From Antitrichia curtipendula (Eukaryota > Streptophyta > Bryopsida > Hypnales > Leucodontaceae): a stretch of DNA of 64,000 nucleotides. Of the stretch, positions 1-64,000 are shown one piece after another (position 1 is the first letter of the stretch; each line of letters begins with the position of its first letter). The notes beneath the pieces were generated by a model, which saw nothing but the letters and a program-made list of their open reading frames with translations, searched no databases and was not told the DNA's origin. Position numbers and translations under genes: made by a program. Where the stretch lies: positions 19,716,001 to 19,780,000 of the forward strand of contig OX579637.1 in assembly GCA_951230915.1 (NCBI GenBank), given 5' to 3'.

Positions 1-3000
1 GTGAAAGGCGTAGTGAAAAAAAATGTGGAAGTTGCAAATATCATGGAGATGAATAATCTCCATGATGAAATTTATTTCATGTTCTTTTTCTATGATTCCC
101 GGCGTGCATATAAAAAATGCAAATGAACTTAGCCCTGTATTTTAGTAAATGACCAATATCCAAAGTCATGAAATTTACACATTAAAGGCGTAGTGAAAAA
201 AAATGTAGAAGTTGCAAATATCATGGAGATGAATAATCTCCATGATGAAATTTAATTCATGCGCATTTTTTATGATTCCCAACGTGCATATAAAAAATGC
301 AAATGAACTTGGGTTTGTATTTTAATAAAGGACTAATATCCAAAGTCATGAAATTTACATGTGAAAGGCGTAGTGAAAAAAAATGTGGAAGTTGCAAATA
401 TCATGGAGATGAATAATCTCCATGATGAAATTTATTTCATGCTCTTTTTCTATGATTCCCGGCGTGCATATAAAAAATGCAAATGAACTTGGCCCTGTAT
501 TTTAGTAAATGACCAATATCCAAAGTCATGAAATTTACACGTTAAAGGCGTAGTGAAAAAAAATGTAGAAGTTGCAAATATCATGGAGATGAATAATCTC
601 CATGATGAAATTTAATTCATGCGCTCTTTTTATGATTCCCGACGTGCATATAAAAAATGCAAATGAACTCGGCCCTGTATTTTAATAAAGGACCTATATC
701 CAAAGTCATGAAATTTACACGTTAAAGGCGTAGTGAAAAAGAATGTGGAAGTTGCAAATATCATGGAGATGAATAATCTCCATGATGAAATTTAATTCAT
801 GCGCTCTATTTATGATTCCCGACGTGCATATAAAAAATGCAAATGAACTTGGCCCTGTATTTTAGTAAATTACCAATATCCAAAGTCATGAAATTTATAC
901 GTTAAAGGCGTAGTGAAAAAAACTGTAGAAGTTGCAAATATCATGGAGATGAATAATCTCCATGATGAAATTTAATTCATGCGCTCTTTTTATGATTCCC
1001 GACGTGCATATAAAAAATGAAAATGAACTCGGCCCTGTATTTTAAGAAAGGACCAATATCGAAAGTCATGAAATTTACACGTTAAAGGCGTAGTGAAAAA
1101 GAACGTGGAAGTTGCAAATATCATGGAGATGAATAATCTCCATGATGAAATTTAACTCATGCGCATTTTTTATGATTCCCGACGTGCATATAAAAAATGC
1201 AGTTGAACTTGGCCCTGTATTTTGGTAAATGACCAATATCCAAAGTCATGAAATTTACACGTCAAAGGCGTACTGAAAAAAAATGAAGAAGTTGCAAATA
1301 TCATGGAGATGAATAATCTCCATGATGAAATTTAATTCATGCGCATTTTTTATGATTCCCGACGTGCATATAGAAAATGCAAATGAACTTGGCCCTGTAT
1401 TTTAATAAATGACCAATAACCGGTCATGAAATTTACACGTTAAAGGCGTAGTGAAAAAAACTGTAGAAGTTGCAAATATCATGGAGATGAATAATCTCCA
1501 TGATGAAATTTAATTCATGCGCTGTTTTTATGATTCCCGACGTGCACATAAAAAATGCAAATGAACTTGGCCCTGTATTTTAGTAAATAACCAATATCCA
1601 AAGCCATGAAATTTACACGTCAAAGGCGTAGTGAAAGAAAATGAAAAGTTGGAAATATCATGGAGATGAATAATCTCCATGATGAAATTTAATTCATGCG
1701 CTCTATTTATGATTCCCGATGTGCATATAAAAAATGAAAATGAACTCGGCCCTGTATTTTAATAAAGGACCAATATCGAAAGTCATGAAATTTACACGTT
1801 AAAGGCGTAGTGAAAAAAAATGTGGAAGTTGCAAATATCATGGAGATGAATAATCTCCATGATGAAATTTAATTCATGCGCATTTTTTATGATTCCCGAC
1901 GTGCATATAAAAAATGCAAATGAACTTGGCCCTGTATTTTAGTAAATGACCAATATCCAAAGTCATGAAATTTACACGTCAAAGGCGTAGTGAAAGAAAA
2001 TGTAAAAGTTGCAAATATCATGGAGATGAATAATCTCCATGATGAAATTTAATTCATGCGCTCTTTTTATGATTCCCGACGTGCATATAAAAAATGAAAA
2101 TGAACTCGGCCCTGTATTTTAAGAAAGGACCAGTATCGAAAGTCATGAAATTTACACGTTAAAGGCGTAGTGAAAAAAACTGTAGAAGTTGCAAATATCA
2201 TGGAGATGAATAATCTCCATGATGAAATTTAATTCATGCGCTCTTTTTATGATTCCCGACGTGCATATAAAAAATGCAAATGAACTTGGCCCTGTATTTT
2301 AGTAAATGACCAATATCCAAAGTCATGAAATTTACACGTTAAAGGCGTAGTGAAAGAAAATGAAAAGTTGGAAATATCATGGAGATGAATAATCTCCATG
2401 ATGAAATTTAATTCATGCGCTCTTTTTATGATTCCCGACGTGCATATAAAAAATGCAAATGAACTTGGCCCTGTATTTTAGTAAATGACCAATATCCAAA
2501 GTCATGAAATTTACACGTTAAAGGCGTAGTGAAAAAAACTGTAGAAGTTGCAAATATCATGGAGATGAATAATCTCCATGATGAAATTTAATTCATGCGC
2601 TCTATTTATGATTCCCGACGTGCATATAAAAAATGCAAATGAACTTGGCCCTGTATTTTAGTAAATGACCAATATCCGAAGTCATGAAATTTACACGTAA
2701 AAGGCGTAGTGAAAAAAACTGTAGAAGTTGCAAATATCATGGAGATGAATAATCTCCATGATGAAATTTAATTCATGCGCTCTTTTTATGATTCCCGACG
2801 TGCATATAAAAAATGAAAATGAACTCGGCCCTGTATTTTAATAAAGGACCAATATCGAAAGTCATGAAATTTACACGTTAAAGGCGTAGTGAAAAAAACT
2901 GTAGAAGTTGCAAATATCATGGAGATGAATAATCTCCATGATGACATTTAATTCATGCGCTGTTTTTATGATTCCCGACGTGCATATAAAAAATGCAAAT

Positions 3001-6000
3001 GAACTTGGCCCTGTATTTTAGTAAATAACCAATATCCAAAGCCATGAAATTTACACGTCAAAGGCGTAGTGAAAGAAAATGAAAAGTTGCAAATATCATG
3101 GAGATGAATAATCTCCATGATGAAATTTAATTCATGCGCTCTATTTATGATTCCCGACGTGCATATAAAAAATGAAAATGAACTCGGCCCTGTATTTTAA
3201 TAAAGGACCAATATCGAAAGTCATGAAATTTACACGTTAAAGGCGTAGTGAAAAAGAATGTGGAAGTTGCAAATATCATGGAGATGAATAATCTCCATGA
3301 TGAACTTTAATTCATGCGCTATTTTTATGATTCCCGACGTGCATATAAAAAATGCAAATGAACCTGGCCCTGTATTTTAGTAAATGACCAATATCCAAAG
3401 TCATGAAATTTACACGTTAAAGGCGTAGTGAAAAAAACTGTAGAAGTTGCAAATATCATGGAGATGAATAATCTCCATGATGAAATTTAATTCATGCGCT
3501 CTATTTATGATTCCCGACGTGCATATAAAAAATGCAAATGAACTTGGCCCTGTATTTTAGTAAATGACCAATATCCAAAGTCATGAAATTTACACGTTAA
3601 AGGCGTAGTGAAAAAAACTGTAGAAGTTGCAAATATCATGGAGATGAATAATCTCCATGATGAAATTTAATTCATGCGCTCTTTTTATGATTCCCGACGT
3701 GCATATAAAAAATGCAAATGAACTTGGCCCTGTATTTTAGTAAATGACCAATATCCAAAGTCATGAAATTTACACGTTAAAGGCGTAGTGAAAAAAACTG
3801 TAGAAGTTGCAAATATCATGGAGATGAATAATCTCCATGATGAAATTTAATTCATGCGCTCTATTTATGATTCCCGACGTGCATAGAAAAAATGCAAATG
3901 AACTTGGCCCTGTATTTTAGTAAATGACCAATATCCAAAGTCATGAAATTTACACGTTAAAGGCGTAGTGAAAAAAACTGTAGAAGTTGCAAATATCATG
4001 GAGATGAATAATCTCCATGATGAAATTTAATTCATGCGCTCTTTTTATGATTCCCGACGTGCATATAAAAAATGAAAATGAACTCGGCCCTGTATTTTAA
4101 TAAAGGACCAATATCGAAAGTCATGAAATTTACACGTTAAAGGCGTAGTGAAAAAAACTGTAGAAGTTGCAAATATCATGGAGATGAATAATCTCCATGA
4201 TGACATTTAATTCATGCGCTGTTTTTATGATTCCCGACGTGCATATAAAAAATGCAAATGAACTTGGCCCTGTATTTTAGTAAATAACCAATATCCAAAG
4301 CCATGAAATTTACACGTCAAAGGCGTAGTGAAAGAAAATGAAAAGTTGCAAATATCATGGAGATGAATAATCTCCATGATGAAATTTAATTCATGCGCTC
4401 TATTTATGATTCCCGACGTGCATATAAAAAATGAAAATGAACTCGGCCCTGTATTTTAATAAAGGACCAATATCGAAAGTCATGAAATTTACACGTTAAA
4501 GGCGTAGTGAAAAAGAATGTGGAAGTTGCAAATATCATGGAGATGAATAATCTCCATGATGAACTTTAATTCATGCGCTATTTTTATGATTCCCGACGTG
4601 CATATAAAAAATGCAAATGAACCTGGCCCTGTATTTTAGTAAATGACCAATATCCAAAGTCATGAAATTTACACGTTAAAGGCGTAGTGAAAAAAACTGT
4701 AGAAGTTGCAAATATCATGGAGATGAATAATCTCCATGATGAAATTTAATTCATGCGCTCTATTTATGATTCCCGACGTGCATATAAAAAATGCAAATGA
4801 ACTTGGCCCTGTATTTTAGTAAATGACCAATATCCAAAGTCATGAAATTTACACGTTAAAGGCGTAGTGAAAAAAACTGTAGAAGTTGCAAATATCATGG
4901 AGATGAATAATCTCCATGATGAAATTTAATTCATGCGCTATTTTTATGATTCCCGACGTGCATATAAAAAATGCAAATGAACTTGGCCCTGTATTTTAGT
5001 AAATGACCAATATCCAAAGTCATGAAATTTACACGTTAAAGGCGTAGTGAAAAAAACTGTAGAAGTTGCAAATATCATGGAGATGAATAATCTCCATGAT
5101 GAAATTTAATTCATGCGCTGTTTTTATGATTCCCGACGTGCACATAAAAAATGCAAATGAACTTGGCCCTGTATTTTAGTAAATAACCAATATCCAAAGC
5201 CATGAAATTTACACGTCAAAGGCGTAGTGAAAGAAAATGAAAAGTTGGAAATATCATGGAGATGAATAATCTCCATGATGAAATTTAATTCATGCGCTCT
5301 ATTTATGATTCCCGATGTGCATATAAAAAATGAAAATGAACTCGGCCCTGTATTTTAATAAAGGACCAATATCGAAAGTCATGAAATTTACACGTTAAAG
5401 GCGTAGCGAAAGAAAATGTAAAAGTTGCAAATATCATGGAGATGAATAATCTCCATGATGAAATTTAATTCATGCGCATTTTTTATGATTCCCGACGTGC
5501 ATATAAAAAATGCAAATGAACTTGGCCCTGTATTTTAGTAAATGACCAATATCCAAAGTCATGAAATTTACACGTCAAAGGCGTAGTGAAAGAAAATGTA
5601 AAAGTTGCAAATATCATGGAGATGAATAATCTCCATGATGAAATTTAATTCATGCGTTCTTTTTATGATTCCCGACGTGCATATAAAAAATGAAAATGAA
5701 CTCGGCCCTGTATTTTAAGAAAGGACCAATATCGAAAGTCATGAAATTTACACGTTAAAGGCGTAGTGAAAAAGAACGTGGAAGTTGCAAATATCATGGA
5801 GATGAATAATCTCCATGATGAAATTTAATTCATGCGCTCTATTTATGATTCCCGACGTGCATATAAAAAATGCAAATGAACCTGGCCCTGTATTTTAGTA
5901 AATGACCAATATCCAAAGTCATGAAATTTACACGTTAAAGGCGTAGTGAAAAAAACTGTAGAAGTTGCAAATATCATGGAGATGAATAATCTCCATGATG

Positions 6001-9000
6001 AAATTTAATTCATGCGCTCTTTTTATGATTCCCGACGTGCATATAAAAAATGCAAATGAACTTGGCCCTGTATTTTAGTAAATGACCAATATCCGAAGTC
6101 ATGAAATTTACACGTTAAAGGCGTAGTGAAAAAAACTGTAGAAGTTGCAAATATCATGGAGATGAATAATCTCCATGATGACATTTAATTCATGCGCTGT
6201 TTTTATGATTCCCGACGTGCATATAAAAAATGCAAATGAACTTGGCCCTGTATTTTAGTAAATAACCAATATCCAAAGCCATGAAATTTACACGTCAAAG
6301 GCGTAGTGAAAGAAAATGAAAAGTTGGAAATATCATGGAGATGAATAATCTCCATGATGAAATTTAATTCATGCGCTCTATTTATGATTCCCGACGTGCA
6401 TATAAAAAATGAAAATGAACTCGGCCCTGTATTTTAATAAAGGACCAATATCGAAAGTCATGAAATTTACACGTTAAAGGCGTAGTGAAAAAGAATGTGG
6501 AAGTTGCAAATATCATGGAGATGAATAATCTCCATGATGAACTTTAATTCATGCGCTATTTTTATGATTCCCGACGTGCATATAAAAAATGCAAATGAAC
6601 CTGGCCCTGTATTTTAGTAAATGACCAATATCCAAAGTCATGAAATTTACACGTTAAAGGCGTAGTGAAAAAAACTGTAGAAGTTGCAAATATCATGGAG
6701 ATGAATAATCTCCATGATGAAATTTAATTCATGCGCTCTATTTATGATTCCCGACGTGCATATAAAAAATGCAAATGAACTTGGCCCTGTATTTTAGTAA
6801 ATGACCAATATCCAAAGTCATGAAATTTACACGTTAAAGGCGTAGTGAAAAAAACTGTAGAAGTTGCAAATATCATGGAGATGAATAATCTCCATGATGA
6901 AATTTAATTCATGCGCTATTTTTATGATTCCCGACGTGCATATAAAAAATGCAAATGAACTTGGCCCTGTATTTTAGTAAATGACCAATATCCAAAGTCA
7001 TGAAATTTACACGTTAAAGGCGTAGTGAAAAAAACTGTAGAAGTTGCAAATATCATGGAGATGAATAATCTCCATGATGAAATTTAATTCATGCGCTGTT
7101 TTTATGATTCCCGACGTGCACATAAAAAATGCAAATGAACTTGGCCCTGTATTTTAGTAAATAACCAATATCCAAAGCCATGAAATTTACACGTCAAAGG
7201 CGTAGTGAAAGAAAATGAAAAGTTGGAAATATCATGGAGATGAATAATCTCCATGATGAAATTTAATTCATGCGCTCTATTTATGATTCCCGATGTGCAT
7301 ATAAAAAATGAAAATGAACTCGGCCCTGTATTTTAATAAAGGACCAATATCGAAAGTCATGAAATTTACACGTTAAAGGCGTAGCGAAAGAAAATGTAAA
7401 AGTTGCAAATATCATGGAGATGAATAATCTCCATGATGAAATTTAATTCATGCGCATTTTTTATGATTCCCGACGTGCATATAAAAAATGCAAATGAACT
7501 TGGCCCTGTATTTTAGTAAATGACCAATATCCAAAGTCATGAAATTTACACGTCAAAGGCGTAGTGAAAGAAAATGTAAAAGTTGCAAATATCATGGAGA
7601 TGAATAATCTCCATGATGAAATTTAATTCATGCGTTCTTTTTATGATTCCCGACGTGCATATAAAAAATGAAAATGAACTCGGCCCTGTATTTTAAGAAA
7701 GGACCAATATCGAAAGTCATGAAATTTACACGTTAAAGGCGTAGTGAAAAAGAACGTGGAAGTTGCAAATATCATGGAGATGAATAATCTCCATGATGAA
7801 ATTTAATTCATGCGCTCTATTTATGATTCCCGACGTGCATATAAAAAATGCAAATGAACTTGGCCCTGTATTTTAGTAAATGACCAATATCCAAAGTCAT
7901 GAAATTTACACGTTAAAGGCGTAGTGAAAAAAACTGTAGAAGTTGCAAATATCATGGAGATGAATAATCTCCATGATGAAATTTAATTCATGCGCTCTTT
8001 TTATGATTCCCGACGTGCATATAAAAAATGCAAATGAACTTGGCCCTGTATTTTAGTAAATGACCAATATCCGAAGTCATGAAATTTACACGTTAAAGGC
8101 GTAGTGAAAAAAACTGTAGAAGTTGCAAATATCATGGAGATGAATAATCTCCATGATGAAATTTAATTCATGCGCTATTTTTATGATTCCCGACGTGCAT
8201 ATAAAAAATGAAAATGAACTCGGCCCTGTATTTTAATAAAGGACCAATATCGAAAGTCATGAAATTTACACGTTAAAGGCGTAGTGAAAGAAAATGTAAA
8301 AGTTGCAAATATCATGGAGATGAATAATCTCCATGATGAAATTTAATTCATGCGCATTTTTTATGATTCCCGACGTGCATATAAAAAATGCAAATGAACT
8401 TGGCCTTGTATTTTAGTAAATGTCCAATATCCAAAGTCATGAAATTTACACGTCAAAGGCGTAGTGAAAGAAAATGTAAAAGTTGCAAATATCATGGAGA
8501 TGAATAATCTCCATGATGAAATTTAATTCATGCGCTATTTTTATGATTCCCGACGTGCATATAAAAAATGAAAATGAACTCGGCCCTGTATTTTAAGAAA
8601 GGACCAATATCGAAAGTCATGAAATTTACACGTTAAAGGCGTAGTGAAAAAGAACGTGGAAGTTGCAAATATCATGGAGATGAATAATCTCCATGATGAA
8701 ATTTAATTCATGCGCTCTATTTATGATTCCCGACGTGCATATAAAAAATGCAAATGAACTTGGCCCTGTATTTTAGTAAATGACCAATATCCAAAGTCAT
8801 GAAATTTACACGTTAAAGGCGTAGTGAAAAAAACTGTAGAAGTTGCAAATATCATGGAGATGAATAATCTCCATGATGAAATTTAATTCATGCGCTCTTT
8901 TTATGATTCCCGACGTGCATAGAAAAAATGCAAATGAACTTGGCCCTGTATTTTAGTAAATGACCAATATCCAAAGTCATGAAATTTACACGTTAAAGGC

Positions 9001-12000
9001 GTAGTGAAAAAAACTGTAGAAGTTGCAAATATCATGGAGATGAATAATCTCCATGATGAAATTTAATTCATGCGCTCTATTTATGATTCCCGACGTGCAT
9101 ATAAAAAATGCAAATGAACTTGGCCCTGTATTTTAGTAAATGACCAATATCCAAAGTCATGAAATTTACACGTAAAAGGCGTAGTGAAAAAAACTGTAGA
9201 AGTTGCAAATATCATGGAGATGAATAATCTCCATGATGAAATTTAATTCATGCGCTCTTTTTATGATTCCCGACGTGCATAGAAAAAATGCAAATGAACT
9301 TGGCCCTGTATTTTAATAAAGGACCAATATCTAAAGTCATGAAATTTACGCGTTAAAGGCGTAGTGAAAAAGAACGTGGAAGTTGCAAATATCATGGAGA
9401 TGAATAATCTCCATGATGAAATTTAATTCATGCGCATTTTTTATGATTCCCGACGTGCATATAAAAAATGCAAATGAACTTGGCCCTGTATTTTAATAAA
9501 GGACCAATATCTAAAGTCATGAAATTTACACGTTAAAGGCGTAGTGAAAAAGAATGTGGAAGTTGCAAATATCATGGAGGTGAATAATCTCCATGATGAA
9601 CTTTAATTCATGCGCTATTTTTATGATTCCCGACGTGCATATAAAAAATGCAAATGAACTTGGCCCTGTATTTTAGTAAATGTCCAATATCCAAAGTCAT
9701 GAAATTTACACGTCAAAGGCGTAGTGAAAGAAAATGTAAAAGTTGCAAATATCATGGAGATGAATAATCTCCATGATGAAATTTAATTCATGCGCTGTTT
9801 TTATGATTCCCGACGTGCATATAAAAAATGCAAATGAACTTGGCCCTGTATTTTAGTAAATGACCAATATCCAAAGTCATGAAATTTACACGTTAAAGGC
9901 GTAGTGAAAAAAAATGTAGAAGTTGCAAATATCATGGAGATGAATAATCTCCATGATGAAATTTAATTCATGCGCTCTATTTATGATTCCCGACGTGCAT
10001 ATAAAAAATGCAAATGAACTTGGCCCTGTATTTTAGTAAATGACCAATATCCAAAGTCATGAAATTTACACGTTAAAGGCGTAGTGAAAAAAACTGTAGA
10101 AGTTGCAAATATCATGGAGATGAATAATCTCCATGATGAAATTTAATTCATGCGCTCTTTTTATGATTCCCGACGTGCATATAAAAAATGCAAATGAACT
10201 TGGCCCTGTATTTTAGTAAATGACCAATATCCAAAGTCATGAAATTTACACGTTAAAGGCGTAGTGAAAAAAACTGTAGAAGTTGCAAATATCATGGAGA
10301 TGAATAATCTCCATGATGAAATTTAATTCATGCGCTCTATTTATGATTCCCGACGTGCATATAAAAAATGCAAATGAACTTGGCCCTGTATTTTAGTAAA
10401 TGACCAATATCCAAAGTCATGAAATTTACACGTTAAAGGCGTAGTGAATAAAACTGTAGAAGTTGCAAATATCATGGAGATGAATAATCTCCATGATGAA
10501 ATTTAATTCATGCGCTCTTTTTATGATTCCCGACGTGCATAGAAAAAATGCAAATGAACTTGGCCCTGTATTTTAATAAAGGACCAATATCTAAAGTCAT
10601 GAAATTTACGCGTTAAAGGCGTAGTGAAAAAGAACGTGGAAGTTGCAAATATCATGGAGATGAATAATCTCCATGATGAAATTTAATTCATGCGCATTTT
10701 TTATGATTCCCGACGTGCATATAAAAAATGCAAATGAACTTGGCCCTGTATTTTAGTAAATGTCCAATATCCAAAGTCATGAAATTTACACGTTAAAGGC
10801 GTAGTGAAAAAAACTGTAGAAGTTGCAAATATCATGGAGATGAATAATCTCCATGATGAACTTTAATTCATGCGCTATTTTTATGATTCCCGACGTGCAT
10901 ATAAAAAATGCAAATGAACTTGGCCCTGTATTTTAGTAAATGTCCAATATCCAAAGTCATGAAATTTACACGTCAAAGGCGTAGTGAAAGAAAATGTAAA
11001 AGTTGCAAATATCATGGAGATGAATAATCTCCATGATGAAATTTAATTCATGCGCTGTTTTTATGATTCCCGACGTGCATATAAAAAATGAAAATGAACT
11101 CGGCCCTGTATTTTAAGAAAGGACCAATATCGAAAGTCATGAAATTTACACGTTAAAGGCGTAGTGAAAAAGAACGTGGAAGTTGCAAATATCATGGAGA
11201 TGAATAATCTCCATGATGAAATTTAATTCATGCGCTCTATTTATGATTCCCGACGTGCATATAAAAAATGCAAATGAACTTGGCCCTGTATTTTAGTAAA
11301 TGACCAATATCCAAAGTCATGAAATTTACACGTTAAAGGCGTAGTGAAAAAAACTGTAGAAGTTGCAAATATCATGGAGATGAATAATCTCCATGATGAA
11401 ATTTAATTCATGCGCTCTTTTTATGATTCCCGACGTGCATATAAAAAATGCAAATGAACTTGGCCCTGTATTTTAGTAAATGACCAATATCCAAAGTCAT
11501 GAAATTTACACGTTAAAGGCGTAGTGAAAAAAACTGTAGAAGTTGCAAATATCATGGAGATGAATAATCTCCATGATGAAATTTAATTCATGCGCTGTTT
11601 TTATGATTCCCGACGTGCATATAAAAAATGCAAATGAACTTGGCCCTGTATTTTAGTAAATGACCAATATCCAAAGTCATGAAATTTACACGTTAAAGGC
11701 GTAGTGAAAAAAAATGTAGAAGTTGCAAATATCATGGAGATGAATAATCTCCATGATGAAATTTAATTCATGCGCTCTATTTATGATTCCCGACGTGCAT
11801 ATAAAAAATGCAAATGAACTTGGCCCTGTATTTTAGTAAATGACCAATATCCAAAGTCATGAAATTTACACGTTAAAGGCGTAGTGAAAAAAACTGTAGA
11901 AGTTGCAAATATCATGGAGATGAATAATCTCCATGATGAAATTTAATTCATGCGCTGTTTTTATGATTCCCGACGTGCATATAAAAAATGCAAATGAACT

Positions 12001-14650
12001 TGGCCCTGTATTTTAGTAAATGACCAATATCCAAAGTCATGAAATTTACACGTTAAAGGCGTAGTGAAAAAAACTGTAGAAGTTGCAAATATCATGGAGA
12101 TGAATAATCTCCATGATGAAATTTAATTCATGCGCTCTATTTATGATTCCCGACGTGCATATAAAAAATGCAAATGAACTTGGCCCTGTATTTTAGTAAA
12201 TGACCAATATCCAAAGTCATGAAATTTACACGTTAAAGGCGTAGTGAAAAAAACTGTAGAAGTTGCAAATATCATGGAGATGAATAATCTCCATGATGAA
12301 ATTTAATTCATGCGCTCTTTTTATGATTCCCGACGTGCATAGAAAAAATGCAAATGAACTTGGCCCTGTATTTTAATAAAGGACCAATATCTAAAGTCAT
12401 GAAATTTACGCGTTAAAGGCGTAGTGAAAAAGAACGTGGGAGTTGCAAATATCATGGAGATGAATAATCTCCATGATGAAATTTAATTCATGCGCATTTT
12501 TTATGATTCCCGACGTGCATATAAAAAATGCAAATGAACTTGGCCCTGTATTTTAGTAAATGTCCAATATCCAAAGTCATGAAATTTACACGTTAAAGGC
12601 GTAGTGAAAAAAACTGTAGAAGTTGCAAATATCATGGAGATGAATAATCTCCATGATGAACTTTAATTCATGCGCTATTTTTATGATTCCCGACGTGCAT
12701 ATAAAAAATGCAAATGAACTTGGCCCTGTATTTTAGTAAATGTCCAATATCCAAAGTCATGAAATTTACACGTCAAAGGCGTAGTGAAAGAAAATGTAAA
12801 AGTTGCAAATATCATGGAGATGAATAATCTCCATGATGAAATTTAATTCATGCGCTGTTTTTATGATTCCCGACGTGCATATAAAAAATGAAAATGAACT
12901 CGGCCCTGTATTTTAAGAAAGGACCAATATCGAAAGTCATGAAATTTACACGTTAAAGGCGTAGTGAAAAAGAACGTGGAAGTTGCAAATATCATGGAGA
13001 TGAATAATCTCCATGATGAAATTTAATTCATGCGCTCTATTTATGATTCCCGACGTGCATATAAAAAATGCAAATGAACTTGGCCCTGTATTTTAGTAAA
13101 TGACCAATATCCAAAGTCATGAAATTTACACGTTAAAGGCGTAGTGAAAAAAACTGTAGAAGTTGCAAATATCATGGAGATGAATAATCTCCATGATGAA
13201 ATTTAATTCATGCGCTCTTTTTATGATTCCCGACGTGCATATAAAAAATGCAAATGAACTTGGCCCTGTATTTTAGTAAATGACCAATATCCAAAGTCAT
13301 GAAATTTACACGTTAAAGGCGTAGTGAAAAAAACTGTAGAAGTTGCAAATATCATGGAGATGAATAATCTCCATGATGAAATTTAATTCATGCGCTCTAT
13401 TTATGATTCCCGACGTGCATAGAAAAAATGCAAATGAACTTGGCCCTGTATTTTAATAAAGGACCAATATCTAAAGTCATGAAATTTACGCGTTAAAGGC
13501 GTAGTGAAAAAGAACGTGGAAGTTGCAAATATCATGGAGATGAATAATCTCCATGATGAAATTTAATTCATGCGCATTTTTTATGATTCCCGACGTGCAT
13601 ATAAAAAATGCAAATGAACTTGGCCCTGTATTTTAGTAAATGACCAATATCCAAAGTCATGAAATTTACACGTTAAAGGCGTAGTGAAAAAAACTGTAGA
13701 AGTTGCAAATATCATGGAGATGAATAATCTCCATGATGAACTTTAATTCATGCGCTCTTTTTATGATTCCCGACGTGCATATAAAAAATGAAAATGAACT
13801 CGGCCCTGTATTTTAATAAAGGACCAATATCTAAAGTCATGAAATTTACACGCTAAAGGCGTAGTGAAAAAGAATGTGGAAGTTGCAAATATCATGGAGA
13901 TGAATAATCTCCATGATGAACTTTAATTCATGCGCTATTTTTATGATTCCCGACGTGCATATAACAAATGCAAATGAACTTGGCCCTGTATTTTAGTAAA
14001 TGACCAATATCCAAAGTCATGAAATTTACACGTTAAAGGCGTAGTGAAAAAAAATGTGGAAATTGCAAATATCATGGAGATGAATAATCTCCATGATGAA
14101 CTTTAATTCATGCGCTATTTTTATGATTCCCGACGTGCATATAAAAAATGCAAATGAACTTGGCCCTGTATTTTAGTAAATGACCAATATCCAAAGTCAT
14201 GAAATTTACACGTTAAAGGCGTAGTGAAAAAAACTGTAGACGTTGCAAATATCATGGAGATGAATAATCTCCATGATGAAATTTAATTCATGCGCTGTTT
14301 TTATGATTCCCGACGTGCATATAAAAAATGCAAATGAACTTGGCCCTGTATTTTAGTAAATGACCAATATCCAAAGTCATGAAATTTACACGTTAAAGGC
14401 GTAGTGAAAAAAACTGTAGACGTTGCAAATATCATGGAGATGAATAATCTTTGATGAAATTTATTTCATGCGCCTTTTTATGATTTCCGACGTGCATATA
14501 AAAAATGCGAATGAACTTGGCCTTGTATTTTAATAAATGACCAATATCCAAAGTCATGAAATTTACATGTTAAAGGCGTAGTGATAAAAAATGTAGAAGT
14601 TGCAAATATCATGGAGATGGCGAATCTTTGATGAAATTTAATGCATGCGC
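1..14650 (+). repeat. Satellite I: 180-bp tandem array, about 80 monomers
   Basis: The sequence repeats with a strict 180-bp period from base 1, for example the block beginning GAAAGGCGTAGTGAAAA recurs at about 3, 183 and 363. A few monomers are 177-179 bp (near 1,430, 1,640, 2,360, 3,080, 4,340, 5,240, 6,320 and 7,220). The array runs off the left edge. Monomers are mostly more than 90 percent alike by eye. Nearly all contain a perfect inverted repeat with 11-bp arms ATCATGGAGAT and ATCTCCATGAT around the 5-nt loop GAATA (bases 40-66 in the first copy). Shared variants mark multi-monomer higher-order blocks. The last copies (14,400-14,650) have lost half of the dyad. A nucleosome-sized unit with dyad symmetry is typical of plant centromeric satellites, but centromere function is not shown. 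No coding potential is seen. Confidence 0.98.
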
Positions 14651-15830
14651 ATTTTTTGTGAAATGAAATGGATCCCAACTTTTTTGTGGAACCTAATTTG
14701 AAAATGTCCTTTATTTTCGAATGTAAGTATTTAAATTATTTTTCGGAAATTCTATATTACATGTACGATTTATATTATACAAGATTTTCTAATTTATTTT
14801 TATTTAAAGTCCATCTTCTTTCAAATAAGTGAAAATTGGAAATGACTTGGCCGTTGCACTTTAATGGCCAAGTTTGAAATGTCATGCATTTGTGTATGTG
14901 AATGTTAAAAAAAGTTCTATGAAATGTTGAATTACACCTAGAATGTAGATTCCACAGGTGTTTTTAATTTATTCTTACTTGAAGTGTATTTTTTGTGAAT
15001 TAAAAAAATTTGGGATTGAAATGGCCTATGACTTCTTCATGGCCAAAATTTCAAAATGTTATGCACTCTTATTGAATGTTTAAATTCTTTTTAGAGAAGT
15101 TGGAATTACACTTAGGATCAACATTCTATAAGAAATTTTAATTTATTACCATTTGAACGCCATCTTTTTTTGAATTAGAAAAAATCGTTAATGAAATGGT
15201 TTCTGGCCCTTTATGGTCCAAATTTGAAAATGTCATGCATTTTCATACGTAAATGTTTAAATTTCATTTCATAGAAGTTGGAATTACACCTATGGTTAAG
15301 ATTCCAAAAGAATTTTGAGATCATTCCCATTCGAAGTGCATCATATTTGAAATAAATAAAATTGAGAATGAAATCGCCTTTGGCCTCTTTATGGCCCAAA
15401 TACAAAAATTTAATGCATCTTCATTTGTAAGTGTTTAAAACTTTCTTAAAGAAGTTGGAATTACAATTACAATTTAAATTCCACAAGAATTTTCAAATTA
15501 TTCCCATTTAAAATCCATGTTTTTTATATGACTTCAAAAAAATTGGTAATGAAATGGCCGCTGCATTTGAATGACTGAATGCTTGAGTTTCATTTTATAG
15601 AAGTTGGAATTACATTTATGATTTAGATTCCACAAGAATTTTTAAATTGTTGCCTTTTGAAATGCATCATATTTGAATTAGAAAAAAAATTGGGAGTGAA
15701 AAGGCCGCTGCACTTTAATGACTTAAATATGTACAAATCTTAAATGAAAATACATACGCCTAAATTATACCTTATACTTTAATCATTACAAATATCCAGA
15801 ATCATGAAATTCTTACGTGAAAGTCTGTAC
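14651..15830 (+). repeat. Diverged, monomeric flank of satellite I
   Basis: The strict array gives way to decayed units spaced about 175-178 bp (the last spacing is shorter). The landmark GAAGTTGGAATTAC or its variants recurs near 14,921, 15,096, 15,274, 15,451 and 15,600. Each unit keeps the order of satellite I landmarks: a 'gaaatggcc' block, a 'tcatgcattt' block and then 'gaagttg'. The last recognisable piece is at about 15,765-15,830, where 'tttaatcattacaaatatcc' and 'atcatgaaattcttacgtgaaag' match satellite I. The 11-bp dyad is absent, although a weak dyad AAATTC/GAATTT sits in the equivalent place in one copy near 15,477. This looks like an old array edge. Confidence 0.8.
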
Positions 15831-16310
15831 TATAAATATGTATTTTGTTTACTGAATTGAAATATGAATGACTTGTTTTTTAGAAAGTCTATTTTTTAAA
15901 GTAGTAGCAGTTATTATCCTTTTTTTTTCAAAGATTTATTTTTAAATTATGTTATTGATTATTACCAAATCCTTTAAACCCACCATATCAATATTCAATT
16001 TGATTGAGGAGAACCTAAAAGACGTAAATGGTAGCGAAGTCAAACAATTGTAGGAAACTTTCACTTTTGATATTGACATCTGCAAAAGAAAATTTATGCT
16101 GGTATCGCACATGGTGGAATGAAAATATGCAATAAAAGTTAAAAGAAAGTTGATACAACTTATCAAAATGTTGGCATTTTGTTCATTCTAAAACAAATTT
16201 GATAAATCCCAAAACCAACCTTGAGCATTTAGAGGTGAAGGCAATTTGGATACTACGACATTTCATTTAAGAACCTTGGTTTTGAGTGTGAGAAGCGAGG
16301 GGTGTGATAT
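15831..16310. other. AT-rich spacer without a recognisable gene
   Basis: No coding region, repeat unit or RNA gene is recognisable here. Short open frames lack any family feature. Near 16,267-16,305 the text 'tttaagaaccttggttttgag' followed by 'gaggggtg' resembles the right edge of satellite II at about 53,730-53,785, so this may be a shared satellite-to-gene boundary. Confidence 0.5.
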
Positions 16311-16570
16311 GGAGGGCATTGTCTGGAAGATTAGAGTATTTAAGGGTACATAGTACCGGGTATTAGGGTTTAGGATTTATAGGGGTCCGGGTATAGAATT
16401 CGGGGTACTATGGGTCCGGGTATAGAGTTCGGGGTACTATGGGTCCGGGTATAGAGGTCGGGTACCGGGTAAGGAGGTCGGTGCAGGGTCCGCTCTTTCG
16501 GTGAAGCTACGGTGATTTCGGCGAGGCTAAGGTGATTTCGGGAAGGCTACGGTGATTTCGAGGCCGCGCA
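16311..16570 (+). repeat. G-rich minisatellites (29-bp and about 21-bp periods)
   Basis: Three copies of a 29-bp unit beginning GGGTCCGGGTATAGA start at 16,383, 16,412 and 16,441. They are followed by three copies of a unit of about 21 bp containing GGTGATTTCG (16,510-16,563). A similar zone of short G-rich repeats built on 'gggtaagggtt' and 'gctcccgg' lies upstream of gene B (about 53,890-54,200). The function is unknown. Confidence 0.8.
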
Positions 16571-16903
16571 CATGCCTGGAAAAGGGTGACGGGTGCCGAC
16601 GGTTTTAGGTGGTCTTCAGGAGTTGCGTGGCGGATCTGGCCTTGGCGGAATTTTGCCCCGCAAGCACCAACGCTGAGTAAGTTTTTACAAAAATCTTATC
16701 TCGTGGTGGGGACAGCAAGTTACTTTTCACCTTCAACTCGTGCAATTCCCTCGGAGGTGTCACCTCACCTTCTTCAGGTGCTACTTCGTCTTCCTCACCT
16801 TGTCTGCTCGCGCACTAGGCCATTATTTTTTGGTTTCCAGAAGTTTGCCGTACTGTTTTTTAGTTTGGGAGATTGCTTGTGGTTAGGATTCCGGTTTAGG
16901 GTA
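16571..16903 (+). other. GC-rich stretch, possibly 5' exon of gene A split off by the Gypsy insertion
   Basis: GC content rises sharply. The text 'gcggaattttgccccgcaagc' resembles 'gaggaattttgcgcgtgcgat' upstream of gene B (about 54,547). A plausible splice donor, CTGAGTAAGT, lies at about 16,675. The stretch ends exactly at the Gypsy target site (GGGTA at 16,899-16,903). A 131-codon open frame here has no recognisable domain and I do not call it a gene. The link to gene A is inference from layout and weak similarity. Confidence 0.3.
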
Positions 16904-16923
16904 TGTCGTACGCGTAATCTAGG

Positions 16924-17432
16924 GGTCCCCAGTGCACCACTCTCTCCTCCATCGCTCCGAAAATTGTGTTGGCCATCGTAACCGTAACCCGGGTAGGTTT
17001 TTCCGGATACAGTATCGGGATGAGGAAATTCAACACCCTCTTGTGGCGCTCGTCCACGCAGTCGCTAATCGCATACCCTTCCTTCGCGTGAGGAGGGTTT
17101 CGGAACTTTCCGGTCGCGTACTTATCTGCCCGCGAGGCGAATCCGTCTCCGAACTTCCGGAAAGAGTAGACTTCCGCCCATACGTCCTCCGTCCACCCCT
17201 TGGGCTGCCCTCGCACCGTCAGCTCATACTGGTTCGAAGTCCCGTTGATCAATTCCTGAATCAACTCTTCCCCTCTCAAATTCCACGGCCGGTCGATCAA
17301 TCCGGCACACCCTAATCTCTGGAGATCCTGCTCCAACTCCTGCCGAGCGGTGGGGTTTGTCGGTATAGACGGACTCACCATCCGGGCAACCACCGACGAT
17401 TTTGCGGATCGCGCCGCACTAGTTTCCGCCAT
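16924..17432 (-). pseudogene. Truncated copy of the LTR-borne ORF (N-terminal ~168 codons)
   Basis: The first ~168 residues match the N-terminus of the 649-codon ORF of the 5' LTR nearly perfectly, from MAETSAARS to about VVHWG. After the deletion junction near 16,924 the frame reads about nine unrelated residues and stops at 16,896, just outside the LTR. It is a by-product of the LTR deletion, not an independent gene. The same ATG and 5' leader are kept, so a short protein could still be made if the 3' LTR promoter were active. Confidence 0.85.
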
Positions 17433-17574
17433 CGCTACACCGACAAAGAAAAACCTAATCTGGCCTCACTTCTCTCTATCCGTAATCGAACTCTCACCAG
17501 AATTTTTCTCAACTAGCTACGCGCGGACGAGTTTGGAAACTCAAAAGATGGAGAGAGAAAGGCGGGTGATGGCC

Positions 17575-17582
17575 TTTAAATA
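17575..17582 (-). promoter_or_regulatory. TATA-like box in the 3' LTR
   Basis: TATTTAAA on the minus strand, about 145 bp before the ATG at 17,432, in the same place as in the 5' LTR. It is assigned by position and composition only. Confidence 0.5.
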
Positions 17583-17881
17583 GCCAAAACAGTGCCACGA
17601 GTTCTCGGATTGGAACTGGATTAGGTTTCCGTTCCCGAGGCGCGTCCCCTAGCCTCGTAGGCCGGATCCCTAGTCCGTAGGTGGCAGCGCTCCGGTCCAT
17701 TTCCGGAAACCCTAATCTTGGTCGGATCGGAAACTAATTTTCGGATGAAGGCTTATTCCAAACGTAAGCTTCTCCGGAAGACATCTATCATTTCTTAACC
17801 GAAAAAAAATTAAAAATCTCTATCTATTCCATCTATTCTACTCTATCTATACGGAAATTAGGTTTCCGTGTTGTGACATGA

Positions 17882-17891
17882 CCCCTTTTTC
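17882..17891 (-). other. Polypurine tract of the Gypsy element
   Basis: On the minus strand GAAAAAGGGG is followed by TCA and then the first bases of the 3' LTR (TGTCACAAC). This is the expected site for priming plus-strand DNA synthesis. It overlaps the end of the integrase frame. Confidence 0.85.
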
Positions 17892-19230
17892 AACTGTGAG
17901 AGTCCCCGCGAACATCCTCTCTCTCATCTTCTGATTCAAGATCCGGTTCGTACCTTTTAACTCTAGCTTTGTTGACTCGGGTATCAAGCAATACTCCCTG
18001 CAAATCTTCCAATTGTATAGATCCATTGGGGAAGACGTACTTTACCTTGTAGGGTCCCATCCACCTTGTGTGTAATTTGCCTGGGAAAATCCGGAATCGG
18101 CTGTCGTACAGTAGTACTAATCCGCCCTCCTTGATCCCATGCTCGGCCGGAAGCTTGTTATCGTGAACCATTTTCCGTTTTGCTTGCATTTCTTTTGTTT
18201 GGTCCAACGCTACCAGACGAGCCTCCTCCAAGTCTTCAATTGCGAGTAGCCGGATTTCCGGGTCACTGGCTGACACTGCGTTCCGGGTTGCCATCACCCG
18301 ATACGTCTCCATCTCCAATTCAATCCCATGAACTGCCTCCTGTCCGAATACTAAGTAGAAGGGAGTCCTTCCCGTTGTGGTCTTCTCGGATGTGTTGTAG
18401 GCATGTATGGCAGATGGGAGTTTCAAATCCCAATCCGTCTTGTGTTCCGAAATCATTTTGTTGATTGATTTCTCCACAATTCCATTTGCCCTTTCCGTTA
18501 ATCCATTCGCCCTTGGATTATACGGAGTAGTCTTCCGGTGTTTGATGTAGTACTTGGTCGTGATGTTCTGAATAACATCGTTGAGGAAGTGTAGCCCTTG
18601 ATCGCTCACCAACTCCAGTAGATGACCAAACCTCATCAAGATTTCCGTAAACAGGAAAGTGGCCGCAACTTGAGCCGTATTCTTCCGCGTTGCTCGTGCT
18701 TCCACCCATTTGGTTGCATAATCCGTTGCCAGAATTATGTACCTCTTCCTTCCGGAACTAATAGGAGCAATGGGCCCAATAAAATCAATCCCCCATTTCG
18801 CGAAGGGTGCAAGTGGTATAATGGGATTAAGTGGCCAGTGGTTCCGGATGGATGGGGCACCCATCCGTTGACATTGATCACAACTGCCCACGTATGTCTT
18901 GACATCCCGGATAAGGTATGGCCACCAGTACCCGGCAGTTCGAATCCGGTTAACGGTAGTGATGGCTGCAAAATGCCCTCCTGACGGTCCGGAATGCATT
19001 GCTGTCATGACTTGCTTCCGGTCCTTGGCCTCCAAGCACCTCCGGAGTTGATCATCCGCCCCCATCTTAAATAGTGTTCCTTTAATCAATGAATAAGGGG
19101 CTATCTTCCTCTGAAAAATGATCTTCTCTTCACGGTTCAATCCTTCCGGATATGTCTCACTGGTAAGGTAGGTCACGATGTCGTGGAAATCTGACTCCTT
19201 ATCTCCCTCGAGATGAAATACCGGAACTTC
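17890..19230 (-). CDS. Pol, integrase part (Ty3/Gypsy)
   Basis: This is the C-terminal part of the gag-pol frame, following an in-frame TAG at 19,231-19,233. An N-terminal zinc-binding region is visible (HSGPSGGH followed by CDQC). The catalytic core has the usual three acidic positions: the D of GIDFIGP, the D of VSDQG and the E of GLTERANG. A GPY/F-type module (RWMGPYKV) and a charged tail follow, and no chromodomain is seen. The first methionine is at 19,176, but the frame continues unbroken upstream to the TAG, so this is a segment of the polyprotein rather than a separate gene. Integrase inserts the cDNA copy into the genome. All three catalytic residues are present, so this segment itself looks sound. 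Confidence 0.92.
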   Translation of the reverse strand, partial: EVPVFHLEGDKESDFHDIVTYLTSETYPEGLNREEKIIFQRKIAPYSLIKGTLFKMGADDQLRRCLEAKDRKQVMTAMHSGPSGGHFAAITTVNRIRTAGYWWPYLIRDVKTYVGSCDQCQRMGAPSIRNHWPLNPIIPLAPFAKWGIDFIGPIAPISSGRKRYIILATDYATKWVEARATRKNTAQVAATFLFTEILMRFGHLLELVSDQGLHFLNDVIQNITTKYYIKHRKTTPYNPRANGLTERANGIVEKSINKMISEHKTDWDLKLPSAIHAYNTSEKTTTGRTPFYLVFGQEAVHGIELEMETYRVMATRNAVSASDPEIRLLAIEDLEEARLVALDQTKEMQAKRKMVHDNKLPAEHGIKEGGLVLLYDSRFRIFPGKLHTRWMGPYKVKYVFPNGSIQLEDLQGVLLDTRVNKARVKRYEPDLESEDEREDVRGDSHS

Positions 19231-22020
19231 CTACCTTTCCGGAAATTCATCAGGAAAATCCGCGGAAACATCTTGCAGTGCTGTCTTCCCTCGATACCTT
19301 GAAAGGAAATCTGCATTTCCGTTGGACTTTCCAGATTTTACGATTACTTTGTAATCAAATTCCTGGAGTAACAATACCCATCTGGCTATCCGTCCGGATA
19401 GATCCGGTTTGTTTACCAGATATTTGAGCGAGTCATGATCTGTGTGAAACACAATTGGATATCCAAGAAGGTAATGCCGGAACTTCTTGCAGGCGTAAAT
19501 GACAGCCAGGGCCTCCCGTTCCGTGGTGCTATATTTTCTTTCCGGAAGACTCATCTGTCTGCTGGAATAGTAAATCGGGCATTCCCTTTGGCTGTCATCA
19601 TACTGCCAAAGGATAGCTTCCAAACACCATCCGGAAGCATCGAGAGTGACATGAAATTCCTTCTGCCAATCCAGTGAAGACAAGATGGGGGCCTTCACCA
19701 GTGGCGCCTTCAAACTTTCAAAGGCATGTTGCCTTTCCGGATTCCAGATGAATTCCGTCTCTTTCTTCAACAATTGGGTAAGAGGGGTGGCCTTCAACGC
19801 GTACCCCTTAATAAACCGTCGGTAGTATCCTACACATCCAAGGAATCCCCGGATCTCCCGGACACAAGTCGGAGCTACAAGCGCTAGCATGGCTTTGACT
19901 TTGTCCGTATCCACTTGTAATCCCTTTTGACTGACGACATGTCCCAACAGGATTCCGGAAACCATTCCGAAGAAGCATTTTCCTGGATGCAACTTCAGAT
20001 TAGTTTCCCTACACCTCTGGAAGGTCATTTTTAAGTACTCAAGGTGTGTTTCCCTTGAACTGAATACTGCAAAATCATCAATGAATACTTCCAAAAAATG
20101 TCGTAAGAAATCCCAGAAAATATCCATCATCAATCGTTGGAAAGTTCCCGGGGCGTTGCATAGTCCAAACGGCATCCGGGTGAAAGCAAACGTTTCCCAT
20201 TCCGTAGTGAATGTTGTCTTTAGCTGGTCCATAAGTTGGATAAAGACTTGATTGTATCCAGAAAATCCATCGAGAAAGCTATAACACTCATTTCCGGAGA
20301 CATGATCAAGAATGATATTCGTGAAGGGTAAGGGAAAGTAGTCTTTCCGGGTTGCTGTATTTAGCTTCCAGAAGTCCTGACATATCCGGATCTTGATCTT
20401 TCCTTCCGGTCCAGCTTTCTTGGGGACAACCACAATAGGCGACACCCATTCGGAGTTGTGCACCGGATAAATGAATCCGGCTTCTAATAAAGCGTCGATT
20501 TCTTCCTTCACCATTAAGGAATATCGCGGATTAAGCCGGTACTGGCGTTGCCGGATGGGAACTGCTTCTTCCACCAAATCGATCCTGTGTTCTCCCAGCT
20601 CAGCCGGGATTCCACTCAGATCTGATGGTACCCATGCAAAAACGTCTGAGTATTCTTCCAAAGCCTTCCCATACTCCTTCCTTTCTTCCGCCGACATAGA
20701 GTTACTCATGAAGAAGGTTTTTCCGGATCCCACTTGGACTTTCTCATAGTCGGAAGAATTCACAATATTCTTGATCCGCTCCGGTTCAGTCTCCTCAGCA
20801 TCATTCCGGAATTCACTCCACGAGGACTCTTGTCCTGGTTTAGTCATCCCAATGGCTGGAAGATTTCCCTCCAAAATCTGTTGGCAGATCCAGTCAAAAG
20901 AGAGTGGAACATCCATCTCTCCCATGGATCTGTCTTCTGGAGGTATACTCGGAATTTCGACCAAGGGTTCTTCCGTCGCGATTTCCAAGGTAGGTTCCGG
21001 AAACTCAAAATCAGTTTCCGTCACATACGTGAAATAACTTGGGACAGAATCAGAATCTTCTGGATCTGACCAATCGGTGGTGTATCCGTCTGATTCACTG
21101 GTTTCTCCCATATAGTCTATATGTTTCCAAGGAATCCGGGTGGCTGGTTTTCCTACCACAAATTCCTTGGCTCCCCAATCCACTAGGGCTCTGGCCGTAT
21201 ACAGCCATGGCCTTCCGAGTAACATAGGAAAGGGTCTTCCCTTAGTTACCCGGATTACTACGTAGTTTAGGAGATACGTCTCCTTTCCTATCCGGGTTGG
21301 AACTTTTGACAGTTTGCCGACCGGATGGACTCGGGATTGATCCGCCATCCGTAATACTTGGGTTGTCGTTTGGAAAGCTGTGTACCCAAGGTCAAAAGCC
21401 GTATCTTCCAACATAAGGTTGACTCCGGATCCGCCGTCCACTGGAACTTTGGGAACAATGCATCCTCCCACCTCTACTTCCAGTTCCGGTGCTCCGTAAT
21501 CTTCCATTCCTGAGAAGTTGACTGCAACTGAAGGCAGCTTCAATCTTCTCTTCCGTCTCTTTGTCCAAGCTTCTCGGATCAGCCTTTGGTAATTCATGTT
21601 GTCATGGAGTAATTGTCCAATGGTCACATTCGCCTTCTGATCCTTTACGTCTTGTACAATATCATACTCATCCACCTTTAAATTTGGATTGATAAAAACT
21701 GGAATATCATCAAAGGTGACTTTCCGTGCTACTGGTTCCGGAGTTATGACGGAAGAATTCAGATTCTTCCGTATCTCCTGGCTGATGTCGATGGGAATAG
21801 TGTAATGTCCTATCCCTTTTTCTAACTCTACTATGGGTCGGATAGGTTCTATCCGGACCGAGTGATCAGAATCACTCAGATCCGTATCTCTAGATCTGGC
21901 TCTTTCTCTTCCTCTCCGTTCCCTATTTCTATATTTTTCTTCCCGATTTTTGGTGGAACTCCGGGTTGATACTCTATGCACAGGTTCCTCACGCTCTTCC
22001 GGAAGTTCCACCCTTGATTG
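19231..22020 (-). CDS. Pol, protease-reverse transcriptase-RNase H part (Ty3/Gypsy)
   Basis: The segment lies in the same frame as Gag upstream and integrase downstream. It starts just after a TGA at 22,021-22,023 and ends at a TAG at 19,231-19,233. An aspartic-protease-like motif VDGGSGVNLM lies near 21,421-21,444. RT shows FWKLNTATRKDYFPLPF, MPFGLCNAPGTFQRLM and the catalytic FIDD (20,074-20,085), a usual Gypsy form of YxDD. RNase H follows with TLDASG, RQMSLPERKYSTTEREALA and FHTDHDSLKYL. The protein copies element RNA into DNA and removes the RNA strand. The N-terminal ~100 residues are charged and low in complexity. The only lesion seen is the terminal TAG that separates it from integrase. 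Confidence 0.94.
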   Translation of the reverse strand, partial: QSRVELPEEREEPVHRVSTRSSTKNREEKYRNRERRGRERARSRDTDLSDSDHSVRIEPIRPIVELEKGIGHYTIPIDISQEIRKNLNSSVITPEPVARKVTFDDIPVFINPNLKVDEYDIVQDVKDQKANVTIGQLLHDNMNYQRLIREAWTKRRKRRLKLPSVAVNFSGMEDYGAPELEVEVGGCIVPKVPVDGGSGVNLMLEDTAFDLGYTAFQTTTQVLRMADQSRVHPVGKLSKVPTRIGKETYLLNYVVIRVTKGRPFPMLLGRPWLYTARALVDWGAKEFVVGKPATRIPWKHIDYMGETSESDGYTTDWSDPEDSDSVPSYFTYVTETDFEFPEPTLEIATEEPLVEIPSIPPEDRSMGEMDVPLSFDWICQQILEGNLPAIGMTKPGQESSWSEFRNDAEETEPERIKNIVNSSDYEKVQVGSGKTFFMSNSMSAEERKEYGKALEEYSDVFAWVPSDLSGIPAELGEHRIDLVEEAVPIRQRQYRLNPRYSLMVKEEIDALLEAGFIYPVHNSEWVSPIVVVPKKAGPEGKIKIRICQDFWKLNTATRKDYFPLPFTNIILDHVSGNECYSFLDGFSGYNQVFIQLMDQLKTTFTTEWETFAFTRMPFGLCNAPGTFQRLMMDIFWDFLRHFLEVFIDDFAVFSSRETHLEYLKMTFQRCRETNLKLHPGKCFFGMVSGILLGHVVSQKGLQVDTDKVKAMLALVAPTCVREIRGFLGCVGYYRRFIKGYALKATPLTQLLKKETEFIWNPERQHAFESLKAPLVKAPILSSLDWQKEFHVTLDASGWCLEAILWQYDDSQRECPIYYSSRQMSLPERKYSTTEREALAVIYACKKFRHYLLGYPIVFHTDHDSLKYLVNKPDLSGRIARWVLLLQEFDYKVIVKSGKSNGNADFLSRYRGKTALQDVSADFPDEFPER

Positions 22021-23682
22021 TCATTTTTCCGGATTCTCAATTCCGGTAGTAGAACCGTAATTAAGAGCGGTCTGATCTCTCGGGGGAACCTCTACCTGCC
22101 TATAGATGGTACGAACCTGCTGTGGTTTCGGACACTCATTACTTCCGTGTCCATACTCAAGGCAGTTTTGGCAAGGGAGGGGTAAGGGTGCTCCTTGCCC
22201 ATGTCCCTTATGAGGACAACTATTGGCGTAGTGTTGGGGACTACCACACGAAAAACAAGTCCCAGGTGGAAACCGGGAAGGGGGATAATTACCTTGGCTA
22301 GATCCGGCTGTTGTGTTATGTGGATTTGTCCGGACCAGTTGTTGTGGCATCCGTCCTCTTCCGTATCCCGTCTGGATCTGAAAAACCGGATTGACCCATT
22401 CTTCATATTCTCCTTCTGTATCCGGTAGCGTATAATACACTCCTTCCTCGTCCACAAAGTGAATCTGTTTCAGTGGTCCTTGACTGCATTCACTCGCGTA
22501 ATGGCCGGGTCTTCCACACCTGGTACACCAAACATTTGCACGAGTTGTTGGCACCGTCCGTCTTGGCATCCGGTTTTCCGCCAGGTTGACCTTGATCGCC
22601 TCCAAGGATTCTTGAATACTCCTCATGAACCTCTTGGAGTCATCGTCCTCGACCTTCACCTTGACTGTCTTCCGGCTAACCCTCTCATTCTTGCCGCGTG
22701 TCGTTCTTCTACTGCTGGATGCTTCTGGCTCACTTCCGGAACTGTTGGTATCCGTAGCTGATGCATCAGTTCCGGTTTCGGAACTTGCAGTCTCGGAGTC
22801 AGAAAACTTCCGTCTCCTTCTCTCTCTTCTCTTGTACTTCTTGCTCCGTCCTTTCTCCATCTTATCGCTCTTTTTGACGGATCTCCGTAAAGATTGGGCA
22901 GAGTTCTCGTAATTCTGGGCAGACTCCATGGCCTCCAGCAAAGTAGTGGGCCGGCTTTGACGGATTTGGAACGCCATTTCTTCTGGAAATCCTGCCACAT
23001 ACCATTCCACCTGTATACTCTGAGCTATGTCTATAGTCGGTTTCTTAATCAGAGCTTTTACTCTCTGTCCATACTTCCGGACCGACTCATTAGTATGCAT
23101 CGTAACTTTGCTCAGTTTTCCCAATGCTCTAGCTTCTCCCCCAACTTCCCTAAATGTTCGGAGGAACAATTCAGTGAGACGATTCCAGTTGTTCCGGGTA
23201 AGTTCCGGAACGTCTTGATACCATCGCAGGGCTTCCCCTTTCAGTAAGCCCTGGAATATCCTCTGTCTGGCGGCTGGGTCCTCCTAGTTCGCGGCAGCAG
23301 TGGCCTCGAATTCTCCCATCCAATCATCTACATCCTTGCTACCATCCCCTCTGAATCTACTATACCGTAGACGGGTGGTAGTCACCATGATCTCTGCTTC
23401 TTCAGCAGAGGAATCTTCCTCAGAAGATTCGGATGCTACCCTCCTTTCCGGTTCCTCTACAACGAGTTCCGGTTCAGGGGCTGGTTCCGGATTGGCAACT
23501 GGATCCGGAAGATTCTCTGGTCTCACTTCCTGATGAGGAACGTGTACCAGATCTTCTTCCGACTCTGTCGCGGGAATTCCATGTACCACTACTCTTCTAC
23601 CAGTTTCGTTTAATCGCTCAGAACGATGACCTGCAGGAGTTCTTCCTTGTGGTCTACTCATGAAGTCTACGACTAATGACAC
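22021..23682 (-). pseudogene. Gag with one in-frame amber codon
   Basis: The frame opens at ATG 23,682, about 115 nt after the primer-binding site, and runs to TGA at 22,021-22,023. A single TAG at 23,284-23,286 interrupts it after 132 codons, within a stretch that reads like the start of a retrotransposon Gag core (FEATAAAN before it; GEALRWYQ after it). The next codons continue in the same frame, so CAG-to-TAG is the simplest origin. The basic, serine-rich middle is followed by three CCHC zinc knuckles: CTRCGRPGHYASEC, CFSCGSPQHYANSC and CQNCLEYGHGSNEC. Gag forms the particle and binds element RNA. The same-frame TGA at its end is followed by CAA TCA, which fits a CARYYA leaky-stop context. 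Confidence 0.88.
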
Positions 23683-23796
23683 TTTCCGATTCTACTCTTT
23701 TTTGCTTCCGGATTTTAAAAATCCGGAAGTAAGAAAAACTCTCTTGTTCTTCCGTCACCGTCCGAACTATTCCAAACTCAAAGCAAGCTATCAGAG

Positions 23797-23814
23797 TCCC
23801 CGGCAGCGGCGCCA
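23797..23814 (-). other. Primer-binding site, tRNA-Asp type
   Basis: On the minus strand TGGCGCCGCTGCCGGGGA starts 3 nt after the end of the 5' LTR (CGACA at 23,818). It matches the plant tRNA-Asp 3' end complement known from Gypsy elements except at one position. It fixes the LTR boundary and so shows that the 649-codon ORF lies inside the LTR. Confidence 0.9.
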
Positions 23815-24893
23815 AAATGTCGTACGCGTAATCTAGGGGTAAGCACCTTTAACACACAATTGTAGTTAGATGACACGGAAAATCGTCCCAGGGACTCTAC
23901 TATGTTGCTATGAATTTGGATTTAATCGGATTATCTCTAAAACACCCCAAAGGAACCTAAAACCTCTCTTTCCCTCTTCCGGAACTTTACTTCTTTCCGG
24001 TTTCTAATCCGGATCCGTCCTTTTCCGGATTCCGGATAAAGTAACTCTTCGGTTTGTAATACCCCTGTTTTACCTTCAGGGGGTCCGCTTTTACTCTTTG
24101 AAGGGGCAGGGACTCCACCACTTATTAATCACATATTCTAACACCTACAAAACAACCCAAGACATTTAATAGATCTAAATGTTGCTACGAAGTAGGTTCC
24201 CGTCTCCTCACAGCTTTCCGGATTTCCTATCCGGAAAGCAGGTCACACAGAATCCGGTTCTCCCTCTCCACTACAACGACAGATACACAATCATCCGATA
24301 TAGACACAAGAGAGAATCCACGAAAAAGTAGTTGGTGCTGTAGTTGGCGGATCTTCCGGTAAGTGGGGGTATTCCCCTTGGCGGCCGCTTAACTCCGCAC
24401 GGAACTAGGAATAGTTCCGGAACCTCACCCTCTTCACTCCAATCGGATTACTGTTCTAGTAATTTAAAGACCCTAAATGCACAAGTCCCACAAATCCGAT
24501 CTAACTCCTTCAAGGATCCTCTTCTAAGATCTAAATCAAAACAACCATGAATCCGGATTCCTCCTTCCCGGTTCCTCACAACTTACAAGGCACACAAACA
24601 CACCACTCAAGTCCTTAAAAAGTACTTTAAAACATGGATAGTTCACTAAGTGGCTTGGATCAAAGTAAGGTAAATGAAATAAAAACTGAAATTGCATAAG
24701 GATGGAATGAATGAGCAACATACCTGCTCACCATTTAAAACAAAAACAAAAAGGAAAAAGACAGCCGAAAATCAAGCTAACCAACCACAGAAGCATCCGA
24801 GATATCCGGAGTGCTGCTGTAAGTTATCCCTGGAATTCCGGAAACGGGCCCACATACGGAAAATCCGTTCCGGAAAACCCTAAGTAAAAAAAC

Positions 24894-26843
24894 TTAACTT
24901 CTAAATCCTACTTTCTTCGTCTTCTTCGAGCTGCTCCCCGTCTGCACCTGAGATGTCCTCGCCCTAGTCTTCGGCAGTGGTGTGAGCTTTCCGGCCGCTC
25001 GTGTCTGGATCTTCCGCTTCTTCGGCGGTGAGTCTTCTTCCTCATCCGTCTCTGTCGCGGATTCCGTCTCGAAGTCCTCCTTCTCGGATTCGAGAATCTC
25101 CATCTCCCGGACTGGTGAATCCAAGTTGATTGGCTCGTTGATAGCCTCCGGGGACGATGGCTTCGCTGGTGTTTCCTCCCGCATATGGACAAAGTCAGCC
25201 GGATGCGACTTGGCCGGATTCTCCACTGCTCCAATCCGGTTGAGCAGATTACCCCGGATCTGCATCCCTTCTTCCGGTGTCTGAGTTTGATCCGGCGTGG
25301 AGGTTCCGCCTTGTTCCGGAATGTTCTGCCCCTCCCTTTGACTCTGTCCCGGAGAATATGTCCTTTGAGCCAGCCATTCGCGCTGCACAAACGGCTTCAA
25401 GAGAGACTGTAGTCCTCCTGGTTTCGACAGTACCGGAATCCCGACAACTAGTTTCGGCGGAGTTTGGAGATACGGGTTGGTGGTGAGATCCGCTTCCGGA
25501 AAGGTCGAGAAGTCCATTGCCCTATCCGGATCAACTCGAGCCACTAGAGTTTGCATTTCTTGAAGTACCCTCTGCATCCGGGCCTCGAAATCCATAAGGA
25601 TCATTACGATCTTGGATCCGGCCACGTGTCCCCCTGCTACCAGTTGGGCGTCGTAGAGTCTTGCCTTGTTCACAACCTCCGCCGGTTGTTCGATCAGGGC
25701 TTGGAGGTTCCGGACCATTTGCATGGCATCTTTCTCATTTTTCTGTGCCGCCTCGCATTCTCCTTGTGCCCAGTTCCTCCGGCTTTCCGCCTCCTCCCGG
25801 CTTCTCTCCAGGACCCGGATCTGCTCGTCCTTCTGACGGATGACTTCCGGATTCGGCCTCCGCCGAATTTCTTCGATGATCTCCGCGGGTGGCACGTTCA
25901 GTTCCGTCGCCACCTCTTCCATGAACTGGATGGCCTTGTGGTGTAGGTTCTGGGCCTGATGCATCCAGTCAAACCCGATGTCGAAGAACTCCCTTAGAGG
26001 TGGCTTCTCCTCTTCCGGAACTGGGCTTGGTTCCCGTTGTTCCGTCTCAGGTTGCTTCCCCCGTGAACCCGGATCCGTCGACTTCCGCCTGGGCTTCTTC
26101 CGCTCCAAGGCTTCCTCTTCCGGATCGTCTTCCTCCGCCTCCATCGGCTCGTCCTTCTCCAGCTCATCCGTAAGGTCATATTTGAGCAATTCCAACCCGG
26201 TGTTGTACACCAACATCTCATCCGTCGTCAATACGTCACCATGGTGGTAGATGTGGAAAAGGTAGGGGCTGATCGGGCTGTACCGGCTTTTGGATACGTG
26301 GTCAGCAAGTTTTGACACCACCTGTGCTATGATACGTCCCCAGTGCACCACTCTCTCCTCCATCGCTCCGAAAATTGTGTTGGCCATCGTAACCGTAACC
26401 CGGGTAGGTTTTTCCGGATACAGTATCGGGATGAGGAAATTCAACACCCTCTTGTGGCGCTCGTCCACGCAGTCGCTAATCGCATACCCTTCCTTCGCGT
26501 GAGGAGGGTTTCGGAACTTTCCGGTCGTGTACTTATCTGCCCGCGAGGCAAATCCGTCTCCGAACTTCCGGAAAGAGTAGACTTCCGCCCATACGTCCTC
26601 CGTCCACCCCTTGGGCTGCCCTCGCACCGTCAGCTCATACTGGTTCGAAGTCCCGTTGATCAATTCCTGAATCAACTCTTCCCCTCTCAAATTCCACGGC
26701 CGGTTGATCAATCCGGCACACCCTAATCTCTGGAGATCCTGCTCCAACTCCTGCCGAGCGGTGGGGTTTGTCGGTATAGACGGACTCACCATCCGGGCAA
26801 CCACCGACGATTTTGCGGATCGCGCCGCACTAGTTTCCGCCAT
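24894..26843 (-). CDS. LTR-borne ORF, 649 aa, coiled-coil protein with nuclear-localisation-like signals
   Basis: The frame is intact and lies wholly within the 5' LTR. The ATG is about 145 bp after a TATA-like box. Residues ~1-230 form a globular region with blocks GWTEDVWAEVY, FLIPILYPEKPTRVTVTMANTIFGAM and SPYLFHIYHH. An acidic segment ending in a basic patch (ERKKPRRK), a proline-rich part, and a predicted coiled coil (EVIRQKDEQIRVLERSREEA onward) follow. Near the C-terminus is a second basic patch, PPKKRKIQ, resembling a nuclear localisation signal. Related frames occur in the LTRs at 56,372-58,009 and 62,090-62,263. The layout loosely recalls the 'putative plant transposon protein' family, but I cannot confirm that. 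The function is unknown. A role in packaging, nuclear entry or silencing escape is speculation. Confidence 0.85.
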   Translation of the reverse strand: MAETSAARSAKSSVVARMVSPSIPTNPTARQELEQDLQRLGCAGLINRPWNLRGEELIQELINGTSNQYELTVRGQPKGWTEDVWAEVYSFRKFGDGFASRADKYTTGKFRNPPHAKEGYAISDCVDERHKRVLNFLIPILYPEKPTRVTVTMANTIFGAMEERVVHWGRIIAQVVSKLADHVSKSRYSPISPYLFHIYHHGDVLTTDEMLVYNTGLELLKYDLTDELEKDEPMEAEEDDPEEEALERKKPRRKSTDPGSRGKQPETEQREPSPVPEEEKPPLREFFDIGFDWMHQAQNLHHKAIQFMEEVATELNVPPAEIIEEIRRRPNPEVIRQKDEQIRVLERSREEAESRRNWAQGECEAAQKNEKDAMQMVRNLQALIEQPAEVVNKARLYDAQLVAGGHVAGSKIVMILMDFEARMQRVLQEMQTLVARVDPDRAMDFSTFPEADLTTNPYLQTPPKLVVGIPVLSKPGGLQSLLKPFVQREWLAQRTYSPGQSQREGQNIPEQGGTSTPDQTQTPEEGMQIRGNLLNRIGAVENPAKSHPADFVHMREETPAKPSSPEAINEPINLDSPVREMEILESEKEDFETESATETDEEEDSPPKKRKIQTRAAGKLTPLPKTRARTSQVQTGSSSKKTKKVGFRS

Positions 26844-26985
26844 TGCTACACCGACAAAGAAAAACCTAATCTGGCCTCACTTCTCTCTATCCGTAATCGA
26901 ACTCTCACCAGACTTTTTCTCAACTAGCTACGCGCGGACGAGTTTGGAAACTCAAAAGATGGAGAGAGAAAGGCGGGTGATGGCC

Positions 26986-26993
26986 TTTAAATA
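26986..26993 (-). promoter_or_regulatory. TATA-like box of the 5' LTR
   Basis: TATTTAAA on the minus strand, about 145 bp upstream of the ATG of the LTR-borne ORF. TATA boxes sit at similar places in the other two LTRs (56,101 and 61,943), which supports the call. Confidence 0.6.
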
Positions 26994-27289
26994 GCCAAAA
27001 CAGTGCCACGAGTTCTCGGATTGGAACTGGATTAGGTTTCCGTTCCCGAGGCGCGTCCCCTAGCCTTGTAGGCCGGATCCCTAGTCCGTAGGTGGCAGCG
27101 CTCCGGTCCATTTCCGGAAACCCTAATCTTGGTCGGATCGGAAACTAATTTCCAGATGAAGGCTTATTCCAAACGTAAGCTTCTCCGGAAGACATCTATC
27201 ATTTCTTAACCGAAAAAAAATTAAAAATCTCTATCTATTCCATCTATTCTACTCTATCTATACGGAAATTAGGTTTCCGTGTTGTGACA

Positions 27290-29270
27290 GGGTGCATTAG
27301 TATTGGTGTTAGGCTTTGAAAGAGAGTTAGGGTTTATTCTTCATGAACAACTGATCATGCCTAATATCCTCTGCTTTGTTCAAGGTTCAACAAAATGATG
27401 TGGGGATGGATGCTAGGAAAATGATTGTTTACTTCCTTCAAGCAAAATTTAAAATTCAATGATTCTTTATGCTACTTATTAGCACGATAGAATTTGCCTT
27501 ATTTTGATTTAATGAATCTGAAGAAGTTATAGTAAATATAGAATCAAATTTAGTGCTTCACTAAAGTCCTTTCATTTTTAAAATAGCTGCGAAATTAGTT
27601 TCGACTTCTACGAATGTTGACATATTGGTTACTAAAATGTTCCGTAGATTTAAAATTCAACCATGTGGTATGTGGAAAGGCTTCACATTTATTTTATCAA
27701 TTTTGTGATTGTACAATTGTTATCAATATGGTACATTCAACAAATACTCTTCTAAATTGAAATTCGTGAGAGGAAATTTGAAAGATTTGTGGGAGAATTT
27801 TCAAAAAACAAAGCTATAGAATCAGCTTCCAAAATCAGCTTCCAAATTTCAGCTTCCAAATTTCAGCTTCCAGAATCAGCTTCCAGAATCAGCTTCCAGA
27901 ATCAGCTTCCAAATTTCACTTGCAGCAGTGAGGGCGTGGCATGGTGTGGCGTGGCGGGTTTTTTGTTGCAAGTGCGTGGAGAGGTCCGCCAGCGTCTGGG
28001 AATTTTGGTCCATCCAACTAGAACTCGCCACGTGGCCAAGCGGATGGCGAGGTGGCGGGTTGAAAACTTGGCATGTGCACTGGGCATTCGGCGAGGGTTT
28101 AGGGTTTGGCGCGCTTCGTTTCCCCTTGCGTTTCCCCCTGCGCTCCGTTTCGTCGTGATCGTTCCTTGCTTCCATGTTGCGACGTGGTTTCCTCTTCGTC
28201 GTGATCGTTGATTGCATGTTGCGCCGTGGTCTCCGTGGTCTCTGTTCGCTGATGGTATAGGGATTTGCGCGCTCCCGTTTTTTCCCACCTGCGTTCGACA
28301 TGGTCGTGGCCTGTGCGCCGTGGTCCCGTGCTGCAAGAGGCGAGTTTGAGGCGGTTGGAGGCAAGTGGAGACGAGTTGGAGGCGACTGGAGGCGAGCACA
28401 GAGGCGAGCACGGAGGCGAGTTGGAGCAGGCGACAACAAGTTAGTGTTTGCGTTCTGCTTTTGATTGCTTGTGTGCATATTTGTGCTGGTGGTTTGCTTG
28501 TGATCTTCTTTGCTTGTGATCTTCTGCAAGTGCTTGCGTTTTGCTTGTATTTGTATCAGTTCTGCTTTGAAATTGTTTTACAACTTCTAAAGCATGATTT
28601 TGTCTACTTCCGACATGCTTCGTGTGGTTTGTTCGTCTCTGCGTGTGAATGCTACTCCCAACTGTTACCTTCGTCGACGTCGAAGTACTTACCGAGTACC
28701 TTATATGAAAATTGAAAATTGAAGTATTTGTCACTACTGCAATTCTACCGAGATCAACAGGCTCTCTAGTTTGCAGATGAATTCTGATAAAATTTTGTTT
28801 CATGTGTGTACCTAGCTACGATGTCGGCTCTTGCTAGTTCAATGTTGTAAAACAATAGTACAGTGGCCTCAGATAATGAGTATGTGAGCTCCTGTCTCAC
28901 AAAAGTGACTGCTTTGAGAAAGAGTGATCAGAGTGCTTTGCAATGACTCCAAAAATTGAGATTGTGTTTTGTTAAGTTTCACTCCTGATGTGCCTTACTT
29001 CGAAAATGTGTATGCATAATCCAATGTGTGAACATGAATGTTGTATCACGGGCATGTTACTATCTATCCCCGTCACTGGCCGAATTTTCTATTGCCGATT
29101 AGTTTCTGTCAATTTTAGATTTTCATTACGATTTCTAATTGAGTGCATGGGATTTGTTCTCAGGACTGACACTCAAAAATCTAAACTAGACCAGCAAGAC
29201 AAAGGAAAAAAGGTGCTTGTAGCAAAGGCATTACATCTTCAAACTTCAAATCTGCGCACGGACAAACTGG
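27290..29270 (+). other. 5' region of gene A (untranslated or intronic)
   Basis: No convincing coding frame is present. AT-rich sequence (27,290-27,800) is followed by a GC-rich stretch (27,930-28,430) with GGAGGCGAG-type short repeats at about 28,365-28,430, then T-rich, intron-like sequence. A possible exon ends at about 29,270 (ACAAACTG before GTATGT). The arrangement of GC-rich block, T-rich intron and palindrome-bearing intron matches that upstream of gene B. A 217-codon minus-strand frame (27,876-28,529) is low-complexity and is not called. Confidence 0.4.
27821..27917 (+). repeat. 13-14-bp minisatellite, seven copies
   Basis: CAGCTTCCA recurs seven times (from 27,823 to 27,911) with 13-14-bp spacing, with spacers AATT or AAAT. 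It has no recognised function. Confidence 0.9.
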
Positions 29271-29354
29271 TATGTATTTGCGAACTCCGTACTTATTTCC
29301 ATGAAAACGAAACCCTAAAATACGGAACTTAAAATTCAATAACAAACATGTCAT

Positions 29355-30023
29355 TTCAGCGCAAGCCGCGCTGAATTGACAAATATACTCCAACCCAGAT
29401 GAGCATATATGCTCATTCAGCGCGCCTCGCGCTACAAATGTATAAGTGTAGGGTCTCTCCACGAAATGATACATGACGATTTAGCGCGGCTCGCGCTGAA
29501 TGACAACAGACGCGAAGGAAACCTACAGAAAAAACTCTAAATGTCAAACGAAATACCACAATCTCGGTAACCGAGAGAGAGATCTTCTGCTTCACGAAAT
29601 CCAGAGATAACCACTGAGCGCGCCTCGCGCTGAAAAATGTTGAACACCGAAACAAAGACCAGTAACAGGACTGGGCTAATAGTCCAGTCTCAATTTCATT
29701 TCTTGGGATCTAGAAAAAAGCAGAAAGCAACCGGACTATAAACCGCTGAAGCGATTCAGCGCGAATCGCGCTGAATGGCAAAGAGCTGCGAATGCCTCCA
29801 ACTCCATCACAGAAACCAAAACAAAAACCATTAACACTAATATATAACCCAAAGCAATAGTTTAGCACAGACAGCGCCCAGAAGTAGAAAGACCTGAAGG
29901 AGAGAGGTAGAAAAAGGAGACAGATAAATCAATCCCCGAATAATACAAGACGTAACAAACAATCCAAATAGAACCAACGAGCACAACACATGAATACAGT
30001 AGTTCAGCGCGAGTCGCGCTGAA
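29355..30023 (+). repeat. Cluster of six 21-bp quasi-palindromes in the upstream intron of gene A
   Basis: Sites lie at 29,355-29,375, 29,416-29,436, 29,480-29,500, 29,614-29,634, 29,755-29,775 and 30,003-30,023. The best copies have half-sites TTCAGCGCG and CGCGCTGAA around three variable bases (AAT at 29,755, AGT at 30,003). The surrounding DNA is AT-rich and unrelated between sites, so these are dispersed short sites, not a tandem array. They lie between a likely donor at about 29,271 and the acceptor before 30,143. Copies of the same design recur in the later introns of gene A and, as a variant, in gene B. Confidence 0.9.
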
Positions 30024-31593
30024 CAACAAAATGCTGATCACAGCAACAAGGAGAATACAGTGACTGGTAGGGCAATCATCAGAAGCAAAGTAGGAATAAT
30101 CGCTAATAACAAATTGTATCATGGGATACATGCAGATTGCAGAATGGAGAATCAGATGGAGGCGCTCGACATGTACTTCAAGAAATGTGAGGTGCAGCTA
30201 GAAGAGAAACACACTGGCGAGGACGCATCTCTCATGGAAGGGGAATATTGGGAATTCAAGGAGCCAGAGAGAGTGCAGTTCTGGGGATTCATCATGCTCG
30301 CGTTCTCAAACGAGTTCTGCTTCGCATACATGTTCAAGAACGCGCAGGTCTTTCTCAACCTGTCATTCGAAGAGAGAGTGAAGGATGTGGAGGCGGATAC
30401 CCATCCAGTGATCAAAATCAAGTGTGTCACGGCTGTGAACGACGTCCACAAGAATGATCAATACCACTTCACCATTTGCTTGGACTCCGTAATGATTCCA
30501 TTCAACATGACCCCCTTGCTTGGTAGCCTGGATTCGACGCCGTTCCATCAAGATGTCAAGGAACTGGAGAAGAAAATCGACAACAACGAATGGAAAAATG
30601 CAAACGGGACGCCATTGGCCTGGAGGCAACTTGTGTCAAAATTCCGGGCCCTCTTCAAGGATTTTGATACGTTGAGAGGGAAGTATGAAATGCAGAACTC
30701 ATTGAATAAACCGAAGTCAGTCACCATGGACGTTGCCAACCAAGGCGTCAGTCAGAGCTCGAAGAAGACCACCAAGTAGGACTCGGGAAGCAGTCGGGGC
30801 CAGAAATCCTCCCAGAAGACAACTCCCAAGATGCCCCATGAGAAGGAAAAGAAGCCTGCAGTTTCGACTTTTGTAAAGAAAGTTCAGACGAAGTCCTCGG
30901 AACAATCTGAAGTCCATGATGGTAGCTTCGTTGAGGAGATGGCAAATGTTCCTCACTCCTGGGCAACAGAGAGAAAGCCGAACTACAAGGCCATCAACGA
31001 GGCATATCAGAAGTACTGGAGAACATGCAAAGACGCGTATGTCTTCGCGGTTGACGAGAAGAAGGCAGTGGACATCTCCCAGCTAATTGACGCACCGGTA
31101 ACATTCAACATTCGGTCAAAGCAGCAGAGAATAGTAGAAGACAACGTGACCTATCTGCTGAACATCTCCGACAAGAGTGCAAAGCAAACACTTTGCGTTA
31201 TGCCCGTTGGCCTCACGAAAAAACCAGAGACGTGGGAAGAAATTGAAGCCGGACAGTTTTACGTCATTAACGGACAACATAGCGTTGAGGCAAGCAAGTT
31301 TATGTTCAACGACAAAAATGGTGCTGACCACAAGGAACGAGAACATTTCAGGAAATGGAACTGTTTCATCTGGACGGAGAGAAACTGCGAACTGTCTCCG
31401 CGTACTATAATCGGGTGAATCACTTCATAGCCGTTCAGCCATCGTGGGCGACTAATATTCTAGGAGCGCGGCCAGTCTGGGAGGCCATGGGCAAACCAAA
31501 GAATCTAGCTCAAGTTCAGTCGGTCAGTACACTAGCCAATACTAAGCGAACCGTCGAAAATCGGAAGAACAAAGACGCTTTCCAGGTTTGTCA

Positions 31594-31690
31594 TTCAGCG
31601 CGACTCGAGCTGATCTGCAATGGCTTTGTGCCCATCTGATTTGTAACTGTTGAGTCATTCTCACCGCAGATTAGCGCGGGTCGAGCTGAA
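31594..31690 (+). repeat. Pair of 21-bp quasi-palindromes in intron 31,586-31,729 of gene A
   Basis: One site begins 8 nt after the intron start (31,594-31,614: TTCAGCGCG, ACT, CGAGCTGAT). The second is at 31,670-31,690 (ATTAGCGCG, GGT, CGAGCTGAA). The equivalent intron of gene B also has two sites, the first at the identical 8-nt offset. Confidence 0.88.
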
Positions 31691-33095
31691 GTGCTTGTAT
31701 TGACAATAATTTCCTGGAATCGGGTGCAGGCGTTCGAGAAGGCGATTTTGTTGCGATTCTCCATGATCGAAGTAAACAAGAGTTTGAAGATATCAAAGAC
31801 GAAGGGAAAAGAGGAGAAGCTAAAAGTGATAAATGAACTAAAACTCATCACCGCTCTTGAGCATGTATACAAACTCTGGAGCGAGGTTATCTCCGCTACA
31901 GCACATGGTCAAATGCTCAACCCCAACACGGATAAGTTGTTCAATGTGAAGGAAGACTGGAATTCGGATACGCTGGCACTTAATCGGGAGTTCTTTAAAC
32001 ATTTGGGCAATCTGAACTATGACGAGCTGGAGAAACTGGCAAAGCACATTCTCAACCAAATGGGTACCAAGCGAACCCTCTCCTACCCCAAGGTGACAAT
32101 TAAGTCCATCTCGTCCGTGCTTGAGAACTGCTACAACGTGAAGGAATGGGTAGAGAGATGGAAGAGGAAGCACCTTGTGAAAAAAGAGCTTCACCAAATC
32201 AACCTCGAACTTGGTCTTCTGAATGCTAATAACGAGATCATCACGGAGAACTGGAAAGCCTTCAAGAAAGATCGATTCTTCTCGAGGGCAACCATGGATG
32301 TCCTTCTCGACAGACCCGGAGAGGCGTACTTTGGGAAGGCGAAGCTTGTGAGTGCTAAGAACAAGTCATGCTCCGAGCTCTCAGTCAAAGCTTTTCAGTT
32401 CTTCAAGGTGTTCCTTGAGCAGAAGAAGAAGTTCGTGAAGCCCGCTGCATTCGGCTACTATCGATCGTACAAGTTCGCTAAGAACTATTATCACCAGTGG
32501 CCAGCGCAGTCATGGACGGATGAGACCGTGAAGCGACTGTCTCTTGGTGTCGTGGACATCCGAAATTTTCCCGGGATTGAGAAGAAGGATGCGTCCACTG
32601 TGGACAGCCCTTTTTTTGTCGAAGCGATGGCAGCCATGCGGAAGAAGAAGAAACCGACACTTGAGGAGGTCCCCGCCTGGCTATTCATTTGCTCTGACGA
32701 GAAGGAGCAAGCGCAGGTTCTTAGATTTGTAGAGACGAATGAGGATTTGAACACCTATGCCCTGGATTTCGTGACATACACGCCAGGGAAGAACGACCGC
32801 CTTGGTGACATTGCCGCTGCCAGGACACCAAAGAAAGTCTTGCTCACCTTTCTCCAGAACCCCAAAAAAGTGAATCCCGTGGAAATTCCGGACGAATTTG
32901 AATGTCCGGAGACAGCCAGATATACGAAGGCGCGCGCATACAGTGAGCTCAAATATCGGATTCACAACATGGAGTTGCGCATGGAGTTTTATCTGTGGAT
33001 TGTCCGGAAGTTCTGCAATCCGGGGATGTGCGTCTACTCAGCATTCGCGGGAGGGAAGTTGACGTGTGCTGCCATGGTAAGACTCGCCAATGCGA

Positions 33096-33116
33096 ATCAA
33101 CGCGAGTCGTGCTGAT
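33096..33116 (+). repeat. 21-bp quasi-palindrome in intron 33,077-33,210 of gene A
   Basis: Half-sites ATCAACGCGA and TCGTGCTGAT flank a central G; most positions are complementary. It lies 19 nt after the donor. Confidence 0.75.
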
Positions 33117-33846
33117 CTGCTCCTCTGAATTGTGTGTGATTGCCTCTCGGTGTATGCGCACTCCTCAGTTTTGTGTGTTCTAGTTCTGATGTATGCTTTT
33201 TTTGTGTCAGATGGGGAGTGCGTTAGAACCCTCTGCGCCAAACGAGGTTCTCCCATGCCAGGCTTCTGCGGATTCTATCCTAGACTACGGGCAGTATGTA
33301 GTACTCAGCACTGGGAACTTTCTCTGCTCGGCACCCACACTGAATTCCAGTATGGATTTCTGTGTTAAGCCCATCGATGATGGTGTGGTGGACAGTCCAC
33401 CAGATCGGAAGCCTCATCTGCCGGTTTCGTGCTCGCCATCTCCTTTGCGCTCAAGGGATAATCAAAATTCTTCAATGTTTCCAACAGCTTTGGACAAGGG
33501 CACGCAAAGGAGGCTATACGGGGACGCCAACTATCCCATGTCGGCTGCAAAATTGGAGCTCAATGTCCTAGAGAAGCCACGTGATATAGTTGTTCTTGCT
33601 CCTGTTGTTCTGCCGTCACTTCCTCGTCGACGTGCACAATCATATGGACTGGGATTAAAGAGGAAACATGATGAGCCATCGCGGAGTCAATGTTCTACTC
33701 CAAGTCGGGATTCCTAGGAGCTCAGATCGTTACAGGCGCAACGGGTGGAGCACATGCGTCATGCCGGGAAAATTGCTGAAGGTTATAGTCGTGGGCCAGA
33801 GATTTTGAAGGCGTTGGAGAAGCTGAGGAGTACGCCTCGTACTTGA

Positions 33847-34149
33847 AAGCTTAGTTTAGTAAATGACTGAATAGTGTAGATTTAGTAGTAGTTAATGTTG
33901 TAGATATAGAAACATGTGAATAGATTTTTTATAGAACTAAATGTTTCCAAATATCTAGCAAAGGGGTAGTATATACATTGTGGTGAGGTCCATTACTGGA
34001 TATTACAGAATCCTTTCCTGGGTATCCTCTAGATGTGAGCTATGTACACTGTTAGAATTCTACAAACCAGGTAGTCAAAATATGATATCTTCATTGCTTG
34101 TGGTAGTCATGCAACTAGAAGCTTAAACAGATGATGATATGGTGACTAA
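33847..34149. other. 3' flank of gene A, no gene seen
   Basis: AT-rich sequence after the gene A stop codon, probably 3' untranslated region. No open frame, repeat or clear polyadenylation arrangement was identified with confidence. Confidence 0.5.
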
Positions 34150-34365
34150 AGAATGAAGTGGATGCTCAACTTTGACCTAGATCTGGGAACAAATGATGAA
34201 AAAATAAAACCGTCCAAACGTTGCTCTAAGGACATTCATAAATGACGCTCCGAATTGCAACGTCTAGAGAGTGATTTCTGAAAGTCCTAAGGTGGCGTTC
34301 GTATGATTTGTTTCCTCACTATTTGTTCCCTGATCCAAGTTAAAGTTCAGCATCCACTTCGTTCT
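34150..34365. mobile_element. Foldback MITE-like element, 216 bp
   Basis: The left end AGAATGAAGTGGATGCT (34,150 onward) is matched by the right end read in reverse complement (AGAACGAAGTGGATGCT, ending at 34,365). The similarity continues for about 50 bp and less perfectly toward the centre, so the whole unit can fold on itself. It has no coding capacity. No clear target duplication was found, so the superfamily is unassigned. Confidence 0.75.
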
Positions 34366-34719
34366 AAATTCACCATGCATTTGTCTTTCTAAGTAATCTA
34401 TTTGTAGTGTCTTGCACATGCAATGATGATGTCATATTTAGATACCAGGAGTGTAACGGTAGGCTATGTTTCTTTTGGATTTCGTTGGGCAATGCAATCA
34501 TCCATCATTTACGTGTACATGTCATGACATTTGTGAAGGAGTAGTATTACGTATGGCAAGTTGTAGATGACATTTCCATATTTTCCGTTCACAAACTCGT
34601 TTTACATGTAATTGCGTTCCATTTCATGTGCTGAATTCTTGAAATTCACGATTGTTTCTCAATTATATGAATCCAAAGATTCCCATGTCATTGGAATACG
34701 ACTCCCATTTCACTAGAAA
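34366..34719. other. Spacer before satellite II
   Basis: AT-rich sequence without a recognisable gene, RNA or repeat. The first satellite II landmarks appear from about 34,720. Confidence 0.5.
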
Positions 34720-37700
34720 ACTACCAAAATAACGAATATGAGGTTGTAACTACTTCATGGACTCAAACTCCTAACTCCATTTGCAACTTATACAATGCTT
34801 TCTTCCATGGTTTTACCTCAATCTTCCATGAACCTAGACTTGGAATCCATAAGGTACAGGATATGGTTGGTTTTGGTTATTCCCCTCTTTTTTTGCACAT
34901 AAAATATACCCCAAATGCGCATGACGGTAACTATTTCATGGACTCAAACTCCTAACTCCATTTGCAACTTATACAAATCTTTCATCCATGGTTTTACCTC
35001 AAACTTCCATGAATTTGGACTTGAGATCCCTAAAGTACAGGATATGGTTGGTTTTGGTTATTTTTCACTTGTGCACATAATATAACCCTCAAATGTGCAT
35101 GACCGTAACTAGTTCATAAACTCAAACTCCTCACTCCATTTGCAACTTACACAAATCTTTCATCCATGGTTTTACCTCAAACTTCCATGAACTTGGACTT
35201 GGGATCCCTAAAGTGCAAGATTTGGTTGGTTTTATTTATTTTTCTCTCTGGCACATAATATAAACCGCAAATGCGCATGACCGTAACTACTTCATAGACT
35301 CAAACTCCTACCTCCATTTGCAACTTACATAATTCTTTCTTCTATGGTTTTACCTTGAACTTCCACAAACTTGGACTTGGGATCCCTAAAGTGCAAGATT
35401 TGGTTGGTTTTATTTATTTTTCTCTCTGGCACATAATATAAACCGCAAATGCGCATGACCGTAACTACTTCATAGACTCAAACTCCTACCTCCATTTGCA
35501 ACTTACATAATTCTTTCTTCTATGGTTTTACTTTGAACTTCCACAAACTTGGACTTGGGATCCCTAAAGTACAGGATATGGTTGAATTTATTTATTTTTC
35601 TCTTCTGCACATAAAATACCCCAAAATGCGCATGACCGTAACTAGTTCATGGACTCAAACTCCTCACTCCATTTGTAACTCACACAATTCTTTCTTCCAT
35701 GGTTTTACCTCAAACGCCTATGAACTTGGACTTGAGGTTCCTAAAATACAGGATATAGTTGGATTTATTTAATTTTCTCTTTTGCACATAATATAACCCC
35801 CAAATGCGCATGACGGTAACTATTTCATGGACTCAAACTCCTAACTGCATTTGCAACTTACACAAATTTTTCTTCCATGGTTTTACCTCAAACTTCCATG
35901 AACTTGGACTTGGGGTCCCTAAAGTACAGGATATGGCTGGTTTTATTTATTTTTCTCTTTTGCACATAATGTAAACCCCAAATGCGCATGACCGTAACTT
36001 TATCATGGACTCAAATTCCTAACTCCATTTCCAACATACACAAATCTTTCTTCCATGATTATACTTCAAATTTCCATGAACTTGGATTTGGGGTCCCTAA
36101 AGTACAGGGTAAGGTTGGATTTATTTGTTTGTCTCTTTTGCACATAATATAACCCTCAAATGCGCATGATCGGCACTTTATCATGGACTCAAACTCCAAA
36201 CTGCATTTGCAACTCACACAATTCTTTCTTCCAAGGTTTAATGTCAAATTTCATTGAACATGGATCTAAGAATCGTTAAGAACAGGATATGGCTGGTTTT
36301 ATTTAATTTTCTCTTTTGCACATATTATAACCCCGAAATGCGCATGATAGTAACTTTATCATGGACTTAAACTCCTTACTCCATTTGCAACATACACGAA
36401 TCCTTTTTCCATGGTTTTACCTCAAACTTCCATGAACTTGGATTTAGGATCCTTAAAGTACAAGATATGGTTGGTTTTATTTATTTTTCTCTTTTACACA
36501 TATTATAACCCCCAAATGCGCAAAACCGTAACTATTTCATGGACTCAAACTCGTAACTCTATTTGCAACTTACACAATTCTTTCTTCCATGGCTTTACTT
36601 CAAACGCCCATGAACTTGGTCTTGGGATTCCCAAAGTACAGGATATGGTTGGTTTTATTTATTTTTCTCTTTTGCACATAATATAACCCCCAAACGCGCA
36701 TGACGGTAACTATTTCATGGACTCAAACTCCTAACTCCATTTGCAACAATTACAAATTTTTCTTCCATGGTTTTACCTCAAACTTCCATGAACTTGGACT
36801 TGGGGTCCCTAAAGTACAGGATATGGTTTGTTTTACTCATTTTTCTCTTTTGCACATAAGAGAACCCTCAAATGCGCATGATCGGCACTTGATCATAGAC
36901 TCAAACTCCTAACTGCATTTGCAACTTAGACAATTTTTTCTTCCAAGGTTGCATGTCAAATTTCTTCGAACATGGACCTGAGAATCGTAAAGTACAGGAT
37001 ATGGTTGGTTTTATTTATATTTCTCTTTTGCACATAGTATAACCTCCAAATGCGCATGATAGTAACTTTATCATGGACTCAAACTCCTAACTCCATTTGC
37101 AACATACACAAATCCTTTTTCCATGGTTTTACCTCAAACTTCCATGAACTTGGACTTAGGGTCCTTAAAGTACAAGATATGGTTGGTTTTATTTATTTTT
37201 CTCTTTTGCACATAATAGAACCCGCAAATGCGCAAGACCGTAACTTTATCATGGACTCAAACTCCTCACTCCATTTGCAACTTACACAATTCTTTCTTCC
37301 ATGGTTTTACCTCAAACGCCCATGAACTTGGACTTGAGGTCCCTAAAATATAGGATATAGTTGGTTTTATTTAATTTTTTCTTTTGCACATAAAATAACC
37401 CCCAAATGCGCATGACGGTAACTATTTCATGGACTCAAACTTCTATGAACTTGGAGTTGGGGTCCCTAAAGTACAGGATATGGTTGGTTTTAGTTGTTTG
37501 TCTCTTTTGCACATAATATAACTCTCAAATGCGCATGACAGTAGGTAGATCATGGACTCAGACTCCTAACTCCATTTGCAACTTATACAACTCATTCATC
37601 CATGGCTTTACCTCAAACTTCCATGAACTTGAACTTGGGGTTTCTAAAGTACAGGATATATTTGGTTTTATTTATTTTTCTCTTTTGCACATTATATAAC

Positions 37701-40700
37701 CTTCAAGTGCCCATGATCGTAACTTTATCATGGACTCAAACTCCTAACTCCATTTGCAACTTACACAGCTTTTTCTTCCATGGTTTTATCTCAAAAGCCC
37801 ATGAACTTGGACTTGGGATCCCAAAAGTACAGGATATGGTTTGTATTATTTGTTTTTCTCTTTTGCACATAATAAAACCCTCAAATGCGCATGATCGGAA
37901 CTTTATCATGGACTCAAAATCCTAATTGCATTTGCAACTTACACAATTCTTTTTTCCAAGGTTTCATGTCTAATTTCTTTGAACATGGACCTGAGAATCG
38001 TAAAGTACAAGATATGGTTTGTTTTATTTGTTTTTCTCTTTTGCACATAATATAACCCTCAAATGCGTAGGATCGTAACTTTATCATGGACTCAAACTTC
38101 TAACTCCATTTGCAACATACACAAATCCTTTTTCCATGGTTTTGCCTCAAACTTCCATGAAGTTGGACTTAGGATCCTTAAAGTACAAGATATGGTTTGT
38201 TTTATTTGTTTTTCTCTTTTGCACATAATGTAAACCCCAAATGCGCATGACCATAACTTTATAATGGACTCAAACTTCTAACTCCATTTGCAACATACAA
38301 AATTCTCTCTTCCATGGTTTTACCTCAAACTTCCATGAATTTGGACTTGGGGTCCCTAAAGTACAGGATATGGTTGGTTTTATTTATTTTTCTCTTTTGC
38401 ACATAATATAACCCTGAAATGCGCATGACAGTAACTTTATCATGGACTCAAACTCCTAACTCCATTTGCAACATACACAAATCCTTTTACCATAGTTTTA
38501 CCTCAAACTTCCATGAAGTTGGATTTAGGATCCTTAAAGTACAAGATATGGTTGGTTTTATTTGTTTGTCTCTTTTGCACTTAACATAACCCCCAAATGC
38601 GGATGACCGTAAATAGTTCATGGACTCAAACTCCTAACTCCATTTGCGACTTACAAAAATCATTCTTCCATGGTTTTACCTCAAATTTTCATGAATTTGG
38701 ACTTGGGATCTATAAAGTACAAGATATGGTTGGTTTTCTTTATTTTTCTCATTTGCACATAATATAACCTTCAAGTGTGCATGACCGTAAGTAGTTCATG
38801 GACTGAAACTTTTAACTCCATTTGCATCATATACAAGTCATTCTTCTATGGTTTTACCTCAAACTTCCATGAACTTGGACTTGGGGTCCCTAAAGTACAG
38901 AATATAGTTGGTTTTATTTACTTTTCTCTTTTGTATATAATGTGACCCCGAAATGCGCATGACCGTTACTATTTCATGCACACAAACTCCTAACTCCATT
39001 TGCAACTTACACAATTCTTTCTTCCATGGTTTTACCACAGACTTCCATGAACTTGGACTTGGGATCCCAAAAGTAAAGGATATGGTTGGTTTCATTTGTT
39101 TGTCTCTTTTGCGAATAATAGAACCTCCAAATGCGCATGCCGGTAACTAATTCATGGACTCAAATTCCTAACTCCATTTGCAACTAACACAATTCTCTGA
39201 TCCATGCATTTACCTCAAACTTCCATGAACTTGGACTTGAGATCCCTAAAGTACAGGATATGGTTGGTTTTACTTAATTTTCTCTTTTGTGCATAATATA
39301 ACCCCCAAATGCGCATGACAGTAACTATTTCATGGACTCAAACTCCTAACTTCATTTGCAACAATCACAATTCTTTCTTCCATGGTTTTACCTCAAACTT
39401 CCATGAACTTGAACTTGGGATCTTCCAAAGTACAGGATATGGTTGGTTTTATTTGTTTTTCTCTTTTGCACACAAAATCAAGCGCATTGCGCATGACCGT
39501 AACTACTTCATAGACTCAAACTCCTAACTCCATTTGCAACTAACACAAATCTTTCTTCCATGGTTTTACCTCAAACTTCCATGAACTTGAACTTGGGATC
39601 TTCCAAAGTACAGGATATGGTTGGTTTTATTTGTTTTTCTCTTTTGCCCATAATATAGCCCCCAAATGCACATGACCGTTACTACTTCATGGACTCAAAT
39701 TCCTAATTCCATTTGCAACTTAAAATATTCTTTCTTCTACGGCTTTACCTCAAACTTCCATGAACCTGGACTTGGAATCCCTAAAGTACAGGATTTGGTT
39801 GGTTTTATTTATTTTTCTCATTGGCATATAAAATACGCCCAAATGTGCATGGCCAAATTTATTTCAAGAACTCAAACTCTTAACTTCATTTGCAACAAAC
39901 ACAATTCTTTCTTCCATGGTTTTACCTCAAACTTCTATGACCTAAGACTTGGGGTCCCTAAAGTCCAGCATATGGTTGGTTTTATTTACTTTTCTCTTTT
40001 GCACATCAAATACCCAAAAATACGCATGACGGTAACTAGTTCTTTGACTCAATTTCCTAACTCCATTTGCAACTTACACAAATCTTTCTTCCATTTTTTT
40101 ACGTCAAACTTCCATGAACTTGGACTTGGAATCCCTAAAGTACAGGATGTGGTTGGTTTCATTTATTTTTGTCTTCAACACATAATACAACCCCCAAATG
40201 CGCATGACGGTAACTAGTTCATGGACTCAAATTCCTAACTCCATTTGCAACTAACACAAATCTCTGTTCCATGCATTTACCTCAAACTACCATGAACTTG
40301 GACTTGGGATCCCTAAAGTACAGGATATGGTTGGTTCTATTAATTTTTCTCTTTTGCACATAATATAACCCCCAAATGGTAACTATTTCAAGGACTCAAA
40401 CTCCTAACTCCATTTGCAACAAACACAATTCTTTTTTCCATGGATTTACCTCAAACTTCCATGAACTTGGACTTGGAATCCCTAAAAAACAGGATATGGT
40501 TGGTTTTATTTGTTTTTCTCTTTTGCAGATAATATAACCCCCAAATGCGCATGACGGTAGCTTTTTCATGGACTCAAACTCCGAACTCCATTTGCAACTT
40601 ACACAAATCTTTCTTCCATGGTTTTACCTCAAACTTCCATGAACTTGGACTTGAGATCCCTAAAGTACAGGATATGGTTGGTTTTACTTAATTTTCTCTT

Positions 40701-43700
40701 TTGTGCATAATATAACCCCCAAATGCGCATGACAGTAACTATTTCATGGACTCAAACTCCTAACTTCATTTGCAACAATCACAATTCTTTCTTCCATGGT
40801 TTTACCTCAAACTTCCATGAACTTGAACTTGGGATCTTCCAAAGTACAGGATATGGTTGGTTTCATTTGTTTTTCTCTTTTGCACACAAAATCAAGCGCA
40901 TTGCGCATGACCGTAACTACTTCATAGACTCAAACTCCTAACTCCATTTGCAACTAACACAAATCTTTCTTCCATGGTTTTACCTCAAACTTCCATGAAC
41001 TTGAACTTGGGATCTTCCAAAGTACAGGATATGGTTGGTTTTATTTGTTTTTCTCTTTTGCACACAAAATCAAGCACATTGCACATGACCGTAACTACTT
41101 CATAGACTCAAACTCCTAACTCCATTTGCAACTTATACAAATCTTTCTTCCATGGTTTTACCTCAAACTTCCATGAACTTGGACTTGGGATCCCTAAAGT
41201 ACAGGATATGATTGGTTTTATTTATTTTTCTCTTTAGCACATAACATGACCCTCAAATACGCATGATGGTAACTAGTTCATGGACTCAAACTCCTAACTC
41301 CATTTGCAATTAACACAATACTCTGTTCCATGCATTTACCTCAAGCTTCCATGAACTTGGACTTGAGATCCCTAAAGTACAGGATATGGTTGGTTTTATT
41401 TATTTTTGTATTCTGCACATAATGTAACCTCCAAATACGCATGACGGTAGCTATTTCATGGACTCAAACTCTTAACTCCATTTGCAACTAACACAATTCT
41501 TTCTTCCATGGTTTTACGTCAAACTTCCATGAACTTGGACTTGGGACTCTAAAGTACAGGATATGATTGGTTTTATTTATTTTTCTCTTTTGCACACAAT
41601 ATAACCCCCAAATGCGCATGACGATAGCTACTTCATGGACTCAAACTCCTAACTCCATTTGCAACTAACACAAATCTTTCTTCCATGGGTTTACCTCAAA
41701 CTTCCATGAACTTGGACTCTGGATCCCTAAAGTATAGGATGTGTTTGGTTTTATTTATTTTTGTCTTCTGCACATAATATAACCCCCAAATGCGCATGAC
41801 GATAGCTATTTCATAGACTCAAACTCCTGACTCCATTTGCAACTTACACAAATCTTCTTCCATGGTTTTACCTCAAACTTCCATGACCTAAGACTTGAGA
41901 TCCCTAAAGTCCAGCATATGGTTGGTTTTATTTATTTTTCTCTTTCGCACATCAAATACCCAAAAATACGCATGACGGTAACTAGTTCTTTGACTCGATT
42001 TCCTAACTCCATTTGCAACTTATACAAATCTTTCTTCCATGGTCTTACCTCAAACTTCCATGAACTTGGACTTGGGACCCCTAGAGTACAGAATGTGTTT
42101 GGTTTTATTTATTTTTGTCTTCTGCACATAATATAACCCCAAAATGCGCATGACGGTAACTAGTTCATAGACTCAAACTCCAAACTCCAATTGCAACAAA
42201 CACAAATCTTTCTTCCATGGTTTTACATCAAACTTCCATGAATTTGGACTTGAGATCCCCAAAGTACAGGATATGGTTGGATTTATTTATTTTTCTCTTT
42301 TGCACATAATATAACCCCCAAATGCGCATGACGATAGCTATTTCATGGACTCAAACTCCGAACTCCATTTGCAACTAACACAAATCTTTCTTCCATGGTT
42401 TTACCTTAAACTTCCATGAACTTGGACTTGGGACCCCTATAGTACAGGATGTGTTTGGTGTTATTTATGTTTGTCTTCCGGACATAATATAACCCCCAAA
42501 TGCGCATGACGGTAACTATTTCATGGACTCAAACTCCTAACTCCATTTGCAACTTACACAAATCTTTCTTCGATGGTTTTACGTCAAACTTCCATGAACT
42601 TGGACTTAGAATCCCCAAAGTACAGGATATCGTTGGTTTTATTTTATTTTATTTTTTGCACATAAAATACCCCAAAATGCGCATGACGGTAACTAGTTCA
42701 TAGACTCAAACTTCTAACTCCATTTGCAACTTACACAAATCTTTCTTCAATGGTTTTACCTCAAACTTCCATGAACTTGGACATGGGATCCCCAAAGTAC
42801 AGGATATCGCTGGTTTTATTTTATTTTATTTTTTGCACATAAAATACCTCAAATTGCGCATGACTGTAACTATTTCATGGTTTCAAACTCCTAACTCCAT
42901 TTGCAACTTATACAAATCTTTCTTCCATAATTTTACGTCAAACTTCCATGAACTTGGACTTGAGATCCCTAAAGTACAGGATATGGTTGGTTTTATTTAT
43001 TTTTCTCTTTTGCACATAATATAACCCCCAAATGTGCATGACGATAGCTATTTCATGGACTCAAACTCCTAACTCCATTTGCAACTAACACAAATCTTTC
43101 TTCCATGGTTTTACATCAAACTTCCATGAACTTGGACTTGGGATCCCTAAAGTACGGGATGTGTTTGGTTTTATTTATTTTTGTCTTCTGCACATAATAT
43201 AACCTCCAAATGCGCATGTCGGTAGTTTTTTCATGGACTCAAAGTCCTAACTCCATTTGCAACTAGCACAAATCTTTCTTCCATGGTTCTACCTCAAACT
43301 TCCATGAACTTGGACTTGGGATCCCTAAAGTACAGAATGTGTTTGGTTTTATTTATTTTTGTTTTCTGCACATAATATAACCCCCAAATGCGCATGACGG
43401 TAGCTATTTCATGGACTCAAACTCCTAACTCCATTTGCAACTAACACAAATCTTTCTTCCATGGTTTTACATCAAACTTCCATGAACTTGGACTTGAGAT
43501 CCCTAAAGTACAGGATATGGTTGGTTTTATTTATTTTTCTCTTTTGCACATAATATAACCCCCAAATGCGCATGACGGTAACTATTTCATGGACTCAAAC
43601 TCCTAACTCCATTTGCAACTTACACAAATCTTTCATCCATGGTTCTACCTCAAACTTCCATGAACTTGGACATGGGATCCCCAAAGTATAGGATATCGTT

Positions 43701-46700
43701 GGTTTTATTTTATTTTTTGCACATAAAATACCCCAAAATGCGCATGACGGTAACTAGTTCATCGACTCAAACTCCTAACTCCATTTGCAACTAACACAAT
43801 TCTCTATTCCATGCATTTACCTCAAACTTCCATGAACTTGGACTTGAGATCCCTAAAGTACAGGATATGGTTGGTTTTATTTATTTTTCTCTTTTGCACA
43901 GAATATAACCCCCAAATGCGCATGACGATAGCTATTTCATGGACTCAAACTCCTAACTCCATTTGCAACTAACACCAATCTTTCTTCCATGGTTCTACCT
44001 CAAACTTCCATGAATTTGGACTTGGGGTCCCTAAAGTACAGGATGTGTTTGGTTTTATTTATTTTTGTCCTCTGCACATAATATAACCCCCAAATGCGCA
44101 TGTCGGTAGCTTTTTCATGGACTCAAACTCCTAACTCCATTTGCAACTAACACAAATCTTTCTTCCATGGTTCTACCTGAAACTTCCATGAACTTGGACT
44201 TGGGGTCCCTAAAGTACAGGATGTGTTTGGTTTTATTTATTTTTGTCCTCTGCACATAATATAACCCCCAAATGCGCATGTCGGTAGCTTTTTCATGGAC
44301 TCAAACTCCTAACTCCATTTGCAACTAACACCAATCTTTCTTCAATGGTTTTACCTCAAACTTCCAAGAACTTGGACATGGGATCCCCAAAGTACAGGAT
44401 ATCGTTGGTTTTATTTTATTTAATTTTTTGCACATAAAATACCCCAAAATGCGCATGACGGTAACTAGTTCATTGACTCAAACTCCAAACTCCATTTGCA
44501 ACTTACACAAATCTTTCTTCCATGGTTTTACGTCAAACTTCCATGAACTTGGACTTCAGATCCCTAAAGTACAGGATATGGTTGGTTTTATTAATTTTTC
44601 GCTTCTGCACATAATGTAACCCCCAAATACGCATGATGGTAACTAGTTCATGGACTCCAACTGCTAACTCCATTTGCAACTAACACAAATCTCTGTTCCA
44701 TGCATTTACCTCAAACTTCCATGAACTTGGACTTGAGATCCCTAAAGTACAGGATATGGTTGGTTTTATATATTTTTTTTTCTTTTGCACATAATATAAC
44801 CCCCAATTACGCATGATGGTAACTAGTTCATGGACTCAAACTCCTAACTCCATTTGCAGCTAACACAATTCTCTGTTCCATGCATTTACCTCAAACTTCC
44901 ATGAACTTGGACTTAAGATCCCTAAAGTACAGGATATGGTTGGTTTTATATATTTTTTCTCTTTTGCACATAATATAACCCCCAAATGCGCATGACGGTA
45001 GCTATTTCATGGACTTAAATTCCTAACTCCATTTGCAACTAACACAATTCTCTATTCCATGCATTTACCTCAAACTTCCATGAACTTGGACTTGAGATCC
45101 CTAAAGTACAGGATATGGTTGGTTTTATTAATTTTTCTCTTTTGCACATAATATAACCCCCAATTACGCATGATGGTAACTAGTTCATGGACTCAAACTC
45201 CTAACTCCATTTGCAACTAACACAAATCTTTCTTCCATGGTTTTACCTCAAACTTCCATGACCTAAGACTTGGGGTCCCTAAAGTCCAGCGCATGGTTGG
45301 TTTTATTTATTTTTCTCTTGAGCACATGAAATACCCAAAAATACACATGACGGTAACTAGTTCATGGACTCAAACTCCTAACTCCATTTGCAACTAACAC
45401 AAATCTCTGTTCCATGCATTTACCTCAAACTTCCATGAACTTGGACTTGAGGTTCCTAAAGTACAGGATATGGTTGGTTTTATATATTTTTTCTCTTTTG
45501 CACATAATATAACCCCCAAATACGCATGACGGTAGCTATTTCATGGACTCAAATTCCTAACTCCATTTGCAACTAACACAAATCTTTCTTCCATGGTTTT
45601 ACCTCAAACTTCCATGACCTAAGACTTGGGGTCCCTAAAGTCCAGCATATGGTTGGTTTTATTTATTTTTCTCTTTTGCACATCAAATACCCAAAAATAT
45701 GCTTGACGGTAACTAGTTCTTTGATTCAATTTCCAAACTCCATTTGCAACTTATACAAATCTTTACCTCAAACTTCCATGAACTTAGACATGGGATCCCC
45801 AAAGTACAGGATATGGTTGGTTTTATTAATTTTTTTCTTTTGCACATAATAAAAACCCCATATGCGCATGACAGTAACTAATTCATGGACTCAATTTCCT
45901 AACTCCATTTGCAACTTACACAATTCTTTCTTCCATGGTTTTACCTCAAACTTCCATTAACTTGGACTTGGGGTCCCTAAAGTCCAGCATATGGTTGGTT
46001 TTATTTATTTTTCTCTTTTGTACATCAAATACCCAAATATACGCATGACTGTAACTCGTTCTTTGACTCGATTTCCTAACTCCAGTTGCAACTTACACAA
46101 ATCTTTCTTCCATGGTTTTACCTCAAACTTCCATGAACTTGGTGTTGGAATCCCCAAAGTACAGGATATGGTTGGTTTTATTTTATTTTATTTTTTGCAC
46201 ATAAAATACCCCCAAATACGCATGACGGTAATTAGTTTGTTGACTCAAACTCCTAACTCCATTTGCAACTTACACAAATCTTCTTCCATGGTTTTACCTC
46301 AAACTTCCATGACCTAAGACTTAGGGTCCCTAAAGTCCAGGATATAGTTGGTTTTATTTATTTTTCTCTTTTGCACTATGAATACCCAAAAATACGCATG
46401 ACGGTAACTAGTTCATTGACTCAATTTCCTAACTCCATTTGCAACTTACACAAATCTTTCTTCCATGGTTTTACCTCAAACTTCCATGACCTAAGACTTG
46501 GGGTCCCTAAAGTTCAGGATATGGTTGGTTTAATTTATTTTTCTCTTTTGCACATCAAATACCCAAAAATATGCATGACGGTAACTATTTCATGGACTCA
46601 AACTCCAAACTCTATTTGCAACTAACACAATTCTCTTTTCCATGCATTTACCTCAAACTTCCATGAACTTGGACTTAAGATCCCTAAAGTACAGGATATG

Positions 46701-47716
46701 GTTGGTTTTATTAATTTTTCTCTTTTGCACATAATATTACCCCCAAATACGCATGACGGTAACTAGTTCATGTACTCAAATTCCTAACTCCATTTGCAAC
46801 TAACACAATTCTCTGTTCCATGCATTTACCTCAAACTTCCATGAATTTGGACTTGAGATCCCTAAAGTACAGGATATGGTTGGTTTTTTTAATTTTTCTC
46901 TTTTGCACATAATATAACCCCCAAATACGCGTGATGGTAACTAGTTCATGGACTCAAATTCCTAACTCCATTTGCAACTAACACAATTCTCTGTTCCATG
47001 CATTTACCTCAAACTTCCATGACCTAAGACTTGGGGTCCCTAAAGTACAGGATATGGTTGGTTTTATTTATTTTTCTCTTTTGCACATCAAATACCCAAA
47101 AATACGCATGACGGTAATTAGTTTGTTGATTCAAACTCCTAACTCCATTTGCAACTTACACAAATCTTCTTCCATGGTTTTACCTCAAACTTCCATGACC
47201 TAAGACTTGGGGTCCCTAAAGTCCAGGATATAGTTGGTTTTATTTATTTTTCTCTTTTGCACTATGAATACCCAAAAATACGCATGACGGTAACTAGTTC
47301 ATTGACTCAATTTCCTAACTCCATTTGCAACTTACACAAATCTTTCTTCCATGGTTTTACCTCAAACTTCCATGACCTAAGACTTGGGGTCCCTAAAGTC
47401 CAGGATATGGTTGGTTTAATTTATTTTTCTCTTTTGCACTATAAATACCCAAAAATAAGCATGACAGTAACTAGTTCATTGACTCAATTTCCTAACTCCA
47501 TTTGCAACTTACACAAATCTTTCTTCCATGGTTTTACCTCAAACTTCCATGAACTTGGACTTGAGGTCCCTAAAGTACAGGATATGGTTGGTTTTATTAA
47601 TTTTTCTCTTTTGCACATAATACAACCTCCAAATGCGCATGATGGTAACTAGTTCATGGACTCAAACTCCTAACTCCATTTGCAACTTACAGAAATCTTT
47701 CCTCAATGGTTTTACC
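34720..47716 (+). repeat. Satellite II, first block: ~178-bp tandem array
   Basis: The landmark CTAACTCCAT or close variants recurs at 34,771, 34,952, 35,130, 35,308 and 35,486, a period of 178-181 bp, and continues to 47,716. A typical unit reads ...GCGCATGACCGTAACT...TTTCATGGACTC...CATTTGCAACTT...TTCCATGGTTTTACC...CCATGAACTTGG...CTAAAGTACAGGATATGG... . Monomers are more diverged from one another than in satellite I. Local duplications exist: 39,309 onward is nearly repeated at 40,723 (1,414 bp, eight units) and 46,263 onward at 47,149 (886 bp, five units). The unit is homologous to satellite I read in reverse complement. Open frames spanning one to three units occur because some units are 177 or 180 bp; they are not genes. 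Confidence 0.97.
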
Positions 47717-48359
47717 GGGTGGATGCATGGTTGAATGGCTCATTTTTCGAAAAAGTCCAAGTCCAAAAAGTCCTTTCTTGTGAGTAAAATATTTGGGAGT
47801 GAAATACTTGGAAGTGAATTCTATAAGAAACGAATTCTAAAAAAATTCAAAAAGTCCTTAGCTTTTTGAGCGCCCCTAGACCTTGAAAATCATTATATCT
47901 TAAAAAAAATCATTTTTGTAAATAAAAATATTGGCTATAAGAAAAAGACTTCATAAAATTCAATGTTTGAATAGTCATTAAAAAGTCCTTTGCGGACGTT
48001 CAATACGTATTTACACAACAAGATTATAATTTTGTAAAAACTTACCAAAACATCCACTAGAATCATAGTCCTTTGTATGAATTTAAGAACCTAAATCATC
48101 TTTAAAAAGTCCTTGAAAAATATGCTGACAACAAATTTGTCACATCCATCTTTTTTTAAAAGTCCTCTTTACTTTCATATTTTGCCACAAAAAAAATTCA
48201 ACAACATAGTTGTATTCATAATCAAGTTTAAGACCCTAAAATGAACTTTTTTTTTCAAGTTAAATTTTTCTAGTATACCCAAACCGCAATTGACAATTTG
48301 ATAAGTGCAGTTTTCAAAAGTGTGACATGATTTTGAGCCCGTCAACCATGCATTCACCC
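47717..48359. mobile_element. Non-autonomous DNA transposon with TIRs inserted in satellite II
   Basis: The ends are inverted repeats of about 25 bp: left GGGTGGATGCATGGTTGA, and right, in reverse complement, GGGTGAATGCATGGTTGA, each followed by a GGCTC. The 4-bp sequence TACC flanks both ends (47,713-47,716 and 48,360-48,363), and removing the element restores the satellite text GGTTTTACCTCAAAC. The 643-bp body has no gene. AAAAGTCCTT-like motifs recur at least five times inside, like subterminal repeats. The 4-bp duplication would fit Sola-type elements, but superfamily assignment needs a search. Confidence 0.88.
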
Positions 48360-51300
48360 TACCTCAAACTTCCATGAACTTGGACTTGGGGTCCCCAAAG
48401 TCCAGGATATGGTTGGTTTTATTTATTTTTCTCTTTTGCACACAAAATACCCGAAAATGCGCATGACAGTAACTAGTTCATTGACTCAAACTCCTAACTC
48501 CATTTGCAACTTACACAAATCTTTCTTCAATGGTTTTACCTCAAACTTCCATGAACTTGGACTTGGGAACTCTAAAGTCCAGGACATGGTTGGTTTTATT
48601 TATTTATTTCTTTTGCACATAATAAAAACCCCATATGCGCATGACAGTAACTAATTCATGGACTCAATTTCCTAACTCCATTTGCAACTTACACAATTCT
48701 TTCTTCCATGGTTTTACCTCAAACTTCCATTAACTTGGACTTGGAATCCCTAAAGTACAGGATATGGTTGGTTTTTTTTATTTTTCTCTTTTGCACATAA
48801 AATACCCCAAAATGCGCATGACGGTAACTAGTTCATTGACTCAAACTCCTAGTTCCATTTGCAGCAAACACAAATCTTTCTTCAATGGTTTTACCTCAAA
48901 CTTCCATGAACTTGGACTTGGAGTCCCTAAAGTATAGGATATGGTTGGTTTTATTTATTTTTCTCTTTTGCACATATTATAACCACCATATGCGAATGAC
49001 GGTAACTAGTTCATTGACTCAGACTCCTAACTCTATTTGCAACTTATACAATACTTTCTTCCATGGTTTTATCTCAAACTACCATGAAGCTGGATTTGGG
49101 ATCCCTAAAGTACAGGACATGGTTGGTTTTATTTATTTTTCTCTTTTGCACATAATATGACCTATAAATGCGCATGACGGTAACTATTTCATGCACTTAA
49201 ACTCCTAACTCCATTTGCAACTTACACAAATCTTTCTTCCACGGTTTTACCTCAAACTTCCATGAACTTAAACTTCAGATCCCCAAAGTACAAGATATGG
49301 TTGGTTTTATTAATTTTTTTCTTTTGCACATATATAACCCCCATATGCGCATGACGGTAACCAATTCATGGGTTCAATTTTCTAACTCCATTTGCAACTT
49401 ACACAATACTTTCTTCCATTGTTTTACTTCAAACTTCCATGAATTTGGACTTGGGGTCCCTAAAGTACAAGATATGGTTGGTTCTATTTATTTTTCTCTT
49501 TTGCACATAATATAACCCCCAAATGCGCATGATGGTAACTAATTCATGGACTCAAACTTCTAACTCCATTTGCAACTTACACAATTCTTTCTTCCATGGT
49601 TACCTCAAATTTCCATGAATTTGGACTTAGGATCCCTAAAGTACTAGATATGGTTGGTTTTATTTATTTTTTTCTTTTGCACATAATATGATCCCCAGAT
49701 GCGCATGATCGTAACTATTTCATGCACAGAAACTCCTAATTCCATTTGCAACTTACACAATTCTTTCTTCTATGGTTACCTCAAACTTCCATGAACTTGA
49801 ACTTGGCATCCCAAAGGTACAGGATATGGTTGGTTTTATTTATTTTTCTATTTACACACAAAATACCCCCAATTGCGCATGACCGCAACTAATTCATGGA
49901 CTCAAACTCCTAACTCCATTTGCAACTTACACAATTCCTTCTTCCATGGTTTTACCTCAAACTTCCATGAACTTGGACTTGGGATCCCTAAAGTACAGGA
50001 TATGGTTGGTTTTATTTGTTTTTGTCTTTTGCACATAATATAACCCCCAAATGCGCATGACCGTAACTAGTTCATGGACTCAAATTCCTAACCCCATTTG
50101 CAACAAACACAATTCTTTTTTCCATGGTATTACCTCAAACTTCCATGAACTTGGACTTGCGATCCCTAAAGTACTAGACATGGTTGGTTTTATTTCTTTT
50201 TCTTTTTTGCATACAACATAACCCCCAAATGTGCAAGACCGTAACTACTTCATTGACTCAAACATTTAACACTATTTCCAACTTACACAACTCTTTCTTC
50301 CACGGTTTTACTCCAAACTACCATGAATCTGGATTTGGGGTCCCTAAAGTACAGGATATGGTTGGTTTTATTTGTTTTTGTCTTTTGCACATAATATAAC
50401 CCCCAAATGCGCATGACCGTAACTAGTTCATGGACTCAAATTCCTAACCCCATTTGCAACAAACACAATTCTTTTTTCCATGGTATTACCTCAAACTTCC
50501 ATGAACTTGGACTTGCGATCCCTAAAGTACTAGACTTGGTTGGTTTTATTTCTTTTTCTTTTTTGCATACAACATAACCCCCAAATGTGCAAGACCGTAA
50601 CTACTTCATTGACTCAAACATTTAACACTATTTCCAACTTACACAACTCTTTCTTCCACGGTTTTACTCCAAACTACCATGAATCTGGATTTGGGGTCCC
50701 TAAAGTACAGGATATGGTTGGTTTTATTTATTTTTCTCTTTTGCACAAAATATGACCCCGAAATGCGCATGACCGTAACTATTTCATGTACACAAATTCC
50801 TAACTCCATTTGCAACTTACACAACTGTTTCTTCCATGGTTTTCCCTCAAAGTTCCAAGAATTTGGACTTGGGATCTCTAAAGTAAAGGATATGGTTGGT
50901 TTTATTTATTTTTCTCTTTTGCACATAATATAACCCTCAAATGCGCATAACCGTAACTATTTCATACACTTAAACTCCTAACTCCATTTGCAACTTACAC
51001 AATTCTTTCTTCCATAGTTTAACCTCAAACTTCCATGAAGTTGGACTTGGGATTCCTAAAGTACAGGATATAGTTGGTTTTATTTAGTTTTTTCTTTTGC
51101 CCATAATATAGCCCCAAAATATAAATGATTGTAACAACTTCATGGACTCAAACTCCTACCTCCATTTGCAACTTACACAATTCTTTCTTCAATGGTTTTA
51201 CCTCAAACTACCATGTTGTTGGACATGGGATCTCTAAAGTACAGGATATGGTTGATTTTATTTATTTTTCTCTTTTGCAGATAATATAGCCCTCAAATGC

Positions 51301-53450
51301 AAATGACCGTAACTAATTTATGGACTCAAATTCCTAACTCCATTTGCAACTTATACAATTCTTTCTTCCATGGTTTTACCTCAAACTTCCATGAACTTGG
51401 ACTTGGGATCCCTGAGGTAAAGGATATGGTTGGTTTTATTTATTTTTTCTCTTTTGCACATAATATAACCCTCAAATGCGCATAACCGTAATTATTTCAT
51501 GGACTCATACTCCTAATTCCAGTTGCAACAGACACAATTCATTCTCCCATGGTATTACCTCAAACTTCCATGAACTCAGACTTTAGCTCCCTAAAGTACA
51601 GGATGTGGTTGGTTTTGTTTATTTCTCTCGTTTGCACATAATAAAAACCCCAAATGCGCATGACCGTAACAAATTCATGGACTCAAACTTCTACCTCCGT
51701 TTGCAACTTAAACAATTCTTGCTTCCATGGTTTTACCTCAAACTCCCATGAACTTGGACTTGGCATCCCTGAGGTACACGATATGGTTGGTTTTATTTAT
51801 TTCTCTCTTTTGTTCATAATATAACTCCCAAATGCGCATGACGGTAACTAGTTCACAGACTCAAACTCCTGACTCCATTTCCATTTAACACAATTCTTTC
51901 TTCCATGGTTTTACCTCAAACTTCCATGAACTTGGACTTGGGATCCCTAAAGTACAGGATATGGTTGGTTTTATTTGTTTTTGTCTTTTGCACATAATAT
52001 AACCCCCAAATGCGCATGACCGTAACTAGTTCATGGACTCAAACTCCTAACTCCATTTGCAACATACTCAATTCTTTCTTCCATGGAATTACCTCAAACT
52101 TCCATGAACTTGGACTTGGGATCCCTAAAGTACACGATATGGTTGGTTTTATTTGTTTCTCTCTTTTGCACATAATATACCCCAAAATGCACATGATCGT
52201 AACTAGTTCACGGACTCAAACTCCTAACTCCATTTTCATTTAACACAATTCTTTTTTCCATGGTTTCACGTCAGAATTCCATGAACTTGGACTTGGGATC
52301 TTTAAAGTACAGGATATGGTTTGTTTTATTTATTTTTCTCTTTTGCACATAATAGAACCCCCAACCGTATCTATTTCATGGACTCAAACTCCTATCTCCA
52401 TTTGCAACAAACACAATTCCTTCATGCATGGTTTTACCTCAAACTTCCATGAACTTGGACTTGGAATCTTTAAAGTTTAGGATATGGTTGGTTTTACTTA
52501 CTTTCTCTTTTGCACATAAAATACCCCAAAATGCGCACGACCGTAGATATTTCAAAAACTCAAACTCCTAACTCTATTTGCAACTTACACAATTCTTGCT
52601 TCCATGGTTTCACGTCAAAAATCCATGAACTTGGACTTGGGGTCCCTAAAGTACAGGATATGGTTGGTTTTATTTATTTTTCTCTTTTGCACATAAAATA
52701 CCCCCAAATGTGCATGACCGTAGATATTTCAAAAACTCAAACTCCTAACTCTATTTGCAACTTATACAATTCTTTCTTCCATGGTTTCACGTAAAATTCC
52801 ATGAACTTGGACTTGGGATCCCTAAAGTACATGATATGGTTGGTTTTATTTATTTTTCTCTTTGGCACATTATATAACTTCCAAATGCGCATGACAGTAA
52901 CTATTTCATGGACTCAAACTCCTAACTCCATTTGCAACTTATACAATTCTTTCTTCCATGGTTTTACGTCAAACTTCCATGAATTTGGACTTGGGGTCCC
53001 TAAAGTACAGGATATGGTTGGTTTTATTTATTTTTCTCTTTTGCAATTCTCCAAAATGCGCATGACCGTAAATATTTCATAAACTCATACTTTTAACTCC
53101 ATTTGCAACTTATACAATTCTTTCTTCCATGGTTTCACGTCAAAATTCCATGAACTTGGATTTGGAATCCCTAAAGTACAGGATATGGTTGGTTTTATTT
53201 ATTTTTCTCTTTTGCACATAAAATACCCCAAAATGCGCATGACCGTGAATATTTCATAAAAACAAACTTCTTACTCCATTTGCAACTTACACAATTCTTT
53301 TTTCTATGGTTTCACGTCAAAATCCTATGACTTTGGATTTGGGATGCCTAAAGTACAGGATATGGTTGGTTTTGTTTATTTTTCTCTTTTGCACATAAGG
53401 TACCCCAAAATGCAAATGACCCTTAATATTTCATATTTAGAAATAAAGAT
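48360..53450 (+). repeat. Satellite II, second block
   Basis: The ~178-bp units resume immediately after the transposon in the same orientation and phase and continue to about 53,440, becoming more diverged in the last few copies. A two-unit (356-bp) duplication links 50,184 onward with 50,540 onward. Together the two blocks hold about 100 units. Confidence 0.97.
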
Positions 53451-53889
53451 TGTAACCTAATTTGCATCTTTAGTCAAAATTATTGGGATTCTTATGGATA
53501 GTTTTAGAGAACATGCATAAGATGAAATTGGGGCAAATACTATGATTTCATAAACTATTTTTTTAAGTTATCATGTAGAGATTTTTTTTAAAGTTTTTTT
53601 ATGGTCTTATATATTAGTTCTTTTATAGTTCTTTCAACATTTTTAATTCTTACTTCATACTTTAGTTTCCTAGTGAAATGTAGAATGTAGAATGTGTTGT
53701 GCAGTACGCACTGCAATAATTGAATGATTTAAGCATTTGGTTTTGAATAGAGTAAATACGGTACAACTATTTCACTTCTGAGGGGTGCATCTCGTATTCC
53801 TTACTCTAATGATTGATTCCGACGGTGATGAAAATGGATGATTTCTATAGTCACCTATATTTGTTGTGTAAGGGTTAAAGACATGCTCT
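53451..53889. other. AT-rich boundary spacer
   Basis: No gene or repeat is recognised. At about 53,730-53,785 'tttaagcatttggttttgaat' and 'cttctgaggggtgcat' resemble the boundary text right of satellite I (16,267-16,305). Confidence 0.5.
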
Positions 53890-54200
53890 ATTAAAATGGG
53901 TAAGTGTTTAGGATTTGTGCTCCTACATATGGATTTGTGCTCCCGGGTAAGGGTTTCTTGCTCCCGAGTATTAAGGGTTTGTGCTCTCGGTAAGGGTTTG
54001 GGCACCCCGGTAAGGTTCAGGTTTTAGGATAAGGTTTTTGCTCCCGGATAAGGTTTTCTACTGCAAGATAAGGGTTTTAGCGCTCGGGTAAGGCTTTGGC
54101 TCCCAGGTACGGTTTTTGCTCCCGGGTATAGGCATTGGCTTCCGGGTATAGGCTTTGGCTTCTCGGGTATAGGATTTGGCTTCCTGGGTAAGACTTTGGC
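53890..54200 (+). repeat. Degenerate G-rich short repeats upstream of gene B
   Basis: Variants of 'gctcccgggtaagggttt' recur with roughly 18-25-bp spacing, followed by 'cgggtatagg(a/c)(a/t)ttggcttc' units (54,122-54,190). It corresponds in place and composition to the zone at 16,311-16,570. Confidence 0.75.
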
Positions 54201-54620
54201 TTACAGGTTTCGCGAAAAAATGCGGTAGGGTTTCTTCGATCCCTTCTTCCTCGTCGTTCTTCCCTGCGTGTTCGTCCGAGATTGATCCCGTCTTCTCCTC
54301 CTTGTTTCTGCGGCTGCGTACTCATGCGAGTTTGCCCCTCCTCTCCTCGTCGTTCTGCTTCGTGGTGCGGCTACAGCAATTTGACGGAGGAGGAACATTG
54401 CCGGAGGGACAACGTGCTGCATTGGTCGTTCAATTTTGCGGAAGAGTGTGCACCTTCAGGTTTTGCGGAAGAGTGCGCATGCGTCGGGCGTTGCGATTTT
54501 GCGACTTCATCATGAGCGGAAGAGGATCACAAGACTTCAGCGGAAGAGGAATTTTGCGCGTGCGATCTTGCGGTTTTACTGCATCGAATTTGAGTTCGTC
54601 AAACTCGTAGAAGAAGCCAG
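54201..54620 (+). other. GC-rich stretch, possible untranslated 5' exon of gene B
   Basis: GC-rich sequence with repeated 'tttgcggaagagtg' (54,434-54,476) ends at a plausible donor (AAGCCAG before GTATTGC at about 54,621). Overlapping open frames on both strands are arginine/serine-rich and have no family feature, so no protein is called. Confidence 0.35.
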
Positions 54621-55802
54621 GTATTGCATTTCATTTCCAGGTTTCTGTTTTTGTAACATTGTTTTTTGTTGTCATACACTTGTGCTCGATTTTAGAGTTT
54701 TTGATTTTGTATTTACGGGTTTTGGCTTACTCTAAACCTTGTGAAGAATGTCTTTTGTGTTTTCTTAAAACTTGTGGACTGAATTTAGCTTTTTGATTTA
54801 GATGTTCTCGGTGCACAGTCTTGGGTTTACATTGGTCTCGGTGCAAAGTTTTGGATTTAGATTGTTCTTGGTGGAGGTGGTGGAATGGAAAAAACGTTGA
54901 ACGTTATGTCTTTTGAACATTGTGTTTTTAGTTTTCTTAAACCTGCGTCCAATTTGATTATGCTCATAGTCCGTGGATACATGAATTTGTTCAGAGGTTT
55001 TTATTAAGGGATTGTTCTCTGAACCTGCACACAGTTCAGTTGTTCTTTGTCTGTGCAACAACACATTGTGAATAACGGGAACTCAAAGCTTGTATTGCTT
55101 CAAATGTGCAGGTTTCAGTTCGCAACATCAAGGACATCAAGGACTTCATAACCTTCTTCACTACAGATATGCACCAGTTGTTAGCTTAGGGTTTAGGGTC
55201 TTGCTTAGGGTTTACGGTCTTGCTGATCGCTTAGGATTTAGGGTTTAGTGTGAGAGTGTAGAATCTTATTTTGGTGAACCTCTAGAAATCCAGATTAGGG
55301 ATTAGTAAAAATAAAAATCATATGCAGGTCAGATCGATTACAGTTTAGGTCAACAACAGTTCAGGTCGACTATTAAGGTAAACAAATAAATGCATAAAAT
55401 AATGAAAGTAATTATAATTTTATTCAGGTCAACCCAACCTGAACAAACCTTAGTTGTGATAATCACAAACCAAACCACAACAGAAGAAACAACCTAAATT
55501 CACAGTGTCCAAGACGGAAGCCCACATCAACTTCCACTTTGGGTTGAATCAACCTGAATGAGAAAAACAGAGCAAGTAAACAGAGACATAAGGCAACCAG
55601 GTCGACCCAACTTGAATAATCAAGTAGCAAATCAATTCCAGGAACACAAAAAATCCAAATAGATCAGATACACATCGTTTAGGTTGACTTGACCTAAAAG
55701 GCAGGTAACAATCTAGAACAAACAAGATAGGAAGAAAATAACCCGGACCAGTAGATCAGGTCGACCCTATCTAAAATAGCACAACATATGTAGAGTGTAG
55801 AG
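54621..55802 (+). other. Intron-like upstream region of gene B
   Basis: T-rich, intron-like sequence. Degenerate telomere-like TTTAGGG/TTAGGGT units appear at 55,186-55,245. A possible acceptor lies at about 55,111. No coding frame is convincing. The right part carries the palindrome cluster and then the solo LTR. Confidence 0.45.
55423..55775 (+). repeat. Cluster of five 21-bp quasi-palindromes, gene B type (left of solo LTR)
   Basis: Sites lie at 55,423-55,443, 55,538-55,558, 55,596-55,616, 55,678-55,698 and 55,755-55,775. The clearest has half-sites TTCAGGT and ACCTGAA around seven bases; 55,678 has TTTAGGT and ACCTAAA. The length (21 bp) and outer TTCAG/CTGAA match the gene A sites, but the inner bases are GGTC/GACC rather than GCGC. 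Confidence 0.85.
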
Positions 55803-56100
55803 TGTCACAACCATAATTCCTTTGTTTATCTAGAAGAGAGAACGGAAGCTGACAATTAGTATTCGGATTCTGTTTAGAAACAGAAGAGAACGGAAAATTA
55901 AGCAAGGCATTAAAGTAACGGAACAGTTGGATCTGATCCGGTCCTCACAGTAATACTTAGGAACCGGAATGGAATCGAAACCGTATCCGGAATGGAATCG
56001 AAACCGTATCCGGAATGAAAGAAGATCGGATTAGGGTTAGACCGGAATGTTGGGGCCGGACTGGTAAAAGTCATCATGACTACTTTTAGGTCATGAAAAC

Positions 56101-56108
56101 TATAAAAG
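56101..56108 (+). promoter_or_regulatory. TATA box of the solo LTR
   Basis: TATAAAAG, about 265 bp upstream of the ORF start at 56,372, in a position comparable to the TATA boxes of the other LTRs. Confidence 0.65.
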
Positions 56109-56371
56109 GCCAGGACCACCTTAGTCGTGCTCCTTTTCCAAACTCCGTTTGGTGAGAGTTGTTTCTTTGCGCTCCTCGTTTTCAGTGTTGTGTGTGTGAG
56201 TTTGCGAGTGCTCGCGCATTAGAAGTGTGCTGCAGGGTAGGCTTCCGGTCGCGTACCATTCGCTGTGCAGTTTTCCGGTTAAGATCGGAGAGAGAAAGTG
56301 AGAACGGGACGTGCGGCTAGAAGTGGGTGAGGTAAAATCGGAAAGGGATTGCCTACATCTAGTTTGTGTCC

Positions 56372-58009
56372 ATGCCGCAACTTAGGAAGCATAGACCAAG
56401 GGCATCCACATCAACGATGGCTCCGGTTAAACTCCGGAAGGTCGTTTCGGTTCTCCTCGCAATAGAGAAAGAGACGGAGATGCTTAGAATTGATCTGACC
56501 CGAATGGGATGTCAGGGTCTGCTAGACAAACCCTAAGGGTTTAAAGATGAGCGGATGGTGAAAGAGATCGAGGGGAAATGGACAAATCAGTTTGACAATA
56601 CACTTAGATGTGTTCCGGCTGAGTGGACGGAAGAGATCTGGAGAGAGGTGTACAAGTTCCGGGTAGGAGGCCACGAGATGGCAAACCGGAAGGACGAGTA
56701 CATCCGGGGCAAGTTCCGGGGAGCCGTCAATCCCAAGGATGCATATGTGGTGGAGGATTGCATGGACAATCGGCACTGGAAGCTGCTTCAGTTCCTGATT
56801 CCGATCCTACATCCGGAGAAGCCAACGAGGGTGACGATCACCCTGGGCAACACAATCTTCGGGGCTCTAAGCGGAGATCGGAAGGCGGACTGGGCCCGGA
56901 TCATGTTCGATCTGGTGGCCCAGCTAGCGACAAGGGTCAGAAGAAGTAGGCCGACACCGGTTTGTGCCTACCTCTTCCACCTTTACGAGCATCACCAACT
57001 CCTGTTGGACTCAGAAGAGAAGGAGTGGAAGGCTTAGGAGAATCTCCTGAAGTACAGAGAGTCGGAATCCGATGACGAGGAAGAAGAAACCAGATCCGAG
57101 ACCGAGGAAGAAGAAGAAGAGGAAGAGACGGAGAGGCCGCCCAAGCGGCACAAGACGACATCTCCGACCGGAAGAGGATTGCCGATCGGAGACAAATCCA
57201 GTAAGGAGAAGACACCGGAAGCGGAGAAGGCAAGTACCTCGAAAGCGAAACTTGGGGATCCGTTCGAGAAGCTGGTTAGGATCCTCTGCGACATCCGCGG
57301 GGATTGGGAGGCAAAGAGAAGGATCCTCTCGAGGATTGGAAAGTTGGTGCACGCGGCACCGGATGGCGAGTTACCGGCAAAGGTGGCGGATTGCATCACG
57401 AATCCGGCCGAGATCCGGAAACAAGAAGCCAAGATCCGTCAACTTCAGGAGGAAGTCGACATGTTGAAGGCGGAAGCTGCGACCTTCAAGGAAGACATGT
57501 CTGCCACCCAGAAGATGGCGGACGAAATGCAAAAAGTCGCCAAAGCGGTGAAGACAACTTTCGGTGAGACCGGAAGCACGGCAGTCAAAGCAAGGCTCTT
57601 TGATGAGAAGGCCTTGGAGGACAAGAAGCTATCCGGTTCCTGGATAGTTCAGATCCTAACGGACTTCTCCGATCAGGTTGAGAAGACGATGGTGAAGGCG
57701 CGGGAGGTGGCAAATCGGATGGAGGAGTGCGCGCAGAAGCTGACCGGATCCATGAGGGTCCACCTGTCGGACATCTCCATGCCAGAGTTGTTTTCGGATA
57801 TGTCGGAGCCGAGGGAGGGAAAGGATCAGACTCCGCAGTCAAGGAAGAGTCAGCCTTCCCAGACCGCGCCCATCAACTTGGATTTGTCACCTGGTTCCAA
57901 TCTGCCCAATCCTATAGCCGAGGAGCGGAACAGGAACTTGGGAGATGTCTTCGAGCAACTAGAGGCGGAGCCCAAGAGTCCTTCATTGGGGCGCGAAATA
58001 GCCATGTAA
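56372..58009 (+). pseudogene. LTR-borne ORF, second copy, with two in-frame stops
   Basis: From ATG 56,372 one frame of 546 codons reaches TAA 58,007, interrupted by TAA at 56,534-56,536 and TAG at 57,035-57,037. It aligns along its length with the 649-codon ORF: WTEEIWREVYKFR with WTEDVWAEVYSFR, FLIPILHPEKPTRVTITLGN with FLIPILYPEKPTRVTVTMAN, LLKY after the conserved domain, an acidic stretch followed by a basic patch (RPPKRHKTT), a coiled coil (KIRQLQEEVDMLKAEAATFK) and KARLFDEKAL...WIVQIL with KARLYDAQLV...KIVMIL. The frame is otherwise undamaged. The similarity shows that the ORF is an old, shared component of these LTRs. Confidence 0.85.
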
Positions 58010-58926
58010 AATAAGTTAGTTTTTTGTAGATATAGGATAAGAACGGATCCGGATCTGTAATCTGATTTGGTAGTGTTAGGACGGACCGGAAGTAAGGATC
58101 CGGAAATAGGTTGACTTTTACAGGCACTTTTGTCTTTTGTATTTTTGGAAGTTTTCAAAGTGTACATAAATCAGTCCCTGTGCTGGGGACTAGGAGTCTT
58201 TCCTCTACATTTTTTTGTGTTTCCTATTTGCTCTCTTGTTGTACGTTTTCTCCCAAGTTTGGCAGGTTGGTATGAGAGGGAGTTAAGGAGGCACGAGCGG
58301 ATGTGTTAGGAATTTCTTCCCTTGATGTTTTTCTTGATTCTAAGTGCATGTGAGCGAATAGGATAGAGTTGGGAGTAAACTCCAGTGCCTCAACGCGTCT
58401 AGAAGTTTGAGATTTTGGGTGAGAAAGCCATTGTTAGGCTAGGGGGATAGGGAGGGATCCCTTAGTCGCGCTAGAACTCCTGGGTGGGAAATCCGGTCGA
58501 GTGTCCAATCTTTTGTGAAGTCTTGCCATCCTAGCGATAAACGGAAGAACTCTATTTGATCACTAGAAGACTAGTTGAAATCGGAAGAGAGAGAGATTCC
58601 GGTCATAAGTTTTCTTGGTGTTTGTGTTTCTGGTTTTAGAAGTAGAACTAGAAGAAAGGATTTTGCTACTAACTTTGCTTAGTTGATTAATAAGGCTAGA
58701 TACTTCACAGAATCTCGTGGGTTCGATCTTTAAAGTCACTTAGTTATACTCTAGGGTGATTTTTGTGAGTATAATGGGGAATTTACCTATCCTGTGCTGC
58801 GACGCAGAGGTTGAAATCAACCAGATCATTCAACACCCCAAACATGTACACCGTGACTAGTCGAATGAATGAAATCAACCGATTAACCTATTAAATCACA
58901 CACTGAGTTGAAAGAACAAAATCATG

Positions 58927-59085
58927 ATTAGGTCGAGTCGAGCTAAAATGCATGTTCATGGCAGTACACACACGAAGGCAACATAATATAACACGATTGA
59001 CAGAGGCAAAGAGAGAAACTGCATGACTGATGTGTTGTCGTGACAAAGTCATCAACCAGCAATAATTAGCTCAACTCGACCTGAA
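58927..59085 (+). repeat. Two 21-bp quasi-palindromes, gene B type (right of solo LTR)
   Basis: Sites are at 58,927-58,947 (ATTAGGTCGA, G, TCGAGCTAAA) and 59,065-59,085 (ATTAGCTCAA, C, TCGACCTGAA). They belong to the same intron as the five sites left of the solo LTR and end 32 nt before the acceptor at 59,117. Confidence 0.82.
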
Positions 59086-59117
59086 TATAATAAGCGGATG
59101 TCAACATTACTTTGCAG

Positions 59118-61667
59118 GATGGAAGACCAGATATCAAAGCTGGAGGCATTCTATAAGAAATGCGAAACCTTCAATGTCGAGGATGACAGAGACGACTTCG
59201 ACCAAGAAGGGGGGTACTGGGAGTTCCTAAATCCAGAAAGAGTATAGTATTGGAGTCTGAACTTAATACCGTTCAAGAACATCATATGCTTCGCCGTGAA
59301 GTATAAAGAAACCGAGCCATACTTCCCAATATTCTATAACAAAGAAGTCAAGGAAATTGTCTACGATCTGGAGCCAATAATAAAAATTCACTGCAAGACA
59401 ACACAGACAGGAGTACAAGAAGAAGACTAGTATCACTTCATGCTGGTTCTAGACTCCTCAAAGGTAGAGTTCAACATCTCGCACTTCATCAAGTCACTAG
59501 AACCAATGGACTACCGAACAGAGATCCCGGAACTGGAGAAGAAAGTTGACCTTGGCTTCTTCAAGATGGCAAGTAGGAGAACTGTAGTCGGGAAGAGCTT
59601 GTATGCTAAGCTCAGGATTCTCTTTGTCGACTTTGCTGTACTGAAGGCAAAACTCCAAGCAAAGCAGAAGGACATGACCCCGCGGTTGGTCTCCATTAAA
59701 AGTCCGAGCGCAATAGAAGGGCAGGGGTCAATGGAAACTCCAGGAACGCAATAGAGCCGCGGGACAAGAAGGAGCAAGCAAGTAGGTGCAACCCTCTCAA
59801 GCCGAAAGAAAAGCAACTTGACATTGTTGTCAGAGATCGTCCCGTACGACAAGGACGCAAGCGCATCTGTAGCTGGAGAACAAAGCTTCGTCTCCGCAGT
59901 AACTAATGTACCTATTGCGTACGACTTGAAGCGGAAACATGATTACGACGCTTCCACGGCTGTGTACAAAGCGTACTGGAAGAATTGCACAAATGCATAC
60001 GTCTTTGGTTGGTAGGAGAAAAAGACGATACCCATTGACCAGCTCAGTGAGGCACCTGCATACCTTAACATTCGCAGCCATGAGCAAAGATTGGCCAAGG
60101 ACGTCATGACGTTTCTGTGGGAGATGTCTGACAAGTCCACAAAACAAACATTGTGTGTCATGCCCATGGACCAGATTGAGAAATCCACACCCGAATAGTG
60201 GCCACTACTGAAGGACAAGAAGTTCTACATTATCAACGGCCAACACAGTGTAACTGCGAGCAAGCTGATGGTCGCAAAGGGACTAGACGAAGAAATTGTG
60301 AAATACTTTTGCCAGTGGGAGTGCTATGTGGTCTGGTCATCAGATGGTGAAAAGCTCCATGCCATCTCCGTGTACTACAATCGAGTGAATCACGTTGTTG
60401 CCACGAAACCGTCGTGGTCCACTAACATCTTCGGAGCGAGGAAGGTCTGGGAAATTATGGGGGGACCCAGAAATCCCAAAGAAGCTGCATCGGTTGGAAA
60501 GAAGTTCAACGCTAGGCGAAACATGGACAACAAACTGAACAAAACAATGTTCAAGGTATGCACTTCAGATCGGCTCGACCTGAACTGCAGAACATACTCT
60601 ATCTGCATCATTAAGCAAGAATACAATTATGGTCGACTCAACCTGAACCTCGCTTACTAACTGCTCTATGATGCATCTCGCTCTTACAGGAATTCTCCTT
60701 GGCAATGTACAAGCGCTTTGCCATGCTTGATGCTGTGAAGGCTCAGAAAGCAGCAAAAGGCAAGGACGCAAAAGAAAAGCTCAAGATTGTGAACGAGCTC
60801 AAGATTATCACCGCTCCTAATGAAGTCTTCAGCCTCTGGAGTGAGGTGATTTCGAGCGCAGCGCACGGGGAGCTCATGGACCCAGACACCCACATGAAGT
60901 TCAACGCGAGAACAACCTGGAAGCTAGAGAGCGGGAACTTGACCCACGAATTTTTCAAGTGGCTTGGTAATCTCTCATTGTATGACTTGACAAAGCTAGC
61001 CAAGCACATCCTGCACCAGGAGCCAGGAAGGAAGAACAAGAAGTACCCGAAGGTGACAATTAAACTCATCACGGGTGTGCTCAAAAGCTGCTACACATGC
61101 AAAGAGTGGGTTGAGTGCCGGAAGCGCAAGTACCTTGTGAAGCGGGCATTGCACCTCGTAGACTCGACACTGGGACTAATGAACGCCATGGACGAGTTGA
61201 ACATGAAGAAGTGGAGGCAGTTCAAGAAAAATCAAAACTTCACGAGCGCCACGATGAACGTCCTTCTTGAGCAACCTGGAGACGATTATTGGGCCGAAGC
61301 CAAGCAGCCCAGAGCCAAGAACAAATTTGTGGAGGAAATGTAATCGTACACGGCCCAATTCTTCAAGGTGTTCCTCAAGCGCAGGAATAACTTCGTGCCG
61401 CCAATGTTTGTCGCTCACTACCGACCGTATGACATAAAATTAGAAGAGCACCAGGATTGGCCGAAGGGGGCGATGACTGCCGAGCACTTGAAGAATATGG
61501 CGTTCGGTGTATAGGACGTGAGGTACACTCCTATCGTCCTGAACAAGGAAACGTGCATGCCATCTTACCTGTTCTTCACAGCTGCATTGAGATCGTTTCA
61601 GGAGAAAGGTCAACCGCATCTTGAGGACGTCGGGGATTGGCTTTTGATAGCTTCAGATCTCACGGAG
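59118..61667 (+). pseudogene. Gene B: paralog of gene A, with amber codons, cut by an LTR
   Basis: Exons are 59,118-60,555 and 60,690-61,667; the coding start is ATG 59,119. The 59,119-60,555 frame has no frameshift over 479 codons but contains TAG at 59,245, 59,428, 59,752, 60,013 and 60,196 and no other stop. The next exon has TAA at 61,341 and TAG at 61,512. Clear matches to gene A include FYIINGQHSV (about residue 368) with FYVINGQHSV, YYNRVNH, KPSWSTNIFGAR with QPSWATNILGAR, YPKVTIK and DWLLIASD with AWLFICSD. The intron 60,556-60,689 is phase 0 at the same codon position as in gene A. The C-terminal third, which in A holds the methyltransferase-like motif, is missing because an LTR begins at 61,668. 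The shared TAG at 59,752 corresponds to TAG 30,777 in gene A. It is non-functional as written unless the TAGs are suppressed. Confidence 0.75.
60564..60647 (+). repeat. Pair of 21-bp quasi-palindromes in intron 60,556-60,689 of gene B
   Basis: The first site (60,564-60,584: TTCAGATCG, GCT, CGACCTGAA) starts 8 nt after the intron start, exactly as in gene A. The second is at 60,627-60,647 (TTATGGTCGA, C, TCAACCTGAA). Confidence 0.88.
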
Positions 61668-62252
61668 TGTGACGTTACGTAACATCCGAAAACTAAAATT
61701 AATGTATAGGATAGAGGCAAATAGGAGGAGAACTTTGAAATTCTTGCATAGGTATAGAAGTTTAGACGCTAGAGACCTAAATTAGAAAAGATTCCTTTCG
61801 GAGGAACGGTAAAGCAATAATTAGGTTAACACAGTGTTCCGGAACCAATAGCCGGAAAGCCGGAAGTTCCGGATCGTAGGGGGTTCCGGCTAGGGAACTT
61901 ACGGGAACTCCACCGGGTCGGGAACTTAGGATTTCCCGCCGCTATATAAACCCTGCCGCCATTCTCATTCGGTCTCTTTTCTTTGCGGTTATTTGCAAGT
62001 GCGTTTAGTGAGTGAAAGAGTGGTGAGATAGAATCGCAGTTGGAAGTGGAAGTGAGGTCGCTGCAATCCGAGTCCGGAAGACTATCAGGATGACGGAAAC
62101 TCCAGTCCGGAAACCGACGGTGACCGTCCGGAGTGTCAGTTCGATGATTCCGTTCAATCCGGATCATCATAGGACATTGAAGGAGGATTTAGAGGTCATG
62201 GGCTGTATTGGATTCTTACACCGCCCGTGGGACTTGAAGACAAGGTTGTCTA
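61668..62252 (+). mobile_element. 5' fragment of a third Gypsy LTR inserted in gene B
   Basis: Similarity to gene A stops at 61,667 and the sequence TGTGACGTTACG begins, like the TGTCACAAC start of the other LTRs. A TATA box and then the start of the LTR-type ORF follow at the expected spacing. The fragment loses similarity around 62,246-62,252, where the hAT-type motif array begins. The right boundary and target duplication are not visible. The two-step nesting (gene B, then LTR, then hAT) is inferred from these breaks. Confidence 0.7.
61943..61950 (+). promoter_or_regulatory. TATA box of the third LTR
   Basis: TATATAAA, about 147 bp upstream of the ORF start at 62,090. This matches the spacing in the 16,904-27,289 element. 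Confidence 0.65.
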
Positions 62253-62263
62253 TCTGGACGTGA
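62090..62263 (+). pseudogene. LTR-borne ORF, third copy, N-terminal fragment
   Basis: Fifty-seven codons from ATG 62,090. The start MTETPVRKP and the block LKEDLEVMGCIGFLHRPWDL align with MAETSAARS and LEQDLQRLGCAGLINRPWNL of the intact ORF. Similarity ends after about 50 residues, at the hAT junction, and a stop follows at 62,261. It is a truncated remnant. Confidence 0.75.
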
Positions 62264-62710
62264 CGTGGGCTTTTCATGTACGGATGTCATGACGCGTCCG
62301 TCCTGACGCATCCTGACGCGTCACAGCCCGTCGCCGATACTGACGGGACCATCCGGAGCGCGGATGAAATCTGTCCATTCTGCGACGGCAACGGGCTGTC
62401 TCTTGGACGGTCATTCCGTCGCCAAATGGACATCCGTCTTTTGGACGGAGAGCCCATCTGTGGACGAAGAGGCCGTCCGCTGGACGGAGAGTCCGTCACT
62501 GGACGGTAAGCTGTCCTCTGGACGGAGAGTCCGTCGCTAAACAGTAAGCCCTCCCCTGGACGGAGAGCCCGTCTCTGGACGGAATTCTCGTCTCCAGGAC
62601 GGTAATCCGTCCCTTGGATAGCCTCTCCGTCCTCTGGACGAGAAACCGTCCCGTCCCCTGGACCGGAATATCACAGGACGGGACAGTCGCCACTTGGACG
62701 GTTTTGTTGG
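62253..62710. repeat. Dense GGACGG/CCGTCC motif array, likely hAT subterminal repeats
   Basis: Short motifs GGACGG, GACGG, CCGTCC and CCGTC in both orientations occur many times in about 450 bp, often as small hairpins such as GGACGGAGAGTCCGTC. hAT ends commonly carry repeated hexamers bound by the transposase (for example AAACGG in maize Ac). The position directly upstream of the transposase gene fits that role. Confidence 0.7.
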
Positions 62711-63015
62711 CAAGGCTGCGGGTTTAGGGTCCACCCCATCAGCCGTCACTCCGTCTAGCTGGGTTTAGGGTTTTAGGGAGGGCTTCAACGTGTATATTAA
62801 GGACTTCTGCCTATTCAAGTTTACTTTCCCTTCCTAATTTTGCCTTTCCTGACTTGGTTGGAGTACAACCATTGCGGTAGAGCGAAGTCCATGAAGAGTG
62901 TATTGTGGTGGCACTTGTTGTGAGAGCAACAAGTGTTGTTTCCACATCACATTTCAAACAGAATACTAATCTTTTTTTTGGTGCAGGGGCAAGTAGAGGA
63001 GGACAGATAAGAGCA

Positions 63016-64000
63016 ATGGGTGGAGGCAGATCACAGTGGGAACCTTGGTACACACTACGCCCAGATAGAAAAGTTGTTTGCAAGTTTTGCGAAGCTTTGC
63101 TAAGCTATCAAAAGGATCGGTTGCTTTTCCATTTGGAATACAGACGAAATGACACCCTCCTTGGAGTGAGAGCGTGCACTAAAGTCAATGCAGCCGTGAA
63201 GGTAATGTTTTTTAATTGTGGAGGATATATACCTACGGACACTTCGCGTAGAACTGGACGCGACGTGGAAGTGACATCACCATCAACGATACTACCAAAT
63301 GTAGTACGTGGTGAGCAACAACATGATGCTTCAATCTCGGCAAACGATGGAGGAGAAAACACTGGGGGGCAAAGCTCTCAAGTACGATCATTGGAGGCGC
63401 CCAACCCTAGTTTGACCCACAGTCGATCGATGAGGCAACTGTCTCTACAAGAAAGAATGAACACATCAAACAAGCAAGTACTAGACAAGAAGTGGGCTAA
63501 GTTTTTCTACGAAGCCAATATACCATTCAATGTAGTGAGGCATCCTGCTTTTCTGGATGCAGTGAAATCAACATCGGAATCAAGAGTTGGCTACAAACCT
63601 CCAGCGTACCATGCACTTCGTACAAAGCTCATAAAATCTACAAAAGATGAAGTGGCAGCAGTTGTAGTAGAGAAGACGAGGGCACCAATCCACAAGTATG
63701 GCGTTACAATATGCTCTGATGGATGGGACAACGTTACACATCGACCATTGATGAATGTCATGTTGGCATGTACAAATGGAGAGGTATTTCTTGGATCGAT
63801 AGACACAATAGGCGAATGCAAAGATGCTACTTACGTGGCTAATTGCATGGGTGATTTCATTGACGAGGTAGGAGCACAAAACGTGGTACAAGTTTGTATA
63901 GACAATGCAGCCAACATGTTGGCCGCTGGCGCTCTATTACTTCGTAGATTTCGACACATATATTTTCAAGGGTGTTCAGCACATGCACTTGACCTTCTAC
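63016..64000 (+). CDS. hAT-family transposase, partial at 3' end (BED zinc finger, DUF659-like)
   Basis: ATG 63,016 opens a frame without stops to the window edge (328 codons). Residues ~8-54 form a BED zinc finger with W8, W11, C22-x2-C25, H39 and C54. A linker rich in S/N/Q follows. From about residue 230 the plant hAT catalytic core is clear: KYGVTICSDGWDNVTHRPLM with its acidic residue, VVQVCIDNAANMLAAG with the second, and CSAHALDLL at the very end. The C-terminal dimerisation region lies beyond the window. The product would excise and reinsert the element. No lesion is seen in the visible part. A GTAATG at 63,199 could be a splice donor, but the frame stays open across it. Confidence 0.9.
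   Translation, partial: MGGGRSQWEPWYTLRPDRKVVCKFCEALLSYQKDRLLFHLEYRRNDTLLGVRACTKVNAAVKVMFFNCGGYIPTDTSRRTGRDVEVTSPSTILPNVVRGEQQHDASISANDGGENTGGQSSQVRSLEAPNPSLTHSRSMRQLSLQERMNTSNKQVLDKKWAKFFYEANIPFNVVRHPAFLDAVKSTSESRVGYKPPAYHALRTKLIKSTKDEVAAVVVEKTRAPIHKYGVTICSDGWDNVTHRPLMNVMLACTNGEVFLGSIDTIGECKDATYVANCMGDFIDEVGAQNVVQVCIDNAANMLAAGALLLRRFRHIYFQGCSAHALDLL

Follow-up and report, generated by a model that had tools for sequence, protein, structure and literature searches.

Whether the short quasi-palindromes that recur in the introns of two decayed genes are read by the protein of that gene family, and whether they are read as DNA or as RNA, is the question raised by this locus of Antitrichia curtipendula, within the window of 64 kb that constitutes the whole stretch of DNA analysed. 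Judged from their sequence, genes A and B belong to one gene family and have both decayed; they are 41% identical to each other, and the named relatives of the family are mosses without exception. Gene A, on the forward strand, begins with a putative 5′ (untranslated) exon (29165..29269, placed by eye) ending at the donor GTATGT at 29270, followed by exon 2 (30136..31585), which would encode the N-terminal part and the ParB-like domain and is interrupted by an in-frame TAG and, near 31400, by a frameshift, exon 3 (31730..33076), which would encode a helical part and the methyltransferase-like domain without an in-frame stop, and a last exon (33211..33845) with one in-frame TAG. Residues 12–82 of this last exon resemble positions 6211–6426 of L001, a relative recovered as DNA (37%, E 1.5e-6); since this match is located after the FCP1 ORF of L001, the linker and FCP1-like exons seem to have been deleted in gene A. 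Gene B, on the same strand, has an exon 2 (59119..60555, N-terminal part and putative ParB-like domain) with five in-frame TAGs and a truncated exon 3 (60690..61680) with in-frame stops. A reading of its TAGs as Gln under an alternative genetic code was considered, and decay of CAG seems simpler.

The sites themselves are 18 quasi-palindromes of 21 bp each, nine in the introns of gene A and nine in those of gene B, without an assigned strand; all 18 positions given in an earlier note on this DNA were correct, as was its claim that none lies in an exon. Intron 1 of gene A holds A1 (TTCAGCGCAAGCCGCGCTGAA, 29355..29375), A2 (29416..29436), A3 (29480..29500) and A4 (29614..29634), together with A5 (29755..29775) and A6 (30003..30023), which are perfect 10/10 palindromes. 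Intron 2 holds A7 (31594..31614) and A8 (31670..31690), and intron 3 holds A9 (33096..33116), 19 nt past a donor at 33077 that was placed by eye. Intron 1 of gene B contains inserted DNA at about 55.83–58.85 kb (limits by eye), so that its seven sites are split over both sides: B1 (55423..55443), B2 (55538..55558), B3 (55596..55616), B4 (55678..55698) and B5 (55755..55775) lie before the insertion, and B6 (58927..58947) and B7 (59065..59085) after it; intron 2 holds B8 (60564..60584) and B9 (60627..60647). A lone exact half-site without a partner, TTCAGGTCGA, is found on the forward strand upstream of this gene's intron 1 (55360..55369).

In the shared internal intron, A7 and B8 each start exactly 8 nt past the intron start (donors at 31586 and 60556), as the earlier note had stated, and its remark that the introns cannot otherwise be aligned agrees with a DNA comparison of A and B in which similarity is confined to exons, with just 17–30 bp matches elsewhere. 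The outer-arm pattern that it gives, TTCAG-n11-CTGAA, is exact in 5 of the 18 sites and approximated in the remainder. The two genes differ at half-site positions 6–7, which read CG in 15 of the 18 half-sites of gene A and GT in 14 of the 18 of gene B. The gene B sites are decayed; at the core CpG, their 18 half-sites have CG in 8 cases, TG or CA in 9 and AG in 1.

A scoring matrix derived from all 18 sites gave them 16.9–30.3 bits, while the best other place in the 64-kb window reached 7.6 bits. When the non-satellite DNA was simulated 200 times with a first-order Markov model, an average of 0.04 matches per copy reached 16.9 bits, and the best score per copy averaged 11.5 with a maximum of 21.0. 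Since this matrix includes the sites that it scores, the fair test is a crosswise one. With a matrix from the nine A sites, the next-ranked places were six B sites (18.7 to 8.5 bits, the sixth level with one non-site), and with a matrix from the nine B sites they were six A sites (19.9 to 13.7 bits), followed by a first non-site at 12.1 bits.

Predicted models suggest that the protein pairs a nucleotide-binding domain of the ParB type with a DNA-methyltransferase fold of the beta class, and that longer relatives have an FCP1-like domain in addition. The label ‘ParB-like’ used in the earlier note is thus supported by a predicted fold and not by any Pfam match: when the scanned proteins were compared by sequence with Pfam, NCBIfam, PHROGs and PDB, neither ParB nor a methyltransferase was matched, Foldseek returned nothing at E ≤ 1e-3, and the ParB-like stretch was touched weakly by DUF6551 (P0008, E 0.06) and phrog_22099 (P0001, E 0.028). 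Where we would expect the usual phosphate motif of ParB, the moss sequence has NGQHS; of 114 proteins, 49 contain NGQH[S/N/C], while the remainder are without that stretch or do not match the pattern, and 56 contain D-x-R-x-x-P. Neither the catalytic motif [DNS]PP[YFW] nor the cofactor motif FxGxG[TS] occurs in any of the 114, many of which do not cover the domain, and for that reason we class the protein, by its domain composition, as a diverged relative of the ParB-methyltransferase accessory proteins discussed below and not as a methyltransferase.

If the sites belong to this family, they should recur in its other members, and this was examined in ORFs that run beyond splice donors, by asking whether the tail encodes a site. 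The set comprised 93 ORFs (P0015 and P0023–P0114), many of them near relatives of one another; 21 annotated gene models were left out because their introns had already been removed. The exon-2 anchor was present in 34 of the 93 ORFs (4 too short to test) and the exon-3 anchor in 33 (9 too short). A site was encoded by 23 of 30 exon-2 tails (controls 7/290) and by 18 of 24 exon-3 tails (controls 1/240), which largely answers the concern that relatives elsewhere might lack the sites. The exon-3 tails that failed were those of P0114 (17.1 bits), P0092, P0089, P0102, P0066 and P0098; in exon 2, no site is encoded by P0032, which extends well beyond the donor, or by P0028, which extends a few codons beyond it. 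In a separate count of 18 site-bearing exon-2 tails, 11 have the 8-nt spacing from donor to first site, with the nearest upstream Val as proxy donor. L001 and L002, both recovered as DNA, carry 8 sites each; 10 of these 16 sites are perfectly symmetric, and none lies in an exon, the exon limits having been set with tblastn and the ends of ORFs and in part by eye. In intron 2 as in intron 3 of either locus, the first site lies 23–25 nt past the donor. Viral contigs yielded no relative by protein and no exact palindrome of the CT type, the one type scanned there.

The kind of site follows the protein. When site types, assigned by the analyst from the ORF tails, were placed along the protein tree, the inner letters required 4 changes versus 12.5 after shuffling; P0086 was typed by its higher-scoring second site, its first site being of the GT type. 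Every branch of the family carries a site type of its own, as the earlier note had suggested for the two paralogs, and its proposal that sites and protein co-diverge holds apart from P0104 and P0023, which break the clade rule. The site centre reads GANTC, the target of CcrM, in 14 of 16 sites of L001 and L002 and in 7 of 18 in the window; given these counts and the lack of GANTC excess in L002 (40 versus 34 expected), this link is weak.

On balance, we consider it somewhat more likely than not that the encoded protein recognises its own element by these 21-bp palindromes in the DNA, in a way analogous to VANC/VANDAL anti-silencing. The decayed genes A and B would derive from a transposon-like, presumably mobile moss gene that combined a ParB-type domain with a beta-class methyltransferase fold whose catalytic motif was lost. 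ParB-type proteins recognise palindromic sites. The recognition site would consist of two 10-bp half-sites flanking one free base, repeated in introns because, we propose, exons cannot spare sequence; a dimer of the protein could bind these palindromes and so label the element as its own. We take the most plausible function to be protection from silencing, with the chromatin of the element kept open in the way that VANC acts on VANDAL transposons; a change of specificity in the protein would then oblige all sites within one element to change in concert.

The earlier note had left open whether the sites are operator-like or RNA hairpins; the family-wide sites that track the protein clade accord with its reading, and on DNA versus RNA we lean toward DNA. 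As RNA, the sites would form hairpins in the pre-mRNA near the donor, bound by the element's own protein so that splicing is slowed, an autoregulation that the intronic location and the donor spacings described above would fit. Intron 2 folds better than its shuffles in gene A (z −3.5) and gene B (z −2.5; intervals started one base late), and intra-site pairing of the flanking bases at −4 to −1 exceeds that after shuffling, both in L001/L002 (43/64 versus 36.6, P 0.015) and in the window (32/72 versus 22.9, P 0.016), as does core position 1 in L001/L002 (13/16 versus 8.8, P 0.037). This pairing of flanks and position 1 is better explained by an RNA stem, although repair that evens out palindromes would explain it too. 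The inner core also pairs in excess when A and B are pooled (56/72 versus 42.9), an excess that two site types alone produce, and arm shuffling revealed no co-variation of the core arms within A or within B. Moreover, intron 3 of gene A folds no better than shuffles (z −0.5), the two sites in the fold of its intron 2 pair with each other and not each with itself, A10 and T12 are conserved although they cannot pair, and both recognised folds are DNA-binding. Even the proximity to donors may arise simply because the branch point and pyrimidine tract already occupy the 3′ part of a short intron. We consider the hairpin reading unlikely. Against the DNA reading stands that a protein which reads DNA could have sites in untranscribed DNA too, and none was seen there.

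Two further readings treat the sites as DNA without self-recognition. Internal transposase-binding sites, like the subterminal repeats of DNA transposons, would account for several short repeated sites per element, and co-divergence with the protein would fit a transposase too. The sites, however, are spread through the gene body, the predicted protein has no transposase fold, and of 49 inverted pairs found near gene A (27288–34750), the 25 longest include none that was recognised as terminal inverted repeats or resembles element ends, the copies being decayed or truncated; we regard this reading as quite improbable. Still more doubtful is that they are self-spreading mini-palindromes or mutational relics that survive in introns by chance. 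Repair can even out palindromes, and the symmetry of the flanks would suit such an origin, but the 64 kb contain several other elements and the matrix found no site outside the introns of this family, distant relatives share the intron positions, and the inner bases track the protein tree.

The self-recognition reading has counterparts in known systems. In Ectocarpus, the transposon Sola1-1_Ec32 is described as encoding an accessory protein of ~1100 residues that joins ParB-like and N4/N6 DNA-methyltransferase domains, with such ParB-methyltransferase proteins also in green and red algae; binding and modification of the transposon that encodes them is put forward there as a possible role (PMC12477816). 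Compared by description, these algal proteins resemble the moss family in the predicted presence of both folds in one protein; the moss family differs in its hosts, in the absence of the catalytic DPPY, in the FCP1-like domain of longer relatives, in a mobility that we infer and in having candidate target sites. In VANC/VANDAL elements of Arabidopsis, short motifs recur throughout non-coding sequence, introns among it, and related elements differ in their targets (PMC5735166; PMC10398659). Likewise, the moss motif is repeated in the non-coding DNA of its own element, is absent from exons and, P0104 and P0023 apart, diverges with the protein; the likeness is one of working only, as the VANC21 motif YAGTATTAY has 9 bases and forms same-orientation arrays, whereas the moss sites are 21-bp palindromes. 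Bacterial ParB-parS, KorB and VirB would share the ParB fold predicted for the moss protein, and VirB is described as a ParB-like anti-silencer that counters silencing (PMC10653881); unlike them, the moss protein has NGQHS at the phosphate-motif place, no recognised HTH and sites in eukaryotic introns. Phage ParB-N6_N4 methyltransferase fusions have the same domain pair (PMC12704722), with the active-site motif lost in moss; the words moss, plant and transpos are absent from the main text of that survey.

A bolder and rather unlikely extension is that a selfish element of plants turned a ParB-methyltransferase of the phage type into a device resembling ParB-parS. A clamp driven by nucleotide would load at the intron palindromes (centre GANTC, compare the structurally similar CcrM) and spread over the element to keep it active, the dead methyltransferase fold would read the site, and specificity would escape between copies by concerted site change. 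ParB-methyltransferase genes in eukaryotic transposons were already known, their binding target having been a suggestion in the account given by PMC12477816. A literature search found no report of target sites for such proteins, and titles and abstract openings held no moss ParB gene and no such intron palindromes, with mention elsewhere possible. Likely target sites are now visible inside the gene itself, across many diverged protein–site pairs, making self-recognition, the specificity code and the link to silencing directly testable in the laboratory moss Physcomitrium patens.

All 18 of the 21-bp quasi-palindromes that the earlier note had placed in the introns of the two ParB-like gene copies, A and B, were found at their window positions, nine in each copy, and its exon-free placement was borne out, with 0 of 18 in exons. 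Their architecture is two copies of a half-site, consensus TTCAG-xx-CGA, flanking one free base, where xx is CG in 15/18 A half-sites and GT in 14/18 B half-sites. In a window scan with an 18-site matrix, the weakest site scored 16.9 bits versus 7.6 for the best non-site, while simulated sequences averaged 0.04 matches at 16.9 bits, one of them peaking at 21.0. Since this matrix was built from the sites it scores, A and B were also tested crosswise: with the A-site matrix six B sites rank immediately below A's own, the sixth tying with one non-site, and with the B-site matrix six A sites rank immediately below B's own. As also claimed, the first site of the shared internal intron lies 8 nt past the donor in both copies, and the rest of the shared introns yields only short matches; longer matched exon stretches are 66–74% identical.

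Proteins A and B share 41% identity across 812 residues. A carries two in-frame TAG codons, one frameshift and one missing part, and B has lost the end of the gene and carries eight in-frame stops, the last at the end of its matched stretch. The predominance of TAG among B's stops (6/8; 59119–61682) is as expected from CAG decay through cytosine methylation. The first search recovered 26 relatives, every named one from Physcomitrium patens or Ceratodon purpureus, and one cluster represents 139 members. Given these lesions and relatives, A and B are decayed copies of a multi-copy, transposon-like and putatively mobile family.

ORFs of relatives from unannotated contigs overrun splice donors, and their tails are translated introns; these were scored with the window matrix, allowing every possible codon choice. 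The 20-bit threshold was reached by 23/30 exon-2 tails versus 7/290 control exon stretches, and by 18/24 exon-3 tails versus 1/240, at equal lengths; the association extends to introns of family members elsewhere. Seven exon-2 tails failed (P0028, P0054, P0032, P0033, P0057, P0041 and P0043), of which all except P0032 and P0028 stop, by eye, before, at or a few codons past the donor. Six exon-3 tails (P0114, P0092, P0089, P0102, P0066 and P0098) also fall below threshold. In a separate analysis that took the nearest upstream Val codon as the donor, the site starts 8 nt past it in 11/18 site-bearing exon-2 tails.

Two relatives recovered as DNA contigs, L001 and L002, are assigned to the cyanobacterial genome bin AVDCRST_MAG81, likely through contamination by moss-like DNA, since their introns read GTAAG...CAG and their genes are 98% and 77% identical to family ORF P0046. 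Each holds eight sites of at least 22.8 bits (next best 11.7 and 12.6), 10/16 perfectly symmetrical, with all 32 half-sites of CT type; the half-site of the two loci reads CAYAWTCAGCTCGA. Mapped exons, 64% of each contig, hold 0/16 sites, and the first site of intron 2 and that of intron 3 sit 23–25 nt from the donor in both contigs. The L001 site at 6591 is inside an open frame, yet by eye splice-like ends, GTTTGT...TTTTGTAG, place it in an intron. At L001 3012 and L002 4391 symmetry reaches 6 and 7 bp per side past the 21-bp core. L001 6211–6426, after the FCP1 ORF stop, matches A's last exon and would represent either a separate gene or the element's alternative last exon.

The proposal that site and protein co-diverge held in outline. 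When the four site types (CG, GT, CT and GG) are mapped onto a tree built from 26 exon-2 proteins, they need 4 changes, where the minimum is 3 and the shuffled mean 12.5 (0/200 shuffles as low as 4), and the A type, CG, forms one clade with support 100/99. For 20 exon-3 proteins, the types of their intron-3 sites need 5 changes versus 9.1 shuffled, and the A type is split, with no single clade. The proposal fails for P0023, a B-clade protein with a CT right half, for P0104, of CT type amid A-like proteins, and for the right halves of both A intron-2 sites, which read CT. Type clustering on the tree could come from inheritance alone, but because the A type occupies most of A's nine sites, across three introns, these changed in concert.

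The sites more probably act as DNA than as RNA. Action as RNA would suit their confinement to introns, close to donors, and the flanks, whose positions −4 to −1 pair more often than in shuffled controls in each of two independent sets (P 0.015 and 0.016); core position 1 does so too in the L loci (P 0.037), although repair evening out palindromes could produce this too. Against it, A10 is kept in 31/32 L001/L002 half-sites though unable to pair in RNA across one base, the core arms vary independently within the A set and within the B set, and both predicted folds, a ParB nucleotide-binding domain and a beta-class DNA-methyltransferase fold, favour the DNA reading.

A ParB-fold survey places ParB-N6_N4 fusions in phages (PMC12704722), VANC21 occupies non-coding stretches of VANDAL21, introns among them, and binds short motifs there (PMC5735166), and VirB is a ParB-like anti-silencer (PMC10653881). 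Compared by domain make-up alone, the moss genes and the algal ParB-methyltransferase kind are diverged relatives; the moss family may work like VANC, and the intron sites are what its case newly adds.

With its satellites, LTR element and DUF659 gene, the window resembles nuclear DNA from a moss or a near relative. Long satellite arrays adjoin both A and B in a centromere-like setting (4–14661 and 34746–53434; units of 180 bp, 81 copies, and 178 bp; gap at 47.7–48.4 kb). An LTR element at 16925–27289 has 954-bp LTRs, 99.2% identical, and by eye a minus-strand pol-like reading. Directly after A lies a 395-bp MITE-like imperfect palindrome (34061–34455, 71% self-complementary), and B intron 1 holds an insertion at about 55830–58850 with, by eye, a Gag-like frame containing stops. 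Tandem repeats of 19/38-bp units occupy 62442–62583, and at the right end a DUF659 gene, which we take to be hAT-like, runs from 63010 to 64000 and continues beyond the edge.
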